The position numbers and the translations under genes are program-made. Below the pieces are notes generated by a model, which saw nothing but the letters and a program-made list of their open reading frames with translations, was not told where the DNA came from and searched no databases. DNA of 64,000 nucleotides from Dinoroseobacter shibae DFL 12 = DSM 16493 (lineage in GTDB: Bacteria; Pseudomonadota; Alphaproteobacteria; Rhodobacterales; Rhodobacteraceae), in the NCBI RefSeq assembly GCF_000018145.1, contig NC_009952.1, forward strand, positions 1,426,001 through 1,490,000, written 5' to 3'. Below, one piece after another: positions 1 through 64,000 of this stretch (its first letter is position 1; each line of letters begins with the position of its first letter).

Positions 1-150
1 GGCGCACGGTTGCTGGCGGGGAGCTATTACGGCCAGACCATCCAGATCTGGTCGGCCCTCTTCGGGGCGGCGATTCTCGCGGCGGTTCTGGTCGGGATCA
101 TCGGCCTGATCCAGCGCATCACCCTCAAGCGGATGGGGCTGTCGCAATGA
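1..150 (+). CDS. ABC transporter permease, C-terminal fragment
   Basis: Only the last 49 codons are in the window; the gene begins upstream. The visible part contains one long hydrophobic stretch (residues about 20-36 of the fragment, rich in A, V, L, I and G), then a basic tail ending in RMGLSQ. This is typical of the last helix of a BPD_transp_1 (SsuC/TauC-like) permease. Its stop TGA overlaps the ATG of the next permease (ATGA), so the two are translationally coupled. It is probably one half of a heterodimeric permease pair for the importer completed by the binding protein at 1332. The family is inferred mainly from the coupling. Confidence 0.7.
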   Translation, partial: GARLLAGSYYGQTIQIWSALFGAAILAAVLVGIIGLIQRITLKRMGLSQ

Positions 151-1058
151 CGGCGCTTCTGTCGCCGAAGGCCGGTCTCTGGCCGTTTGTCGCGGTGCCG
201 TTGATCGCGGCGGTGCTGGACTGGCGGCTGGGGGTGATCCTTGCCATCTGGGCCGCGGCCTGGGCACTGAACATCCGCCTGTCGCAATCGGCCAGCCCGA
301 CGGCAAGGACGCTGGTGCCGGTGATCTTCGGGGTCACGATCCTGGTGCTGTGGGAGGTGACCGTGCGGCTCTATGCGGTGCCCGGTGTCATCCTGCCGCC
401 GCCCTCGGTGATCGGGGTGCGCATCGCGAACAGCCTGCCGATCCTGTGGGAGGATTTCGTGCAGACCTTCGTGAAGGGGGCGCTGTCGGGGTATGCGATG
501 GGCGCGGTCGCGGCCTTTGCGGTCGCCATTCTGGTGGACCGCTACGATTTCCTGCGCCGGGGGCTGCTGCCGGTGGGGAATTTCATGGCGGCGCTGCCGA
601 TCATCGGCACCGCACCCATCCTGGTGATGTGGTTCGGCTTCGATTGGGAATCCAAGGCGGCGGTGGTCGTGGTGATGGTGTTCTTCCCGATCCTGGTGAA
701 CACGGTCGAGGGTCTGCGCAGCGCCGACCGGATGCAGCGCGACCTGATGGAGACCTATGCCGCGACCAACTGGCAAAGCCTGCTCTATCTGCGCCTGCCT
801 GCGGCCATGCCGTTCATCTTCAACGGGTTGAAGATCGCCACGACACTTGCGCTGATCGGCGCCATCGTGGCGGAGTTCTTCGGCTCCCCGATCCGGGGCA
901 TGGGGTTCCGGATCTCGACCTCCGTGGGACAATTGGCGCTCGATATGGTCTGGGCGCAGATCACCGTAGCCGCCCTCGCCGGGTCCGCCTTTTACGGGGC
1001 GGTGGCCCTCATCGAACGGCGCGTGACCTTCTGGCACCCGTCCGTGCGCGGGCGCTGA
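147..1058 (+). CDS. ABC transporter permease (SsuC/TauC/ThiX-like)
   Basis: Inner-membrane permease of 303 aa. It has several hydrophobic helices, and the EAA-type cytoplasmic loop that contacts the ATPase is visible around residues 195-225 (METYAATNW, then LPAAMPFIFNGLKIA). The pattern matches permeases that serve NMT1/SsuA-type binding proteins (sulfonates, taurine, pyrimidines, nitrate). The ATG overlaps the upstream permease stop by 4 nt. A 273-nt gap separates it from the binding-protein gene at 1332. The ATPase of this system must lie upstream of the window. The substrate cannot be told from the permease alone. Confidence 0.88.
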   Translation: MTALLSPKAGLWPFVAVPLIAAVLDWRLGVILAIWAAAWALNIRLSQSASPTARTLVPVIFGVTILVLWEVTVRLYAVPGVILPPPSVIGVRIANSLPILWEDFVQTFVKGALSGYAMGAVAAFAVAILVDRYDFLRRGLLPVGNFMAALPIIGTAPILVMWFGFDWESKAAVVVVMVFFPILVNTVEGLRSADRMQRDLMETYAATNWQSLLYLRLPAAMPFIFNGLKIATTLALIGAIVAEFFGSPIRGMGFRISTSVGQLALDMVWAQITVAALAGSAFYGAVALIERRVTFWHPSVRGR

Positions 1059-1331
1059 AGCGCAACGCCGAAGGCCCCCGACACAGACGCGCAGCCGGGG
1101 AGACCCGCAGCCTGTGCGCGCCTGTCCGGGGCTGGGCAGGAGGCGCGCGCTCGACGGATGCAAAAGTCGCGCTCGGTGCGGTCAATCCATGCCCACCCCA
1201 GGCGCGATTATCGAATTTTCATCCGATCGCGTGCGGCTCTGCTGGCCTTTCTTGTCCCCATGGTCAGAATATCCCCGGAGCCCGCAGCATAGCGGGACGG
1301 GAAACCACGAATCACAACGGGAGTTACCAGT

Positions 1332-2321
1332 ATGAAATCGACGATGATCGGATTGGGGATCGCCGCCCTTGTGGGGGCAGGCGCCGCGCAAGCCGCGGAC
1401 GAGGTGAAGCTGCAACTGAAATGGGTCACCCAGGCCCAGTTCGCAGGCTATTACGTGGCGCTCGACAAGGGGTTCTACGAGGAGGAGAACCTCGACGTGA
1501 CGATCCTGCCGGGCGGGCCGGACATCGCGCCGACACAGGTGCTCGCCGGGGGCGGCGCGGATGTCACCGTCGAGTGGATGCCTGCCGCGCTCGCCGCCCG
1601 GGAAAAGGGCCTGCCGCTGGTCAATATCGCCCAGCCGTTCAAATCGTCGGGCATGATGCTGACCTGCTGGAAGGATGCCGGGATCGAGACGCCCGCCGAC
1701 CTGTCCAACCGGACCCTGGGCGTGTGGTTCTTTGGCAACGAGTTTCCGTTCATGTCCTGGATGAGCCAGCTCGGCATCTCCACCGAGGGCAAGTCCGAAA
1801 CCGGGGTCGAGGTGCTCAAGCAGGGCTTCAATGTCGACCCGCTCCTGCAACGGCAGGCGGACTGTATCTCCACCATGACCTATAACGAATACTGGCAGGT
1901 GATCGATGCGGGCGTGGACCCGGACGAACTGGTCACCTTCAAGTACGAGGACCAGGGCGTCGCGACGCTGGAAGACGGGCTCTACGTGCTGGAAGAGAAT
2001 CTCTCCGACCCGGCCTTCGAGGACAAGATGGTGCGCTTCGTGCGGGCCTCTATGCGCGGCTGGAAATACGCCGAGGAGAACCCCGAGGAAGCCGCCGAGA
2101 TCGTGCTCGACAACGACGCGACAGGGGCGCAGACCGAAAGCCATCAGAAGCGCATGATGGGCGAGGTCGCGAAGCTGACCGCGGGCTCCAACGGGGCGCT
2201 GGATCCGGCCGATTACGAACGCACCGTTGCGACGCTGCTGGCGGGCGGATCGGACCCGGTGATCACCAGGCAGCCCGAAGGGGCCTGGACCCACGCGATC
2301 ACGGATGCGGCGCTGAACTGA
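1332..2321 (+). CDS. NMT1/THI5-like ABC substrate-binding protein
   Basis: Periplasmic binding protein of 329 aa. A signal peptide covers residues 1-21 (cleavage after AQAA-type small residues), followed by the family opening LQLKWVTQAQFAGYYVA, in which an aromatic-rich N-lobe reads ligand. This start is typical of the NMT1/THI5 family, whose members bind the thiamine pyrimidine precursor, formylaminopyrimidines or riboflavin. The start is supported by a purine-rich ACGGGAG about 8 nt upstream. It follows the two permeases and is closed by a strong terminator at 2341. A pyrimidine- or flavin-like ligand is an inference from the family. Confidence 0.85.
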   Translation: MKSTMIGLGIAALVGAGAAQAADEVKLQLKWVTQAQFAGYYVALDKGFYEEENLDVTILPGGPDIAPTQVLAGGGADVTVEWMPAALAAREKGLPLVNIAQPFKSSGMMLTCWKDAGIETPADLSNRTLGVWFFGNEFPFMSWMSQLGISTEGKSETGVEVLKQGFNVDPLLQRQADCISTMTYNEYWQVIDAGVDPDELVTFKYEDQGVATLEDGLYVLEENLSDPAFEDKMVRFVRASMRGWKYAEENPEEAAEIVLDNDATGAQTESHQKRMMGEVAKLTAGSNGALDPADYERTVATLLAGGSDPVITRQPEGAWTHAITDAALN

Positions 2322-2340
2322 TCCGACGGTCCTGAGCTAG

Positions 2341-2372
2341 CCCCGCGCGCCGGATCGGCGCGCGGGGTTTTT
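2341..2372 (+). terminator. Rho-independent terminator of the first ABC operon
   Basis: A perfect 12-bp GC stem (2341-2352 with 2356-2367) closes a 3-nt GAT loop and is followed directly by five T residues. It lies 19 nt after the binding-protein stop, so it ends that transcript. Confidence 0.93.
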
Positions 2373-2404
2373 CGTGTCCGCCGGCCATATGGCGGACGGA
2401 TACT

Positions 2405-2674
2405 CCTAATAGATGCCGACGCGGCGCCCTCTACAATTAGCGGTGCCTCCCCCGCGGGTCCACCACACCGGCCCCGCATGGAAAAAATTCCGCGAAAGGC
2501 GAAAAATTCTCTTGCTCCGACTCGGGTTTGGTCTCATATCGCGCCGCAGTGACGCCAACGCACGCGCCTCTGCCGGGGCGGACCGCAAAAGGTCCAAGCA
2601 GGTTATGTAGCGACGGTAACGTCTTCTTTGGTACTGGTCGGGACCTCTGGGGCCCGGGTCTGATGGAGATGACC
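2405..2674 (+). promoter_or_regulatory. Long structured leader of the decarboxylase gene (speF-like RNA candidate)
   Basis: About 270 nt without a convincing gene lies between the terminator at 2341 and the decarboxylase start. It holds local hairpins: GGACC/GGTCC at 2580-2595, a GACG-GTAA-CGTC tetraloop hairpin at 2612-2623, and a GC-rich fold at 2641-2660 just before the ribosome binding site. Alphaproteobacterial ornithine decarboxylase genes are known to carry a conserved leader, the speF RNA motif. Position and gene context fit that element, but a match to its consensus was not tested. Confidence 0.38.
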
Positions 2675-3859
2675 ATGAACGCTTACGTAACCGGGCTCGC
2701 CCGTTCCCGTCCCCTTGCACCCATCGAAACCGTGGAATCGCGTCTGCGCGGCTTCATCGACGGCCGGATCTTCGACCGTCCGACGCTGGTGCTCGACTGC
2801 GATGCGGTGGTGGCGAAATACCACGCGCTGGCGCATGGCCTGGGGCAGGGGACGCTGATCCATTACGCGATGAAGGCCAACCCGGCGCCCGAGATCCTGC
2901 GCGCGCTGGCGGCCGAGGGGTGCGGCTTCGACGCGGCCTCCCGCGGCGAGATCGAACTGGCCCTGGCCGCCGGGGCCACCGCGGCGCGGATCTCCTTTGG
3001 CAACACGATCAAGCGTCCTTCGGACATCGCCTTCGCCCATGCCCACGGGATCGACCTCTTTGCGGCCGATGCCGAGGCCGAGCTGGACAAGATCGCCGCC
3101 CATGCGCCGGGCGCGCGGGTCTTCCTGCGTGTGCTGGTGGGGGCGACCGGGGCCGACTGGCCGCTGTCGCGCAAGTTCGGCTGCGCGCCCGACACCGCCC
3201 TGCGCCTGATGGACCGCGCGGCGTTTCTCGGCCTGCGCCCGGTGGGCCTGAGCTTCCACGTGGGCTCCCAGACCCGCGATCCCGGCATGTGGTCCGACAC
3301 GCTCGACCAGATGGCCGAGATCTGGCACGCGGGCCGCGCCCGGGGCCATGACCTCAACCTGATCAATATCGGCGGCGGCTTCCCGGCATTCTACGGCGAT
3401 CCGATCCTGGAGGCCGAGACCTATGCCGGGCGCGTCGGCGCGCTGGTGCGGGCGCGGTTCGGCGATGCCACCGTGATGGCGGAGCCGGGCCGGGGTCTGG
3501 TGGCCGAAGCGGGCATGATCGTGGCCGAAGTGCTGCTGGTGTCGCGCAAATCCGAGGACGATCTGTGTCGCTGGGTGTACCTGGATATCGGCAAGTTCTC
3601 GGGTCTGGCCGAAACCATGGAAGAGGCGATCCGCTACCAGTTCGTCACCCCCCATGACGGCGGCGAAACCGGCCCCTGCATCATGGCCGGTCCCTCCTGC
3701 GACAGCGCCGATGTGCTCTACGAGCAGCGGCCCGTGCACCTGCCCATGGCGCTGCAATCGGGCGACCGCATCCTGATCAAGGCCACCGGAGCCTACACCA
3801 CCACCTATTCCAGCGTGGGCTTCAACGGCTTCCCGCCGCTCGATCTGATCGTGATCTGA
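2675..3859 (+). CDS. Fold-III PLP-dependent ornithine/lysine-type decarboxylase
   Basis: Cytosolic decarboxylase of 394 aa, probably making putrescine from ornithine (or cadaverine from lysine). The N-terminal alanine-racemase-like barrel carries the PLP lysine in YAMKANP (Lys67). A HVGSQ motif, the GGGFP turn and EPGRG (about residue 269) bind PLP phosphate and substrate. The second-subunit active-site cysteine is in GPSCDSADV (about Cys342), followed by a C-terminal YTTTYSS motif. The start at 2675 is chosen because GGAG at 2665-2668 is correctly spaced; an in-frame ATG at 2663 lacks a site. It stands alone between two terminators. The exact substrate preference is not decided by sequence. 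Confidence 0.9.
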   Translation: MNAYVTGLARSRPLAPIETVESRLRGFIDGRIFDRPTLVLDCDAVVAKYHALAHGLGQGTLIHYAMKANPAPEILRALAAEGCGFDAASRGEIELALAAGATAARISFGNTIKRPSDIAFAHAHGIDLFAADAEAELDKIAAHAPGARVFLRVLVGATGADWPLSRKFGCAPDTALRLMDRAAFLGLRPVGLSFHVGSQTRDPGMWSDTLDQMAEIWHAGRARGHDLNLINIGGGFPAFYGDPILEAETYAGRVGALVRARFGDATVMAEPGRGLVAEAGMIVAEVLLVSRKSEDDLCRWVYLDIGKFSGLAETMEEAIRYQFVTPHDGGETGPCIMAGPSCDSADVLYEQRPVHLPMALQSGDRILIKATGAYTTTYSSVGFNGFPPLDLIVI

Positions 3860-3870
3860 GCCGCGGGCAC

Positions 3871-3913
3871 CGAGGCGGCGCCTGCTTCGGCAGAAGGGCG
3901 TGGCGCCGCCTCG
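3871..3913. terminator. Shared hairpin between convergent genes
   Basis: A perfect 12-bp inverted repeat (3871-3882 with 3902-3913) with a 19-nt loop fills the gap between the decarboxylase stop (3859) and the convergent creatininase stop (3916). It has no clear T-tract on either strand, so it may act as a bidirectional terminator or an mRNA 3'-end stabiliser. Confidence 0.6.
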
Positions 3914-3915
3914 TG

Positions 3916-4713
3916 TCAGAGATCAGGGTAGGTTGGCGCGATCCCGTCCAGGGGCAGGTCGCGCAGCTTCCTGAGCAGGTCGATCATGCCCCCCACCTGA
4001 TGGGCACAGGTCGCCTCCCCCTTGGCGGCGGTGGCGGCACTGGCATCGCCCACGGTGCCGGCGGCGTTCAGGTCCGACGACACCCAGCCCAGGCTCACCG
4101 GCCCGATGGGCGAGATCGGGGCGCCCTGGGCAGTCGAGGCGAAATTCCGCGCCTGCGCCATGTCCACGGTATGGGGCTGGAAATGCAGCATCAGCGAGGT
4201 TTCCACATCCCCGCCATGGATGCCGAAGGCGCGCTCGGTGTCGGAATACATCCCCTCCGGCGTGCCGAAGCTCATCCACTGGGTCTTCACCGCCAACATC
4301 CCGGCCCGCACGCGAAGCTCGCGGCTGAGGATCGACACCAGGTCCAGGTTGCCGCCATGGGAGTTGACGCAGACGATCTTGCGCAGCCCCGCGCGCGCGA
4401 CCGACAGACCGGTTTCCCGCCAGGCACCAAGGGCGGTCTCCGCCTCCAGGGTCAGGGTGCCGGGGGCGTGGATATGCTCGTTCGACTTGCCCACCGCCTG
4501 GATCGGCAAAATGCGGATGTTCAGGTCCTCGGGCAAAGCGGCGCAGAGCGCGTCCAGCATCCCGGCCATGATCATCGTATCGGTGCCCGTGGGCAGGTGC
4601 GGTCCGTGCTGCTCGATCGCGGCCGTGGGCAGGATCGCGATAACACGTTCCGGGTCCAGACCGTCAAACTCCGTCGTGCGGTACTCCGCCCACCAATGCC
4701 GTCGCTCAGCCAT
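3916..4713 (-). CDS. Creatininase-family amidohydrolase
   Basis: Enzyme of 265 aa in the creatininase/FAPy-deformylase (ArfB) family, which uses a two-metal centre to hydrolyse cyclic or formyl amides. The metal ligands are visible: EQHGPH (Glu34, His36, His39) and TD (Asp45), VNSHGGN (His119), and HGGDVETS (His166, Glu171). It is the last gene of the long minus-strand operon and its ATG overlaps the preceding oxygenase stop by 8 nt. An ATG 63 nt upstream would extend it into the neighbour and is not used. Context suggests it opens or deformylates an N-heterocycle-derived intermediate; the actual substrate is unknown. Confidence 0.87.
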   Translation of the reverse strand: MAERRHWWAEYRTTEFDGLDPERVIAILPTAAIEQHGPHLPTGTDTMIMAGMLDALCAALPEDLNIRILPIQAVGKSNEHIHAPGTLTLEAETALGAWRETGLSVARAGLRKIVCVNSHGGNLDLVSILSRELRVRAGMLAVKTQWMSFGTPEGMYSDTERAFGIHGGDVETSLMLHFQPHTVDMAQARNFASTAQGAPISPIGPVSLGWVSSDLNAAGTVGDASAATAAKGEATCAHQVGGMIDLLRKLRDLPLDGIAPTYPDL

Positions 4714-5611
4714 AGGTCGCCTCCAGACGGCTGCGCAGGTAATCCGCACCCGTGGTCTCGGGGTATTTCGGCGCACCGGTGCCGGGCAGGGCGGAGATCA
4801 CCGCATCGGGATTGGGGTCGAGGAAGAAGGCCAGCGACCGGCGCGGGCGCGGCGGCGGCAACACCCGGTGCGGGGTCGAGACATAGGTGTCGTTCGACCA
4901 GCGCATCAGGCAGTCACCGATATTGACGATATAGGCCCCGGGCACATCGGGCACGTCCGTCCAGGCGTCCGAGCCGCGCACCCGCAGCTGCAACCCGGGA
5001 ACACCGTCGGTGCGCAAGAAGGTCAGCGCCCCGTAATCCGTATGCGCGCCCGCGCCGATACCGGCGGCCGGATCGCCCGCAGGATACCGCAACAGCCGCA
5101 GCGTCGCCATGGGCGCATCGAAATCGCGGTCGAAATGGTCCGGCGCAAGGCCCAGGTCGCGCGCCACCAGCCTCATCACCTGCACGCCCAAGGCCTGAAC
5201 TGCCTCGAAATAGCGGCGCAGCGTCGGCGCAAAACCCGGCAGCTTCGGCCAGCGATTGGCCGCCCGAAACGGCTCCCCCGCCAGGACGCGCGGGTCGTCC
5301 GCCGCCAGGTCGAGCCCCATGTTGAACGCTTCCTTGCGGTCCACAGCCCCGCCTTCGGGATCCAGCCGCTCGGTGCCCTCCGCGGCCCAGCCCCGGTTGG
5401 TGGCATCGATCGCCACGCGCGCCTTCTCGGCGCTCGGCAGGTCGAAGAACCGGTCCCCCTCGGCAAAGACCGCCGTGATCAGGGCCTCGGGGATACCGTG
5501 CTCGGTCAGCAGGAAGAACCCGGGCCCGCGCGCCGCGGCCCCAAGCTCCGCAGCCAGCCCCTGCGGGTCGCGCGTCAGCTTCGCGCCGTCGAGAACCGGA
5601 ACCTCCATCAC
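4706..5611 (-). CDS. Isopenicillin-N-synthase-like 2-oxoglutarate/Fe(II) oxygenase
   Basis: Oxygenase of 301 aa with an N-terminal DIOX_N region and a C-terminal jelly-roll. Iron ligands are His190 and Asp192 (AHTDYG) and distal His248 (STPHRV); an Arg-x-Ser-like pair (Arg257/Arg258-Ser259) would hold the 2-oxoglutarate carboxylate. The family hydroxylates or oxidises small metabolites, and fungal thymine-7-hydroxylase belongs to the same superfamily. Here it lies between a quinone-reductase pair and a creatininase-like amidohydrolase with overlapping stop/start codons, so it is almost certainly a step of the same pathway. The substrate is inferred only as a small polar heterocycle. Confidence 0.88.
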   Translation of the reverse strand: MMEVPVLDGAKLTRDPQGLAAELGAAARGPGFFLLTEHGIPEALITAVFAEGDRFFDLPSAEKARVAIDATNRGWAAEGTERLDPEGGAVDRKEAFNMGLDLAADDPRVLAGEPFRAANRWPKLPGFAPTLRRYFEAVQALGVQVMRLVARDLGLAPDHFDRDFDAPMATLRLLRYPAGDPAAGIGAGAHTDYGALTFLRTDGVPGLQLRVRGSDAWTDVPDVPGAYIVNIGDCLMRWSNDTYVSTPHRVLPPPRPRRSLAFFLDPNPDAVISALPGTGAPKYPETTGADYLRSRLEATYG

Positions 5612-6243
5612 GCCACCGCCGTCTTGTTGCCCCTGCGGGAGGGTGCCTTACCGATCAGCTTGTCCATGGCCTTGCCCACCTTCACGAGATGCGCCGCCCG
5701 GCTTTCCGGGGTCGAGCTGTCCATCAGGTAATGGGCTGCAAAATGCACCTTGCACCCCTTGGCGCAGATCAGCCGCACGCCGCGCGTGAGCGTCCGCCGT
5801 CCGGGTGCGCCCACCAGCGAGGTCAACCACCGGCTCGCCCCGCAGGTGGTGAAAACCCCCATGGAGGTGATGTTGGTCAGACCGGGCCGGATATCCTTGT
5901 TCTCCGCATCGGGCATCAGGAAGGCGACATCGGGCAGAAGCACCCGGTCGAGCCAGCCTTTCAGCATCGCGGGCAGCCCGTACCACCAGGTCGGATAGAC
6001 GAAGATCAGCGTATCGGCCCAGCGCAGGTCCGCCACGTCGCGGGCGACAGGCGCCACATTCGCCGGGCAGTCGAGATAGGCATCGAACTCGCAGGCCGGC
6101 AGGATCGGATCGAACTGACGTTGATAGAGATCGATCAGCCGCACCTCCGCCCCCCGGCGCTGCAGCTTGTCCAGAACCGTGTCCCGCACGGCGGCGTTGA
6201 AACTTCCCTCTTTGGGATGGCAATACACGACCAAGGCGCGCAT
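5608..6243 (-). CDS. Flavodoxin-fold NAD(P)H:quinone oxidoreductase, copy 1
   Basis: A 211-aa member of the Flavodoxin_2 (NQO1/MdaB/KefF-like) family, which uses FMN or FAD and NAD(P)H for two-electron reductions. The N-terminus RALVVYCHPKEGSFNAA is the phosphate-binding loop of the family, and VYPTWWYGLPAMLKGWLDRV (about residues 83-102) is its hallmark isoalloxazine motif. The C-terminus is basic. Its stop overlaps the oxygenase ATG (ATGA), and its own start overlaps the stop of the paralogue upstream. It probably supplies electrons to, or recycles a flavin/quinone for, the oxidative steps of this operon. Confidence 0.87.
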   Translation of the reverse strand: MRALVVYCHPKEGSFNAAVRDTVLDKLQRRGAEVRLIDLYQRQFDPILPACEFDAYLDCPANVAPVARDVADLRWADTLIFVYPTWWYGLPAMLKGWLDRVLLPDVAFLMPDAENKDIRPGLTNITSMGVFTTCGASRWLTSLVGAPGRRTLTRGVRLICAKGCKVHFAAHYLMDSSTPESRAAHLVKVGKAMDKLIGKAPSRRGNKTAVA

Positions 6244-6842
6244 CAGAAAGCCTCCATCTCCCGGGTCACCTTCGACAGGAAAGCGGCCCTCTTGGCATCG
6301 CTCGCGCGGTTCATGTCATAAAGCGCGAGGTACCGCATCTTGAACGGGCGACAAACGTGCCAGACAGCCCGCTTGACGCAATGACGGGGCGGGTCCCCTG
6401 CGAGCAACGCACGGGTACGCGTACCCCCGTAAGTTGTCACAGCCGCCAGCCGTTTGATATGCGTCAGATTGGGCCGGACCTTGCCATCCACCAGTTTGAA
6501 GGACACGTCCGGCAGGAAGACCCGGTCGAGAAAGCCTTTCAGAATGGCGGGATAGCCGAAATTCCACACCGGGAACACCATCACCAACGCATCCGCCGCC
6601 CGCACCCGCGCGACGTAGTCGGCGACCGGGGCGATGTTGTCGGGGGAAGTGTGATAGCCGCGCCGCTCCGCCTCCGACAGGACCGGATCGAACCCTTCGG
6701 CATAAAGATCGCAATCGTCCACCTCCCAGCCACGCGCGCGCAATGTCTCCACCACCGTCCGGTGCAAGGCCTGCGAAAAACTCTCCGCACAAGGGTGCGC
6801 GGCCAGCACCAGAACCCGCCCGAGGCTCATGTCCAGCGCCAC
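6243..6842 (-). CDS. Flavodoxin-fold NAD(P)H:quinone oxidoreductase, copy 2
   Basis: A 199-aa paralogue of the next gene. It has the AAHPCAESFSQAL phosphate loop and the hallmark VFPVWNFGYPAILKGFLDRV (about residues 88-107). The start may be the ATG at 6830, since MSLGRVLVLAAHP would be the usual family N-terminus; the first ATG adds four residues. A 1-nt stop/start overlap with the next gene marks the pair as co-translated. Two adjacent divergent copies suggest either a heterodimeric reductase or two separate reductions in the same pathway. Confidence 0.86.
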   Translation of the reverse strand: MALDMSLGRVLVLAAHPCAESFSQALHRTVVETLRARGWEVDDCDLYAEGFDPVLSEAERRGYHTSPDNIAPVADYVARVRAADALVMVFPVWNFGYPAILKGFLDRVFLPDVSFKLVDGKVRPNLTHIKRLAAVTTYGGTRTRALLAGDPPRHCVKRAVWHVCRPFKMRYLALYDMNRASDAKRAAFLSKVTREMEAF

Positions 6843-6863
6843 TCAAGTCCGAAAATATCCTGG

Positions 6864-6900
6864 GGGGAGGCTGCGGCGCAGCCGGGGGGCAAAGCCCCCC
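6864..6900. repeat. Double hairpin, REP-like intergenic element
   Basis: In the 106-nt gap between the FAD oxidase and the quinone reductases lie two adjacent inverted repeats: GGCTGC-GGC-GCAGCC (6869-6883) and a 7-bp G/C stem GGGGGGC-AAA-GCCCCCC (6884-6900). The compact palindromic pair resembles bacterial REP elements or a processing/stabilising structure inside a polycistronic mRNA. No second copy was noticed in the window. Confidence 0.5.
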
Positions 6901-6948
6901 AGACGCGTGTATTGCCCTGGGCGCAGCCCACATTTTGAAAACCGCGGG

Positions 6949-8355
6949 TCACTCCGCCGCCGTCATCTTCGGATAGGCGTACATTTCCGAAAAATCGAAA
7001 TCGGGATCGTCCCAGGCGATCATCTTGCCCGGGTTGAGCAATCCCTTGGGGTCCGCCTCGCGCTTGAAGGCCAGCTGTCGGTCATCCACGGTCTGCCTCC
7101 CGCCTTCCTCCAGGGTGTAGCGATGCGGGTTGAAGATCATGGCACCTGCCTCCTCGTGGATGCGCACGATCTCGTCCAGCCGCGCCTCGGTGGTGAATTT
7201 CACCAGGCTCAGCCCCGCGAACATCACCTTGCCATTCTCGCGCAGCACTTCGAGATGCTGCAACACCTCCGGGCTGAACTCGTCGCGCATCTTCTCAACC
7301 AGGTTCAGATGCTCGGGGAAGCCATAGCGCACCTGCAGATAGGTGATGCTCGGGTCGACCTTGAGCGCGCGCAGGGTCGTGTGGTTCCAGCCATATTCGA
7401 ACACCGGCCCGGGCCCGCGCGCCCAGTCATTGTCGTCGGAGCGATAGATCACCCGCGCCTGCGGCCGCCGCCCGAGGAAGGTCTCGAACCCGTCCATGGA
7501 GTGCGGGGCAACCATCAGGCCGATGACCGTGTCCTTGTCGGTCACATGCCCCTTCAGCCGCTGGAAATAGTCGAAGGGCGCGGGGGCTTCGTAAACGCTG
7601 GCGAGCTTGATCAGGATGCCGTCCTCATTGGCCAGTTCCTCGGCAAACCGCGCGGCGTCCATGAAATCCTCGCAGGCCACGAACATCTCGACCCAGTCAT
7701 AGGCCGGGGCCAGCGGCATCTCGATCTCGGTGATGATCCCGTTGGTGCCGTAGGCGTGGGACACGCGCGCCAGTTCTTCGCCGCGGAATTCCAGCACCCG
7801 CGGCTCTTCCTCCATGGTCACGACGCGCAACCGGATGATGTTGCCGAGATCGCGCAGGGATCCCCAGGTGCAGGAGCCGACCCCGCCGGAACCCCCGGCG
7901 ATGAACCCGCCGATGGTGGCCGTGGCCCAGGTGGAGGAAAACATGCGGATTTCCTGACCCGAGTCCGCCTTGCAGGCGGCATCGAGATCCTTCAGCAGAA
8001 TCCCCGGCTCGCAGATCACGCGACCCGGCGCGATTTCCTTGACGCCCGTCATATGCCGCAGATGCATGACGCAGCCGCCGCGCATGGGCATGGCCTGGCC
8101 GTAATTCCCGGTGCCCGCACCGCGCGTGGTGACCGGCACGTCATGGGCATAGCAGATCCGCAGCACCTCGATCACCTCGGCCTCATTGCGCGGGCTGACC
8201 ACGAAGTCGGCGACCAGGTGATCCATCCGCGCCTTCAACACCGGCGAGTACCAGAAGAAATCTCGGCTCTTGGATTTAATCGCGTTCTCGTTCTGCTCGA
8301 TATCGAGATGGGCGAGGGCGGCCTTCGCGGCGGCCACGTTGTCGGGCATGGTCAT
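6949..8355 (-). CDS. FAD-linked oxidase (PCMH/VAO-type, GlcD-like)
   Basis: Flavoprotein of 468 aa. The N-terminal FAD-binding PCMH fold contains the pyrophosphate motif TTRGAGTGNYGQAMP (about residues 75-89) and GGFIAGGSGGVGS (about 140-152); the C-terminal half is a cap-like domain. The fold is shared with glycolate, lactate and aryl-alcohol oxidases and dehydrogenases. The start at 8355 is set by the ATGA overlap with the amidohydrolase stop. In the operon it likely oxidises a hydroxyl or amine of the imported compound and may pass electrons to the flavodoxin-fold reductases. The exact substrate is unknown. Confidence 0.86.
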   Translation of the reverse strand: MTMPDNVAAAKAALAHLDIEQNENAIKSKSRDFFWYSPVLKARMDHLVADFVVSPRNEAEVIEVLRICYAHDVPVTTRGAGTGNYGQAMPMRGGCVMHLRHMTGVKEIAPGRVICEPGILLKDLDAACKADSGQEIRMFSSTWATATIGGFIAGGSGGVGSCTWGSLRDLGNIIRLRVVTMEEEPRVLEFRGEELARVSHAYGTNGIITEIEMPLAPAYDWVEMFVACEDFMDAARFAEELANEDGILIKLASVYEAPAPFDYFQRLKGHVTDKDTVIGLMVAPHSMDGFETFLGRRPQARVIYRSDDNDWARGPGPVFEYGWNHTTLRALKVDPSITYLQVRYGFPEHLNLVEKMRDEFSPEVLQHLEVLRENGKVMFAGLSLVKFTTEARLDEIVRIHEEAGAMIFNPHRYTLEEGGRQTVDDRQLAFKREADPKGLLNPGKMIAWDDPDFDFSEMYAYPKMTAAE

Positions 8356-9629
8356 TGGGGCGTCTCCATCAGGTCGTCCAGTTCTGCGTAATCGGGCAGG
8401 GTGCGGTCGATGGGCTCGCCACCGCGCAGCACGATCCGGTCGCTTTGCGGGCGGGAGAAGAACTCGTTCCAGCTCCGCGCGCGGGTGATCACCAGGTCCG
8501 CAGGCGCGCCGGGCGCAAGGCTCGGCGCGTCGAAGCCGCAGATCGCCGCCGGGGTCGCGGTGAAGGCCCGCACCCAGTCGAAGCGCCCGTGATCGAGATG
8601 CCCGATCCGCGTCGCCTCCCGCATCACCTCGACCATGTCCATGTCGCCATAGGCGTAGAACGGATCGCGGGTGTTGTCCGAGGCAAAGGCCACGGGAATG
8701 TCCCGCGCCATCATCTCGTGCACGAGCGTGATGCCGCGCCCGCGCGGGGTCCGGCCCGCATGACGGTCCTGCAAGTAGAGGTTGCACAAGGGCAGCGACA
8801 CCACGTTGATCCCCACCTGCGCGACCAGGTCCAGCGTGTCCAGCGCCCGGGCCTCGTCTTGCGTGCCGAGCGAGCAGCAATGGCCAACGGTGATCGGCGC
8901 GTCGAACCCCACCTCATGGGCGGTCTCGGCAATCGCGCGCAGGGTCTCGGACGACGGATCCATGGTTTCGTCCACGTGGAAATCGGCGGCAAGGCCCCGC
9001 TCGGCGGCCATGGCGAAGAAGCCGCGCAGCCGGTCGATCAGGTCCGGCACCGGGTAGGTCACCATGCCCAGAACCCCGCCGGGGGTCTCGGCCACCCGAT
9101 CGGCGGTGGCCTTGAACGGCCCGTCGGTCGAGAAGTGATCGCAGCCGATCAGGCAGACCGCCTGCAACTCGATCCGGCCGGCCCACTCGGCCTGCATGTC
9201 GCGAAAGAGCGGAAAGGAGATCCCGTCCTGCGGCGGAATGCTGTCGAGATGCGTGCGGATCGCCCGCGTCCCGTGGGCATAGGCGCAGCGCAGGGCAAAG
9301 CTCATCCGGCGCCGCACATCCTCAGCCGACCAGCGCGCCGCGCGGTCTTCGGCCACGGTGCTGAGCGCGCCCATGAACGTACCGTCGGGGTTCGGACTGC
9401 GCCCCCAGATATGGCCCTTGTCCAGATGGGTGTGCATGTCGGTGAAGCACGGCAGCACGAGCGCGCCTTCCATGTCCACCGCGATGGGCTGCGGCTCCGA
9501 CAGGTCGCCTTGGGCATCGATGGAAATCTCGGTCCTGACCAGGTCCCCGTCCTGCCCCAAAAGGCAGGCGGGCACATGCACGTTCGTCATCGTAAAGGCG
9601 CCGCTGGGCAATGCGCGGTAGTCCATCAT
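8352..9629 (-). CDS. Cytosine-deaminase-like amidohydrolase
   Basis: A 425-aa amidohydrolase-superfamily (CodA/AtzC-like) enzyme. Metal ligands appear as HTHLDK (His66, His68), HVDE (around residue 213), a HC pair near residue 246 and the barrel Asp in SDN (about 317), followed by DPFYAYGDMDM as in cytosine and isocytosine deaminases. Such enzymes deaminate or hydrolyse pyrimidines, triazines and hydantoin-like rings. It is coupled to the oxidase downstream (ATGA) and to the permease upstream (stop and start overlap by 4 nt). It is the strongest hint that the pathway substrate is a nitrogen heterocycle. Confidence 0.88.
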   Translation of the reverse strand: MMDYRALPSGAFTMTNVHVPACLLGQDGDLVRTEISIDAQGDLSEPQPIAVDMEGALVLPCFTDMHTHLDKGHIWGRSPNPDGTFMGALSTVAEDRAARWSAEDVRRRMSFALRCAYAHGTRAIRTHLDSIPPQDGISFPLFRDMQAEWAGRIELQAVCLIGCDHFSTDGPFKATADRVAETPGGVLGMVTYPVPDLIDRLRGFFAMAAERGLAADFHVDETMDPSSETLRAIAETAHEVGFDAPITVGHCCSLGTQDEARALDTLDLVAQVGINVVSLPLCNLYLQDRHAGRTPRGRGITLVHEMMARDIPVAFASDNTRDPFYAYGDMDMVEVMREATRIGHLDHGRFDWVRAFTATPAAICGFDAPSLAPGAPADLVITRARSWNEFFSRPQSDRIVLRGGEPIDRTLPDYAELDDLMETPQ

Positions 9630-10483
9630 CCCTCCCGTGTCAGGGCACTCTCATGCCATTTGTGCAACAGCATATGACTGAGAACCGACAGGGCTGCAAA
9701 GATGAAAACCCCCATGGCCGCGACCAGGCTGAGCGCCGCGAACATCCGCGCGATATTCAGGCGGTAGCCTGCCTCCTGGATCCGCGCGGCCAGCCCCGCG
9801 CCGACCCCGCCCGTGCCCGCGACCAGCTCGGCCACCACCGCCCCGATCAGAGACAGACCGCCCGCGATCTTCAGCCCGCCGAGGAAATAGGGCAGCGCCG
9901 AAGGCAGCTGCAACATCCAAAGCTTTTGCCACCGGGTCGCGCCATAGATGCGAAACAGATCGCGCAGGTTGTGATCGACCGAGTTCAGGCCCAGCGTGGT
10001 GGAGCTGAGCACCGGAAAGAACGCCACGATCCACGCACAGAGCAGCATTCCGGCGGTCTTGCTGTCGACATAGATGAAGATCAGCGGCGCGATGGATACC
10101 ACGGGGGTCACCTGCAGGATCACCGCATAGGGGTAGAAGCTCATCTCAACCATTTTCGACTGGTTGAACAGGATCGCGAGGCCTGCGCCCCCGATCACGG
10201 CGAGAAGCAGTGCCAGAATGGTCGTCCGGGCGGTCAGTAGCGACGCCTCGTAAAGGATCCCCCAATCGGCGATCAGCGTGTCCAGAACCCGCCCCGGGCC
10301 CGGCAGGATGTAATGGGGGATCTCGTTCCAGACCACGATCCGGTCCCACAGGAAGATCCCCAGGGCCATGACGATCACCGGCAGGGACCATTTGCCGATC
10401 CTCTCGATCCGGCGGGCGCGCAGGCGCGCCTGCTCGTCGGCGTCGGGCGTGTCCACGAGGGGGCTCGGGTCCGCAAGGCTCAT
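9626..10483 (-). CDS. ABC transporter permease
   Basis: Inner-membrane permease of 285 aa in the SsuC/TauC/ThiX group, with about six hydrophobic segments and the EAA loop (FRIYGATRWQ, then LPSALPYFLGGLKIA). The start at 10483 gives an N-terminus MSLADPSPL and a 4-nt overlap with the ATPase stop. It is cotranscribed between the ATPase and the amidohydrolase, so transport and catabolism share one mRNA. Only one permease is present, so it should work as a homodimer. Confidence 0.9.
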   Translation of the reverse strand: MSLADPSPLVDTPDADEQARLRARRIERIGKWSLPVIVMALGIFLWDRIVVWNEIPHYILPGPGRVLDTLIADWGILYEASLLTARTTILALLLAVIGGAGLAILFNQSKMVEMSFYPYAVILQVTPVVSIAPLIFIYVDSKTAGMLLCAWIVAFFPVLSSTTLGLNSVDHNLRDLFRIYGATRWQKLWMLQLPSALPYFLGGLKIAGGLSLIGAVVAELVAGTGGVGAGLAARIQEAGYRLNIARMFAALSLVAAMGVFIFAALSVLSHMLLHKWHESALTREG

Positions 10484-11289
10484 GCTGCTGCTCCAATCGC
10501 TTCTTGCAGGGCATCGGAGGCCGCCCGGCAATGGGCGGCGTATTCGGGGCTGGTGCGGAAGGTCTCGGTGCGCGGGTAGGGCGCGTCGACCTGCACCTCG
10601 CGCAGCACCCGCCCGGGCCGCGCCGCCATGACCACGATCCGGTCCGACAGGAACACGCTTTCGAACACCGAATGGGTCACGAAGATCACCGTGCAGCCGA
10701 TCTTTTCCTTCAGGGCCAGAAGGTCGTTGTTCAGTTTGAACCTTGTGATCTCGTCCAGGGCCGCGAAGGGCTCGTCCATCAGGATCAGCCGGGGCCGCGT
10801 GACCATGGCCCGCGCAATGGACACCCGCATCTTCATGCCCCCCGACAGCTCCCTTGGATAGGCATTCTGGAATTTCTCCAGACCGACGAGTTTCAACGCC
10901 TCCAGCACCTCGTCCTTGACCGCGTTGTAGGGTTTGCCGCGCAGCCGGTAGGGCAGGTAGGTGTTCTGCGCCACCGTGGCCCAGGGCATCAGGGTCGGTT
11001 CCTGGAACACCACGCCCAGATCGCCCGTGTCATGCTGCCCGGTCCAGTCCACCGATCCGCGCGTCGGATGCAACAGGTCGGCGATGATCCGCAGCGCCGT
11101 GGACTTGCCACAGCCCGAGGGGCCCAGCAGGGACATGAAATCCCCCTGGTTGATCGTCAGGCTCAGGTCGCGCAGGGCCACCACGTCGCCGTTGAAAATC
11201 TTGTCCACCCCGGACAGCGTCAGGACCGGGGGACGGGCATCGAGCGGCGCAAGCGGTGCAGCAGTGGCGAGGGTCATTGCGTCTTTCAT
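10480..11289 (-). CDS. ABC transporter ATP-binding protein (nitrate/sulfonate/pyrimidine type)
   Basis: Cytosolic ATPase of 269 aa. Walker A GPSGCGKST, Q-loop in VVFQEPTLMPW, signature LSGGMKMRVSIARA, Walker B LILMDEPFAALD and switch His in VTHSVFES are all intact. It belongs to the SsuB/TauB/ThiZ group that works with NMT1-type binding proteins. An internal ATG at 11277 is an alternative start. It sits 64 nt after the binding-protein gene and overlaps the permease by 4 nt. Confidence 0.92.
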   Translation of the reverse strand: MKDAMTLATAAPLAPLDARPPVLTLSGVDKIFNGDVVALRDLSLTINQGDFMSLLGPSGCGKSTALRIIADLLHPTRGSVDWTGQHDTGDLGVVFQEPTLMPWATVAQNTYLPYRLRGKPYNAVKDEVLEALKLVGLEKFQNAYPRELSGGMKMRVSIARAMVTRPRLILMDEPFAALDEITRFKLNNDLLALKEKIGCTVIFVTHSVFESVFLSDRIVVMAARPGRVLREVQVDAPYPRTETFRTSPEYAAHCRAASDALQEAIGAAA

Positions 11290-11353
11290 ACGAACTTCAC
11301 AGGATCGCGCGCCCCGTATCCCGGGCCGCGCGACAGGTCTCGACAGGCTGGTC

Positions 11354-12355
11354 TCAGCCGCCGGGCTTGAGATCCATGCCCAAACCCTGGTTCACGAACT
11401 GTGTGGTATAGCTCGCCGCGATGTCGAGCCCGTCCTCGATCACCCCGGCCTTGACCATCTTGGCGTAGAAATCGGCCACCACGTCCGGGTTGATCGCGCC
11501 GATGCCCATCTCCAGTGCGTCGCCGCTGTCCACGATGCCCTCGTCCTTCATCATGTTGCGCGCAAAGGCGAGCTTGTCATCGGTCATGTCCGGGTTCGCC
11601 GCCTTGATCAGTTCGTTGGCCGCGGACGGATCGCCGTAGAGATAATTGTACCAGCCCTTGATCGATCCCTCGACGAAGCACTTCACCTGCTCGGGCTTCT
11701 CGTCGATCGTGGCCTGCATGGTCTCGACCATGGTGGCGTAGCTGGAAAAGCCCGCATCGGCGATCAGGAACACGTTGGGCTTGAACCCGGCCTCCTTTTC
11801 GACCGCGAAGGGTTCGGAGCTGAGATAGCCCTGCATGCCCACGCGCTTGTCCGCGATGAAGGGCGCGGGATTGAACGTATAGGGCTGGCGCTGCTCCACG
11901 GTGAATCCGTGCTCGGCGATCATCCACTGGTAGTAGGACGTGAAGCCATTATCCCCGATCAACAGGGTGAGATCCTTCAGCTCTTCCCAACTGTCGGCCT
12001 CGCCCGGGTGGGCAAGGATCACCTGCGGATGCTTCTGGAAGGTCGCGGCGACCATGACGACGGGAATGTCCTCCTTCACCGCGTTGAACGCCTGCAGCAT
12101 GTCTCCGCCCATGTGATAGTCGATCCGGCCCGCCAGCATCAGGGCCCGGTTGTTGACCTGCGGGCCGCCCGAGATGATCTCGACATCCAGACCACAAGCG
12201 GCATAGGTGCCGTCGGCCACGGACTGGTAGAACCCGCCATGCTCGGCCTGGGCCAGCCAGTTGGTGCCGAAGACGACCTTGGCGTTCTCGGCAGAGGCAG
12301 CGGAGGCGCCGCATACGAGCGCGATCGCCAGAAGCGAAGTGGTTGTACGTGTCAT
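11354..12355 (-). CDS. NMT1/THI5-like ABC substrate-binding protein, second system
   Basis: First gene of the long minus-strand operon, 333 aa. A signal peptide spans residues 1-22 (SAASA cleavage), then the mature start VVFGTNWLAQAEHGGFYQSVA shows the aromatic/Gly-rich ligand lobe typical of the NMT1/THI5 family that captures thiamine-pyrimidine precursors and related heterocycles. It has the same family signature as the binding protein at 1332 but is clearly a separate system. An AGGAG-like site lies just before the ATG. Together with the downstream enzymes, it suggests high-affinity uptake of a pyrimidine-like nutrient. Confidence 0.87.
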   Translation of the reverse strand: MTRTTTSLLAIALVCGASAASAENAKVVFGTNWLAQAEHGGFYQSVADGTYAACGLDVEIISGGPQVNNRALMLAGRIDYHMGGDMLQAFNAVKEDIPVVMVAATFQKHPQVILAHPGEADSWEELKDLTLLIGDNGFTSYYQWMIAEHGFTVEQRQPYTFNPAPFIADKRVGMQGYLSSEPFAVEKEAGFKPNVFLIADAGFSSYATMVETMQATIDEKPEQVKCFVEGSIKGWYNYLYGDPSAANELIKAANPDMTDDKLAFARNMMKDEGIVDSGDALEMGIGAINPDVVADFYAKMVKAGVIEDGLDIAASYTTQFVNQGLGMDLKPGG

Positions 12356-12398
12356 GGGATCTCCTGTCGGGTGTATTTGCTTTTTTTTGAAAATAGAG

Positions 12399-12457
12399 CA
12401 TGCGCGCAGTTTGGCATCAAATCATGCGCGATACTCAATGATTCTGCCTAATTAGGC
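12399..12457. promoter_or_regulatory. Divergent promoter region with palindrome and repeated octamer
   Basis: Between the importer operon (minus) and ridA (plus) there is a perfect 12-bp palindrome GCCTAATTAGGC (12446-12457) and a direct repeat of CATGCGCG (12399-12406 and 12423-12430, 24 nt apart). The region is AT-richer than its surroundings. These are plausible operator sites for a regulator of the operon; no regulator gene is adjacent. Confidence 0.4.
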
Positions 12458-12593
12458 GGCGCAAACGCTCCCATTTCGGGCGGGAGGGTCAAAAACTGGG
12501 CGCTTCCGGGGTGATGCATGACGGGTCCGGACTGGTCATCGCGCCTCTGCTCTGACAGCGTCACGTCATGGTTCCGTTCTTAGGAGGCCCGCC

Positions 12594-12992
12594 ATGCTGC
12601 GCCCGCTCAGTCCCGATACGATCCGTCCGCCCTTTGCGCGCTATGCCCACGGGGTCGAGGTGCCCGCGGGGGCGCGGCTCGTGGTCTGTTCGGGGCAGTT
12701 GGGGATCGGACCCGATGACGTGGCCCCCGACAGTGCCGAGGCCCAGGCCGCCCTGTGTTTCGCCAATCTCGACGCGGTGCTGGCGGAAGGCGGGATGGGG
12801 CGGGCGGACGTGGTGCGGATCAACGCCTATGTCACCGACCGCACCCACATGACCGGCTACATGGCCGCGCGGGACGCCTGGCTCTCGGCGGTGCCCGATC
12901 ACCTGCCGGCCTCGACCCTGATGATCGTGTCGGGCTTCACCCGCCCGGAGTTCAAGGTCGAGATCGAGCTGATCGCCGCACAGATGCCCTGA
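12594..12992 (+). CDS. ridA: RidA/YjgF-family protein
   Basis: Small trimeric-type protein of 132 aa with the RidA fold. The conserved features SGQLG (early strand), NLDAVLAEGG, the VVRINAYVTD core strand and a C-terminal VEIELIA are present; the catalytic Arg normally found near the C-terminal FTRPEFKVEIE segment appears as Arg122. RidA hydrolyses reactive enamines or imines, and RutC of the pyrimidine degradation pathway is in the same family. A strong AGGAGG site precedes the ATG. It is divergent from the importer/amidohydrolase operon and could remove imine intermediates of that pathway. Confidence 0.88.
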   Translation: MLRPLSPDTIRPPFARYAHGVEVPAGARLVVCSGQLGIGPDDVAPDSAEAQAALCFANLDAVLAEGGMGRADVVRINAYVTDRTHMTGYMAARDAWLSAVPDHLPASTLMIVSGFTRPEFKVEIELIAAQMP

Positions 12993-12995
12993 GCG

Positions 12996-14363
12996 TCAGA
13001 GCAGCTCCTGCACCAGCTTGCGCAGATCCTTTTGCAACTCAGGGTCGAGCCGAGGCGGCGCGGGCTTGCCCGCAAGCGAGACCAGCCGCCGGTAGACGGT
13101 ATTGTGGCGATGGGCGCGGGCCAGGATCTCGCGGGTGAACGGTCCGGCCTGGGGGTCGCCCGCGCAGACCGCCTCCAGCCGCGCGGTCATCAGGTCGATC
13201 ATCTCGCCCTTCTCCACCCAGTAGGAGATCATCCCGTCGAACAGCGCGCCGCCCTTGCCCCAACGCGCCTTGGGCGGCCAGGGGCGCGGGATGTCGTAAA
13301 TCTTGCGCTCCGTCTCGGTCAGTTTCAGGGTGTTGGCCAGCAGGCTTCCGGCGATGCCCATGGCCCGCTGGGCCTGGCTCGCCCCGTGATCGGCGAAGCT
13401 GTCGCAGACCGACACCAGCCAGCGCAGCTTCATCTCTTGCGCAAGCTTCGACGCATAAGCATCTGTGATTTGACTGAAAAGCGCATGCGCCTCGCGGCAA
13501 TCCGGCACCCGGCGCATCACCACGATCACGGCGCCCAGCAGATGCGCCAACCGGGACTGGTCGGCAAACTCGGGCTGCAATTTTCGGAAATGCCGGATCA
13601 GGTTCGCCTCCCGCCCGGCCCAGGTCTTGCCGCGACGCCCGCCGGTCAGGCTGCTGGCGAAGGGGGCGAGCGGCACGCCCGGCATCGGCAGGGCCGCCGC
13701 GGCCGCGTCCGCGCGCAGGTCGCGCTGCTCGAAGAAGGCAGGCCACAGGTCCCAGACCTGCGCACCCGGCGCCTCCGGCATGGAAGCGGGCTGCACCGGC
13801 CGATCCGCATCGGGACGGTAGCCGAGGATCTCGAAGTCGCGCTTGTAGAAGCGCAGGGCGCGCGCCTGCACTTCGGGTGACATCTCGGGCAGCGGCGCAT
13901 GGGCCACGATGCGCGCGGGCATGGGCAGGGCGCAAGCCTCCGCCGCGCGGGCGTAGTCCTGGGCGAAACATTCGGCGCGGATCAGGTGATCGGCCTCGTG
14001 CAACCGCCGGATCGGGTGGGTCTGCGGCGCAAGGCACGCCTTGAGCTGGGCCTGCGGATAGGACCGGCTGTGATCACAGGGCGTGCGCGGGTTCTCCAGG
14101 ATCTCCAGCGCGCCCTCCCATGTCAGGCCGGGCAGGCGCGGCTTGGCACCGGGGCTCTCGCCATCGCGAAACTGCGCGATGATCCGCGCCATCCGCACCA
14201 GCGGGTGCCGCACGGCAGCGATCCGGGGCACCCCCGGCGCGTCGAATCCGGTGCTCAGCCGCGTCTCCACCGCCGCGCCGAAGCTGTCCCGCAAGGCCTG
14301 CGCCCCCGTGCCCGGGATATCTAGCAGGATCACATCGGGGCTGGCATAGCGGTGGCTGGTCAC
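12996..14363 (-). CDS. Sulfotransferase-like protein of unknown role
   Basis: 455 aa if started at GTG 14363, which has GAGGA 8 nt upstream; an ATG-initiated form would begin 36 codons earlier but its extra residues look non-coding. The N-terminus VILLDIPGTGAQALRDSF resembles the 5'-phosphosulfate loop of sulfotransferases, and AAVRHPLVRMARI resembles their 3'-phosphate-binding RxxPxxR segment. The C-terminal 250 residues are helical and unlike any family I recognise. It is convergent with ridA (3-nt gap). Substrate and activity are unknown; a degenerate or non-catalytic member is possible. Confidence 0.6.
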   Translation of the reverse strand: MTSHRYASPDVILLDIPGTGAQALRDSFGAAVETRLSTGFDAPGVPRIAAVRHPLVRMARIIAQFRDGESPGAKPRLPGLTWEGALEILENPRTPCDHSRSYPQAQLKACLAPQTHPIRRLHEADHLIRAECFAQDYARAAEACALPMPARIVAHAPLPEMSPEVQARALRFYKRDFEILGYRPDADRPVQPASMPEAPGAQVWDLWPAFFEQRDLRADAAAAALPMPGVPLAPFASSLTGGRRGKTWAGREANLIRHFRKLQPEFADQSRLAHLLGAVIVVMRRVPDCREAHALFSQITDAYASKLAQEMKLRWLVSVCDSFADHGASQAQRAMGIAGSLLANTLKLTETERKIYDIPRPWPPKARWGKGGALFDGMISYWVEKGEMIDLMTARLEAVCAGDPQAGPFTREILARAHRHNTVYRRLVSLAGKPAPPRLDPELQKDLRKLVQELL

Positions 14364-14480
14364 GCAGGTGGTCCTCGGTTGATCGATCGCCCTTCTGCAC
14401 CGTGGCATCGCGGCAAAAGGAGGGCAAGACCGCGCCCTTCGTAGGGCAAGTGCCTGTCTTCGAACGGACAATGCGCGGAT

Positions 14481-14511
14481 GAAAAACGCCGCCCTCCTGC
14501 GAGGGCGGCGT
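14481..14511 (-). terminator. Rho-independent terminator of clpX
   Basis: On the minus strand a 10-bp GC stem (14501-14510 with 14487-14496, 4-nt loop) is followed by five T residues (the A-run at 14482-14486 on the plus strand). It lies about 40 nt after the clpX stop codon. Confidence 0.88.
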
Positions 14512-14552
14512 CCGGTGATTGGTCGAGGAACCGCCCCAAAGGCGGGCCCGGA

Positions 14553-15812
14553 TCAGCCCACGGTGGCGGGCTCTTCCTTGCGCTCGGCATAGATCAGCAG
14601 CGGCTGCGCATCGCCCGAGACGACCTCTTCGTTGACCACCACCTCGTCCACGTTGTCCAGACCCGGCAGGTCGAACATCGTGTTCAGCAGGATGTCCTCG
14701 AGGATCGAGCGCAGGCCGCGTGCCCCGGTCTTGCGTTCGATCGCGCGCCCGGCGATGGCGTTCAGCGCATCCTCGGTGAAGGTCAGCTGCGCATCCTCCA
14801 ACTCGAAGAGCCGCTGGTACTGCTTGACCAGCGCGTTCTTCGGCTGGGTCAGGATCGTGACCAGCGCGTCCTCGTCGAGATCCGTGAGGGTCGCGATCAC
14901 CGGCAGGCGGCCTACGAATTCCGGGATCAGCCCGAATTTCAGCAGATCCTCCGGCTCCAGCTCGCCGAACATCTCCCCCACGCCGCGGGTGTCGTTCTCC
15001 TTCACATCGGCACCGAAGCCGATGGCAGAGCCCTTGCCGCGCTGCGCGATGATCTTCTCGAGACCCGCGAACGCACCGCCGCAGATGAACAGGATGTTGG
15101 TCGTGTCCACCTGCAGGAACTCCTGCTGCGGATGTTTGCGCCCGCCCTGGGGCGGCACCGAGGCGACCGTGCCTTCCATGATCTTCAGAAGCGCCTGCTG
15201 CACCCCTTCGCCCGAGACATCCCGCGTGATCGAGGGATTGTCGGACTTGCGGGTGATCTTGTCGACCTCGTCGATATAGACGATGCCGCGCTGCGCGCGC
15301 TCCACATTGTATTCCGACGCCTGTAGCAGCTTGAGGATGATATTCTCCACATCCTCGCCCACATAACCGGCTTCGGTCAGGGTCGTCGCATCCGCCATGG
15401 TGAAAGGCACATCGAGGATCCGCGCCAGCGTCTGAGCCAGCAACGTCTTGCCGCAGCCCGTGGGCCCGATCAGCAGGATGTTGGACTTGGCCAGTTCGAT
15501 ATCCGTCTTGCCCGCATGGTTCAGACGTTTGTAGTGGTTATGGACCGCCACCGAGAGCACGCGCTTGGCGTGGCTCTGGCCGATCACGTAATCATCGAGG
15601 ACATCGCAAATCTCCTGCGGCGTCGGAACGCCTTCGGACGATTTCAGACCGGATGATTTCGTCTCTTCGCGGATGATGTCCATGCACAGCTCGACGCATT
15701 CATCGCAGATGAACACGGTGGGCCCTGCAATCAGCTTGCGCACTTCATGCTGACTCTTGCCGCAGAAGGAGCAGTAGAGCGTATTCTTGCTGTCGCCGGA
15801 GTTGTTCGCCAT
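14553..15812 (-). CDS. clpX: ClpX, ATP-dependent unfoldase subunit of ClpXP
   Basis: AAA+ unfoldase of 419 aa, the usual length. The N-terminal zinc-binding domain has Cys14/Cys17 and Cys36/Cys39. Walker A is GPTGCGKT (116-123), Walker B is [10 protein letters not shown], and pore and sensor regions are intact, as is the IGF-type loop that docks on ClpP (SAIGFGADV). It recognises tagged or damaged proteins and feeds them to ClpP, whose gene lies directly upstream on the same strand. The 207-nt gap between clpP and clpX suggests an independent clpX promoter in addition to read-through. Confidence 0.98.
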
Positions 15813-15906
15813 CGGGTACCTCGTCGGTTGCCCCCCGGATCGATCCGGTCAAATCGAGCCATCCTGGCCGCGAGGGGGGCGCGTTTCGGGCCATGCTAGG
15901 GCAGGG

Positions 15907-15978
15907 CTCTGGGCTTCACAATGCCAAAAATTGGCGCGCCCCGGCCTCTGGGACTTCACAATTTTTTGGGGCCGGGGC
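15907..15978. repeat. Direct repeats and hairpin between clpP and clpX
   Basis: Two near-identical copies of CTCTGGG(A)CTTCACAAT (15907-15922 and 15946-15962) lie 39 nt apart, and a 9-bp inverted repeat GCCCCGGCC/GGCCGGGGC (15938-15946 with 15970-15978) spans the second. On the minus strand this is downstream of clpP and upstream of clpX, so it can be a partial terminator for clpP and/or an operator region for clpX. Confidence 0.5.
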
Positions 15979-16019
15979 AAGGGCAGGGCAGCCGGGGCCG
16001 CCCCACCGGAAGGGGTGCG

Positions 16020-16646
16020 TTACTTGCTGGTGTCCTCGTTGGCGCGGCTCTCGACGATCTCGTCGATCAGGCCCCATTCCTTGGCCTGCTCCGCATCCAT
16101 GAAATTGTCGCGCTCCAGGGCATCGACCACCTTTTTCAGGGGCTGGCCCGTGTGCTTGACGTAGATCTGGTTCAGCCGATCCTTGAGCTTCTGGGTCTCC
16201 TGGGCGTGAATCATGATGTCCGTCGCCTGACCCTGGTAGCCGCCCGAGGGCTGGTGAACCATGATCCGGCTGTTGGGCAGCGAAAAGCGCATGCCTTTCT
16301 CCCCCGCGGTCAGCAGAAGCGACCCCATGGACGCCGCCTGTCCCACCACCAGGGTGGAGACCTTCGGCTTGATGTATTGCATGGTGTCATAGATCGACAG
16401 GCCCGAGGTCACCACGCCACCGGGGCTGTTGATATACATCGAGATTTCCTTGGACGGGTTCTCCGCCTCCAGGTGCAGCAGCTGTGCCACCACCAGCTGG
16501 CTCATCCCGTCATGGACGGGACCGTTCACGAACACGATCCGCTCCTTGAGCAGTCGTGAGAAGATGTCATAGGCCCGTTCGCCGCGGCTGGTCTGTTCGA
16601 CCACCATGGGAACGAGGTTCATGTAGGTATCTACGGGATCATGCAT
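16020..16646 (-). CDS. clpP: ClpP, proteolytic subunit of the Clp protease
   Basis: Serine peptidase of 208 aa. The catalytic triad is Ser106 ([10 protein letters not shown]), His131 (IMVHQPSGG) and Asp180 (LERDNFM); the oxyanion region INSPGG is intact. It assembles as a double heptamer and degrades proteins delivered by ClpX. It is the first gene of the clpP-clpX pair on the minus strand. The length matches alphaproteobacterial ClpP. Confidence 0.98.
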
Positions 16647-16882
16647 GCCGGTGCCTCAAGTCTGTATGGGGGGTTCTAAGGTTTATGTGTCAACAAGATG
16701 TTATGTGCCCGTCCGGGGAGGTACAAGAGCATCCGACCGCTTCTGCCGCGGACGTGTTCCGGCCCCAAGTCGGGCTTGTGAAAACACCCCGTTGCGCACG
16801 GTGCGGTGCAAAAAGACGCGCCTCGCGACCATGGGTCACGGCGCGCCTTGATCCCGGGCGGGGGCGCGATAGCTCCTGACCC

Positions 16883-18100
16883 ATGACACCGGACACAGCC
16901 TTCCCCCCGACCCGTGACGCAGGGCTTGCGCGCCTGCGGGATTTCCTGCCCAAGGCGGCAGGCGACTACACCCGTGGGCGCAACTACGACCTGCCCGAGC
17001 AGGGGCACCCCCATGTCTCGCAACTCTCGCCCTATCTGCGCCACCGGCTGGTGACCGAGGGCGAGGTGCTCGATGCCGTGCTGGGCCGCTTCAGCCTCAA
17101 GTCGGCCGAGAAATTCGTGCAGGAAGTCTACTGGCGCACCTACTGGAAAGGCTGGCTCGAACGCCGCCCGTCGGTCTGGATGGCCTACAAGGGCGGGCTG
17201 TCCCAGGCGCTCGATCGGCTGCATGTGGAATCCGGGTTTCGGGCCGAATGGGAGGCCGCCTGCAAGGGCGAGACGGGCATCGACGGGTTCGACGCCTGGG
17301 CGCGGGAACTGGTCTCGACCGGCTACATGCACAATCACGCGCGGATGTGGTTCGCCTCCATCTGGATCTTCACCCTGCGCCTGCCTTGGGAGCTGGGCGC
17401 CGATTTCTTCCTGCGCCATCTGCTCGACGGGGATGCGGCCTCCAACACGCTGAGCTGGCGCTGGGTCGCGGGGTTGCAGACCCAGGGCAAGAATTACGCC
17501 GCGCGCGCGTCCAACATCTCGAAATACACCGAAGGGCGGCACCGCCCGGTCCACCAGCTGGCCTCCGATCCCGCCCCCCTGATGGGCCCGCCCCATCCGC
17601 CGGCCGATGACGCACCTGTCACCCCGACCTTCGACCGCAGCGCGTCCTGGGTGCTGGTGCTGACCGAGGATGACCTGTCGCCGGGTTTCGTGCTCGACCA
17701 GATGGCCAACCCGCCCCTGGCCACCGCGATCCTCGATGGCGCCGCCGCGCGCTCGCCGCTGACCGTGGCGCCCCATGTTACGGACTGGACCTCTGCCGCC
17801 CTCGACAGCACCTGCGCGCGCTACGCAGACCGGCTGGGTCCGGTGACGCCCGCGCCCGAAGATCTGGGCGCCTGGGCGCGCGGGGCAGGGGCGGCGCAGA
17901 TCGTCATGCCCTACACCCCCGAAGGCCCCGCCCGCGATCTGCTGCGCGCGCGCCTTGCCGATAGTGATTTGCCGCTGGTGCCGGTCCTGCGCGACCACGA
18001 TGCCGCCGCCTGGCCCCATGCCAAGGCCGGGTTCTTCAAGTTCAAGGAAAAGATCCCCGCCCTGATCGCCCGCCGACAGGGCCTCTCGCTGGCCTCTTGA
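16883..18100 (+). CDS. Photolyase/cryptochrome-like FAD protein with permuted domains
   Basis: A 405-aa protein. Residues about 10-215 match the C-terminal FAD-binding domain of photolyases: FVQEVYWRTYWKGWLE, GYMHNHARMWFAS, the D-A-A-x-N segment and the WRWVAGLQTQGKNY block with a following N-x-x-K-Y. The N-terminal alpha/beta antenna domain that normally precedes it is missing there. Instead residues about 250-400 look like a Rossmann-type domain (SWVLVLTEDDLS; GAAQIVMPYTPEGPARDLLRARL; then AKAGFFKFKEKIPAL, resembling the linker-side end of that domain). It probably binds FAD; a DNA repair or blue-light sensing role is inferred from family only. The gene stands alone. Confidence 0.75.
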   Translation: MTPDTAFPPTRDAGLARLRDFLPKAAGDYTRGRNYDLPEQGHPHVSQLSPYLRHRLVTEGEVLDAVLGRFSLKSAEKFVQEVYWRTYWKGWLERRPSVWMAYKGGLSQALDRLHVESGFRAEWEAACKGETGIDGFDAWARELVSTGYMHNHARMWFASIWIFTLRLPWELGADFFLRHLLDGDAASNTLSWRWVAGLQTQGKNYAARASNISKYTEGRHRPVHQLASDPAPLMGPPHPPADDAPVTPTFDRSASWVLVLTEDDLSPGFVLDQMANPPLATAILDGAAARSPLTVAPHVTDWTSAALDSTCARYADRLGPVTPAPEDLGAWARGAGAAQIVMPYTPEGPARDLLRARLADSDLPLVPVLRDHDAAAWPHAKAGFFKFKEKIPALIARRQGLSLAS

Positions 18101-18190
18101 ACCCGCTCGGCACCGGTCCCCCGCGTCCGCATGTCGCTGGACGCCCGCCCCGCAATCGTCCATATCTGGGCCAACCCGACCGGAGGCATC

Positions 18191-18565
18191 ATGAAGTTCC
18201 TGTTGCAACTCATCACCTGGTGGAACGCCGAGACCCTGGGCATGCGCCTGTGGAGCAAGCGCAACGGCGAGAAGGTGGGCGAGGACGAAGCCGGCAATAG
18301 CTTCTTCCAGACCAAGGACGGCAAGCGTCGCTGGGTCATCTATAACGGCGAGGTCGAGGCGAGCCGCGTCTCCCCCGACTGGCACGGCTGGCTGCATTTC
18401 ACCTGGAAAGAACCGCCCACCGCCAAGCCGCTGGCGCGCAAGTCCTGGGAAAAGCCCCATGAGGAAAACCTCACCGGCACGCCGCTGGCCTACGCCCCCG
18501 CGGGCTCCCTGCGCCGTCCCAAGCCGGTGGAGCGCGCGGATTATGAGGCATGGCAGCCGGAATGA
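18191..18565 (+). CDS. NADH:ubiquinone oxidoreductase accessory subunit NDUFA12-like
   Basis: A 124-aa protein of the B17.2/NDUFA12 family, a peripheral subunit of alphaproteobacterial and mitochondrial complex I. It shows the family core [25 protein letters not shown] with aromatic Trp-His-Trp residues and the C-terminal PAGSLRRP motif. The start at 18191 follows GGAGG at the proper distance; an upstream in-frame ATG at 18131 would add 20 unconserved residues. Its position before mlaD and a DUF2155 gene is common in alphaproteobacteria. Confidence 0.92.
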
Positions 18566-18612
18566 AGCTGCGCTAGACTGGCGCCAACCAGTCAACAGGG
18601 CACCGAACGGGC

Positions 18613-19059
18613 ATGTCACACAGTAAAACCGAAGTCGTCGTCGGCGGCGCCGTTCTGGCCGCCGCGGTCGGGTTCCTCCTTTTCGTCTCCAATGCCACGG
18701 GCTTTTCCGGCGGGGGCAGCGGCTATCCGCTGACCGCCAGTTTCCGCTCCGCCGACGGGATCACCATCGGCACCGATGTCCGCCTCGCGGGCGTCAAGAT
18801 CGGCACCGTCACGGGCATCGCGCTCAATCCCGAAACCTTCCGCGCCGACACCACGATCTCGGTCTCCGAGAACATCGAGATCCCCGATGACAGCGCGATC
18901 TCCGTGTCCTCCGAGGGCCTTCTGGGCGGCAATTTCATCGAAATCCTGCCCGGCGGCTCTCCCTTCGCCATGGAAACCGGGGGCGAGTTCATCGACACCC
19001 AGGGCTCGGTCAGCCTCGTGTCGCTGCTGATGAAATTCGTCGGCGGGGACGGCTCGTGA
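18613..19059 (+). CDS. mlaD: MlaD, phospholipid-transport MCE protein
   Basis: A 148-aa single-MCE-domain protein. One N-terminal transmembrane anchor (residues about 10-27) is followed by the MCE core: YPLTASFRSADGITIGTDVRLAGVKIG, then the beta-rich segment ending in GGNFIEILPGGS. MlaD forms a hexameric periplasmic ring with MlaF, MlaE and MlaB that moves phospholipids between the membranes and keeps outer-membrane asymmetry. The other Mla genes are not in this window. Its stop overlaps the next start by 4 nt. Confidence 0.94.
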   Translation: MSHSKTEVVVGGAVLAAAVGFLLFVSNATGFSGGGSGYPLTASFRSADGITIGTDVRLAGVKIGTVTGIALNPETFRADTTISVSENIEIPDDSAISVSSEGLLGGNFIEILPGGSPFAMETGGEFIDTQGSVSLVSLLMKFVGGDGS

Positions 19060-19598
19060 TCCGCACCACGCTGGCGGTTGCCCTGCTCTGGGTCGGATGC
19101 GCGGCCGCGGCCCAGCAGGAGGCGATCATCATCTCGCCCCTCGATGAGCTCGAAGAACGCGCCGAGGGCGAAGAGGACGGCTTCGGTGGGGAGTTGCGCC
19201 TGCGCGACGAGGAGTTCCAGACCTTCGAGCAGGAGCTGCGCGTCTCCGCGGCCGAAGCCGGCCTGATCCGCGTGCTCGACAAGACCACCGGCCGCGTCGA
19301 GACCCTGGAAATCCCCGCCGGTGAGGCCCGGCAGAGCGGTCGGCTCAGCATCACTTTGATCGAATGCCGCTTTCCTGAGGAAAACCCCGCCTCTGACGCC
19401 TTCGTGCACCTGCAGATCACCGAGCGGGACACGCCGCTCTATGACGGCTGGATGATCGCGTCCTCGCCCGCGCTCGCCGCCCTTGATCATCACCGCTACG
19501 ACGTCTGGGCCCTGCGCTGTGCCACCCCGGGGGAGGAAGAAGCCACCCCCGAAGTTGCCGCCGGTCTGCAATCCCCGCGACCGACCGCGCGGCCCTGA
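19056..19598 (+). CDS. DUF2155-containing periplasmic protein
   Basis: A 180-aa protein with a signal peptide at residues 1-19, an acidic linker (about 30-50) and the DUF2155 core LIRVLDKTTGRVETLEIPAGE followed by LSITLIECRFPEENP and a DGWMIASSPAL motif. The domain is restricted largely to alphaproteobacteria, where it usually lies beside complex I or acc/aat genes. Function is unknown. It is translationally coupled to mlaD (ATGA), suggesting an envelope role. Confidence 0.88.
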   Translation: MIRTTLAVALLWVGCAAAAQQEAIIISPLDELEERAEGEEDGFGGELRLRDEEFQTFEQELRVSAAEAGLIRVLDKTTGRVETLEIPAGEARQSGRLSITLIECRFPEENPASDAFVHLQITERDTPLYDGWMIASSPALAALDHHRYDVWALRCATPGEEEATPEVAAGLQSPRPTARP

Positions 19599-19607
19599 AC
19601 ACAAGGC

Positions 19608-20195
19608 CTAAAACGGCCTGCGATACCCGAGCATCAGGGCATTCGAACCGCCATTGGGCTTCAACGTCCCGTAGCCATTCGACCGGTGGTGCAAGCGCCA
19701 GAACACCGTGTCACCGGTCGACAACTCGGCAAACTCCGCCTCCAGGTACCAATAGATCAGGGTCCGCCGCGATTGCCCGTCGTAATTGGCCCTCTCCAAC
19801 TGGGACACTTCGGTGTAATGGGACAGGCCGAGACCGAAGGCGAAACTGTCGAAGGCATCCCACCAGCTGTCTCGCGGGTGATAGCGCAGGGCGACGGGCA
19901 GCGCGAATTCCACGAAATCCTGGTCTCCGAAATGGGCATTGGCCTGCAATTCCGCACCGACCGAGAACCGGCTCGTGCCGATCTGCCGGTCATAGCCCAA
20001 CACACCGCCCAGCACGAATTGGCGCTCCAACTCTGTCCGGGTCGGGGTCAGGGCTTCGGCTGCGCGGTCGTCGGTCATCACACCGCCCTGGACCGCCCAG
20101 GACCATCCGCCCCCCGGGGCTGGGTCGGCCGCGGCCTGCACGGCCCACAGGGCCAGAGCCCCGGCCCAGAGAAGTCTGCTCGAAATACGCGTCAC
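19608..20195 (-). CDS. PagL-like lipid A 3-O-deacylase (outer membrane)
   Basis: A 195-aa protein with a signal peptide (1-23) and alternating beta-strand pattern ending in a C-terminal Phe (RRPF), as in small outer-membrane barrels. The PagL active-site signature is present as HHRSNGYG (His170 and Ser172), preceded by a Tyr/Trp-rich strand. PagL removes the 3-O-linked acyl chain of lipid A. The GTG start at 20195 has a GGGAGG site. It is inserted on the opposite strand between the mlaD/DUF2155 pair and aat, in keeping with a lipid-envelope theme. Confidence 0.83.
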   Translation of the reverse strand: MTRISSRLLWAGALALWAVQAAADPAPGGGWSWAVQGGVMTDDRAAEALTPTRTELERQFVLGGVLGYDRQIGTSRFSVGAELQANAHFGDQDFVEFALPVALRYHPRDSWWDAFDSFAFGLGLSHYTEVSQLERANYDGQSRRTLIYWYLEAEFAELSTGDTVFWRLHHRSNGYGTLKPNGGSNALMLGYRRPF

Positions 20196-20362
20196 GTCAC
20201 GGCCTCCCGGTCTTGGTCTGGTTCCAGTTTCGGGGCCGTCTGGCGGCGCGCGTCACGATGCCATGCGTCCGGCGCGCCCCACTCACAGCACAACCTAGTG
20301 GAAAGCCGACACGCCCCGCAAGAGCGCACGAAGCGCCCGGAATACGCGGGCCGGCGCCGGGC

Positions 20363-21034
20363 TCAGGAGCGGGGTTGTCCGGGGCCGGGCGCGCGGATCT
20401 GCGCGGGCGTTCGGGGCAGGGGGCGCGCCGTGAGGTCGGCCTTGGCCGACAGGGCCGCCCGCAGCTGCGCGCGGTAGCTGTCGCGCGAGATTTCCACCGC
20501 GCCCATGGTCGCCAGATGCGGGGTGACGAACTGCGTGTCGAACAGGGTATAGCCGCAGCGTCGCAAATGCGCGCACAGCGCCACCAGCGCCACCTTCGAG
20601 CCGTTCGGGCGCCGCGAGAACATGCTCTCGCCGAAAAACGCCGTCCCGATCGCCACGCCGTAGACCCCGCCGATCAGCGCGCCGTCCTCGCGGACCTCCA
20701 GCGCATGGGCGAAGCCCATGGCATGCAGGGCCGTGTAGGCGTCGAAGATCTGATCGTTGATCCAGGTCTCGTCCCGGTCGGCGCAGCCGGCCACGACCCC
20801 GGCGAAGTCCTGGTTCAGGCTCAGCGTCCATTCCGTGCGCGCCAGGAACCGGCGCAGCTTGCGCGACACATGCACCCCGTCCAGCGGCAGCACCCCGCGC
20901 TGGCGCGGATCCACCCAGAACACCGCGTCGTCATCGCGCGCTTCGGCCATGGGGAAGATGCCCGCCATATACCCACGCAGCAGCAGGTCGGGCGTCAGCC
21001 GCGGCGGAGAATTAGGGTACATGTCATGGGCCAT
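20363..21034 (-). CDS. aat: Leucyl/phenylalanyl-tRNA-protein transferase
   Basis: A 223-aa transferase of the N-degron pathway that adds Leu or Phe to proteins with basic N-termini, marking them for ClpAP. Conserved family features are visible: LLRGYMAGIFPMAE, FWVDPRQRGVLPLDGVHV, THALEV-like AHALEVREDGALIGGVYGV, and GESMFSRRPNGSKVAL. The ATG at 21034 is used; a GTG at 21043 is an alternative. It is the third gene of an accB-accC-aat minus-strand unit, separated by 59 nt from accC. Confidence 0.94.
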   Translation of the reverse strand: MAHDMYPNSPPRLTPDLLLRGYMAGIFPMAEARDDDAVFWVDPRQRGVLPLDGVHVSRKLRRFLARTEWTLSLNQDFAGVVAGCADRDETWINDQIFDAYTALHAMGFAHALEVREDGALIGGVYGVAIGTAFFGESMFSRRPNGSKVALVALCAHLRRCGYTLFDTQFVTPHLATMGAVEISRDSYRAQLRAALSAKADLTARPLPRTPAQIRAPGPGQPRS

Positions 21035-21093
21035 CGTGCCCACAACCTAGAGGCGCACCCGCGCCCGGTCCAGAAGAACCGCGCGCGCCCGCG

Positions 21094-22440
21094 TCAGATC
21101 TGCGCCGTCTCCAGCCACTCTTCGAGCCAGTGGATCGTGTAGTCTCCGGTCTGGATGGCCTCCTCGGCCAGCAGCGCATGGAACAGCGGCACGGTCGTGT
21201 CGATCCCGTCCACGATCAACTCGCCAAGCGCCCGGTTCAGCCGCGCCAGCGCCGCGGGCCGGTCCTGGGCCAGAACGATCAGCTTGCCGATCAGGCTGTC
21301 GTAATAGGGCGGGATAGAATAGCCGCCATACAGCGCCGAATCCATCCGCACGCCCAGGCCGCCCGGGGTGTGGAAGGTCGTGACCATGCCGGGGCAGGGG
21401 GTGAAGGCGGGCACTTTCTCGGCATTGATCCGCACCTCGATCGCATGGCCCCGCACCTGCAGGTTCTCCTGCTTGAAGGTCATCGGATAGCCCGCAGCTA
21501 CGCGGATCTGCTCTTTCACCAGGTCCACGCCGAAGATCGCCTCGGTCACCGGATGCTCCACCTGGAGCCGCGTGTTCATCTCGATGAAATAGAACTCGCC
21601 GTTCTCGTAGAGAAATTCGATCGTGCCCGCACCGGCATAGTCGATCCGGGCCACGGCCTCGGCACAGGTCTTGCCGATCCGCGCGCGGGTCTCGGCGTCG
21701 ATCACCGGGCTCGGGGCCTCCTCGAACACCTTCTGGTGCCGACGCTGGAGCGAGCAATCCCGCTCTCCCAGATGCACGGCGCCGCCCTTGCCGTCCCCGA
21801 AGACCTGCACCTCGATATGGCGCGGGGTGCTGAGGTATTTCTCCAGATAGACGTCCGGGTTGCCGAAGGCGGCCTTGCCCTCGGACCGGGCGGTCTGGAA
21901 CGCCTCGTCCAGGTCCTCGGCGGTCTTGGCCAGCTTCATGCCACGTCCGCCGCCGCCGGCGGTGGCCTTCACGATCACCGGATAGCCGATCTCGCCCGCC
22001 ACCCGGCGCGCGGTTTCCAGGTCCGGCACGCCCCCGTCGGAGCCCGGCACGCAAGGCACACCGAGGTTCTTCATCGTTTCCTTGGCGGTGATCTTGTCGC
22101 CCATCACCCGGATATGCTCCGCGGTGGGGCCGATGAAGGTCAGGCCGTGATCCTGCACGATCTGCACGAAATTCGCGTTCTCCGACAGAAACCCGTAGCC
22201 CGGATGGATCGCCTCCGCCCCGGTGATCTCGCAGGCCGAAATGATCGCGGGGATCGACAGATAGCTCTGCGGGCTGGGCGGCGGGCCGATGCAGACCGCC
22301 TCGTCGGCCATGCGCACATGCATCGCGTCGGTGTCGGCGGTGGAATGCACAGCCACCGACTGGATGCCCAACTCGCGACAGGCGCGGATCACGCGCAGGG
22401 CGATCTCGCCGCGATTGGCAATCAGGATCTTGGAGAACAT
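21094..22440 (-). CDS. accC: Biotin carboxylase subunit of acetyl-CoA carboxylase
   Basis: A 448-aa ATP-grasp enzyme that carboxylates biotin on AccB with bicarbonate and ATP, first step of fatty acid synthesis. The opening [20 protein letters not shown], the glycine-rich ATP loop [14 protein letters not shown] (about residues 159-172) and the catalytic [16 protein letters not shown] (about 287-302) are intact. Lies 9 nt after accB, so both are cotranslated from one mRNA. Confidence 0.98.
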
Positions 22441-22449
22441 CGGCCCGCC

Positions 22450-22944
22450 TTACTCGATGATCATCAGGGGCGCGCCGTATTCGACGGGCGAGCCGTCCTC
22501 GACGAAGATCCGCGTGACCTTGCCCGCGCGGGGGGCCGCGATCTGGTTCATGGTCTTCATCGCCTCGATGATCAGGACGGTCTGGCCCTCCTTGACCGTG
22601 TCGCCGGTCGACACGAAGGACGCCGCGCCCGGTTCGGGCTGCAGATAGGCCGTGCCCACCATGGGCGAGGTCAGGGCATTGGGGTCCTGGGCCGGGTCGC
22701 CCCCTTCGAGGGGCGCGGGGGCCGCCGCGCCTGGCGCGACCGGGGCGGCCATCGGTGCCGGGGCCGCCACCGGCATGGCCGCCGCGACCGGGGCCGCCGT
22801 CATCTGCCGGGAGACCCGCACATTCAGACTGTCATCCTCGCCATACTCACGCTTGACCTGCAATTCGCTCAGGTCATTCGCGCGCAGAAGTTCCGCAAGA
22901 GCCTTGATAAAGGCTACGTCGTCATCATGGGACTTGTTCGTCAT
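22450..22944 (-). CDS. accB: Biotin carboxyl carrier protein of acetyl-CoA carboxylase
   Basis: A 164-aa carrier with an N-terminal helix, a long Ala/Pro-rich flexible linker (about residues 50-85) and the C-terminal biotinyl domain; the biotinylated lysine is in EAMKTMN (about Lys131). The start at 22944 gives MTNKSHDDD; an in-frame ATG 54 nt upstream is not supported. First gene of accB-accC-aat. Confidence 0.96.
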   Translation of the reverse strand: MTNKSHDDDVAFIKALAELLRANDLSELQVKREYGEDDSLNVRVSRQMTAAPVAAAMPVAAPAPMAAPVAPGAAAPAPLEGGDPAQDPNALTSPMVGTAYLQPEPGAASFVSTGDTVKEGQTVLIIEAMKTMNQIAAPRAGKVTRIFVEDGSPVEYGAPLMIIE

Positions 22945-23215
22945 GCCGTCCTCAATCGGGTGGTCTGAAAGCCGCATACAAGAGCCCCGAGACCCCATGC
23001 GCGTTCTTGTGGTTTTGATCCCCTATACGGCACCGTACCGGGCGAGAAAAGGGGCGCACGCCGGTTTTCCACCATGCCGCAACCCGGGCGCGGGGGCAGC
23101 GTGACCCTACGTGACCCGTCCGTGAAAAAGTTTGCAACATCGCCCGCCCCGGGCGAAACTTGACGCCACGACCGGGAAAACCCGGCACAGCCCACCAACA
23201 GAGGACACCCAGCTG

Positions 23216-24748
23216 ATGAGTTTCGCGTTTTCCACCAAGGTATTTTTCGGCGACAGCCTGACAGATGACGGCACCCTTTTTTCCCTGACCAGCGATGTCG
23301 CCAGCGTCGCGGTTCCGCTGGAAGCGGCCGGCTACAATCAGCGCTTCACCAACGGCCTGGTCTTCGCCGAATATTCCAGTGACCTGCTCGGAGCGAGCGA
23401 GACCCTGAATTTCGGCATCGGCGCCGCCCGCATGCTGGGGGAGCTGACCCTGCGCGACCTGGCGGAAAACGCAGGCGTGACCGAGTTTCTGACCGTCCCG
23501 CTGGAGGATCCGCGGCTCGATCTCGACATCAACCTCTCTGCGCAGCTGGACCGGTATCTCGCCGATACCGCGGGGCAGGACCGGGCCGACAGCAGTGCGA
23601 CCCTCTTCATCGGCGCCAATGACTACCTCAACTTCGCCCCGTCCTCGCCCGACCGGATCGTGATCGAGGGCCTGGCGCTCATGGTCCAGATCACCGATGC
23701 GACCCTCGACGCCGCCCAGCGTCTTGCGGATGAAGGCGTCGGCCAGATCGTGATCAACAGCCTGCCGTCTGGCGATTTCTTCCCGGGCGTGCGGGCCGAT
23801 CCGCTGCTGGCGCCGGTGGCCGACATCGTGCTGTCGCTGCATAACACCCGTCTCGAACGCGGGGTCGAGGCCCTGCAGGAGGCCGGCATCAACGCGGTCT
23901 ACGTGGATATCGAGGCGATCACCTCGACCATCGTGGACGATCCGCTGAACTTCGGGATCACCGCGCCCTATGACGAGGTCAAGGTGCTGGATGACGACCC
24001 GACCGATCCGGTGATCAATCCGGCGCTGGACGGTGTGCCGCTGGACCAGGTGGCGTTCTTCGACCCGGTGCATCCCACCGATACCGTGCACGGCGTGCTG
24101 GGCAGTTTCCATGCCGCCGCACTGACCGGCACCGTCACCATCGGCAATGATCGCAGCAGCATCCGCACGCTGCGCAGCGAAGAGGACGATCTGGTGCTCG
24201 CAGGCGGCGGGCGCGATGTGCTCGGGCTGCTGGACGGCGATGACATCGCCTTCGGTGAGGGCGATGACGACTTCATCTTCGGTGCGCTCGGGCGTGACAT
24301 CATCTCGGGCGGCGCCGATGACGACGTGCTGTTCGGTGGTGCCGACGATGACGTGCTGGTCGGCGGCACCGGCGACGATGTCACCCGCGGGGGCCTTGGC
24401 GATGACGTGCTGATCGACGGGCTGGGGTCCGACTTCGCCGTGGGCGGGGGCGGCAATGACCTCTTCATCTTCCGCGAAGCCTCCCTGATCGGTGGCGATG
24501 GAACCTTCGACGAGAATACCTTCCGTGGCGGCGCCGGGTTCGACACCCTGGCCATGGTGCTCACCGAGGAAACCGCAGAGGCCTTCGCGCTGACCTCGGC
24601 CACCGAGGGGCAGGCGCAGGCGCTGAGCGCGCTCGGCATCACGGCCGAACGGATCGAGGACGTGCGGGTGTTCACCGACCTGGCCGAACTCAACCAGTTC
24701 AACGACCTCGCCCGGCTCGGCGAGGCCGATCTCTGGGCGCTGGTCTGA
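23216..24748 (+). CDS. Secreted GDSL/SGNH esterase with RTX repeats
   Basis: A 510-aa protein with two parts. Residues 1-300 form a GDSL hydrolase: block I FFGDSLTDDG (nucleophile Ser14), a block II Gly in NFGIGAAR, block III GANDYL (Asn135) and block V DPVHPTDTVH (Asp283, His286). Residues about 327-418 carry RTX nonapeptides (GGADDDVLF, GGTGDDV, GGGGNDLFIF) that bind calcium. No signal peptide is present, as expected for type I secretion through a C-terminal signal. It likely acts outside the cell on lipids or esters. Start chosen by AGAGGA upstream. No type I exporter genes are nearby. Confidence 0.9.
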   Translation: MSFAFSTKVFFGDSLTDDGTLFSLTSDVASVAVPLEAAGYNQRFTNGLVFAEYSSDLLGASETLNFGIGAARMLGELTLRDLAENAGVTEFLTVPLEDPRLDLDINLSAQLDRYLADTAGQDRADSSATLFIGANDYLNFAPSSPDRIVIEGLALMVQITDATLDAAQRLADEGVGQIVINSLPSGDFFPGVRADPLLAPVADIVLSLHNTRLERGVEALQEAGINAVYVDIEAITSTIVDDPLNFGITAPYDEVKVLDDDPTDPVINPALDGVPLDQVAFFDPVHPTDTVHGVLGSFHAAALTGTVTIGNDRSSIRTLRSEEDDLVLAGGGRDVLGLLDGDDIAFGEGDDDFIFGALGRDIISGGADDDVLFGGADDDVLVGGTGDDVTRGGLGDDVLIDGLGSDFAVGGGGNDLFIFREASLIGGDGTFDENTFRGGAGFDTLAMVLTEETAEAFALTSATEGQAQALSALGITAERIEDVRVFTDLAELNQFNDLARLGEADLWALV

Positions 24749-24761
24749 CACGCTGCCCATG

Positions 24762-24785
24762 CTCCGGGCCTTGCGGGGCCCGGGG
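24762..24785 (+). terminator. Hairpin after the GDSL-RTX gene
   Basis: A 9-bp GC-rich stem (24762-24770 with 24777-24785, one G-T pair, 6-nt loop) lies 14 nt past the stop. It has no T-tract, so it is a weak terminator or mRNA end stabiliser. Confidence 0.5.
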
Positions 24786-24879
24786 TGCAGCAGCCGGCTG
24801 AAAACGGCTTTGCGATCCGTCCTCTCCATGCCAAGCTCAAGGCCCGGCAAAGACCGGGCACCGTTGGGAGGAGACTGAA

Positions 24880-25332
24880 ATGACCAGAATTCTGGGGCTG
24901 ATTTCGGCGATGCTGCTTATCGTCATGGGCAGCGCCGCGATTGGCTCGGGCGACCGCTATGCGTCGCAGAAAGTCGTCTATCACATCAACTACACTGGCG
25001 GCGAGGGTGACCGTGCCTATCTCGGCGCCATGGGTAATATCCAGAACCATATCAATGCCGTCGGGGCCGAGAACATGGACATCAAGGTCGTGCTGCATGG
25101 CGACGGCGTCGGTCTGCTGGCCAGTGCCAAGACGAACGCGGCGTTGCAGTCGCGCGTGCTGAACCTGCGCGGCCAGAATGCGCAGTTCACCGTGTGCAAC
25201 AACACGCTGGTGGGGCGCGATATCAGCTACGAGGACGATCTCTTCGAAGTTTTCGAGGACGATATCGTCCCCTCGGGCGTCGCCGAGCTGAGCCATCTGC
25301 AGATGCAGGGCTACACCTATATCAAGCCCTGA
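24880..25332 (+). CDS. DsrE-family periplasmic protein
   Basis: A 150-aa protein with an N-terminal hydrophobic signal (residues 4-20) and a DsrE/DsrF-like alpha/beta fold: KVVYHINYTGGEG, NIQNHINAVG, DIKVVLHGDGVGLL, and FTVCNNTLVGRDI with a single cysteine (about Cys107) at the site where sulfur-relay proteins carry sulfur. Homologous proteins often accompany periplasmic sulfur oxidation, but no sox genes are seen here. The TGGGAGGAG site sets the start. Role unknown beyond a possible sulfur-carrier or small-molecule binder. Confidence 0.83.
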   Translation: MTRILGLISAMLLIVMGSAAIGSGDRYASQKVVYHINYTGGEGDRAYLGAMGNIQNHINAVGAENMDIKVVLHGDGVGLLASAKTNAALQSRVLNLRGQNAQFTVCNNTLVGRDISYEDDLFEVFEDDIVPSGVAELSHLQMQGYTYIKP

Positions 25333-25363
25333 CGCACCGGGGGGAAACCGGGGGGAAAAGGAA

Positions 25364-25387
25364 AGGGCCGGCAGACCGGCCCTTTTT
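25364..25387 (+). terminator. Rho-independent terminator of the dsrE-like gene
   Basis: An 8-bp stem AGGGCCGG/CCGGCCCT with a 4-nt CAGA loop is followed by a T-run (25383-25387). It lies 31 nt after the stop codon and protects the convergent acs gene from read-through. Confidence 0.92.
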
Positions 25388-25412
25388 CATGTCGGATCAG
25401 GGGCCCGCGCCC

Positions 25413-27374
<1,962 letters not shown>

Positions 27375-27524
27375 TGGGATCCCCCCTTTCAGTCCATTGT
27401 GCGAAGTTTGCACCCGGGGGCGGCGACCGGGCAAGCCTGCGGGGTGACGCAGCGGGGCGTTCTTTGGTCGTAAGGGCCCGAAAAATGCGCCCCCGAAACG
27501 GCCGCCCGACCGCGTCGGATCGCC

Positions 27525-27568
27525 GTCGGGCAGGTGTCGGACATCTGTCGGGCAAGTGTCGGGCACCT
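27525..27568. repeat. Four tandem 11-bp repeats upstream of acs
   Basis: Four consecutive 11-nt units read GTCGGGCAGGT, GTCGGACATCT, GTCGGGCAAGT and GTCGGGCACCT, so GTCGG(G)CA recurs with almost exactly one helical turn spacing. They lie 151-194 nt upstream of the acs start and just after livF. This looks like a binding array for an activator or repressor of acs. An additional GTGC-N7-GCAC inverted repeat lies at 27399-27413, close to the start. Confidence 0.6.
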
Positions 27569-27618
27569 TCGTGCGCCCGCAACGGGGCGCGCGCAACGCC
27601 CCGCGGCGGCCCGCGCGA

Positions 27619-28374
27619 TCAGATCGCGAGATACTCGGCGCGCAGCTCGGCATTCTCCAGCACCTCGGCGGCGGCCCCGTCGAACACGATGGAGCCGGTA
27701 TCGAGGATCACCGCCCGGTCCGCCAGCTCCAGCGCACGCACGGCGTTCTGCTCGACGATCACGGTGGTCATGCCCTGTTCCTTGATCACGCGGAGGGTCT
27801 TTTCGATCTCGTCCACGATCACCGGGGCCAGCCCCTCATAAGGCTCGTCCAGCAACAGCACCTTGAGATCGCGCGCGAGCGCCCGGGCGATGGACAGCAT
27901 CTGCTGCTCGCCGCCCGAAAGCGTCACGCCCTCTTGCTTGCGGCGCTCGCCCAGGCGCGGAAAGAGGTCGTAGAGCCGGTCAAGCGACCAGCCCTTCGGC
28001 TCCACGATCTGGGCCAGTTGCAGGTTCTCCTCGACCGTCAGGCCGGGGATGATGCGCCGGTCCTCGGGCACGAGGCCGAGCCCCGCCACGGCGGCCTCGT
28101 GGCTTTCCATCTCGTGCAGGCGGGCGTGGTCGAGCCAGATCTCGCCATGCCGCACCTGCGGATCGCCGAGCCGGGCGATGGCGCGCAGGGTCGTGGTCTT
28201 GCCCGCGCCGTTGCGGCCCAGAAGCGCGAGGATCTCGCCCTCGTGGACATTGAAGCTGATGCCCTGGACGATGTAGCTCTCGCCGTAATAGGCGTGCAGG
28301 TCCCAGACCGACAGGAAGGCCGGTGCGGTTTCCGCGTGGCTGATGCCCTTGGAGAAGTCCGGTTTGACGTTCAT
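27619..28374 (-). CDS. livF: Branched-chain-type ABC transporter ATPase LivF
   Basis: A 251-aa ATPase of the HAAT (LivF/UrtE) family. Walker [10 protein letters not shown], signature [15 protein letters not shown], Walker [14 protein letters not shown] and the C-terminal His-type VIVEQN switch are present. Last gene of the Liv operon, 11 nt after livG. With LivG it powers LivH/LivM. The substrate may be branched amino acids or, given acs and a short-chain-acyl regulator nearby, an amide or short organic acid. Confidence 0.93.
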
Positions 28375-28385
28375 GGTGTGACCTC

Positions 28386-29144
28386 TTAGTGCGCCGTCTC
28401 GCCGAGATACGCTTCGCGCACCTTGGGATGGCCCTTGATGTTTTCGGGGCTGTCCTCGACCAGGGGGGTGCCCTGGGCCAGCACGGTGATCCGGTCGGCG
28501 AGCGAGAACACCACGTGCATGTCATGCTCGATGATCGCGATGGTGATGTCGCGGGTGTCGCGAATCTCCTTGAGCAGGTCGATGGTGTTGTTGGTGTCGG
28601 CCCGCGCCATGCCCGCCGTCGGCTCGTCCAGCAGCAGCATGCGGGGCTGCTGCACCAGGCACATGGCCATCTCCAGCCGCCGCTTGTCCCCGCGCGAGAG
28701 CGACGCGGCATGCATGGCGTGCTTGTCGAGCATGTTGACGTCCCGCAGGATGGTTTCGGCCATGTCGCGCATGTCCGATTGCGAGCGCACCGAGGTGATC
28801 GCGTTCAGCTCGAACGAGCCGTCGCGCTTGGCGAAACACGCGATCAGCACGTTTTCCATCACCGTCAGGTCGCCGAAGATCTCGGGCGTCTGGAAGACGC
28901 GGGAGATGCCCATCTGGCAGATCTCGTGCGGGGAGCGGCCCAGCACGGATTGCCCGTCGAACATCACCGAGCCGGTATCGGGTATCAGCTTGCCCACCAG
29001 GCAGTTGAGCAGGGTGGATTTGCCCGCCCCGTTGGGGCCGATGATGGCATGGACGGAGTTTTCCTTGATCGAGAGGTTCACGTCCCCCAGGGCCTGAAGG
29101 CCGCCGAACCGCTTGCCCACACCTTTGACTTCGAGAATTCCCAT
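28386..29144 (-). CDS. livG: Branched-chain-type ABC transporter ATPase LivG
   Basis: A 252-aa ATPase with Walker A GPNGAGKST, the long HAAT insertion, signature LSRGDKRRLEMAMC (Arg in place of Gly at the third position: LSRGD, as often in LivG-like proteins), Walker B MLLLDEPTAGM and the EHDMHVV switch. It lies between livM (12-nt gap) and livF in the same operon. Confidence 0.93.
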   Translation of the reverse strand: MGILEVKGVGKRFGGLQALGDVNLSIKENSVHAIIGPNGAGKSTLLNCLVGKLIPDTGSVMFDGQSVLGRSPHEICQMGISRVFQTPEIFGDLTVMENVLIACFAKRDGSFELNAITSVRSQSDMRDMAETILRDVNMLDKHAMHAASLSRGDKRRLEMAMCLVQQPRMLLLDEPTAGMARADTNNTIDLLKEIRDTRDITIAIIEHDMHVVFSLADRITVLAQGTPLVEDSPENIKGHPKVREAYLGETAH

Positions 29145-29156
29145 GGGTCTGTCTCC

Positions 29157-30365
29157 TTATTCGGCCGGTGTGGTTTCGGCGGATTTCTTGTCGCCTTCAG
29201 CGTCGGCTTTCTTGCCGCGCCCGAACAGGCGCGCGATGCGCTGGCCGCCTTCGACGAGGCCGCCGGGCAGGAAGATCACCACCAGCATGAAGATGATGCC
29301 GAGGGTCAGGTGCCAGCCCTTGCCGATGAAGGGATAGACCATGGCGACGAGCGCGTCCTCCATCCCGTCGGGCAGGAAGGCGAACCACTGGTGCAGGATG
29401 GTCTCGTTGATCTTGGAGATGATGTTCTCCATGTACTTGATCATGCCCGCGCCCAGGACCGGGCCGATCAGGGTTCCCGCGCCGCCGAGGATGGTCATCA
29501 GCACCACCTCTCCGGAGGCGGTCCAGAACATCCGCTCGGGCCCCACTTGCGTGTCCATCGCCACCATCAGGCCACCGGCGAGCCCGGCATACATGCCCGA
29601 GATCACGAAGGCCGCCAGCGTGTAGGGTTTGGAGTTCAGGCCGGTGTAGTTCATCCGCTGCTGGTTGGATTTGACCGCGCGCAGCATCATCCCGAAGGGC
29701 GAGCGGAAGATGCGGATCGCCACATAGAAGCTGATCAGCATGATCACGGCCGCCAGGTAGTAGCCCGCGTTGAACGTGAAGAGCCAGCCGCCGACATTGA
29801 GCTCGTAACTCGATTTCATCGTCAGCCCGAAGAGGTTGGCGGACGGCGTCGCGCCCTCGGCCAGGGCCGGGTCGAGCAGGCGGGGGTCGTTGACCTTGGG
29901 CTGCAGCCCGGTCTCGCCCCCGGTGATCGGGGTCAGGACCGAGTAGGCCAGGGCATAGGACATCTGCGCGAAGGCCAGCGTGAGGATCGAGAAGTAGATC
30001 CCCGAGCGGCGCAGCGAAATCCACCCCACCAGCAGCGAGAACAGCCCCGCCAGCACGATCGCCATGATGATCGCCGGGATCACGTTCATGGTCAGCAGCT
30101 TCATCATCCAGATCGCCGCGTAAGAGCCCACGCCGAGGAAGGCCGCGTGGCCGAAGCTGAGATAGCCCGTCAGCCCGAACAGGATGTTGAAGCCGATGGC
30201 GAAGATCCCGAAGATCACGAAGCGCTGCATCAGGTCGGGGTAGCCCGCGTTGAACTGCGCCATGCCGGAGCCTTCGGGGAAGGGGTTGAGCAGGAAGGGG
30301 GCGAGCATGGTCAGCCCGGCCACGATCAGCAGAAGGACGGTGTCTTTTTTCTCTAGTCCGAACAT
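29157..30365 (-). CDS. livM: Branched-chain-type ABC transporter permease LivM
   Basis: A 402-aa inner-membrane permease, about nine to ten helices. The LivM signature [18 protein letters not shown] and the EAA-like loop near [25 protein letters not shown] are present. The C-terminus has a charged cytoplasmic tail ([13 protein letters not shown]). It is 4 nt after livH, so the two permeases are co-translated. Confidence 0.94.
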
Positions 30366-30369
30366 GGGC

Positions 30370-31401
30370 TCAGTCCTCCATCACGCCCTTGCGGCCCATG
30401 AGGCCACGGGGCCGGGTCAGCAAGATGATGATTGCGACAAGGTAGATGATGATCTGGTTGATGCCGGGCACCAGGTTGATGGCCCAGGACATGGACGCGA
30501 AGCTCTCCAGGATGCCCAGCAGGAACCCCGCGGCCACGGCGCCGGGCAGCGAGCCCATGCCGCCGACCACGACCACCACGAAGCTGAGCACCAGGAAGTC
30601 CATGCCCATGTGGTAGTTCGGAGAGTTGATCGGGGCGTACATCACCCCGGCGACCCCGGCCACGCAGGCGGCGATGGCGAACATGATGGTGAAGCGCTTG
30701 TCGATATTGATGCCCAGAAGGCCCACGGTTTCGCGGTCGGCCATGCCCGCGCGCACCACCATGCCGAAGGTGGTGAATTGCAGGAAGGCGAAGACCGCGG
30801 CGATGATCGTCATGGCGAAGAGGAAATAGACCAGGCGCCAGTAGGGATAGATGATCGAGCCCGGATCGAAGCCCAGCATCGCGCCGAAGTCGAACGAGCC
30901 GATGAAGGCGTCCGGGGCGGGGGTCGGGATCGGGTTGGCGCCGTAGAAATACTTGATGATTTCCTGCAGCACGATGGCGAGGCCGAAGGTGACGAGGATC
31001 TGGTCCGCATGGGGGCGCTTGTAGAAGTGCTTGATCAGGCCGCGCTCCATGGCGATGCCGATCCCGGCCATGATCGGGATGGCAAAGAGGATGCCCAGCG
31101 GCACCGCCCAGTCGATGATCGTGTCGCCCGCGGCCTGGCCGAAGATGTCGTAGACATAGGGCACGTCGACCTTGAGCGGGTTGCCGAGAAAATCGGTGCG
31201 GGTGTCGTCGATCACCTCGTGGCTGAGGGTGAGGATCTGGCTGAGCGTGACGGCGCAGAACGCCCCCAGCATGAACAGGGCCCCATGGGCGAAGTTGACG
31301 ACACCGAGGGTGCCGAAGATCAAGGTCAGGCCCAGGGCGATCAGCGCATAGGCCGAGCCCTTGTCCAGTCCGTTGAGAATTTGAAGGATGATGGCGTCCA
31401 T
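30370..31401 (-). CDS. livH: Branched-chain-type ABC transporter permease LivH
   Basis: A 343-aa permease with the LivH/UrtB hallmark [20 protein letters not shown] and [16 protein letters not shown], and the C-terminal [20 protein letters not shown] loop. ATG 31401 follows a GAGGTGGGAG site and is preferred to the GTG at 31410. First permease of the operon, 109 nt after the binding-protein gene. Confidence 0.94.
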
Positions 31402-31510
31402 GGCTCCCACCTCGGCTATAGCGTCACGCGCCCCGCCGGCCTATGTGGCGCAGGGGCAAGGTCGGGACGGGCGCGTGCGCACCCGTCCCGGGATCTTGTC
31501 GGGGTCGGTG

Positions 31511-32866
31511 TCAGGCGCCCGGGTTGCAGGTCCCGAGGGTCGCCTCGGCGCCGCCGAACTGGGGGTGGTCCGGGGCATAGGTCACCTGCTCGACGGGGGT
31601 CACCTCGACGATCTCCAGCAGGTCGAACTCGGAGGTCGGGTTTTCCTTCCCGCGCACCACGAGCACGTCCTTGAAGCACTGGTGGTCGGCGGCGCGGTAG
31701 AGGGTCGGGCCGTTGCCCATCCCGTCGAATTCGAAATCCGACAGGGCCTCGTCCACGGCACAGGGGTTGAAGGAGCCCGCGCGCTCCACCGCGTCCGCGT
31801 AGAGCAGCGCCTGCACGTAGCAGGTATGGGCGGCCTGGGACGGCGGGAAGCCGTACTTGGTGCCGAAGGAGCGCACGAAGGCCTGGGAGCCTGCGTCCTG
31901 CAGCGACCAGTGCCAGTTGGTGGAGCCGAAGATGCCCTTGACGTTGGCACCGGCGCCCTTGGCCATCAGGCGCGAGTAGAGCGGCACGACGATCTCGAAG
32001 TTCTTGCCGTTCACCACCCGGTCGCGCAGGCCGAACTGCACCGCGTTGGTCAGCGAGTTCACCATGTTGCCGCCGTAGTGGTTGAGCACCAGCACATCCG
32101 CGTCCGACTGCAGCACGGGCGTGATATAGGCCGAGAAGTCGGTCTGGGTGAGCGGCGTCAGAACGGTGTTCACCGTCTCCCAGCCCATGGCTTCGGTGGA
32201 GGAGCGCACGGCTTCTTCGGTGGTGTAGCCCCAGTTGTAATCGGCGGTCAGGTGATAGGCCTTGCGGTCGGTGCCGTAGTTCTTGGCCAGGATCGGGGCG
32301 AGTGCCGCGCCGGACATGTAGGAGTTGAAGAAATGCCGGAAGCCGTTGGCCTTGCGGTCCTTGCCGGTGGTGTCGTTGGAATGGGTGAGGCCCGCCATGA
32401 AGATGATGCCCGCCTCCTGGCAGAGCGCCTGGACGGCCACGGCCACGCCGGAGGACGACCCGCCGGTAATCATCACCGCGCCGTCCTTTTCGATCATCGA
32501 GCGGGCCGAGGCGCGGGCGGCGTCGGACTTGGTCTGGGTGTCGCCGGTGACATACTCGACCTTCTTGCCGAGGATCCCGTTGCCCTGCAGCGCCTTGGAG
32601 CTGAAGGTGCTCATCATGCCGCCATCGCCGCCCCCGTTGAGGTGCTCGACCGCCAGCTCGTAGGCGCGCAGCTCGTCGGCGCCCTCGTCGGCATAGGGGC
32701 CGGACTGGGGCACGTTGAAGCCCAGGGTGACGGTGCTGCCGGTGGGCTCGTTGGTGAAGCCCGCCGACCAGGCGGCGCCGGTGAAGATGGTGGGCAGTGC
32801 CAGGCCTGCGCCGGTGGCAGCGCCTGTCTTCAGCACGCGACGGCGGCTGATTTCCGAATTAGACAT
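31511..32866 (-). CDS. Branched-chain-type ABC substrate-binding protein with Tat signal
   Basis: A 451-aa periplasmic type-I binding protein (Peripla_BP_6). It begins with a twin-arginine signal (SRRRVLKTGAATGAGLALP, residues 7-25) rather than a Sec one, so it is probably exported folded. The mature start LGFNVPQSGPYADEGADE is the LivJ-like ligand-binding opening. The GGGAGGAC site fixes ATG 32866. It is the first gene of the Liv operon and divergent from the XRE/ScfR-like regulator. UrtA-, FmdD- or amide-type ligands are possible alternatives to leucine. Confidence 0.9.
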   Translation of the reverse strand: MSNSEISRRRVLKTGAATGAGLALPTIFTGAAWSAGFTNEPTGSTVTLGFNVPQSGPYADEGADELRAYELAVEHLNGGGDGGMMSTFSSKALQGNGILGKKVEYVTGDTQTKSDAARASARSMIEKDGAVMITGGSSSGVAVAVQALCQEAGIIFMAGLTHSNDTTGKDRKANGFRHFFNSYMSGAALAPILAKNYGTDRKAYHLTADYNWGYTTEEAVRSSTEAMGWETVNTVLTPLTQTDFSAYITPVLQSDADVLVLNHYGGNMVNSLTNAVQFGLRDRVVNGKNFEIVVPLYSRLMAKGAGANVKGIFGSTNWHWSLQDAGSQAFVRSFGTKYGFPPSQAAHTCYVQALLYADAVERAGSFNPCAVDEALSDFEFDGMGNGPTLYRAADHQCFKDVLVVRGKENPTSEFDLLEIVEVTPVEQVTYAPDHPQFGGAEATLGTCNPGA

Positions 32867-32993
32867 TGAAGTCCTCCCGTTTAAAACTTTCGAGCCGCTA
32901 AACCTCTCCCGCGTCTCGACGGACCCGCACGAACAGTACAGGCACCTGTCAATGAAATTACAAACTGCCCCAATGGCGCAACAAGTGCTTTGA

Positions 32994-33078
32994 TTTACAG
33001 GGTTTATTTGTAAACGATTGGACAATGCGCCCGCAGTATGTGTAAAGTTATTGTCACGCACCCGCAGAAAGTGCGTGA
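32994..33078. promoter_or_regulatory. Divergent promoter with two inverted repeats (candidate ScfR-type operators)
   Basis: The 230-nt gap between the Liv operon and the regulator is AT-rich and holds two perfect inverted repeats: TTTACA-N9-TGTAAA (32994-32999 with 33009-33014) and TCACGCAC-N9-GTGCGTGA (33054-33061 with 33071-33078). The second ends 18 nt before the regulator ATG and would suit autoregulation. The equal 9-nt spacers suggest dimer binding. Confidence 0.5.
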
Positions 33079-33096
33079 TAACACTCAGGTTTCACC

Positions 33097-34392
33097 ATGC
33101 CCCAGAGCGCCCTGACCGGCAGTCGCATTCGCGAAAGACGCCAGTCTCTTCGCATCAAACAGGCCGATCTCGCCCGGCAGGTCGGAATCTCCGCCTCCTA
33201 TCTCAATTTGATCGAACACAATCGTCGCAGAATCGGCGGCAAGGTACTGGTCAAACTCGCCCAGGCCTTGCGGGTCGATATCACCATCCTGACCCAGGGC
33301 GCGGAGGAGACCCTGCTGGAAGGGCTGCGCGAGGCGGTGGTTTCGGCCCGGCGCAGCACGGCCGAGATCGACCGGATCGAGGAATTCGTGGCCCGTTTTC
33401 CCGGCTGGGCGCAGCTGATCGCGGCGCAGCGGCGGCGCATGGTCACCCAGGAGCGCACCATCGAGGCGCTGAACGACCGGCTGACCCATGACCCGTTCCT
33501 GGCCGAGGCGATGCATGACCTGCTGTCGAACGTCACGGCGATCCGGGCGACCGCCTCGATCCTCGCCCAGACCCCGGAGATCGAAGAGGCCTGGCGCGAC
33601 CGGTTCCATCGCAACATGCTGGAGGAAAGCGACAGGCTGGCCGAGGGCAGCCAGGCGCTGGTGTCCTATTTCGACCGGCAGGTGGGGGCGGAGACCGCGT
33701 TCTCGACCCCGCAGGAGGCGCTGGAATCGGTGCTGCTGGAGCATGATTACCACCTGCCCATGCTGGAGACCGGGGGCATGGAGGCCGCCGCGGCCCTGCT
33801 CGACAAGGCGCCGCAACTGGCGATGCCCCAGGCCCGGGCCCTGGCGCTGGCTTATTTCCGCACCTATGTGCGCGACGCCGAGGCGTTGCCCATGCGCCCC
33901 TTGCAGGCGGCCTTCGCCGAGGTTCGCGACCCGGCGCAGCTGGCGCGGCGGTTCGATGTGGCCCTGCCGGTGGTGATGCATCGGCTGGCCTGTCTGCCCA
34001 AGGCCAAGGACGCGCCGGATGTGGGGCTGGTGGTGGCGGACACCTCGGGCAGCCTGCTGTTTCGCAAGGGGATCGACGGTTTTCCGATCCCGCGTTTCGG
34101 GGCGGCCTGTTCGCTCTGGTCGGTCTACCAGGCGCTGACCCAGCCGGTGCAGCCGATCCGGGTGGCGGTGGAGACGCCGCCGGGGCGGCGTTTCGTGACC
34201 TATGCGGTATCCGAGTTGACCTCGGCCGTGGATTTCGATGCGCCGCAGGTCTTTCGGTCCTGGATGCTGGTGCTGGACGCCGGCAACGCCCCGATGCCGG
34301 AGGAACGCGCGCGGCCCATCGGCACGACCTGCCGGATCTGCCCGCGGGACGCCTGCGCGGCCCGGCGCGAGCCGTCGATCCTGGCGGACTAG
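33097..34392 (+). CDS. XRE-family short-chain-acyl regulator (ScfR/PccR-like)
   Basis: A 431-aa DNA-binding regulator. Residues 8-62 form a Cro/C1-type HTH (IRERRQSLRIKQADLARQVG, then SASYLNLIEHNRRRIGG). Residues about 130-190 look like a kinase DHp helix pair (MHDLLSNVTAIRATASIL and HRNMLEESDRLAEGSQALV). The C-terminal ScfRs-type domain ends in a cysteine cluster CRICPRDAC. Family members such as PccR control propionate/acetate metabolism in response to acyl-CoA. It is divergent from the Liv operon, with palindromes in between, and close to acs. Confidence 0.85.
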   Translation: MPQSALTGSRIRERRQSLRIKQADLARQVGISASYLNLIEHNRRRIGGKVLVKLAQALRVDITILTQGAEETLLEGLREAVVSARRSTAEIDRIEEFVARFPGWAQLIAAQRRRMVTQERTIEALNDRLTHDPFLAEAMHDLLSNVTAIRATASILAQTPEIEEAWRDRFHRNMLEESDRLAEGSQALVSYFDRQVGAETAFSTPQEALESVLLEHDYHLPMLETGGMEAAAALLDKAPQLAMPQARALALAYFRTYVRDAEALPMRPLQAAFAEVRDPAQLARRFDVALPVVMHRLACLPKAKDAPDVGLVVADTSGSLLFRKGIDGFPIPRFGAACSLWSVYQALTQPVQPIRVAVETPPGRRFVTYAVSELTSAVDFDAPQVFRSWMLVLDAGNAPMPEERARPIGTTCRICPRDACAARREPSILAD

Positions 34393-34496
34393 AGGCGGGC
34401 TTGACCAAGCGGCAGGTGGGAACGGCTTTGACACTCGGGGGAAAGCGGGCAATTCTGCGCGCCTGTAGTGTCGCCAGGGCGGAGGAGGAACCGATC

Positions 34497-34862
34497 ATGG
34501 CGAAAACCGTTCTGGTGATCGAAGACGAGCCGAATATCATCGAGGCGATCAGTTTCATCCTGTCGCGCGAGGGATGGCACGTGCGCACCCATTCCGACGG
34601 GGCCACGGCGCTGGAGGCGATCCTGCGCGAGGTGCCGCATCTGGTCATGCTCGACGTGATGCTGCCCAATCGCAGCGGGTTCGATATCCTGCGCGATCTG
34701 CGCGCCCATCCGGAGACTTCCGCCCTGCCGGTGCTGATGCTGACCGCCAAGGGGCAGAGCAAGGATCGCGAACTGGCCGAGAGCTACGGGGTGTCCCATT
34801 TCATGACCAAGCCCTTCTCGAATGCCGAGATCCTGGACCGCGTGCGGGAGCTGGGAGGCTGA
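34497..34862 (+). CDS. Single-domain response regulator (receiver only)
   Basis: A 121-aa CheY-like receiver without an output domain. The acidic pair is Glu10-Asp11 (IEDE), the phospho-acceptor is Asp54 (MLDVMLPN), the switch Thr is in LMLTAKG and the conserved Lys is in MTKPFSN. The GGAGGAGG site sets ATG 34497. It is followed by a small membrane protein and then the symporter-kinase, with 1-nt spacing or overlap, so it is probably the kinase's partner or a phosphate sink. Confidence 0.92.
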   Translation: MAKTVLVIEDEPNIIEAISFILSREGWHVRTHSDGATALEAILREVPHLVMLDVMLPNRSGFDILRDLRAHPETSALPVLMLTAKGQSKDRELAESYGVSHFMTKPFSNAEILDRVRELGG

Positions 34863-34863
34863 G

Positions 34864-35184
34864 ATGGCGCGGGGACGGCCGCCCTTGTTCCTGCAACCCG
34901 AGCCCTATCGCAAGCGGCGGCTGATCGATGCCGCGCGGCTGTTGCCGGTGTTCGGGACATTCCTGTTCGTGGTGCCGATGTTGCTCCTGCCGCGGGACGA
35001 GCCGGGGACCACGGGCGAGGCGCTGATCTATCTGTTCGTGTTGTGGACGCTGCTGATCGTGTTCAGCGCGCTGATCAACCGCTACATCCGGCGGGCGGAG
35101 CGCGCGAACCTTCCCGCGCCCGGGTTCACCGTGTCGCGTCGGCAGGGGGACAAGGGGGATGACGACGCCGGGGGCGGGGCCTGA
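34864..35184 (+). CDS. Small membrane protein between receiver and sensor kinase
   Basis: A 106-aa protein with two predicted transmembrane segments (about residues 23-42 and 53-73), a basic N-terminus and a charged, Gly/Asp-rich C-terminus. It lies 1 nt after the receiver stop and its stop overlaps the kinase start by 1 nt. Such small proteins accompany many SSS-kinase genes; the function is unknown, perhaps an accessory subunit of the symporter-kinase. Confidence 0.85.
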   Translation: MARGRPPLFLQPEPYRKRRLIDAARLLPVFGTFLFVVPMLLLPRDEPGTTGEALIYLFVLWTLLIVFSALINRYIRRAERANLPAPGFTVSRRQGDKGDDDAGGGA

Positions 35185-37877
35185 TGCTGTCGCTCAACCT
35201 GCTTGTCGCGATCTCGCTGGCTTATGTGGCGTTGCTCTTCGGGGTGGCTTTCGTGGCCGAACGGCGCGCGGCGCGGGGCAAGACCGGGTGGCTGCGCGCG
35301 CCGATGATCTACACGCTGAGCCTGTCGGTCTATTGCACGGCCTGGACGTTCTATGGCGCGGTGGGCTACGCGGCGCGGTCGGGGCTGGAATTCGTGACGA
35401 TCTATCTCGGTCCGACGCTGGTCTTCATCGGCTGGTGGTGGCTGCTGCGCAAGCTGGTGCGGATCGGCCGGGCGCAGCGGGTCACGTCGATCGCGGACCT
35501 GATCTCGTCGCGCTATGGCAAGTCCAACGGGCTGGCGGTGCTGGTCACCGGGATGGCGGTGATCGCCTCGGCGCCGTATATCGCGCTGCAATTGCAGTCG
35601 GTCTCGCTGTCGCTGGCGGTGTTCGATGCGGAAAGCGCGGAGGTCATGGCCAATCCCACCGGGGCGGTGATGGACGGGTTGTGGGTGGCCATCGGGCTTG
35701 CGATCTTCACGGTGCTGTTCGGGACGCGCAACCTCGATGCCAACGAGCGGCACCATGGGGTGGTCATGGCCATCGCGGTCGAAGCGGTGATGAAGCTCGT
35801 GGCCCTGCTGGCGGTGGGGGTGTTCGTGGTCTGGGGGCTGGCCGACGGGGTCGGGGATATCCTGACGCGGCTCGACGCCTCGCCGGTCTCGGCCTGGCAG
35901 GTCGAGGGCGGGCGCTGGGTCGGGTTGATCTTCGTCTCGGCGGCGGCGGTGATCTGCCTGCCGCGGATGTTCCAGGTGATGGTGGTCGAGAATGCCGACG
36001 AGTCCCACCTGAGCACGGCAAGCTGGGCCTTTCCCGCCTACCTGATGCTGATGAGCCTGTTCGTGATCCCGATCGCGGTGGTGGGGCTGGACCTGATGCC
36101 CGCGGGGGCCAACCCGGACCTGTTCGTGCTGACCCTGCCGCTGTCGCAGGATCAGAACATGCTGGCGGCGCTGGCGTTTCTGGGCGGGTTTTCCTCGGCG
36201 ACCTCCATGGTGATCGTGGCGGCCATCGCGCTGTCGACCATGGTGTCGAACCACATCATCATGCCGGTCTGGCTGAGCCTGCAGGATGGCGGCAAGGCCA
36301 GCGTGTCGGGCGATGTGCGGCGCGCGATGCTGTTCTCGCGGCGGATCTCGATCGCGGCGGTGCTGGGCATGGGCTATGCCTATTTCGCCCTGTCCGAAGG
36401 CGGCGAGGCGCTGGCGGCGATCGGGTTGATCTCGTTCGTGGGCGCGGCGCAGGTGCTGCCGGCGCTGCTCGGGGGGATTTTCTGGCGCGGGGCGACCCGG
36501 CGCGGCGCGGTCGCGGGCCTGATCGCGGGGTTCGCGGTCTGGGCCTACACGTTCTACATGCCCAGCCTCGCGGTGCCGGGATCGGTGCTGGCCGATATCG
36601 TGCGGGACGGGCCGCTGGGCATGGGGTTCCTGCGGCCGCACGGGCTGTTCGGGCTGACGGGGCTCGACCCGCTGGTGCATGCGCTGCTGTGGTCGATGGT
36701 GCTGAATGCGGGGCTGTTCCTGGGGGTGTCCCTGCTGTCCTTCCCGTCGCCGATGGAGCGGTTGCAGGGCGCGCAGTTCGTCAACGTGTTCGAGCATTCG
36801 ACCACCCCGCGCAGCTGGGCCGGGGGGCGGGCGGAGGCCGAGGATCTGCTGATCATGGCGCAGCGGATCCTGGGCCCGGACGAGGCCCATAACGTCTTCA
36901 GCGCAGCCGCGCGCGCCCAGGGCAAGACCGGGTACCTGCCGGACACGACGCCTGAATTCCTGATGGACCTTGAGCGGGAGCTGGCCGGATCGGTGGGCGC
37001 GGCCACGGCCCATGCGATGATCGCGCAGATCAACGGCGGGGCGTCGGTGTCGGTGCGCGAATTGATGGCGGTGGCCGACGAGACCGCGCAGATGATGGAA
37101 TATTCCAGCCAGCTGGAGGCCAAGTCGCGGGAGCTGGAGGCGACGGCGACCAAGCTGCGCGAGGCCAACGAGAAGCTCACCGAGCTGTCGGTGCAGAAGG
37201 ACGCCTTCCTGAGCCAGATCAGCCACGAGCTGCGCACGCCGATGACCTCGATCCGGTCGTTTTCCGAGATTCTGATGCAGGGGCGGCTGGAGCCGGAGGT
37301 GCGGCGGCGCTATTCCTCGATCATCCATGACGAGAGCCTGCGGCTGACCCGGCTGCTCGACGATCTGCTGGATCTCAGCGTGCTGGAGAACGGGCAGGTG
37401 GTGCTGAACCCGCAGCAGGAGCGGCTGGGCGACCTGATCGACCGGGCGATCTCGGCCTCGGCGGTGGGACATGCGCGCAGCCTGAGGGTGCTGCGCGATC
37501 CGGGGCAGGAAGATCACGTGATCTACACCGATACCGACCGGCTGGTGCAGGTGTTCATCAACATCATCGCCAACACGATCAAGTATTGCGACGCGACCGA
37601 TCCGGAACTGCGGATCGAGGTGCGCGCGGGCGAGGGGATGCTGCAGCTCGATTTCATCGACAACGGCTCGGGCATCCCGGCGCGCAGCCATGGCCTGATC
37701 TTCGAGAAATTCGCGCGGCTGGACGACCAGACCAAGGCGGGCGGCGCGGGGCTGGGTCTGGCGATCTGCCGCGAGGTGATGAGCAAGCTGGGCGGATCGA
37801 TCGATTACCTGCGCGGGCAGTCGGGCGCGGCGTTCCGGGTCAGCCTGCCGATGGAGATTTCCCGCGCCGTGGCCTGA
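35184..37877 (+). CDS. Sodium/solute symporter-histidine kinase (CrbS/CbrA-like)
   Basis: An 897-aa fusion. Residues 1-510 are a solute:sodium symporter (SSSF, PutP-like) with about 13 helices. After a linker with a coiled coil (about 640-665), the HisKA domain has SHELRTPMTSIR with phospho-His about 680; the HATPase_c domain shows the N-box (NTIKYC), DNGSGIP G1 and GGAGLGLAIC G2 boxes. CrbS and CbrA of this build control acetate (acs) or amino acid catabolism. Here acs, Liv and an acyl regulator are all within 12 kb, so acetate or a related acid is the likely signal. Confidence 0.93.
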   Translation: MLSLNLLVAISLAYVALLFGVAFVAERRAARGKTGWLRAPMIYTLSLSVYCTAWTFYGAVGYAARSGLEFVTIYLGPTLVFIGWWWLLRKLVRIGRAQRVTSIADLISSRYGKSNGLAVLVTGMAVIASAPYIALQLQSVSLSLAVFDAESAEVMANPTGAVMDGLWVAIGLAIFTVLFGTRNLDANERHHGVVMAIAVEAVMKLVALLAVGVFVVWGLADGVGDILTRLDASPVSAWQVEGGRWVGLIFVSAAAVICLPRMFQVMVVENADESHLSTASWAFPAYLMLMSLFVIPIAVVGLDLMPAGANPDLFVLTLPLSQDQNMLAALAFLGGFSSATSMVIVAAIALSTMVSNHIIMPVWLSLQDGGKASVSGDVRRAMLFSRRISIAAVLGMGYAYFALSEGGEALAAIGLISFVGAAQVLPALLGGIFWRGATRRGAVAGLIAGFAVWAYTFYMPSLAVPGSVLADIVRDGPLGMGFLRPHGLFGLTGLDPLVHALLWSMVLNAGLFLGVSLLSFPSPMERLQGAQFVNVFEHSTTPRSWAGGRAEAEDLLIMAQRILGPDEAHNVFSAAARAQGKTGYLPDTTPEFLMDLERELAGSVGAATAHAMIAQINGGASVSVRELMAVADETAQMMEYSSQLEAKSRELEATATKLREANEKLTELSVQKDAFLSQISHELRTPMTSIRSFSEILMQGRLEPEVRRRYSSIIHDESLRLTRLLDDLLDLSVLENGQVVLNPQQERLGDLIDRAISASAVGHARSLRVLRDPGQEDHVIYTDTDRLVQVFINIIANTIKYCDATDPELRIEVRAGEGMLQLDFIDNGSGIPARSHGLIFEKFARLDDQTKAGGAGLGLAICREVMSKLGGSIDYLRGQSGAAFRVSLPMEISRAVA

Positions 37878-37925
37878 GCCGGTTACCTCGCCTTAACCCG
37901 AGTGCGCGACAAGGGGGTGTTCCGA

Positions 37926-38975
37926 TTGCAGAATGCGAGTCGCCCCATGTCCGTGCCAGACCAGTCCGCGCTTTTGCGGCGCAAGATGGAAAGCAGCCCC
38001 GCGGCCCAGGGCGGCAGCGCAGCCCCCGTCTCGCCCGAGATGGCGAGCCTGCGGGCCGTGGCGCGCGCGGGCTTCATCGCCGCCGGGCTGAAGATCGCCG
38101 CACCGTCGGTCCAGGTGGTGGACACCGACGGGGTGGCCGGGCTTGCCGAACAGATGGCCGATGTCGCGCTGCTGATCCCCTGCAATGCCCCCGACGGGGC
38201 GGAGGGGTTCGCGGCCCTGTCCTCGGGGGGTATGACCGGGTTGGTGGAAAAGACCACCACGGGGCGGATCTCGCCGGGCGAGCCCGAGCCGCGGGACGCC
38301 AGCAGCATCGACCAGCTTCTGTGCCGGGGCTTCATCGAGCGGTTCTTCGAGGCCTGGGGTGAGTTGCTGGCGGGCACGTCCCATGAGGCGTGGCTGGCGG
38401 GCTATGCCCCCACGGACGGGATGATGCAGCCCGATGTGCTGTCGGTGTCGGCGCCCGATATTCCCTACAGGCTCTATCTGATCACCGCGCAGTTCGACGG
38501 GCTGCGCGAGGTGGCCTTCAGCGTGGCCCTGCCGGTGAGCCGGCCCCGACCCGCCGATCTGGTCGAGACCGGGGATGCCGCGCGGAGCACGGGCGAATGG
38601 GCCAAGGACTGGCGTGCGGCGGTGCTGGAAAGCCCGGCGGAGCTGGACGCGGTGTTGTGCAAGCTGGAGTTGTCCCTGGACGAGGTGCGCCGCTGGGCAC
38701 CGGGGGACCGGGTGTCGATCCCGGCCTCGGCGCTGTCCTCGGTGTCGCTGGGCCGACGCAACGGGCCGAGCGTGGCCACCGCGCGGCTGGGGCAGGCGCG
38801 GGGCGTGCGGGCGCTGCGGCTGAACGAGATCACCACCCAGCGGGTTGGCGGGATCGCGTCGCGTCCGGTGCCACCGGAACCCTTGCCGCCAGGTGCGGGA
38901 TTTCAGGACGAGGCGGGGATCCCGGCGCAGGTCGCGCCCCCCGAGCCGGAGAGTGGCGCGGCGGCAGGTCCCTGA
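37926..38975 (+). CDS. Orphan FliM/FliN-like SpoA-domain protein
   Basis: About 349 aa from TTG 37926, which has AAGGGGG 8 nt upstream; ATG 37947 is an alternative start. The region from about residue 218 to 305 resembles a SpoA/surface-presentation domain: KLELSLDEVRRWAPGDRVSIPAS, then ATARLGQARGVRALRLNEI, as in FliM and FliN of the flagellar C-ring or in type III secretion proteins. The N-terminal 200 residues are diverged but have the FliM-like CRGFIERFFEAWGELLAG region. No flagellar genes are near. It could be a motor-switch protein encoded away from the flagellar cluster. Confidence 0.72.
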   Translation: MQNASRPMSVPDQSALLRRKMESSPAAQGGSAAPVSPEMASLRAVARAGFIAAGLKIAAPSVQVVDTDGVAGLAEQMADVALLIPCNAPDGAEGFAALSSGGMTGLVEKTTTGRISPGEPEPRDASSIDQLLCRGFIERFFEAWGELLAGTSHEAWLAGYAPTDGMMQPDVLSVSAPDIPYRLYLITAQFDGLREVAFSVALPVSRPRPADLVETGDAARSTGEWAKDWRAAVLESPAELDAVLCKLELSLDEVRRWAPGDRVSIPASALSSVSLGRRNGPSVATARLGQARGVRALRLNEITTQRVGGIASRPVPPEPLPPGAGFQDEAGIPAQVAPPEPESGAAAGP

Positions 38976-38987
38976 CGGCGGCGGCGC

Positions 38988-39425
38988 TCAGCCCGCCTGT
39001 TGGGCGGCGAGCATGTCGATCTGCCCGCGCAGACCCTCCAGCGCATAACCTGCGCGCTGGGTTGCCTCCAGGATGTCGTCGGTCGGCATTTTTCCGGCCA
39101 TGGCCAGGGCCCAGACAATCGCCGACCGCGTCCCGGACGCGCAATAGGCCAGCACCTTGCCCTCGGGATTTCCGGCGATGGCGTCGGCCTGGTCGGTGAC
39201 ATCGTCCATCGACAGCGCGCCGCCGATCACCGGGTTGTCGCAGAAACGCAGCCCGGCGGCCTCGACGGCGATGCGCATCACCTCCGCCGACAGCTCCGGC
39301 GGGTTTTCCATGTCGGGCCGGTTGCAGATCACGGTGGTAAAGCCCGCCGCCGCGATTTCAGGAATATCCGTCGGCATCAGTTGCGGCGCGACTGCGTAGG
39401 TCTCGGAGAGCGGGCGATAGGTCAT
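38988..39425 (-). CDS. DUF442/TIGR01244 phosphatase- or sulfurtransferase-like protein
   Basis: A 145-aa protein of the family fused to Blh beta-lactamase-like hydrolases. It has the tyrosine-phosphatase-like fold with active-site loop CASGTRS (about Cys94) and the upstream FTTVICNRPDMENP segment. The start ATG 39425 is chosen because the 25 residues before it are Arg/Pro-rich and unconserved. Activity, whether phosphatase or sulfur transfer, is not established for the family. Convergent with the FliM-like gene. Confidence 0.86.
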   Translation of the reverse strand: MTYRPLSETYAVAPQLMPTDIPEIAAAGFTTVICNRPDMENPPELSAEVMRIAVEAAGLRFCDNPVIGGALSMDDVTDQADAIAGNPEGKVLAYCASGTRSAIVWALAMAGKMPTDDILEATQRAGYALEGLRGQIDMLAAQQAG

Positions 39426-39573
39426 GGGCCCGTTGTAGAGGCCGCGCCGGGGGAGGTCCAGTGGCCGAAACCCCGCCGGGCGATGTCGCGAACCTGTCAT
39501 CGTTGACCTGTATCAAGGAAGCGCTTGGCGCTGGACGTTAAGCTCTTGGCAGGATTTCGCGGGGGAGAGGCGA

Positions 39574-39852
39574 ATGGACCTTCTGGAACGCCAGACCGAG
39601 TTGCGCGCCGAGCGGCGGGCATTGATCGAAACCCTCAGGCGGGGGCGGCCGGGGGCCGTCACGCGACCGGGGCGGCGGGCCGAGGCCGGATCGCCCGAAT
39701 TGCGACAGTTGCGGCGCCTGGAGCTCGCGCTCAAACGGATCGAGACCGGGGCCTACGGGCTGTGCATGGCCTGTGGCGGAGAGATTTCGCCAGGGCGGCT
39801 GCATGCGTGTCCGGCCACGGCCTTGTGCGCGTCTTGCAAAGGGGAGGGGTAG
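39574..39852 (+). CDS. DksA/TraR-type zinc-finger protein
   Basis: A 92-aa protein with a helical coiled coil (residues 4-60) and a C-terminal four-cysteine finger CMACG...CPAT..CASC (about Cys65, Cys68, Cys78/Cys84/Cys87). It is like short DksA-type proteins that bind the RNA polymerase secondary channel, but lacks a clear acidic DxxDxA coiled-coil tip, so its activity on transcription is uncertain. GGGGGAGAGGCG precedes the ATG. Confidence 0.82.
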   Translation: MDLLERQTELRAERRALIETLRRGRPGAVTRPGRRAEAGSPELRQLRRLELALKRIETGAYGLCMACGGEISPGRLHACPATALCASCKGEG

Positions 39853-39905
39853 GCCCGATGTCCAGTCGGGCCCCTTCCAAACCGATGTCTATGGGGAGAA
39901 AATCC

Positions 39906-40133
39906 ATGACCACCGATCAGACCTTGACCAAGGTATTCAGCCTTCTGGACCGCGTTCAGGCAGATCCGGCGCGCGGGTTTGCCTGCGAAGCCGAACTGGC
40001 GCGGGCGGTTGCGGAGCTTGAGACCATGGAGGTGGCGGTGCCTGCGTCCCTCCATGATTTGTGCGCGCGTCTGCGTGCGGAGCGTCGGGCCTTCGAAGCC
40101 CAGGAAGACGCATTCGACAACATGCCGGTCTGA
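39906..40133 (+). CDS. Small hypothetical protein, 75 aa
   Basis: A helical, charged 75-aa protein beginning MTTDQTLTKVFSLLDRV after a GGGGAG site at good spacing. It contains an ELE/ARLRAERRAFEAQED amphipathic region and no membrane segment. It lies 53 nt after the DksA-type gene and may share its mRNA. No known domain is recognised. Confidence 0.6.
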   Translation: MTTDQTLTKVFSLLDRVQADPARGFACEAELARAVAELETMEVAVPASLHDLCARLRAERRAFEAQEDAFDNMPV

Positions 40134-40212
40134 TCCGCGCGATCGGCCATGTGTCACCGGCAGGGGCGGCGGCGCCCCTTGTCAGCCCACTCCGCGCGGG
40201 GAGGGTTTCACC

Positions 40213-40458
40213 ATGCTTACCGAGACACCCTTGGAAGCTGCTGAGTCGCAGACCGACTCAGATCGCCTCAGAGCGCAGATCCGGGCGCTGCTCGCCTCTC
40301 CGGGGCTTGCGTCCGAGGTGGCGCGCGACCTGCACGTGCCGCAACCGCTGGGCCGGGATCCGACGATCGCGATGTGCCGTCCCCCGGTGATGCTGGTGCA
40401 ACTCGCGCGCCTGGGGCGGGAAATTCCGAAGCCGTCACGGCCGAGGGTTTTGCTCTAG
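40213..40458 (+). CDS. Small hypothetical protein, 81 aa
   Basis: An 81-aa reading frame beginning MLTETPLEAAESQTDSDRL after GGGGAGGG. The N-terminal half is acidic/helical and the C-terminus is basic. No domain is recognised. It is supported only by ribosome binding site, codon character and position in a run of small genes. Confidence 0.45.
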   Translation: MLTETPLEAAESQTDSDRLRAQIRALLASPGLASEVARDLHVPQPLGRDPTIAMCRPPVMLVQLARLGREIPKPSRPRVLL

Positions 40459-40557
40459 CGCCGCGCGCCGGGCTACACAGCGCGGTTGCAAAGCGGTTTC
40501 TCCGCTGTCAGCCTGTTGCCCAACCGGGGAAACCCGGTGCTGGAACAGGAGACAAGA

Positions 40558-41793
40558 ATGAATTTCATCAAAACCGGATTTTTGCCCGCAGCGATTCTGG
40601 CCGTGGGGATCGGCGGGGCGTCGGCCTGCGAGCTGGCCGAAGGCTCCGTGCGCATCCTGTCCAACGATTTCCCCGCCCTGCAGGCCGTTACCGGCGCGGC
40701 GGCGGCCTGTGCCACGGGCGGGGCGACGGTGACGGCGAACCTGACGACCGAGCACCGCAACATCCAGGTGGCGGCCCTGACCGCGGATCCGGCGGAATAT
40801 ACCTCGGCCGTGGTGTCGAATTCGAGCCTCGTGCCGCTGCTGACCGACGGGCTGGTGCGGCCGCTGGACGATCTGATCGCGGCCCATGGGGCGGGGGTGT
40901 CGCCGAACCAGAAGATCATGATCGACGGGCGCACCATGGCGATCGCCTTCATGGCCAATGCGCAGCACCTCTATTATCGGCGCGACATCCTGGAGGCGGC
41001 GGGGCTGGAGGTGCCGACGACCTATGAGGAGGTGCTCGCCGCGGCAGAGGCGATCCGCGACCAGGGGCTGATGGAATTTCCCCTCGGCGGGACGTTCAAG
41101 GCGGGCTGGAACCTGGCCCAGGAATTCGTGAACATGTATCTCGGCCATGGTGGGGCGTTTTTCGAGCCCGGCTCGGCGGCCCCGGCGATCAACAATGCCC
41201 AAGGGGTTGCGGCGCTGGAGATGATGAAGGCGCTGACCGCGTACATGAACCCGGATTTTCTCACCTACGATTCCAATGCCTTGCAGGCCGAATTTGAAGC
41301 AGGAAACGTGGCGCTGGCCAATTTCTGGGGCTCGCGGGCCGGCGGCGTGACCGATGCGGAGGGCGCGACCCCCGAGATCGCGGCGGCCATCGGGTTCGCG
41401 GCGGCCCCCACGGTGGCGGGGGGCACGACGCCGGCGTCGACCCTGTGGTGGGACGGGTTCACCATCGCCACCAACATCCCGGACGTGGATGCGGAGGCGA
41501 GCTTCGTCGCCATGGTCCACGGCGCCTCGACCGAGGTGGCCAATGCCAATCCCAACGCGGCGGTCTGGCTGATCGACGGCTACACCCCGGGCGACGCGGC
41601 GGTGGGCGTTCTGGCTACGGCGCAGATGGGCACGTCGCCCTATCCGATGCTGCCCTATATGAGCCTGATGCACACCGCGCTCGGCACCGAGATCGTCGAG
41701 TTCCTGCAAGGCAGCGAGACGGCGGAACAGGCCCTGTCGGATGTGGAGGCGTCCTACAGGGCGGCCGCGCGCGAAGCGGGCTTTCTGAACTGA
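40558..41793 (+). CDS. CUT1-type ABC sugar-binding protein
   Basis: A 411-aa extracellular solute-binding protein, family 1. A Sec signal peptide occupies residues 1-21 (ASA-C). Typical segments are visible: SVRILSNDF, YRRDILEAAGLEVPTTYEEVLAAAEAIRD and a C-terminal ATAQMGTSPYPMLPYMS. It captures a sugar or polyol and delivers it to the permeases that follow (60-nt gap). ACAGGAGA precedes ATG 40558. The substrate is not deducible. Confidence 0.92.
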   Translation: MNFIKTGFLPAAILAVGIGGASACELAEGSVRILSNDFPALQAVTGAAAACATGGATVTANLTTEHRNIQVAALTADPAEYTSAVVSNSSLVPLLTDGLVRPLDDLIAAHGAGVSPNQKIMIDGRTMAIAFMANAQHLYYRRDILEAAGLEVPTTYEEVLAAAEAIRDQGLMEFPLGGTFKAGWNLAQEFVNMYLGHGGAFFEPGSAAPAINNAQGVAALEMMKALTAYMNPDFLTYDSNALQAEFEAGNVALANFWGSRAGGVTDAEGATPEIAAAIGFAAAPTVAGGTTPASTLWWDGFTIATNIPDVDAEASFVAMVHGASTEVANANPNAAVWLIDGYTPGDAAVGVLATAQMGTSPYPMLPYMSLMHTALGTEIVEFLQGSETAEQALSDVEASYRAAAREAGFLN

Positions 41794-41853
41794 GCCGGGG
41801 CGGCGGGGGCGGGCACCAGCCCCCGCCGCGCGGCCAACAGGGGAGCCGCCGGG

Positions 41854-42885
41854 ATGAAGCACAGGACGTTTTTCTGGTTCATGCTGCCCTCGGGCATCGC
41901 GATGCTGCTGTTCATCGCGCTGCCCATCGTGTCGGTTTTTGTGCAGTCGCTGTTTGTCGAGAACGAGAAGGTGCTGGTGGAGGTGGTGACCTCCGGGCCT
42001 TTCGGGACCACGACACAGGTGGTGGTGGACGAGGCGGCGACCGCGGTGCTGAACGCGGCCAACCCCCTGGGGCAATTCAACGGGTTCGGCACCTATGCCA
42101 ACCGCAATCACCTGGCTTTTGCCGAGGTGGCGGAATTCTGGCGGTCCTCGGACAGCTTGGGCGCGTTTGCGCGCCAGGTCTACGGGCTGCCGTTCTACAA
42201 GGCGCTGACCTTTACCCTGGCCTATACGTTCATCGTGACGCCGCTGATCATCGCCCTGGGGTTCCTGATCGCGGTGGCGGTGAACGCGCTGCCGCGGCTC
42301 CTGAAGGGGCCGGTGATCTTCACCTCGCTCTTGCCCATGATCATCACGCCGCTGGTCGGCTCGCTGATCCTGTTCTGGATGATCGACAGCCGGGGGGTGA
42401 TCGGCAAGACGCTGCAATTCATTTTCGAGGACCCGGACCTGAGCCTTAAGGCGTCGCCGATGCTGACCTGGATCACGCTGATGGTCTATGGGGTGTGGTC
42501 GTCGGCGCCCTTTGCCTTCGTGGTGTTCTATGCGGGCCTGCAGACCGTGCCGCAGGACACCCTGGAATCGGCGATGATCGACGGGGCGACGCGGTGGCAA
42601 CGGATCCGGTTCGTGGTGCTGCCCTACCTGATGCCGCTGGTCACCTTTATCGCGCTCATTCAGTTGATGGACAATTTCCGGGTGTTCGAGCCGATCGTGG
42701 GCTTCAACGCCGAGGCGAACGCGACCTCGCTCAGCTGGATCATCTATAACGACCTGCGAGGCAGCGAGGTGGCGCTGTTCGGGTCGGCCGCGGCGACCTC
42801 GATGCTGACGATCCTGGGGGTGGCGATCCTGCTGACGCCGGTGTTGATCCGGACTTGGCGCGATTTCTCGGCAAAGGGGCACTGA
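41854..42885 (+). CDS. CUT1-type ABC permease (MalF-like)
   Basis: A 343-aa permease with six or more helices and the CUT1 EAA loop (ESAMIDGATRWQRIRFVVLPYLMP). A large periplasmic region of about 75 residues follows the first helix (about 30-105), a MalF-type trait. It overlaps the next permease by a 2-nt gap (stop 42885, ATG 42888). Confidence 0.93.
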   Translation: MKHRTFFWFMLPSGIAMLLFIALPIVSVFVQSLFVENEKVLVEVVTSGPFGTTTQVVVDEAATAVLNAANPLGQFNGFGTYANRNHLAFAEVAEFWRSSDSLGAFARQVYGLPFYKALTFTLAYTFIVTPLIIALGFLIAVAVNALPRLLKGPVIFTSLLPMIITPLVGSLILFWMIDSRGVIGKTLQFIFEDPDLSLKASPMLTWITLMVYGVWSSAPFAFVVFYAGLQTVPQDTLESAMIDGATRWQRIRFVVLPYLMPLVTFIALIQLMDNFRVFEPIVGFNAEANATSLSWIIYNDLRGSEVALFGSAAATSMLTILGVAILLTPVLIRTWRDFSAKGH

Positions 42886-42887
42886 GC

Positions 42888-43772
42888 ATGGCCGACAACA
42901 TCGCGACGCGTCGGTCCATGCCCTTGCGGCTGTTCCTGTGGGGGGTTGTCCTGCTGTGGCTGATGCTGGCGGCGTTTCCGTTTTTGTGGACGCTGTGGGG
43001 GTCGTTCAAGGTGCAGGGGGATTTCTTCAGCCGGGAGGATTGGACCAATGCCCTGACCGGGGTGCGCACGCTGGCCGAGACGGGGGGCTATTTCACCGGT
43101 GGCGGCTATGCGGGCGCCTGGGTGCAGGAGGAGTTCTGGCGCGCGGGCCTGAACACGATGATCGTGACCCTGTCGGTGGTGGCGATCTCGCTGACCTTCG
43201 GCACGCTGGGGGGCTATGCGCTCAGCCGGTCGTCGTTCAAATACACGTTCTGGATCCTGATGGCGGCGCTGATCTTTCGGGCGATGCCCCATATCACGCT
43301 GGTCTCGGGGTATCTCTTGCCGTTTTTCGAGCTCAATATCTGGGGGATCCTGCCGACGACGATCATCGTGTTGGTGGCGATCAACCAGCCCTTCACCCTG
43401 TGGATGCTGCGGTCGTTTTTCATGAACATTCCCAAGGACCTGGACGAGAGTGCCATGGTCGATGGCTGCACCCGGTTTCAGGCGTTTCGGCGGGTGATCA
43501 TCCCGGTGATGTGGCCCGGCGTGATCACCACGGGGCTGTTTTCCTTCCTGCTGGCCTATAACGATTTCGCGGTGACCGCGACGCTTCTGAGCCAGGACAA
43601 CCAGACGATGATCCCTAAGATCGCCAGTTTCCTCGGCACCACGCAGCAGGAGGGCAACGTGATGTTTGCCGTGTCGGCGGTGGTGTCGGCCACGGCGCCG
43701 TTGTTCATCCTGGTGTTGTTCTTCCAGCGCCAGATCGTGAGTGGGCTGACCGCCGGGGCGGTGAAGGGATGA
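42888..43772 (+). CDS. CUT1-type ABC permease (MalG-like)
   Basis: A 294-aa permease of the MalG type with the EAA loop DESAMVDGCTRFQAFRRVIIP. ATG 42888 is chosen over one 33 nt upstream because it begins MADNIATRRS right after the first permease's stop. It pairs with the MalF-like subunit and is followed by the ATPase (42-nt gap). Confidence 0.93.
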   Translation: MADNIATRRSMPLRLFLWGVVLLWLMLAAFPFLWTLWGSFKVQGDFFSREDWTNALTGVRTLAETGGYFTGGGYAGAWVQEEFWRAGLNTMIVTLSVVAISLTFGTLGGYALSRSSFKYTFWILMAALIFRAMPHITLVSGYLLPFFELNIWGILPTTIIVLVAINQPFTLWMLRSFFMNIPKDLDESAMVDGCTRFQAFRRVIIPVMWPGVITTGLFSFLLAYNDFAVTATLLSQDNQTMIPKIASFLGTTQQEGNVMFAVSAVVSATAPLFILVLFFQRQIVSGLTAGAVKG

Positions 43773-43814
43773 GCGGGGCAGGGTGGGCGATGATGGGCGA
43801 AAGGGGAGGCCGCG

Positions 43815-44858
43815 ATGGCTGAGATCCGGCTGAACCATGTGCAGAAACGCTGGGGCTCCTTCGTCGGGGTGGAGGATTTCCACCTGACGATCCCGGATCG
43901 CGAGTTCCTGGTGCTGCTGGGCCCGTCGGGCTGTGGCAAGACCACGACCATGCGCATGATCGCGGGGCTGGAGGAGCCGAGTTCGGGGGAGATCTGGATC
44001 GGGGACCGGATGGTCAACGCGCTCGACCCCAAGGACCGGGATGTGGCGATGGTGTTCCAGAGCTACGGGCTCTATCCGAACATGAATGTCTACGAGAACA
44101 TCCGGTTTCCGCTGAAGGTTCGCAAGGTGCCGGAGGTCGAACACGAGGCGCGGGTGATGCGGGCTTCGGCCATGGTGGAGCTCGACGATTTCCTGCATCG
44201 CAAGCCCGCGGCGCTCTCGGGCGGGCAGCGGCAGCGGGTGGCGCTGGCGCGCGCCATCGTGCGCGAGCCGAACGTGTTCCTGATGGACGAGCCCCTGTCG
44301 AACCTCGATGCCAAGCTGCGGGTCAGCACGCGCGCGCAGATCAAGAACCTCAGCCACGAATTGCAGGTCACGACGATCTACGTCACCCATGACCAGATCG
44401 AGGCGATGACCCTGGCGGACCGGGTGGTGGTGATGTCGGCAGGCGTGGTGCAGCAGGTCGGCACCCCGATGGAGATCTACGACCGGCCCGCAAACACCTT
44501 CGTGGCGAGTTTCATCGGCTCGCCGGCGATGAACCTGATGGAGGGGGCGGTGACGGATGGCACCTTCCATGGCGACCGAGTGGCGATCGCGGGGCTGTCG
44601 GGGGCTGCGGGGCGGGTGACGCTGGGTTTTCGGGCCGAGGATGCGCAGGTGGTCGACAGCGACGGGCAGATCGCGGCGCCGGTCTATTCCATGGAGTTGT
44701 TGGGGGATGCGACCATGGTGACGGTGAAGGCGGGCGGAACGCTGGTGGCCGTGAAGGCGCCCAAGGAGTTTCGGGCAGAGATCGGCGCGCCGGTGCAGAT
44801 CCGCATTCCGACAGGGATCTGTCACCTGTTTGATGCGCAAACGGGGGTGCACCTGTGA
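43815..44858 (+). CDS. CUT1-type ABC ATPase (UgpC/MalK-like)
   Basis: A 347-aa ATPase: Walker A GPSGCGKTT, Q-loop VFQSYGLYPN, signature LSGGQRQRVALARA, Walker B VFLMDEPLSNLD, His switch YVTHDQIEA, and a C-terminal TOBE/regulatory domain from about residue 235. GGGGAGG precedes the ATG. Its stop overlaps the SnoaL-like gene by 4 nt (GTGA), so that small protein belongs to the same operon. Confidence 0.95.
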   Translation: MAEIRLNHVQKRWGSFVGVEDFHLTIPDREFLVLLGPSGCGKTTTMRMIAGLEEPSSGEIWIGDRMVNALDPKDRDVAMVFQSYGLYPNMNVYENIRFPLKVRKVPEVEHEARVMRASAMVELDDFLHRKPAALSGGQRQRVALARAIVREPNVFLMDEPLSNLDAKLRVSTRAQIKNLSHELQVTTIYVTHDQIEAMTLADRVVVMSAGVVQQVGTPMEIYDRPANTFVASFIGSPAMNLMEGAVTDGTFHGDRVAIAGLSGAAGRVTLGFRAEDAQVVDSDGQIAAPVYSMELLGDATMVTVKAGGTLVAVKAPKEFRAEIGAPVQIRIPTGICHLFDAQTGVHL

Positions 44859-45379
44859 GCGGGGCGCGTCCGGAGCAGGCGGTTCTGAGCCGGGACACGG
44901 ACATGAGCCGGACCGCCGCGACCCGCGCGGTGATCGAGGGGATGGTCGACGGGCTGAACGATCACAGGATCGCGGATATCGGGGAGTTTTTCGCCGAGGG
45001 CTTCGGCTGGCATGGCAACCGGGGGTGCGGGACCAAGCGGGGTCTGCGGGAGTTTCAGGAGAACTGGCAGAAACCGTTCCAGGCGGCGTTTTCCGACAAG
45101 GTCTGCATCGACGAGGCGCGGCTCTACATGGGCGAGTGGGCGGCGGCCTTCGGGCGGCAGGAGGCGGTGCATTCGGGCACGTTCATGGGGATCGCGCCCA
45201 CGGGCAAGCGGGTGGAGATCCGCTACATGGATTTCTGGAAGGTGGTGGACGGCAAGATCGTCGACAACTGGGTCATGGTAGATTTTCCCCATGTGCTGGC
45301 GCAGCTGGGCCGGGACGTCTTCGCGGGCGAGGGCTGGGAGGCGTTCGACCGGGGCGAGAAGGTGCCGCCGGCCCCTTAG
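44855..45379 (+). CDS. SnoaL-like/ester-cyclase-family protein
   Basis: A 174-aa NTF2-fold protein of the SnoaL-like polyketide cyclase family. The VIEGMVDGLNDHRIADIGEFF helix and the GKRVEIRYMDFWKVVDGKIVDNWVMVDFPHVLAQLG core are characteristic, with the Asp/His pair that lines the cavity. Starts at the GTG that overlaps the ATPase stop; the ATG at 44903 is an alternative. It may convert or bind the imported sugar acid or lactone. The enzymatic function is not established. Overlaps the convergent small gene by 4 nt at its end. Confidence 0.82.
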   Translation: MSGARPEQAVLSRDTDMSRTAATRAVIEGMVDGLNDHRIADIGEFFAEGFGWHGNRGCGTKRGLREFQENWQKPFQAAFSDKVCIDEARLYMGEWAAAFGRQEAVHSGTFMGIAPTGKRVEIRYMDFWKVVDGKIVDNWVMVDFPHVLAQLGRDVFAGEGWEAFDRGEKVPPAP

Positions 45380-45591
45380 GCGAGGAACACGCCGAGGATC
45401 ACCACCATAAGCCCCAGCGCGGAGACCGCGAGCGCGCCGAGGTTCAGCGCCACGGCCTTCTGCAGGCGCGCCTTGAGTTCCGCGTCCGACAGGCCCGCGC
45501 GTTTGGCGCGCGCCACCTCGACGATGCAATAGATCAGCCCGATCAGCCCCAGAACCGTGATCATCGCCCCGACGGGCACCAGGTAAGCCAT
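45376..45591 (-). CDS. Small two-helix membrane protein
   Basis: A 71-aa protein with hydrophobic helices at residues 5-27 and 48-70 separated by a charged hinge (ARAKRAGLSDAELKARLQK). The hydrophobicity pattern and the good codon use support expression. No family is recognised. Confidence 0.72.
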   Translation of the reverse strand: MAYLVPVGAMITVLGLIGLIYCIVEVARAKRAGLSDAELKARLQKAVALNLGALAVSALGLMVVILGVFLA

Positions 45592-45737
45592 ATCCGCGCT
45601 CCGCTTGCAGGTGGTTTGCGCGCGGGGTAGCGCGCCCGGGCGGGGGGTGCAAGGTCGGGGGCGGAAACGGTCTTGAAGCGGGCGCGCGCACGCGCTACGC
45701 CTGCCGCCTGCAACCGCGAGACAGGGAGATGGGCAGG

Positions 45738-46016
45738 ATGAATGACGCCGTTCTGGAAGAGCACTCGGGCACGCCCGACAGCTACAAGGTGACCGCCGGA
45801 GAATTGCGGCAGTTCGTCGAGCGGATCGAACGTCTCGACCAGGAAAAGAAGGACATCGCCGAGCAGCAGAAAGAGGTGATGGCCGAGGCCAAGGCGCGCG
45901 GCTACGACACCAAGGTGATGCGCAAGCTCATCGCCTTGCGCAAGCGCGACCCCGACGATATCTCCGAAGAGGAGGCGGTGCTGGAGCTTTACAAGGAAGC
46001 GCTCGGCATGCGCTGA
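45738..46016 (+). CDS. GapR-family (DUF2312) nucleoid-associated protein
   Basis: A 92-aa protein of the alphaproteobacterial DUF2312 family, whose Caulobacter member GapR binds overtwisted DNA. The conserved coiled-coil KVTAGELRQFVERIERLDQEKKDIAE and the MAEAKARGYDTKVMRKLIALRK helix are present. The ATG at 45738 follows GGGCAGG; an ATG 9 nt upstream is possible. Probably essential for chromosome replication and topology. Confidence 0.95.
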   Translation: MNDAVLEEHSGTPDSYKVTAGELRQFVERIERLDQEKKDIAEQQKEVMAEAKARGYDTKVMRKLIALRKRDPDDISEEEAVLELYKEALGMR

Positions 46017-46032
46017 GGCCGCGCGGGGCGGA

Positions 46033-46908
46033 TCAGGGCCGGATCACCGTGATATCGGGCAGGGTCATGATGTCTTCGAGATCCTCTTCATAGACCATGT
46101 CGAGCGCCTCGATCCGTTCCTGGGTCCAGCCGGGCAGATTGTAATCCACCTCCATCTCCTCGGTGTTGCCGAACCGGTCGAGGAAGGAGATCGCGGCCCA
46201 GCGCCGTTGGGCCACGGTGATCTGCGGGTGGTGGTCGAGATAGGCCAGGTAGCGTTTCAGCCCGTCCTCGCTCAGTACCGCGCGCAGGCGGGCATGTTGC
46301 CCCTTCAGGTCGGTCTGCGCGGGCATCCCGGCCACCTCGGTCAGGACCTCGGGCCAGATCAGGGGCGTATCCTCGTTGCACCAGGCGGTGATCGGTGCAT
46401 CCGGCACCGCGAAGCGCAACCGTCGGATCACGTCGAACCAGCTCAGTTCATCGAGGTTGATGCCGTTCAGGAACGCCGGGAAGTCGCCTTTGCCGCAGCG
46501 GTCGAACAGGGCCGGGACGAGGGTCGCGGGGCTGCGCAGGCCGATATGGAACGATACCTCCTGGCTGGGAAAGACATTGCGCAGCCAGGCGGCCTTCTGC
46601 TCCATCTTGCCGTAGAAGGCGGCGTCGTCGAAGACCACCTGGGGCACGCAGATGAAATTCTCGCTCGACATCACAAGGCGGCGTCCGTCCATGCCGTTGA
46701 GGATCGCCTCCAGCACCGCCTCTTCGCCCGCCGGGTCCGATTGCGCGCCCTGCAGGCGGCGCACGGCCTCGCGCAGGACGGTGCGGTACTGATCGGCCGA
46801 CGGTGCCAACACGCCGTTCTGCGCCAGAAGGCCCGCGTTCTGCCGCAGGCAGCTCAGAAGAAGGTCGTCATCCGTACTGTGGGCTCCGATGTGAAAAGCG
46901 ATCTGCAT
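46033..46908 (-). CDS. Hypothetical protein, 291 aa (sulfotransferase-like opening)
   Basis: A 291-aa cytosolic protein starting MQIAFHIGAHSTDDDLLLSCL, which recalls nucleotide-loop openings of sulfotransferase-like proteins seen in capsule and glycan loci but without the usual KTGTT motif. It is rich in acidic residues at the C-terminus. Convergent with gapR (16-nt gap). No activity can be assigned. Confidence 0.65.
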   Translation of the reverse strand: MQIAFHIGAHSTDDDLLLSCLRQNAGLLAQNGVLAPSADQYRTVLREAVRRLQGAQSDPAGEEAVLEAILNGMDGRRLVMSSENFICVPQVVFDDAAFYGKMEQKAAWLRNVFPSQEVSFHIGLRSPATLVPALFDRCGKGDFPAFLNGINLDELSWFDVIRRLRFAVPDAPITAWCNEDTPLIWPEVLTEVAGMPAQTDLKGQHARLRAVLSEDGLKRYLAYLDHHPQITVAQRRWAAISFLDRFGNTEEMEVDYNLPGWTQERIEALDMVYEEDLEDIMTLPDITVIRP

Positions 46909-47080
46909 GGGGTATCCAGGGTTTTGTCGGGCAAGTCTTCGCCCATTTTCCTTTCATTGTCATTAACTTCGATGGGGCGTGATCGCGGCCTTGCGAAACG
47001 ACGCGCGGCGCTGGAAAATTGACCCGGCGGGCAGGCAGGGTCTTGCCATGGCGGGCCAGCGGCGATACTCACTCCGCGGC

Positions 47081-47156
47081 GCCCCTATAGCTCAGCTGGT
47101 AGAGCAACTGATTTGTAATCAGTAGGTCCGCGGTTCGAGTCCGTGTGGGGGCACCA
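47081..47156 (+). tRNA. tRNA-Thr (anticodon UGU)
   Basis: A full cloverleaf of 76 nt including an encoded CCA end. The acceptor GCCCCTA pairs with the 3' side TGGGGGC (one G-T pair), the D-arm is GCTC...GAGC, and the anticodon stem ACTGA/TCAGT bounds a 7-nt loop TTTGTAA with anticodon TGT; the T-arm carries GGTTCGAGTCC. It reads ACA threonine codons. The catabolic block begins right after it. Confidence 0.97.
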
Positions 47157-47532
47157 TTTTCCCGGATATCTGGGGGATCTGTGCGCGTTCTGCCTTTCGG
47201 GCGGGCACCGCGGGCTTGGCTGTGTGCGTCGTCGGGTCGAAAGCCAATGAGAGAGCCTCGGCCAGCTTTCGAGGCGGTCCCGTCGGATGCGGGGGCTATG
47301 GCCTGGGTCTGGGGGGCGGCGTGCGCATCAGGGGGCCGCTAGGCGGCGACCCGATCTAAGCGTTGCCAGTTCGCTTCGGCAGAAATCGCGGGTTTCAAGG
47401 TCCGCGACATATAGACGTTTCCTATAGCTCTGATAACGCGGCAGAGACTTCCGCCTTTCCCCTGTTCGAACGCATGCTTCGCCCCACTGAGCGATCGTCT
47501 TTCGACGGTTGGACCGGTTTGGGGAGGAAATC
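47157..47532 (+). promoter_or_regulatory. Intergenic region after tRNA-Thr with promoter of the CUT2 operon
   Basis: A 376-nt stretch without a credible gene. Reading frames that cross the tRNA are not coding. It contains a LysR-type box ATAG-N7-CTAT at 47411-47425, 107 nt before the binding-protein ATG, and the strong GGGGAGG ribosome site at 47521-47527. This is the likely promoter region of the 47533-56908 operon. Confidence 0.6.
47411..47425. promoter_or_regulatory. LysR-type operator ATAG-N7-CTAT (site 1)
   Basis: A perfect 4-bp inverted repeat with 7-nt spacer, ATAG-ACGTTTC-CTAT, which gives the classical T-N11-A pattern of LysR regulators. The same arrangement occurs at 61125-61139 and 62126-62140 near the LysR gene, so it is the probable control point of the CUT2 operon. 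Confidence 0.7.
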
Positions 47533-48705
47533 ATGAGAATGCGAATTTTGGCATCTTTGGGGTTGGTGTCGACCTTGATGATAAACACTGCCGCGATGGC
47601 AGAGGGCCTCGAAGAGTTGCCGCCGAAGCTTCAGGCCGCCTATCAGGGGGTCGACGAGGGCCAGCCGATCGGGACGTCGGCCTATCGCGACTGGACGCCT
47701 CGGTCCGGTCCGCCCTGGACCATCGGCTATGCAAGCTCCTATGCCGGCAACACGTGGCGCGCAGAGGGCTTGAGCCGTCTGACCGAGGATTTGCTGCCGG
47801 TTTACAGGCAGGCGGGGCTGGTTGACGAGATCATCGTCACGCAATCGGATCTCAACGACGCGCGCCAGATCCAGCAGATCCGACAGCTTGTGGACCAGGG
47901 CGTGGATGCGATCATCGTGTGCTGCTCGAACCCGGTCGCCCTGAACAAGGCCGTCGAATATGCCTACTCCAAGGGTGTCGTGGTGTTTTCCTATTCGGGC
48001 TATCTGACGTCGGACAAGGCGCTGAACGCCTCGTCGAACTATACGCTGGGCGGCTATGAAATCGCCAAGGCGATGATCGAGGAAGTGGGCGGCGAGGGGA
48101 ACTTCCTGCTGGTGTCGGGGATCGCGGGCGCGGCCTCTTCGGAGAGCTTCGACACCGGCGCCATGCGCGCCTTGGAGGAGTTTCCGAACGCCAAGCTGGT
48201 TGGCCAGGTCTGGGGCAACTGGACCGACCAAGTCGCCCAGACCGAGGTTCAGAAGTTCCTCGCAACCAACCCCGCGCGGATTGACGGGATCATCGCGCAG
48301 GGCTCCCAGGAAACCGGTGTGCTGAAGGCGGTGTTGCAGTCGGGCCGCGAGGTGATGCCGATCTCGCTGGCAGGCTCGGCCGGAGCGGCTTGCTATCTAA
48401 AGCAGAACCCCGATTGGATCAGCCATGCGTTCCAGATCTGGCCCCCGGGCGACGAGATGGAACTGGGCTTCAACTCGGTGATCCGCACGCTGCAGAACCA
48501 GGGTCCCAAACTGCAATCGATCCTGCGCGGGGTCTACCGGCTGCCCGCGGCGGAATACGTGGCGAGCCTGGGCGATGACTGCTCGGTCGACTCGACCGCG
48601 TACATCCAGCCGGGCATCGACGTCTGGTTCCCCGACGACAAGGCCGCCGGCTACTTCCTGCGGCCGGAAAACCCGCTCGATTGGGCCGCCAAGAACGTCA
48701 ACTGA
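47533..48705 (+). CDS. CUT2-type (ribose-like) ABC substrate-binding protein
   Basis: A 390-aa periplasmic binding protein of the Peripla_BP_4 type. A signal peptide covers residues 1-23 (AMA). The core contains WTIGYASSYAGNTWRAE, VDQGVDAIIVCCSNPVALN and EFPNAKLVGQVWGNW, as in sugar-binding proteins with two Rossmann-like lobes. GGGGAGGAAATC precedes ATG 47533. First gene of an operon with an RbsA-type ATPase and two permeases; it probably binds a sugar, polyol or related alcohol. Larger than ribose-binding proteins (about 300 aa). Confidence 0.9.
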   Translation: MRMRILASLGLVSTLMINTAAMAEGLEELPPKLQAAYQGVDEGQPIGTSAYRDWTPRSGPPWTIGYASSYAGNTWRAEGLSRLTEDLLPVYRQAGLVDEIIVTQSDLNDARQIQQIRQLVDQGVDAIIVCCSNPVALNKAVEYAYSKGVVVFSYSGYLTSDKALNASSNYTLGGYEIAKAMIEEVGGEGNFLLVSGIAGAASSESFDTGAMRALEEFPNAKLVGQVWGNWTDQVAQTEVQKFLATNPARIDGIIAQGSQETGVLKAVLQSGREVMPISLAGSAGAACYLKQNPDWISHAFQIWPPGDEMELGFNSVIRTLQNQGPKLQSILRGVYRLPAAEYVASLGDDCSVDSTAYIQPGIDVWFPDDKAAGYFLRPENPLDWAAKNVN

Positions 48706-48761
48706 GGCAGATCGCTCCCGGGGGATGTCCCCGGGGGCGGATCACCAAGAGGCACAGCAGC

Positions 48762-50309
48762 ATGTCAGCGATTTCCCTGTCGGATATCCATATGTCGTTC
48801 GGCGAAACGCGTGCGCTGGAGGGGGCTTCGCTGCAAGCCGATCTTGGCGAAATACACGCGATCGTGGGCGAGAACGGCAGCGGCAAGAGCACCCTGGCGA
48901 AGATCATGTCCGGGGTCATCCTGCCGGACAGCGGCGAGATCGACATCTTGGGTGTCCGCCCGACCCGACCCTCCGACGCCATCGCGGCAGGCATCTCGAC
49001 CATCTATCAGGAGATTTTCGTCGCAGAAGACCTGTCGATATGGGAGAACATCTTTGCCGGGGTCGACGGGCTGTGGCGCAAGAGGTGCCGCACGTCTGAA
49101 AAGAAGGCTCTGGCGCGCGATGTCCTCAAGCGGCTGGCGGAGGTCGATATCGACCCGGACACACCGGTGTCGGACCTGCCGCTGAACCTCAAGCAGTGGA
49201 TCGTGATCGCCAGGGCCATCCTGCAAAAGCCGCGGGTTCTGATTTTCGACGAAAGCTCTGCCGCGCTGGACCTCGACGCGACGAACCGGTTGCACCTGGA
49301 GATGCTCGCGCTCCGGGAGGCGGGGTCGTGCATCATCCTCGTCACCCATCGGATTGCCGAGCTGGTCAAGATCACGGACAGGGCGACGGTTCTCAGGGAT
49401 GGCAAGACGGTGGGTCGGCTGGAAAAGGGCGAAGTCACCGAAGACAGGCTTCTGCAGCTGATGTCGGCCGACACGCGGCATAACGCCCTCGGGTCACGGG
49501 CGCGGACCGTGGTGCCGGCAGCGCAGAAACCCGCGTTGGAGGCACGCCGGATGCGGCTGCCCGGCGGTGGGGCGCCGATCGATTTCAAGATCCATCCCGG
49601 CGAGATCGTGGGGCTTTCCGGTCTCGATGGTGCGGGGCAGTCGGAGTTCCTGCGCAGGCTGGCAGGTATCGATCCCGCGCCTTCCGGGACGGTGCGGGTC
49701 TGGGACAAATCGACCGAGTGGCGTTCGATCACCTGCCTGGCCGAGGCAGAGGCGGCGGCTATCACCTATGTGTCCGGGGACCGCAAGAAGGAAGGCATTT
49801 TTCCGAACCTGTCGATCTTCGAGAATTTCGCGATGCCGCTTTATGGGCGCCATTCCGGTCGGGGCGGTATGATAGACACGGAGACCTTGCATGCGTGCTT
49901 CGCCCAGGAGGAGGCGCGCTTGTCGATCAAGCACGGGGCGCGTCAGGATCGCATCACGACGCTCTCGGGAGGCAACCAGCAGAAGGTGCTGATTGCGCGC
50001 GCCTTTGCGCAGAACCCGCGCGTGATCCTGCTCAACGATCCGGCGCGGGGCGTGGATATCGGGACCAAGCAGGATCTCTATACTCATTTGCGCGCTTTCG
50101 CCTCCGAGGGTGGAGCGGTCGTCTACCTGTCCACCGAGATCGAGGAATTCTTCGACTTCGCGGATCGTGCGGACGTGTTCTTCGAAGGCAGCCTGTTTGC
50201 CAGTTTCGAGCAGGGCGGCATCACGCAAGACAACATTTTGGCCGCGATGTTCGGCAAGTCGCACCCGATCGAATTCGACGAGACCGTCAGAGCGGGAGGG
50301 CGGATGTGA
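48762..50309 (+). CDS. CUT2-type ABC ATPase (RbsA-like, double domain)
   Basis: A 515-aa protein with two ATPase domains. Domain 1 has Walker A GENGSGKST and Walker B LIFDESSAALD, with a degenerate signature (LPLNLKQWIVIARAI). Domain 2 has a degenerate Walker A (GLDGAGQSEF) and the canonical LSGGNQQKVLIARAF and VILLNDPARGVDIGTK. This asymmetry is normal for RbsA. ATG 48762 is preferred by position; the stop overlaps the permease ATG by 1 nt. Confidence 0.93.
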   Translation: MSAISLSDIHMSFGETRALEGASLQADLGEIHAIVGENGSGKSTLAKIMSGVILPDSGEIDILGVRPTRPSDAIAAGISTIYQEIFVAEDLSIWENIFAGVDGLWRKRCRTSEKKALARDVLKRLAEVDIDPDTPVSDLPLNLKQWIVIARAILQKPRVLIFDESSAALDLDATNRLHLEMLALREAGSCIILVTHRIAELVKITDRATVLRDGKTVGRLEKGEVTEDRLLQLMSADTRHNALGSRARTVVPAAQKPALEARRMRLPGGGAPIDFKIHPGEIVGLSGLDGAGQSEFLRRLAGIDPAPSGTVRVWDKSTEWRSITCLAEAEAAAITYVSGDRKKEGIFPNLSIFENFAMPLYGRHSGRGGMIDTETLHACFAQEEARLSIKHGARQDRITTLSGGNQQKVLIARAFAQNPRVILLNDPARGVDIGTKQDLYTHLRAFASEGGAVVYLSTEIEEFFDFADRADVFFEGSLFASFEQGGITQDNILAAMFGKSHPIEFDETVRAGGRM

Positions 50310-51271
50310 TGGAAGGCCTTGTCAGCCGCAACCGTCATCTTCTGGTGCCCTTCGGACTGGTGCTTGTCCTTGGCGTCATCGCGGCGGTCCGGGCGCCGCA
50401 GACCTTTACCTATGTTGGGCTGGCCGGGGCGTTGCTGGTCGCGGCACCGCTGATCCTCGCCGCCATTGCGATCACGCCTATCGCCATTGCCGGGCGCGGT
50501 GGTGTGGATTTGTCCATCGGTCCGCTGATCGGGTTCGTGAACGTCACGATCGTCGTGTGGCTGACCGGGAACGGCATCACCCATCCGGTGCTGGTCTTCG
50601 CCTATGCGATCCTTGCCGCGTGTGCCTGGCAGGCGCTGCTTGCTGCACTGATCATTCACGTGCGGATATCTCCGATCATCGCGTCGCTGGCCGGGTTCAT
50701 GATCTTGTCGGGGGTCAATCTCGTGATCCTGTCGCGTCCGGGCGGTTTCGCCCCGGAATGGCTGGGCAACTGGGGGTGGGGCACGGAACTGCTGAGCCCG
50801 GTTCTGTACATCCTGGTCGCGGCCTGCGTGATCTGGGCGCTTTTCTCGCGCACGCCGCTCTTTCAGCATATTCGGTTGATGGGTGCGGATGAGCGCACGG
50901 CCTATACCAGTGGCGTCGACATCGTCAAAGCCCGCTACGCCGCCCATCTTCTGGCGGGTGTGTTCGCGGGGTTGGCGGCGCTGTGCCTGACCGGGTTGAT
51001 CGGATCGGGCGATCCGACCCAGGGCAACACCCTGACCCTGCAGGCGATCACGGCGCTCGTTCTGGGGGGCACGTCGCTGTCCGGTGGCAAGGGTGGTATC
51101 ACCGGGTCCATTCTGGGCGCGCTTGCCATGTACCTGGTTTTCGTCGTGCTGTCCTCGTTCAACTTCGGCGCGATCTCGGGGTTCATGACGCAGCTTTTCT
51201 ATGGGCTAATGCTCGTGATCTCGCTCATGCTGGCGCTGGTCACATCGCGCCGTCGGGTCGCGGCGGTGTGA
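50309..51271 (+). CDS. CUT2-type ABC permease 1 (RbsC-like)
   Basis: A 320-aa permease with eight to ten hydrophobic helices and the RbsC-type signatures AGRGGVDLSIGPLIGF and ALVLGGTSLSGGKGGITGSILGA. It starts at the ATG that overlaps the ATPase stop (TGATG) after GGGAGGGCGG, and its stop overlaps the next gene's possible start. Confidence 0.92.
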   Translation: MEGLVSRNRHLLVPFGLVLVLGVIAAVRAPQTFTYVGLAGALLVAAPLILAAIAITPIAIAGRGGVDLSIGPLIGFVNVTIVVWLTGNGITHPVLVFAYAILAACAWQALLAALIIHVRISPIIASLAGFMILSGVNLVILSRPGGFAPEWLGNWGWGTELLSPVLYILVAACVIWALFSRTPLFQHIRLMGADERTAYTSGVDIVKARYAAHLLAGVFAGLAALCLTGLIGSGDPTQGNTLTLQAITALVLGGTSLSGGKGGITGSILGALAMYLVFVVLSSFNFGAISGFMTQLFYGLMLVISLMLALVTSRRRVAAV

Positions 51272-51312
51272 TGGACTGGCCTTTTCCCACTGCAGATACA
51301 GGAGCGCACGCC

Positions 51313-52302
51313 ATGTCACGCAGACCGAAAAGACTGCGCGCGGAACATCGGGGCCTCGTTCTGGGAAGTCTTCTTCTGGTCGCGCTGTTCACCGCCGCGT
51401 CGATCCTGGTGGAGGGCTTTGCCTCGGCAAACAACATCCGGTCGATCCTGCTGCTGGCGGCTTTCCTCGGGCTCGCGGCCCTGGGGCAGACCATGGTGGC
51501 CACGGTGGGGGGGCTCGATCTGTCGATCCCCTTCGTGATCGGCGCTTCCAATATTCTTCTGGCCTATCTTTTCGGCACAAGCCTGCCTGCGCCCCTCGCC
51601 ATTCTCTGCATTCTCGCGATGGGGGCGCTGATCGGGGTTCTGAACGGTGTGATGAGCTACCGGATCCAGGGCCAGGCATTGATCCTGACCCTGGGCGTGG
51701 GGTTTGCCGTAGTGGGCGGTGCCCAGATTTTCACGAGCCTGGGGTCGCAGTTCTCGGGCACGGTCTTCAGCCAGGTGCCCGGGTGGTTTTCAAACATCGC
51801 CTCGATCAGCGGGACGACCTTCGGGCTGAAACTGCCGCCGGTCATCCTGATCTGGGCCGCGATTGCGGCAAGCCTGATCTTCTGGATCAACCGGACCCGT
51901 GCGGGCCGCGCGATCTATGCCATCGGCGGCAATAGGACGGCGGCGGCCCGGCTGCGCATCTCTGAGTTCCGGGTCTGGGTGTCGACGTACACGATTTCGG
52001 GCCTGACGGCGGCGGCCACGGGGTGCCTGCTGCTGGGGTTTTCGGGGGGCGGTTTCGTGGGCGTGGGCGACCCGTATCTGTTCACCACCGTCGCCGCGGT
52101 CGTGGTGGGGGGCACCTCCCTGCTGGGCGGGACGGGCGGTTACGGCGCCACGGTGATCGGTGTGTTGGTCTTGCAGGTCTTGACCTCTTTCCTCGTCGGC
52201 ATGGGCTTGGACTACGCCGCGCAACAGACGGTTTTCGGGCTGCTGATCCTGCCGATGGTGGCGCTTTATGCCCGCGCACCACACATCCGCTATCAAATCT
52301 AG
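51313..52302 (+). CDS. CUT2-type ABC permease 2 (RbsC-like)
   Basis: A 329-aa permease with TVGGLDLSIPFVIGASNI and VVVGGTSLLGGTGGYGATVIG, matching permease 1 in build; two different permeases imply a heterodimer. ATG 51313 has AGGAG at good spacing; an in-frame ATG at 51271 (overlapping the previous stop) would add 14 residues. It is followed after 18 nt by an aldehyde dehydrogenase. Confidence 0.9.
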   Translation: MSRRPKRLRAEHRGLVLGSLLLVALFTAASILVEGFASANNIRSILLLAAFLGLAALGQTMVATVGGLDLSIPFVIGASNILLAYLFGTSLPAPLAILCILAMGALIGVLNGVMSYRIQGQALILTLGVGFAVVGGAQIFTSLGSQFSGTVFSQVPGWFSNIASISGTTFGLKLPPVILIWAAIAASLIFWINRTRAGRAIYAIGGNRTAAARLRISEFRVWVSTYTISGLTAAATGCLLLGFSGGGFVGVGDPYLFTTVAAVVVGGTSLLGGTGGYGATVIGVLVLQVLTSFLVGMGLDYAAQQTVFGLLILPMVALYARAPHIRYQI

Positions 52303-52320
52303 ACCAAAGGGAGACACGGC

Positions 52321-53775
52321 ATGAACGTACAAACAGGTTTCGCACAGGACGTTCGGGTGGATTTCACGGGGCCTTACCGGCACGCCATCAACGGGGCGCT
52401 GGTCGACAGTGCCGGGAGCTTCGAGGTGTTCAACCCGGCCACCGACGAGGTGGTGGCACACGCCCCCAACGCGTCACGGGATCAGGTGGAGCAGGCCATC
52501 GCCGCGGCAAAGGCTGCGCAACCGGGCTGGGCCGCGCTGAGCCAGGACGAACGCGGGGCTTATATCGCGGCCTATGCGGACGCTCTGGACGCGCACAAGC
52601 AGGAGTTGATCACGCTGCTGACGACCGAGCAGGGCAAGCCGCGCCATTCGATGGCGACCACGGAGGTCGAGTACGCCATCTTTTGGGTCCGCGAAGTCGC
52701 CAAGCGGCGGCTCGAAGACGAGGTTATCGAGGACACGCCCGAGCATACGGTGAAGGTTGCGCACACGCCCCTGGGCGTGGTGGGCGCGATCACGCCGTGG
52801 AATTTTCCCGTGCTGCTGGGCCTGTGGAAGATCGCGCCGTGTCTCGTCACCGGCAACACGATGGTGATGAAACCCTCGCCCTACACTCCCCTCTGCACGC
52901 TGCGCTTTGGCGAGATCGCGCAGCAGGTGTTCCCGGCGGGGGTACTCAACGTCGTGGCGGGGGGCAACGAACAGGGGGCCTGGTTGACCGAGCATCCCGA
53001 TATCGCGAAAATTTCGTTCACCGGGTCGACGGCGACGGGCCGGAAGGTCATGGCGTCTTCGTCGTGCAACCTCAAGCGGATCACGCTGGAGCTTGGCGGC
53101 AACGATCCGGCGATCCTTTTGCCCGGCACGGACTACAAGCCGCTGATCCCCACGCTGTTCGACGCGGCCTATGGCAACTCCGGTCAGTGGTGCATCGCGG
53201 TCAAGCGCCTCTATGTCCACGAGAGCCTCTATGACGATTTCCTGCGGGATTTCGTCGCCCATGCGGCGGAAAAGACCGTCGGCAACGGCATGGACCCCAA
53301 CACTGATCTCGGCCCGATCCAGAACAAGATGCAATACGGCAAGCTCAAGGATCTGTTCGCCGATGTGAAGGCGCAGGGTCTGTCGGTGCCGCTGGGGGGT
53401 GAGATCCCCGATGGTCCGGGGAATTTCGTGCCGATCACCATTGTGGACAATCCCCCGAAAGACAGCCGTGTCGTGCGCGAAGAACCGTTTGGCCCGATCC
53501 TGCCGATCATCAAGTGGTCGGACCTGGACGAGGTCGTGCGCGATGCAAATGACACGGAATTCGGTCTTGCCGCGTCGGTCTGGGGGCCGGATCGCGACAC
53601 GGCGATCGGGGTTGCAAACAGACTGGAGGCGGGCACTGTCTGGGTGAACGAGATCCACATTCACGGAATCGATATCCCCTTCGGTGGACACAAGCAGTCG
53701 GGCATGGGGGTAGAGAACGGGCAGGAAGGTTTGAAGGAGTTCACCAACACCAAGACCTATATGTTCAGGAAGTAG
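52321..53775 (+). CDS. NAD(P)-dependent aldehyde dehydrogenase
   Basis: A 484-aa ALDH. TPWNFPVLLGLWKIAPCLVTGNTMVMKPSP binds the cofactor, the general base Glu is in LELGGNDPAIL and the catalytic Cys is in SGQWCIAVKR (about Cys285; Trp instead of the usual Val/Thr before it). It resembles succinate-semialdehyde or aliphatic ALDHs. It is in the CUT2 transporter operon and so likely oxidises an aldehyde made from the imported compound. A 10-bp hairpin lies between it and the fumarase gene. Confidence 0.92.
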   Translation: MNVQTGFAQDVRVDFTGPYRHAINGALVDSAGSFEVFNPATDEVVAHAPNASRDQVEQAIAAAKAAQPGWAALSQDERGAYIAAYADALDAHKQELITLLTTEQGKPRHSMATTEVEYAIFWVREVAKRRLEDEVIEDTPEHTVKVAHTPLGVVGAITPWNFPVLLGLWKIAPCLVTGNTMVMKPSPYTPLCTLRFGEIAQQVFPAGVLNVVAGGNEQGAWLTEHPDIAKISFTGSTATGRKVMASSSCNLKRITLELGGNDPAILLPGTDYKPLIPTLFDAAYGNSGQWCIAVKRLYVHESLYDDFLRDFVAHAAEKTVGNGMDPNTDLGPIQNKMQYGKLKDLFADVKAQGLSVPLGGEIPDGPGNFVPITIVDNPPKDSRVVREEPFGPILPIIKWSDLDEVVRDANDTEFGLAASVWGPDRDTAIGVANRLEAGTVWVNEIHIHGIDIPFGGHKQSGMGVENGQEGLKEFTNTKTYMFRK

Positions 53776-53789
53776 TGCAAGACACGGCT

Positions 53790-53815
53790 AGGCGGCCCGC
53801 CCGTTCGGGCCGCCT
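53790..53815 (+). promoter_or_regulatory. Intra-operon hairpin between ALDH and fumarase
   Basis: A perfect 10-bp stem AGGCGGCCCG/CGGGCCGCCT (53790-53799 with 53806-53815, 6-nt loop) fills the 57-nt gap, ending 17 nt before the next ATG. It has no T-tract, so an mRNA stabiliser or partial attenuator is more likely than a strong terminator. Confidence 0.55.
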
Positions 53816-53832
53816 GTGAGCCGCCAGGGACC

Positions 53833-55350
53833 ATGATGACGCAAGCCACAGTTCTGAAACCCGATGACATCGTCGAAACCGTACGCGCGGCGCTGCAATA
53901 CATCGCCGTTTATCATGCCCCCGACTACCTGGCGCATCTGGCCAGCGCCTATGCCCGTGAGCAGAGCCCCGCCGCGAAGGCGGCGATGGGGCAGATCCTG
54001 GAAAGTTCGCGCCTGGCTGCACTGGGGCGACGGCCGATTTGCCAGGACACGGGCATGGTGACGGTCTTTGCGCGGTTGGGACAATCGGCGATGATCGCCG
54101 GGGACCGGACCTTGTACGAGTTGGTCAACGAGGGCGTGCGCCTGGCCTACCTGGATGCGGGCAATCCCTTGCGGGCCTCGATGGTGGCAGACCCGCTTTT
54201 AGAGCGCAGAAACACCGGCGACAACACCCCCGCCGTCACCCATGTGGAGCTCACGCGGGGCAATAAGTTGGAGCTCTTGATTGCGGCCAAGGGCGGTGGG
54301 TCCGAGAACAAGGCGCGCTACACGATGCTCAACCCGGCGGCCTCGGTTGAAGACTGGGTTGTCTCGACGATCGAAGGGCTGGGGGCCGGGTGGTGTCCGC
54401 CCGGCCTGGTGGGCGTCGGCGTCGGGGGCAGCGCGGAGCAGGCTATGCTGATCGCCAAGCGCGCGGTCATGGAGGAAATCGACATGTCCGACCTGCTGGC
54501 CCGCGGCGCGTCCACACCGCTCGAGGAGATGCGCGTGCGGCTCTACCACCGCATAAACGCGCTCGGGATCGGGGCACAGGGTCTTGGCGGCTTGACCACG
54601 GTGGTCGATGTGAAACTGGCCACCGCGCCCACGCATGCCGCGTCCAAGCCTGTGGCGCTGGTGCCGCAATGCGCCGCGAACCGACATGCGAAGGTCGTGA
54701 TGGATGGCAGCGGTCCGGCCTATCTCGATGCGCCCGATCTGGCTGCCTGGCCGCGGATCGAGGGGTCGGAAATGGCGGGTCTGCGCCGGGTGAACGTGGA
54801 CAGGCTCACGCGTGAGGAGATGGCCGGATGGGCCCCGGGCGAGACGCTGCTGCTGTCGGGCCGGATCCTGACCGGGCGCGACGCGGCCCACAAGCGCATG
54901 GCCGACATGCTGGCGCGTGGAGAAGAGTTGCCGGTGTCGTTGCGGGGACGGGTGATCTATTATGTCGGGCCGGTGGACCCGGTGGATGGGGAGGCGGTCG
55001 GACCCGCCGGTCCCACTACCGCCACACGCATGGATCCGTTCACCAGCGACATGCTGGGCCAGGGTCTGTTTGCCATGATCGGCAAGGCCGAGCGGGGCGC
55101 GGAGACCGTCCGGGACATAGCGCGCCACAAGGCCGCCTACCTGATCGCGGTAGGTGGCGCCGCGGTCCTGGTGGCAAAGGCGATCCGGTCCTCGAAGGTG
55201 CTGGCGTTCGAGGATTTGGGCATGGAGGCGATCCGGGAGTTCACGGTCGAGGACATGCCAGTCATGGTGGCGGTCACGACGCAAGGGGCGGCGATCCATC
55301 AGACCGGACCTGCGGCTTGGAGAGGTGCCCAGCAGAGCGCTCCGGCGTGA
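53833..55350 (+). CDS. Class I (Fe-S) fumarate hydratase/mesaconase-like enzyme
   Basis: A 505-aa iron-sulfur hydratase. The N-terminal domain has CQDTG (about Cys74), GDNTPAVTH and GGGSENKARYTML; a second Cys is in GWCPPGLVGVGVGG (about Cys194) and a third in VPQCAANRHA (about Cys280), the expected three [4Fe-4S] ligands. The C-terminal swivelling domain ends in GPTTATRMDPF and YLIAVGGAA. Class I fumarases also hydrate mesaconate to citramalate, relevant because the next gene is a CitF-like CoA-transferase. Start ATG 53833 (or 53836). Confidence 0.9.
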   Translation: MMTQATVLKPDDIVETVRAALQYIAVYHAPDYLAHLASAYAREQSPAAKAAMGQILESSRLAALGRRPICQDTGMVTVFARLGQSAMIAGDRTLYELVNEGVRLAYLDAGNPLRASMVADPLLERRNTGDNTPAVTHVELTRGNKLELLIAAKGGGSENKARYTMLNPAASVEDWVVSTIEGLGAGWCPPGLVGVGVGGSAEQAMLIAKRAVMEEIDMSDLLARGASTPLEEMRVRLYHRINALGIGAQGLGGLTTVVDVKLATAPTHAASKPVALVPQCAANRHAKVVMDGSGPAYLDAPDLAAWPRIEGSEMAGLRRVNVDRLTREEMAGWAPGETLLLSGRILTGRDAAHKRMADMLARGEELPVSLRGRVIYYVGPVDPVDGEAVGPAGPTTATRMDPFTSDMLGQGLFAMIGKAERGAETVRDIARHKAAYLIAVGGAAVLVAKAIRSSKVLAFEDLGMEAIREFTVEDMPVMVAVTTQGAAIHQTGPAAWRGAQQSAPA

Positions 55351-55360
55351 CGCCGGAGCG
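55338..55360 (+). promoter_or_regulatory. Hairpin with the fumarase stop codon in its loop
   Basis: A perfect 10-bp stem CGCTCCGGCG/CGCCGGAGCG whose 3-nt loop is exactly the fumarase stop TGA (55348-55350). The stem's 3' half ends just before ATG 55361 and contains GGAG, so folding would hide a ribosome-binding sequence for the CitF-like gene and couple its translation to ribosomes terminating on fumarase. Confidence 0.6.
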
Positions 55361-55375
55361 ATGAGAGGCGTGAGC

Positions 55376-56908
55376 GTGACACCACAAGGCTCAATCCTAG
55401 ACACGGCGCGATGGCCCGCCGGGGCCGCCCCGGTGACAACGCCGCTCGGCTTGCTCCTGCCGGTCGGCAACCCGGCACCGGCCCTGTCCGTGTTGCCGCC
55501 GCGCGCCGACGCCGGGGACGGTCGGAAACTGCGCCCGGGTCTGGAGGTCGTGTTCGACGAGCTCGGGATTGCGGATGGCCGGACCCTGTCCTTTCACCAT
55601 CACTACCGCGACGGCGACCGGGTGGTTGTCGAGGTGATGCGACTTGCGCGGGAACGCGGGTTGAAGGGGCTCACGATCTGCCCGAGTTCGATCTTTCCGA
55701 CCCATTCCAGCCTGGTTCCGTTGCTCGAAGATGGCACGATCACAAGCATCGTGACCGACTACATGCGGGGTCCCGTAGCCGATTGGATAACGGCGCATCC
55801 CGGACGTGTCACGGTCCTGCTGCAGAGCCATGGGGGGCGCGCGCGGGCCATCTCATCGGGCCAGTTGAAGATCGATGTCGCCTTTGTCGGCGCGTCCCTG
55901 GCAGACCGCAGGGGGAACCTGACGGGGCGGGCAGGCGCCCTGGCTTGCGGACCGCTTGGCTACCCGGCGGTCGATGCGCAGTATGCAAAGGCCACGGTGG
56001 GCATGGCCCATGACGTGACCGACGCCGCGCTGCCCCGCGTGGATATTCCCGCCCGGTTTGTGGATCTCGTCGTGCCGTTCGAGCGCCCCGGAGACGCCAA
56101 CCGCATCCGGTCCGGGTCGACCGTGCCGAGCGAGACGCCGTTGTCGCGCGGCATCGCAGAGCGGAGTTCGGACATCATCGCGGCGGCGGGGCTGCTGACC
56201 GAAGAGTTCGCCCTTCAAAGCGGGGCGGGGGGCTATTCCCTCGCCGCGGTGCCGCATGTGGGATCCTTGTTGGCAGCGCAGGGCATGCGCGGCGCCTTCA
56301 TGTCGGGCGGGATCACGTCGGCCCATGTGGAGCTTCTGAGGGCCGGTGTCTTTCGCGCGATCCGGGATGTGCAGTGTTTCGACCTCGAAGCCGTACGCTC
56401 GGCGATCGAGAACCCCGATCACCAGATGATGACAGCCGCCGAATATGCCAGCCCGCTGCACCCGAACCCCTGCGTGGACGACTTGTCGGTCATGCTGCTG
56501 GGCGCGGTCGAGGTGGATTTCGGCTTCAACGTAAATGTGGTCAGCGGCACGGATGGCCGGATCCTCGGTGGGCCGGGCGGGCATCCCGATGCGGCCCGGG
56601 GGGCGGATCTGAGCATCGTCTTGACGTCGTTGACGGGCGGCGGGTTTGCCAAGATCGTCCCCGCCGTGCGCTGCGTTTCGACGCCGGGCGTGGATGTGGA
56701 TGTGGTGGTTACCGAAGCCGGTTTTGCCATCAACCCGGCCCGTGCGGACCTGGTCGCCCGTTTGACGCGGGCGGGACTGAAGCCGGTAGAGATCGAGGAT
56801 CTCGCGCGCATCGCCGGGGCCCAGGCTGCGCACAGCCCCGCACCCCTTGCCGAGCGTCCGTCCGTCCATATCGAGCGCCGCGATGGCCTGATCCTCGATT
56901 GGGTGTAG
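55376..56908 (+). CDS. CitF-like citrate/citramalate lyase alpha subunit (CoA-transferase)
   Basis: A 510-aa protein of the citrate lyase alpha (CitF) family, which transfers CoA/ACP between acetyl and citrate or citramalate. It shows FHHHYRDGD, GLTICPSSIFPTHSSLVPLL, MSGGITSAH and DFGFNVNVVSGTDGRILGGPGGHPDAA, family blocks for the two Rossmann-like domains. GTG 55376 has GAGAGG at good spacing; ATG 55361 is an alternative (515 aa). CitE and CitD subunits are absent from the window, so it may work as a stand-alone hydroxyacid CoA-transferase next to the hydratase. Confidence 0.85.
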   Translation: MTPQGSILDTARWPAGAAPVTTPLGLLLPVGNPAPALSVLPPRADAGDGRKLRPGLEVVFDELGIADGRTLSFHHHYRDGDRVVVEVMRLARERGLKGLTICPSSIFPTHSSLVPLLEDGTITSIVTDYMRGPVADWITAHPGRVTVLLQSHGGRARAISSGQLKIDVAFVGASLADRRGNLTGRAGALACGPLGYPAVDAQYAKATVGMAHDVTDAALPRVDIPARFVDLVVPFERPGDANRIRSGSTVPSETPLSRGIAERSSDIIAAAGLLTEEFALQSGAGGYSLAAVPHVGSLLAAQGMRGAFMSGGITSAHVELLRAGVFRAIRDVQCFDLEAVRSAIENPDHQMMTAAEYASPLHPNPCVDDLSVMLLGAVEVDFGFNVNVVSGTDGRILGGPGGHPDAARGADLSIVLTSLTGGGFAKIVPAVRCVSTPGVDVDVVVTEAGFAINPARADLVARLTRAGLKPVEIEDLARIAGAQAAHSPAPLAERPSVHIERRDGLILDWV

Positions 56909-56943
56909 CGCCGCCGCGCAGTGTTCCTTCGGCCGTTGCAACG

Positions 56944-56972
56944 AAAAACCCCGCCCGCAGGCGCGGACGGGG
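56944..56972 (-). terminator. Terminator of the GMC oxidoreductase gene
   Basis: On the minus strand a 10-bp GC stem (56963-56972 with 56949-56958, one G-T pair, 4-nt loop) is followed by five T residues (A-run at 56944-56948). It lies between convergent genes and may also end the citF transcript on the other strand, where no T-tract is present. Confidence 0.85.
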
Positions 56973-57001
56973 TCAGGAGTGGTGGCGTTCGAGTGGTCTG
57001 T

Positions 57002-58705
57002 CTAGGTTGCTTTGGAGATCATGTCACCCGCGCGCCAACCGATCATCATGGTCGGCGCGTTGGTGTTGGAGGTGGTGATCTGCGGCATGACGGACGCATC
57101 CGCAACTCGCAGGCCCTCAATGCCTTTCACGCGCAGATCCGGCTCCACCACCTTGCCGATCTGGCATGTGGATGTGGGGTGGAAATAGGTGTTGACCGAC
57201 GCGGAGAGGAAGTCGCGCCATTCGGCATCCGTCAGCTCCCCGTCCTTCTGCGGCAGGCTCTCGCGCTTGCGGAACTCGGCATAAGCGTCCGAGGCGCCCA
57301 ACTCGCGGCACAGCTCGGTCGCGGCACGGTAGGACTTCCAATCCTGTTCCTCGGCCAGGTAATTGGTCTCGATGATCGGGGCATCCGCGATGTCGTCAGA
57401 CGCCAGCTTGACGTAGCCGCGCGATTGCGGCGTCGCGACGCCCGAGAGAATGCAGTAGCCGTGCTCGTAATCCAGCTTGTGACCGGTAGAGGCGAAGGGC
57501 ACCGAAACATAGAGCGCGATCATGTCGGGTGACCGCAGGCCCGGATCCGATCGTTCCCACATGTAGACTTCGGAGTGGTTGTAATGGCTGACCGGCACGG
57601 GGCCCTTGGCTTCGTAGTTCACACCTGCGCCGAGAATGTGGTCCTGGAGCCCGACACCAACCGGCAAGTCGACGACGGCGTCGATCCCGACCTGCCTGAG
57701 GTCGGACGCGATGCCGATCCCCGACAGCATCAGCAGCCTGGGGCTGTCGATGGCCCCGGCCGAGAGGATCACCTCGTTCGCCGCCCGGACGCTGACGGGC
57801 GCGCCGTTGTGCAGGTAGGTGACCCCGGTGCATTTCGTGCCCTCCAGGGTCAGCTTCTGGACCGGGGCATCGGTCAGCAGCGTGATGTTGCCGTTCTCGA
57901 TCGCCGGGCGCAGGAATGCGACTGCAGACGACTGACGCCGCTGGTCCTTGATGTTGAAATCGATCCAGGCCTGACCGGACATCCGATCGGAGTTGAAGGA
58001 CGGCGTTTCTTTGTATCCCAGCCCCGCCGCGGCATCCATGAACGCGACGGCCCCTTCGTGGCGGTGTGGGTCCTGGGGTTGGCTGACAAAGATCGGGCCG
58101 CTGGTGCCGCGGTTCTCGCCCCCGGGCTCATAGCTTTCCATCGCCATGAAATGCGGTAGTACGTCTTCATAGCTCCAACCGGTGGCACCCATCGTCTCCC
58201 AGACGTCGAAATCGGTCCTGTGCCCGCGCGCATAGACCATCGCGTTCAAGGCAGATGTCCCGCCCAACACATTGCCGCGCGGCCACATGTGATTGCGTCC
58301 ATCCGTATGGCTGGAGGGCAGGGTTTCGAACCATTTCGTGGCGTCGGTGCCAAGGGACGCAGCCCACAGGCGGCTGTCATGGACCTCTTCGAGGTCGTCG
58401 TTGCGCCCGGCTTCGAGCACGAGGATCCGCGCGCCTGTCTGAGCCAGTTGATACACGCAAGCGGCCCCGGCGGAGCCCGTGCCGATCACGATGAAGTCGT
58501 ATTCCCCGTCGGGCTGCGGCGCGGTGGTCGAAGACTGCGCGATTGCCGTGCCGGACCAGGCTGTCGCGAGCGCACCGGCCATGCCGGCGGTCGCCCCCAG
58601 CGCCATTGCACGGCGCAGGAAATCGCGTCGGCTCATGGCGCCCTGGCGGTAGTCAAAGACAGCGCGCTCCAGTGCGCCATGTCCTGCGGATCGAAAATAT
58701 CCCAT
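57002..58705 (-). CDS. Tat-exported GMC oxidoreductase (choline/alcohol dehydrogenase-like)
   Basis: A 567-aa FAD enzyme with a twin-arginine signal (SRRDFLRRAMALGATAGMAG, about residues 25-44), so it acts in the periplasm. The FAD-binding DFIVIGTGSAGAACVYQLA and GARILVLEAG, the GGTSALNAMVYARGH segment and the active-site NTYFHPTSTCQIG (catalytic His) are typical of the GMC family that oxidises alcohols such as choline, glucose or polyethylene glycol. It is the last gene of the ALDH-SDR-GMC operon, 81 nt after the SDR, and is followed by a strong terminator. Confidence 0.9.
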   Translation of the reverse strand: MGYFRSAGHGALERAVFDYRQGAMSRRDFLRRAMALGATAGMAGALATAWSGTAIAQSSTTAPQPDGEYDFIVIGTGSAGAACVYQLAQTGARILVLEAGRNDDLEEVHDSRLWAASLGTDATKWFETLPSSHTDGRNHMWPRGNVLGGTSALNAMVYARGHRTDFDVWETMGATGWSYEDVLPHFMAMESYEPGGENRGTSGPIFVSQPQDPHRHEGAVAFMDAAAGLGYKETPSFNSDRMSGQAWIDFNIKDQRRQSSAVAFLRPAIENGNITLLTDAPVQKLTLEGTKCTGVTYLHNGAPVSVRAANEVILSAGAIDSPRLLMLSGIGIASDLRQVGIDAVVDLPVGVGLQDHILGAGVNYEAKGPVPVSHYNHSEVYMWERSDPGLRSPDMIALYVSVPFASTGHKLDYEHGYCILSGVATPQSRGYVKLASDDIADAPIIETNYLAEEQDWKSYRAATELCRELGASDAYAEFRKRESLPQKDGELTDAEWRDFLSASVNTYFHPTSTCQIGKVVEPDLRVKGIEGLRVADASVMPQITTSNTNAPTMMIGWRAGDMISKAT

Positions 58706-58786
58706 GTTGTCCTCCTTAGATCCCGGAGTGCGCCCGGGGTTTTTGATCGCGTGACCGCGATATGCCTCGCGCGCGCGGCGCGTGTG

Positions 58787-59557
58787 TCAGACCGTCCGCC
58801 CGCCATCGACCTCCAGGATGACGCCGGTGATGAAATTCGCTTCGTCAGAGGCCAGGTAGAGCGCCGCATTGGCCATGTCTTCTGGCTCGCACAGGCGCCC
58901 CAACGGAATGGTGCCGAGGAACTTCGCGCGGTTCTCCGGCGTGTCCGGCATTCCCATGAAGGTCTCGAGCAAGGGCGTCGCGCCCATGACCGGGGCCAGA
59001 CCGCAGACCCTTACCCGGTCGGGGGCCAGTTCCACGGCGAGTGTCTTGGTCATCATGTTCACGGCCCCCTTCGAGCTATTGTACCAACTCAGACCCGGGC
59101 GCGGTCGGATACCCGCGGTGGAGCCCACATTGATCATCACGCCGCCCCCGATGTCACGCCAATGGGGCACCAGAGCATGGGTGGCATGAAAGATGCTGTC
59201 CACATTGACTTCATAAACGCGTTTGAAAGTCTCGAAATCCACATCCAGCGCGGGCTGATTGCGGTGGCTCCAGCCTGCGTTGTTGATGGCGATATCCACG
59301 CGCCCGAAAGCGTCGATCGTTTCTTGGACGGCCCGCGAAACATCCGCGCCCTTGGAGACATCGCAGGTGACCGCGATGGCATTCTGCTGCAACGCGTCGG
59401 CGACGGCCTTTGCGCCTTCGCCGTTCAGGTCCACGATCGCCACCCGGGCGCCTTCACGCACGAACCGGCGGGCAATCTCGCGACCGAACCCGGAGGCGGC
59501 ACCCGTCACGATCGCGGTTTTGCCCGACAGGCGTCTCGAAGTGTTCGTTTCCGTCAT
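58787..59557 (-). CDS. Short-chain dehydrogenase/reductase
   Basis: A 256-aa classical SDR. The NAD(P)-binding TGAASGFG (about residues 19-26), the acidic D in VAIVDLN that favours NAD, NNAG (about 92-95), catalytic Ser in NVGSTAG and YNSSK are intact. It likely oxidises a secondary alcohol or sugar-derived intermediate. It lies 15 nt after the ALDH gene and 81 nt before the GMC gene in the same operon. Confidence 0.93.
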   Translation of the reverse strand: MTETNTSRRLSGKTAIVTGAASGFGREIARRFVREGARVAIVDLNGEGAKAVADALQQNAIAVTCDVSKGADVSRAVQETIDAFGRVDIAINNAGWSHRNQPALDVDFETFKRVYEVNVDSIFHATHALVPHWRDIGGGVMINVGSTAGIRPRPGLSWYNSSKGAVNMMTKTLAVELAPDRVRVCGLAPVMGATPLLETFMGMPDTPENRAKFLGTIPLGRLCEPEDMANAALYLASDEANFITGVILEVDGGRTV

Positions 59558-59572
59558 TGAAAGGCCCGTCCC

Positions 59573-61036
59573 TCAGCCATGATTCTGTACCACTGTCTTG
59601 ATCTGTGAGAACTCGTGCAGCGCTGCGAAGCCCTTTTCTCGGCCATGGCCGGACTTGCGCATGCCGCCAAACGGCAACTCGATCCCGCCGCCCGCGCCGT
59701 AGCAATTGAGAAAGACCTGTCCGACGCGCAGACGTTTGGCGAGCCGCATCTGGCGACCGCCATCCGCGCTCCAGACACTTGCGACCAGACCGTAGTCGGT
59801 GGCGTTGGCAATGCGGATCGCGTCTGCCTCGTCGGTGAACGGAATGCAGGACAGGACCGGGCCGAAGACCTCTTCTCGGGCCAGCACATGGCCCTCGATC
59901 ACGGGGCCAAACAGGGCTGGGGCCACGAAGCTGCCCGCCTCGGAGGCGCTAGCGGCGATCCTGCCCCGGGCGACCAGAGGCGCGTCCGCACCACCGCCCT
60001 CGGCGATGAAGCCTTCGACGCGACGTTTCTGTTTGTGCGAGATCAAGGGGCCGAGATTGCCGTTCTCCTGCCAGGGTGCGGCGGTCAGCGCTTCGAACCC
60101 GGCCTTCAGCCTGGCCAGCACCGCATCAAAAATATCGCGCTGGATCAGCGCGCGCGACCCGGCGGAGCATGTCTGCCCGCCATTTTGCACGATCCCGTTC
60201 AGCAAAACCGGGATAGCCGCGTCGAGATCGGCATCTGCAAAGACGATCTGCGGCGACTTGCCGCCAAGTTCCAGAGTGCAGCCGATATGATTCCGCGCCG
60301 CGGCGGTCTGGATCATGACGCCGACCTCGGGCGAGCCGGTGAACGACAGGAAATCCACGTCGCGGTGGGTGGTGAGCGCCGCCCCCGCCTCCTGGCCATA
60401 TCCGGTGACGACATTGATCGCGCCCCCCGGAAACCCGACCTCCAGCGCCAGTTCGGCGATGCGCAGGGGCGTCAGGCAAGCATCTTCGGCCGGTTTGAGA
60501 ACCACCGCGTTGCCCATGGCCAGTGCAGGTGCGCAGGAGCGTCCGAACATCTGCGCGGGATAGTTCCAAGGAATGATATGCCCCGTGACCCCGTAGGGTT
60601 CGAAGATCGTCTGAACTTGATAGCCCGACAGGAACGGGATGGTCTCGCCATGCACCTTGTCCGCCGCGGCGCCGTAATACTCGAAATAGCGGGCTGCGGC
60701 GACCATATCGGCCCGGGCCTGTGCCAGAGGCTTCCCGGTATCCTTCGCCTCCCATTCGGCAAGCTCCTGCCCATGGGCGGTGATGGCTTCGCCCAGCTTG
60801 TGCAGCAGGCGGCCCCGGTCAACGGCCGTGAGCCTGGACCATTCCCCATCCTCGAAGGCTCTGCGGGCTGCGGTCACCGCCCGGTCGACCTCGTCGGGGC
60901 CGCATGCCGGGATCTGGGCGATCTTCTCGCCCGTCGCAGGGTTTGTCACGTCGATGCGAGGACGATGGTCTGCGAACTCGGCTGCGCAGCCGATGATACA
61001 GGGGAAAGACCTTTTCACTTCGGCCTGCGTGTTCAT
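59573..61036 (-). CDS. NAD(P)-dependent aldehyde dehydrogenase, second copy
   Basis: A 487-aa ALDH. The cofactor motif IIPWNYPAQMFGRSCAPALA, the base Glu in LELGGKSPQIV and the nucleophile in GQTCSAGSR (about Cys292) are present, closer to betaine/aminobutyraldehyde ALDHs than the copy at 52321. The start at 61036 is MNTQAEV; an upstream extension overlaps the LysR gene and is not used. First gene of the ALDH-SDR-GMC operon; the operator at 61125 lies 89 nt upstream. Confidence 0.92.
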   Translation of the reverse strand: MNTQAEVKRSFPCIIGCAAEFADHRPRIDVTNPATGEKIAQIPACGPDEVDRAVTAARRAFEDGEWSRLTAVDRGRLLHKLGEAITAHGQELAEWEAKDTGKPLAQARADMVAAARYFEYYGAAADKVHGETIPFLSGYQVQTIFEPYGVTGHIIPWNYPAQMFGRSCAPALAMGNAVVLKPAEDACLTPLRIAELALEVGFPGGAINVVTGYGQEAGAALTTHRDVDFLSFTGSPEVGVMIQTAAARNHIGCTLELGGKSPQIVFADADLDAAIPVLLNGIVQNGGQTCSAGSRALIQRDIFDAVLARLKAGFEALTAAPWQENGNLGPLISHKQKRRVEGFIAEGGGADAPLVARGRIAASASEAGSFVAPALFGPVIEGHVLAREEVFGPVLSCIPFTDEADAIRIANATDYGLVASVWSADGGRQMRLAKRLRVGQVFLNCYGAGGGIELPFGGMRKSGHGREKGFAALHEFSQIKTVVQNHG

Positions 61037-61124
61037 GCTGCGTCCGCCCAGTTTCGCTGATTGCGAGGCCAAGGATAGGGCCCGGCACCCGGTATCGGCA
61101 ATTCCGATGGCAACATGGCCCGTA

Positions 61125-61139
61125 TAGGAAACACCTATA
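61125..61139. promoter_or_regulatory. LysR-type operator ATAG-N7-CTAT (site 2)
   Basis: ATAG-GAAACAC-CTAT (T-N11-A) inside a 7-bp perfect inverted repeat GTATAGG-N5-CCTATAC (61123-61141). It covers the LysR stop codon (61135-61137) and lies 89 nt upstream of the ALDH-SDR-GMC operon start. Same pattern as sites 1 and 3. Confidence 0.75.
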
Positions 61140-62091
61140 CCGTGACGCTTTGGGTCTCTTCCACGAGCTTTCCGCGCCACTGCCCGCGCAAGACCAGATC
61201 CTTCACCACAGCGATGGTCGCCTTCTCAACCTCTGACGAGGCCCGGGTGCGGGGCTTTTCCGGATTTCGGACGAGATACACGGGTCGACTGATCACGGGA
61301 TCGATGATCTTCGATGACGCGAGTTCGCCGCGGGCCTCAAAATCGCTGGCCGCGGCAGGCGCCAGGATAGTCGACGCGCTGCCGCGCGCAACCAGCGATT
61401 TGATCTGCGTGAGGGAATCCATCTCCACAACCACGTTCAAATCGCGGATTGCGCCCTTGGTCGAGTGGTTGATCAGCATCCGCAGCCCGTGGGATTTCGA
61501 CGGCAGCACCAGTTCGACGCCGGACAGGTCCTTTATCGCGACCGGCGTGCCCGGCGGCGTCTTCAGCGGCCAGAGGTCCCGGGGTGCATAGAAATGCAGG
61601 TTTTCTTCGAGCAGCATCGTGACTTCGACGTTTTTCAAACCACTGGTCTCGTAGAGGATTGCCAGATCAACGGTCTGCTCTTCGAGCCATTCCTTGATGA
61701 AGCCGCTCATGGCGTCCACGGCGCGCAGGCGGATCTTGGGGTGTTCATGCCGGATCGTCTCGGCGAGGGGCACGGATAGGACCATGGAGACCGACGACGG
61801 AAAGCCGAACACCACCCGGCCCGACGCGTCCTCGCCCGCTTGCCTCACGGCCAGTTTTGCATCCCTCACCGACCGCAACAAACCCTCGGCATGGCTCAGC
61901 AGGACTGTGCCCGCATCCGTCAGCATGACACCACGCGGCGAGCGGACGAAGAGCTGTGCGCCCAGACGCTGCTCGAGGTTCTTCAACTGAACCGAAAGCG
62001 AGGGTTGGGCGATACCTATAACCTCCGCGGCCGAGGCGAGAGACCCGCAGCGCGCAATGGCCAGGAAATACTCGAGCTGTTTGAATTCCAT
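61135..62091 (-). CDS. LysR-family transcriptional regulator
   Basis: A 318-aa regulator. The N-terminal winged HTH (EFKQLEYFLAIARCGSLASAA, then QPSLSVQLKNLEQRLGAQLFVRS) is intact, and the C-terminal effector domain begins about residue 90 (RVVFGFPSSVSM). Three ATAG-N7-CTAT boxes in the window fit a single regulator of the surrounding block. It is divergent from the CoA-transferase at 62222 and its own start lies 34 nt from site 3, so autoregulation is likely. Effector unknown. Confidence 0.94.
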   Translation of the reverse strand: MEFKQLEYFLAIARCGSLASAAEVIGIAQPSLSVQLKNLEQRLGAQLFVRSPRGVMLTDAGTVLLSHAEGLLRSVRDAKLAVRQAGEDASGRVVFGFPSSVSMVLSVPLAETIRHEHPKIRLRAVDAMSGFIKEWLEEQTVDLAILYETSGLKNVEVTMLLEENLHFYAPRDLWPLKTPPGTPVAIKDLSGVELVLPSKSHGLRMLINHSTKGAIRDLNVVVEMDSLTQIKSLVARGSASTILAPAAASDFEARGELASSKIIDPVISRPVYLVRNPEKPRTRASSEVEKATIAVVKDLVLRGQWRGKLVEETQSVTV

Positions 62092-62125
62092 GCTGCGTTC
62101 CCCACCTGTCCCACACGAAGTTACG

Positions 62126-62151
62126 ATAGCTTGATCCTATAGCGCATCAAG
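62126..62151. promoter_or_regulatory. LysR-type operator region (site 3) between lysR and CoA-transferase
   Basis: ATAG-CTTGATC-CTAT (62126-62140, T-N11-A) is the third copy of the operator, and a partly overlapping inverted repeat CTTGAT-N10-ATCAAG (62130-62135 with 62146-62151) may extend the activation site. It lies 81 nt upstream of the CoA-transferase ATG and 34 nt from the lysR ATG. Confidence 0.72.
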
Positions 62152-62221
62152 AGTTCCCGTGGATGGTCAACGCCGTCCCACGGCTTAAGCTCGCGATTGC
62201 AAAAGCCTGAGAGGAAAGAAG

Positions 62222-63370
62222 ATGTCCGATCTGGAGGGACTGCTGGTTGTGTCGGTGGAGCATGCTGTGGCGGCACCCTATGCCTCGTGCAAGCTGGCGG
62301 ATGCCGGCGCGCGCGTGATCAAGGTCGAGCGGCCCGAAGGCGATTTCGCACGCACATACGATCAGCTCGTCCACGGTGAGAGTGCCTATTTCATATGGAT
62401 CAACCGCGGCAAGGAATCGGTCTGTCTCGACCTGAAAGAGACGGCAGACCTCGATATTCTGCGCAATATGCTGCGATCTGCGGACGTGTTCATTCAGAAC
62501 CTCGCGCCGGGCGCCTTCGACCGATTGGGCTTGCCGATCGAAACCATCCGTTCGGACAACCCCGGGCTGATCGTCTGTTCAATCTCCGGTTACGGCACCG
62601 AGGGATCGGCGAAGGATCAAAAGGCCTATGACCTGCTGATCCAGGCCGAGACGGGCCTGTCGTCGATCAACGGAACCGAGCATGGGCCTGCGCGCGTGGG
62701 CGTGTCGGTCTGCGACATCGCTGCGGGTATGACCGCGTACCAGGCGATCCTTCAGGGGCTGATCGCGCGTGCCCGGACGGGGCAGGGGCGCGAGATCGAG
62801 GTGTCGTTGTTTCATGCCATGTCCGACTGGATGAACGTTCCGTATCTGCAGTACAAATACGGCGGCAAGAAGCCCGCGCGCATGGGTCTCAAACACCCCA
62901 CGATCGCGCCCTACGGGGCGTTTCGGTGCGCCGACGGCAAAGAGATCCTGATCTCGATCCAGAACGAGCGGGAATGGGCGCGCTTGTGCGCAACCCTTCT
63001 GAAGGATCCGCAGTTGCCCAGCCGCGAAGGCTGGCGCACCAATTCGGAAAGGGTGGCAAACCGGCAGGCCGTGGACGAAGCCGTCGCGCAAGCCTTTGCA
63101 CAAGTACCGAGAGACAGGGCGATCGAGATGATGCAGCAGGCCGATATCGCGTTTGGCCGACTGAGCGATCCTGACGATCTGGTTTCACATCCGCAAAACC
63201 GGGTTGTTACGGTAGACGTGTCCGGCAACTCGGTCGACCTGCTGGCACCCGGCGCGCTTGTCAAAGGCGAAGACACCCAATTCCGTTCGGTCCCGGAGCT
63301 TGGTCGGGATACCCAGCGCATTCGCGAGGAGTTTTCCCCGCGTTTGGGCACGCTTCTGGCCGGTAAGTGA
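62222..63370 (+). CDS. Family III CoA-transferase (CaiB/BaiF)
   Basis: A 382-aa CoA-transferase of the formyl-CoA/mesaconyl-CoA/succinyl-CoA:hydroxyacid group. The N-terminal opening is VSVEHAVAAPYASCKLADAGARVIKVERPEGD, and the catalytic Asp is in SVCDIAAGMTAYQ (about Asp166). It activates a carboxylic acid by taking CoA from a donor acyl-CoA. It is divergent from the LysR gene with an operator in between. It probably activates the acid produced by the ALDHs in this block. Slightly less GC-rich than the left half of the window. Confidence 0.92.
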   Translation: MSDLEGLLVVSVEHAVAAPYASCKLADAGARVIKVERPEGDFARTYDQLVHGESAYFIWINRGKESVCLDLKETADLDILRNMLRSADVFIQNLAPGAFDRLGLPIETIRSDNPGLIVCSISGYGTEGSAKDQKAYDLLIQAETGLSSINGTEHGPARVGVSVCDIAAGMTAYQAILQGLIARARTGQGREIEVSLFHAMSDWMNVPYLQYKYGGKKPARMGLKHPTIAPYGAFRCADGKEILISIQNEREWARLCATLLKDPQLPSREGWRTNSERVANRQAVDEAVAQAFAQVPRDRAIEMMQQADIAFGRLSDPDDLVSHPQNRVVTVDVSGNSVDLLAPGALVKGEDTQFRSVPELGRDTQRIREEFSPRLGTLLAGK

Positions 63371-63746
63371 CCGCGCAGCGCAAAGCGATGTGCAAGTGCG
63401 TATGCACGCCGACTTTTGGTGCAACTGCCTTTGGGCATCAACGCGCAGCTTTACGCCGCTTTCTTCGAGTACGGTAAACCCCCGATCCAGAGCCATTCTC
63501 TGATTGCGGCATTGTGCGAAGACAAGACCCACACTCGCGCGCAACAGCTTTTGGAGGCTCCGGGTTGGGGCGGCGATCTCTATGGATGTAGGCAGCGCCA
63601 GACTTCGCGATGCGACAGCCGGGACAGGGTCTTCAAAGGCGTGTCCCGGTGGACGGTTCGGGCATGGACAGCTTACAGTTCCGGGGTGTGTCGAGAATTT
63701 GGAGGGGGCGCATATTGTTCTGGCCAGTTTTGCGCCTGTCAGAGGC
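63371..63746. other. Intergenic stretch without a credible gene
   Basis: A 376-nt, comparatively AT-rich stretch. Reading frames on either strand lack ribosome sites and show irregular, Arg/Ser/Cys-rich translations. It has a GGAGGGGG run at 63701-63708 that may serve the next gene and a short GTGCA...TGCAC inverted repeat (63391-63408). A degraded gene cannot be excluded. Confidence 0.5.
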
Positions 63747-64000
63747 ATGGTCTTTTGTCTGACGCTGGTCTTCTTGCCGCTGTCTGCGGCCGCGCAGAGC
63801 GGGTCTGCAGGGCTCTTTTTTGGCTGTGTAGGCATTGTATGGAGCGGCTCAGCTCAAACGCAGGCGGAGCGTTCGGACGATTATCAGGTTGCACGCCGAT
63901 TGCTCGACCTGATCGTGGTGGGCAGACGGACGCAAGCGGCCTTTGCCCGTTTTCTGCGTCTCTTGGGCGCCAAGCATGCCGAGGCCGCGCTGGCAACCGA
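63747..64000 (+). CDS. Partial secreted protein of unknown function (runs off the window)
   Basis: An open frame from ATG 63747 to the right edge (84 codons and one partial). It opens with a signal-peptide-like hydrophobic segment (MVFCLTLVFLPLSAAAQSG) and continues with a helical, Arg-rich region (QVARRLLDLIVVGRRTQAAF) at the edge. A GGAGGGGG run lies about 40 nt upstream, so the true start may be a few codons earlier at a non-ATG codon. No family can be named from this fragment. Confidence 0.5.
   Translation, partial: MVFCLTLVFLPLSAAAQSGSAGLFFGCVGIVWSGSAQTQAERSDDYQVARRLLDLIVVGRRTQAAFARFLRLLGAKHAEAALAT

Follow-up and report, generated by a model that had tools for sequence, protein, structure and literature searches.

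The LysR-type regulator encoded within a 64,000-nucleotide stretch of the Dinoroseobacter shibae DFL 12 = DSM 16493 genome (contig NC_009952.1, positions 1,426,001 to 1,490,000; here called the window) very probably recognises TATAG-N7-CTATA-like sites at three promoters, thereby controlling a single local regulon that spans about 16 kb. The predicted regulon consists of an operon for a binding protein, ABC transporter, aldehyde dehydrogenase (ALDH1), fumarase and CitF-like protein, a second operon for ALDH2, a short-chain dehydrogenase (SDR) and a GMC oxidoreductase, a CoA-transferase gene, and lysR itself. The regulator is of the ordinary LysR kind, and it very probably serves three neighbouring units of import and breakdown. 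Genes for a transporter, dehydrogenases, a fumarase and CoA-transferases, so far annotated one by one, would then form a single regulated unit whose operator is defined, and both the pathway and its inducer become directly testable.

Observed directly are the sites, how well they are conserved and how far they lie from promoter-like boxes; binding, activation, self-repression and an inducer we infer. One LysR dimer would occupy the full palindrome at about −65, while the second dimer of the tetramer would sit on a weak (A/C)AT half-site 22 bp, or two helical turns, further downstream. At a weak promoter, and with a pathway-derived inducer bound, this second dimer would touch RNA polymerase. 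At the divergent lysR promoter, operator 3 is placed between the proposed −35 and −10 boxes, so LysR binding there would repress lysR, which fits self-repression.

Operator Sites and Gene Cluster

The initial annotation had reported ATAG-N7-CTAT, a box of the T-N11-A type, three times, and all three proved to be exact matches and the only copies in the window (Table 1). Its judgment that three such sites are unlikely by chance holds, given 0.03 expected copies and no instance of three or more in 100 shuffles. Operators 1 and 3 lie where it had put them, 107 and 81 nt from the respective start codons, whereas operator 2 is displaced by one base from the proposed 61125-61139 and lies 87 rather than 89 nt from its start. 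A GATA half-site follows operator 1 at 22 bp, and operator 2 overlaps the coding end of lysR, the TAG of its first ATAG arm (minus strand) being the lysR stop codon. Two features of a LysR-type system, a T-N11-A palindromic box at neighbouring target promoters and a regulator with an N-terminal helix-turn-helix and a C-terminal substrate domain, are both present.

Table 1. Operators, proposed promoter boxes and genes of the cluster (window coordinates).
Feature	Position	Strand	Remarks
Operator 1, ATAGACGTTTCCTAT	47411..47425	+	107 nt before binding-protein ATG 47533; exact match
CUT2-type periplasmic binding protein, XylF-like	47533..48705	+	Pfam Peripla_BP_4
ABC transporter ATPase, two ABC domains	48762..50309	+	Pfam ABC_tran, 2 stretches
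ABC transporter permease 1	50309..51271	+	Pfam BPD_transp_2
ABC transporter permease 2	51271..52302	+	Pfam BPD_transp_2
Aldehyde dehydrogenase 1 (ALDH1)	52321..53775	+	Pfam Aldedh
Class I (Fe-S) fumarase/tartrate dehydratase-type hydro-lyase, halves fused	53833..55350	+	Pfam Fumerase + Fumerase_C
CitF-like CoA-transferase (citrate lyase alpha family)	55361..56908	+	Pfam CitF; under NCBIfam citF cut-off
GMC oxidoreductase	57002..58705	-	Pfam GMC_oxred_N/C
Short-chain dehydrogenase (SDR)	58787..59557	-	Pfam adh_short_C2
Aldehyde dehydrogenase 2 (ALDH2), opens ALDH-SDR-GMC operon	59573..61036	-	
Proposed -10 TATCCT, ALDH-SDR-GMC promoter	61072..61077	-	Placed relative to other targets
Proposed -35 TTGCCG, ALDH-SDR-GMC promoter	61096..61101	-	TTG offset shared with 8 of 15 aligned targets
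Operator 2, ATAGGTGTTTCCTAT on minus strand	61124..61138	-	87 nt before ALDH2 ATG 61036; exact match
lysR, LysR-type regulator, 318 aa	61135..62091	-	Pfam HTH_1 4e-22, LysR_substrate 1e-28
Proposed lysR -10 TATCGT, overlapped by operator 3	62123..62128	-	TATAAT or TATAAC in three orthologous loci
Operator 3, ATAGCTTGATCCTAT	62126..62140	+	Between lysR and CoA-transferase; 81 nt before ATG 62222
Proposed lysR -35 TTGATG	62145..62150	-	TTGA at one offset in aligned loci
CaiB/BaiF family III CoA-transferase	62222..63370	+	Pfam CoA_transf_3

The best NCBIfam match of the binding protein is xylF, far under the cut-off, and CUT2 binding proteins are among its nearest solved structures. Read directly, the N-terminus of the GMC oxidoreductase is twin-arginine-like (SRRDFLRR).

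The initial annotation had reckoned with a motif equally common throughout the genome. It is instead rare, with 13 copies in 4.42 Mb (8 for a reversed-pattern control), three of which fall in 15 kb at the lysR cluster. Six of the other ten copies lie within reading frames called by a crude script, and no recognisable cluster gene was seen in the 3 kb around each of the ten when translations were judged by eye.

Conservation in Related Genomes

Seven other genomes were picked by similarity of the lysR protein alone (at least 61% identical). Their clusters contain four exact sites each in Roseibium, Loktanella and Rhizobium chutanense, three each in Tepidamorphus, R. giardinii and G865 (a genome from the family of R. 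chutanense), and two in an alphaproteobacterial MAG. Altogether 23 of the 113 genome-wide copies are found inside 105 kb of clusters, where uniform scatter would give 0.33 and the reversed control pattern occurs twice; Palleronia L019/G780 (lysR 55% identical, no exact site in the stretch and one in the genome) was excluded from this count. Genome-wide the motif is no commoner than the control in these relatives (113 versus 151 copies), and its special feature there is local concentration only, not overall frequency. That frequency, like the ten further copies in the D. shibae genome, would suit the view that the three window matches are chance palindromes; conservation at orthologous promoters contradicts this view and makes it extremely improbable.

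Rather than being absent upstream of the same genes in relatives, the other outcome that the initial annotation had considered, the motif lies at the same promoters in all seven genomes, which supports its proposal of catabolic promoters joined in a putative 16-kb regulon. The site just after lysR is exact in all seven and precedes ALDH2 or SDR in six; in Loktanella it is followed by other reading frames, and a further site precedes SDR. Before the CoA-transferase the site is exact in six relatives, with one mismatch in the seventh, and before the binding protein it is exact in four of the five whose contig extends there, again with one mismatch in the fifth. Both Rhizobium clusters have rearranged genes, and their promoters still carry the motif. 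The operator is conserved at orthologous promoters, then, and LysR is predicted to bind there.

When 3,584 palindromes were ranked without bias across six held-out clusters, a set that excludes the window and R. giardinii (a near copy of R. chutanense), ATAG-N7-CTAT came first, with 20 copies found and 0.56 expected. More distant lysR homologues (37-56% identity) mostly lack the exact motif: of 16 genomes, 3 have an exact site at the lysR/CoA-transferase promoter. A class-wide lysR search (385 genomes, E 1e-100) returned one genome besides the query's own, apparently the same assembly as L017 to judge by an identical list of motif sites. At E 1e-110 the family of R. chutanense (297 genomes) yielded one new genome, G865, and that of the Roseibium MAG (87 genomes) no new lysR genome; plasmid records held four lysR homologues at 48-51%, and of the two examined one carried no annotation. 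In a tree of 24 regulators the deep nodes were poorly resolved, the OxyR-like branch was very long and twelve rows were ungrouped, and its two motif gains or losses were no better than shuffled labels (mean 1.9); no conclusion here draws on this tree.

Proposed Promoter Anatomy and Flanking Bases

The aligned sites suggest the standard LysR anatomy, in which a TTG −35 box would be preceded by an operator near −65 and by a half-site lying two helical turns downstream of it. Offsets to the putative promoter boxes would fit such an operator together with a second site near the −35 box. Among 15 activation-type sites (a set without the sites of the CoA-transferase and of R. giardinii, without L091:9945, which is distal in Roseibium, and without L017:9596, which is unclear), T occupies offsets 24 and 39 in 14 (6e-6 after correction for 540 tests). 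TTG stands at offsets 38-40 in 8 of 15 aligned targets, or 8 of 10 when binding-protein promoters are set aside. These offsets were chosen once the alignment had been viewed, and sites at orthologous loci do not count as independent observations. On the lysR side, TTGA recurs at one offset in all seven aligned loci (window counted), and the proposed −10 box reads TATAAT or TATAAC in three orthologous loci. A consensus promoter scan gave no sigma-70-like site in either window region, and the window promoters of the binding protein and CoA-transferase have no clear −35/−10.

Read toward the target, 19 of the 22 cluster sites (excluding the R. giardinii sites and L017:9596) have an A directly after CTAT. 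Of the ten other sites of the D. shibae genome, none has it on the printed strand and one has it when both strands are considered (Fisher 4e-6 and 7e-5, respectively).

Comparison With Other LysR-Type Systems

The consensus site of the nitrogen assimilation control protein, NAC, is ATA-N9-TAT, a pattern that the window operator fits. NAC (PRK11233) is also the best NCBIfam match of the window LysR, although at 179 bits this falls under the curated cut-off of 309, and, unlike that of NAC, the putative regulon in the window is local and lies beside its own regulator gene. An alphaproteobacterial catabolic parallel is PcaQ of Sinorhizobium meliloti, which is described as having an ATA...TAT site whose centre lies 65.5 bp ahead of the target (PMC5002191); PcaQ differs in its N10 spacing and in serving pca genes, and the window LysR scores 103 bits to TIGR02424 against a cut-off of 304.

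In its 15-bp operator of the ATAG-N7-CTAT type and its putative repression of its own gene, the window system resembles the OxyR/IlvY/CynR group as portrayed in PMC5002191, but its second site is only a half-site and its targets are catabolic. At E. coli oxyR-oxyS, where oxyR is self-repressed, the centres of the sites lie at −66, −44 and −35 relative to the start of oxyS (PMC5002191), compared with an operator placed near −65 and a half-site near −43 in the window. Unlike OxyR, the window LysR has no cysteine outside the DNA-binding domain and so lacks the redox cysteine pair, its sites are not built of two tandem units, and it reaches 88.6 bits to PRK11151, for which the equivalog cut-off is 329.

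An OxyR-Like Protein With the Same Core Site

The core of the motif is not specific to this LysR: ATAG-N7-CTAT is the unit published for OxyR. The window sites might then serve an OxyR-type peroxide regulator encoded elsewhere, the neighbouring lysR being incidental. The genome does contain an OxyR-like gene (G000:C1:735724-736650; 203 bits, under the OxyR cut-off of 329) with a motif copy 12 nt upstream, another copy adjoins a gene like those of MauG/di-haem enzymes, and the recognition helices are much alike (QPSLSVQLKNLE in the window LysR, QPSLSAQIQNLE in the OxyR-like protein). OxyR proteins are described as recognising two tandem units, however, and no complete second unit accompanies any of the 22 cluster sites: with intervals of 7-10 bp on either side, the best agreement is 6 of 8 letters, with 3, 3 and 5 of 8 at the window sites. 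The sites also track lysR in seven genomes, including the lysR promoter where the CoA-transferase adjoins, and the motif is kept in 6 of 10 scanned genomes (five of them among the seven relatives) that have no OxyR-like match at E 1e-60, a threshold that leaves room for a more distant OxyR. Finally, flanks are G...C at the two D. shibae copies near oxidative genes and at the copy by the oxyR-like gene of G865, and mostly T...A in the cluster; the copy by the oxyR-like gene of Roseibium has A...A. With these observations, control by an OxyR-type protein in place of LysR is highly improbable.

Dual control, in which LysR and the OxyR-like protein would both bind the shared core and couple catabolism to redox state, is somewhat less improbable and still unlikely. 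The common core and similar recognition helix would allow it, and residue 211 is a cysteine, as in the OxyR-like protein, in the LysR proteins of all but one of the seven relatives (raw numbering, unaligned). Against it stand the differing flanks of cluster and other sites, the same six genomes devoid of an OxyR-like match at E 1e-60, and the cysteines themselves: C15, in the DNA-binding domain, is the only one in the window LysR, and the Roseibium LysR has none. The genome in any case brings together, in compact form, two regulators of the LysR family whose recognition helices are nearly identical and whose core site is the same.

Possible Substrate and Pathway

We tentatively consider, as a rather unlikely extension, that the regulon controls an undescribed modular pathway and that the flanking base pair distinguishes LysR from the OxyR-like protein, the two sharing an operator core. 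An upper module (CUT2 importer, periplasmic GMC oxidoreductase, ALDH1 and ALDH2) would convert a sugar-like compound or branched polyol to an acid, and a lower module (SDR, class I fumarase, CitF, CaiB CoA-transferase and CitE) would cleave a C4/C5 hydroxy-dicarboxylate, for example a citramalate or methylmalate, to give an acyl-CoA and a 2-oxo acid. One possible substrate of the pathway would be a 2-C-methyl-tetrol. The nearest solved structures of the binding protein, CoA-transferase, CitF, fumarase and CitE do not single out a substrate, and titles and abstracts retrieved for mesaconase, citramalyl-CoA lyase, citramalate-mesaconate-LysR-polyol and methylerythritol catabolism do not treat this gene set.

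The closest parallels are clusters for the degradation of C5-dicarboxylates (itaconate, mesaconate or citramalate), which, as outlined in PMC12290011 and PMC4682846, share a CoA-transferase, a CitE-type lyase and a class I fumarase that can work as a mesaconase. The present cluster differs in its CUT2 importer, GMC oxidoreductase, SDR and two ALDHs, and its listed genes include no hydratase of the itaconate kind. CitE, present in the clusters of five of the seven relatives, has no copy in that of the window, and for the pathway to be complete an unlinked lyase or another end step would be required. Matches to the CitE of L017 occur in the D. shibae genome at four loci elsewhere, 34-41% identical (five rows, of which two are fragments of a single gene).

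Conservation of the operators at the cluster

Three exact copies of ATAG-N7-CTAT lie in the 64-kb window, for which dinucleotide shuffles predict 0.03. The initial annotation had reported all three, with the second placed one base too high and 89 nt from its start, a distance that measures 87 nt. The chance estimate for this single window is a weak argument because the motif was chosen after the fact, and the stronger test comes from relatives, which played no role in its choice. The 4.42-Mb genome (6 contigs) holds 13 copies, compared with 8 of the pattern read backward. Ten copies lie outside the cluster, none with genes recognisably of the cluster within 3 kb around it; six fall within open reading frames predicted with a crude script, and one lies where a ribosomal protein gene begins, identified by eye as rplM.

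Relatives were chosen by LysR protein search only, which gave 27 loci, six of them orthologue-like at 66–77% identity, the next down being Palleronia at 55%; a seventh, G865, from the family of Rhizobium chutanense, came from a later search. The motif recurs at the same promoters: it is exact directly 3′ of lysR in all seven, exact before the CoA-transferase in six with one mismatch in the seventh, and exact before the binding protein in four of the five relatives where this is on the contig, with one mismatch in the fifth. ALDH2 or SDR follows the post-lysR site in six relatives; in Loktanella other reading frames follow it, and a further site lies 447 nt before SDR. Both Rhizobium clusters are rearranged, with CoA-transferase and fumarase divergent and ALDH2 alone, and each promoter of these genes has a motif site. 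One of the Roseibium sites is 530 nt upstream of the binding protein.

LysR identity and exact motif counts in the seven relatives
Relative	LysR identity (%)	Sites in cluster	Copies genome-wide
Roseibium MAG	77	4	9
Loktanella	73	4	14
Alphaproteobacterial MAG	71	2	11
Tepidamorphus MAG	70	3	8
R. chutanense, R. giardinii	66, 66	4, 3	22 and 21
G865	61	3	28

Together the seven relatives hold 113 copies in ~36.6 Mb and 151 of the reversed control, so the motif is no commoner than its control. It is concentrated at the cluster, with 23 copies in 105,389 bases against 0.33 under uniform scatter and 2 for the reversed control. What is special about the motif in relatives is its place, not its genome-wide number. 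Taken as a conserved cis-regulatory unit, the regulon is real.

An unbiased scan of all 256 half-sites with spacers of 3–16 (3,584 palindromes) covered six held-out clusters, R. giardinii being excluded as a near copy of the other Rhizobium cluster. ATAG-N7 ranked first, with 20 found and 0.56 expected from base composition, which is the whole of the null, so that other sequence biases contribute to the lower ranks; TATA-N9 ranked second, in agreement with a flank extension, TATAG-N7-CTATA.

More distant regulators were collected by a family search with LysR at E 1e-60, which matched 17 of 394 genomes, including the window's own and Loktanella (G163). The remaining 15 plus Palleronia make 16 distant genomes with LysRs 37–56% identical, among which G292 has two LysRs and G273 was read over 3.9 kb only. 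Since the exact motif is at the lysR/CoA-transferase promoter in three of the 16 (G292, G011 and G066), it belongs mainly to the window's own clade. All three genome-wide copies in G292 and three of six in G011 are inside the cluster; G321 and G371 each carry a single copy at another place in the stretch, and degenerate versions lie between lysR and CoA-transferase in G357 and G371. In the group made up of G357, G371, G292, Palleronia and G004, the recognition helix reads SQHV(L/I)(S/A)LE, versus SVQLKNLE.

Local LysR or OxyR

Two papers describe ATAG-N7-CTAT as the OxyR unit, recognised as two in tandem 7–10 bp apart (PMC5720770, PMC8787470), and in work on six LysR systems 15-bp sites of this type are located at −66, −44 and −35 of oxyS (PMC5002191). 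Control by the local LysR is much more likely than control by OxyR, because a full tandem second unit is absent from all 22 cluster sites (best 6/8 letters), the window LysR scores under the OxyR (and NAC) cut-offs, and the motif is kept at the cluster in 6 of 10 scanned genomes without an OxyR-like match at E 1e-60, although a more distant OxyR is possible there. The flanks also differ, with A after CTAT at 19 of 22 cluster sites versus none of the ten other own-genome sites on the printed strand and one of ten on either strand. Where a copy lies beside an oxyR-like gene, its flanks are G...C in the window's genome and G865 and A...A in Roseibium. Dual binding of shared sites by LysR and an OxyR-like protein is possible but unlikely. 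The OxyR-like protein of the window's genome has a cysteine at residue 211 (raw numbering), as do the LysRs of six of the seven relatives, whereas the window LysR has a single cysteine, C15. The cluster is highly likely to be under the control of its LysR, and the system belongs to a well-known kind.

Coordinates of motif copies and neighbouring genes (G000, the window's own genome; L numbers, stretches around loci)
Feature	Position	Remarks
Operator 1	window 47411	exact
Operator 2	window 61124	exact
Operator 3	window 62126	exact
Motif copy	G000:C1:736663-736677 (L002:1501-1515)	exact, G...C flanks; 12 nt upstream of OxyR-like regulator gene; divergent gene membrane NADH dehydrogenase/antiporter-like (named by eye)
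Motif copy ATAGGAAATTCCTAT	G000:C1:2811421-2811435 (L009:1501-1515)	G...C flanks; between MauG/di-haem enzyme-like gene and divergent frame; candidate OxyR-type site
Two motif copies, 521 bp apart	G000:C4:77687-78222 (L012, L013)	one inside another LysR gene, one just upstream
Motif copy, alphaproteobacterial MAG	L017:9596	between fumarase and CitF remnant; not clearly promoter
SnoaL-like gene	window 44855-45379	after another ABC transporter, just before cluster
Tannase/feruloyl esterase family gene, Roseibium	L014:7001-8437	downstream of CoA-transferase, same strand
Operator and Peripla_BP_6 binding protein, Tepidamorphus	L016:10821-12249	operator 124 nt before gene; branched-chain-type ABC genes follow
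Short second-permease matches, Rhizobium	L018:7948-8226; L020:7956-8183	after binding protein
Fuller ABC gene set, Rhizobium	L020:74-3609	

Proposed promoter architecture

Fifteen activation-type sites were aligned, oriented towards their targets, and promoter offsets were selected after inspection of this alignment. T occupies offsets 24 and 39 in 14 sites each (6e-6 after correction for 540 tests), offset 24 being 22 bp, or two helical turns, past the T of the first arm. A is found at 16 in 13 sites and at 23 in 11; T directly precedes the palindrome in 12, with G at −2 in 14. TTG at offsets 38–40 occurs in eight sites, all of them among the ten that do not serve the binding protein, and these ten have a TA step (TAGCAT, TAGTTT, TATCCT, etc.) at 61–63, read from the list without a chance estimate. 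Taken as −35 and −10, as is proposed here, the two elements would set the operator centre near −65. The five binding-protein promoters have a CTTCC-like sequence in the −35 place and no clear −10. A consensus promoter scan of window regions found no promoter, as expected alike for a weak activator-dependent promoter or none.

On the lysR side, all seven aligned loci, the window among them, have TTGA at a single offset. The CTAT arm continues as TATAAT or TATAAC in Roseibium, Loktanella and Tepidamorphus and as TATCGT in the window; the gene divergent in R. chutanense is fumarase rather than lysR. Judged from sequence, this layout is the geometry of self-repression.

Genes and proposed pathway

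The cluster encodes a CUT2-type ABC importer, two ALDHs, a class I fumarase, a CitF-family CoA-transferase, a GMC oxidoreductase with a twin-arginine-like start, an SDR and a family III CoA-transferase. Of the seven relatives, five have a CitE-like lyase in their stretches, namely Roseibium, the alphaproteobacterial MAG, the two Rhizobium genomes and G865; CitE matches in the window's genome (34–41% identity) are unlinked only. Distant relatives' stretches hold CoA-transferase, SDR, CitE, CitF and fumarase in varied combinations, with no match to GMC and, one G011 permease apart, none to the CUT2 importer. Because they keep the former genes mostly without the latter, a split into two modules is suggested, in which the upper would make a C4/C5 hydroxy-dicarboxylate from a sugar-like compound and feed it to the lower, which would cleave it.

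Some distant stretches hold branched-chain-type ABC genes (by eye or from annotation), and the Peripla_BP_6 gene of Tepidamorphus with the ABC genes after it may add a second importer to the regulon. The Roseibium esterase gene might point to a plant ester from which the substrate comes. The stretch examined in distant genome G371 (L078) contains a glutathione S-transferase and, like the window, a SnoaL-like gene.
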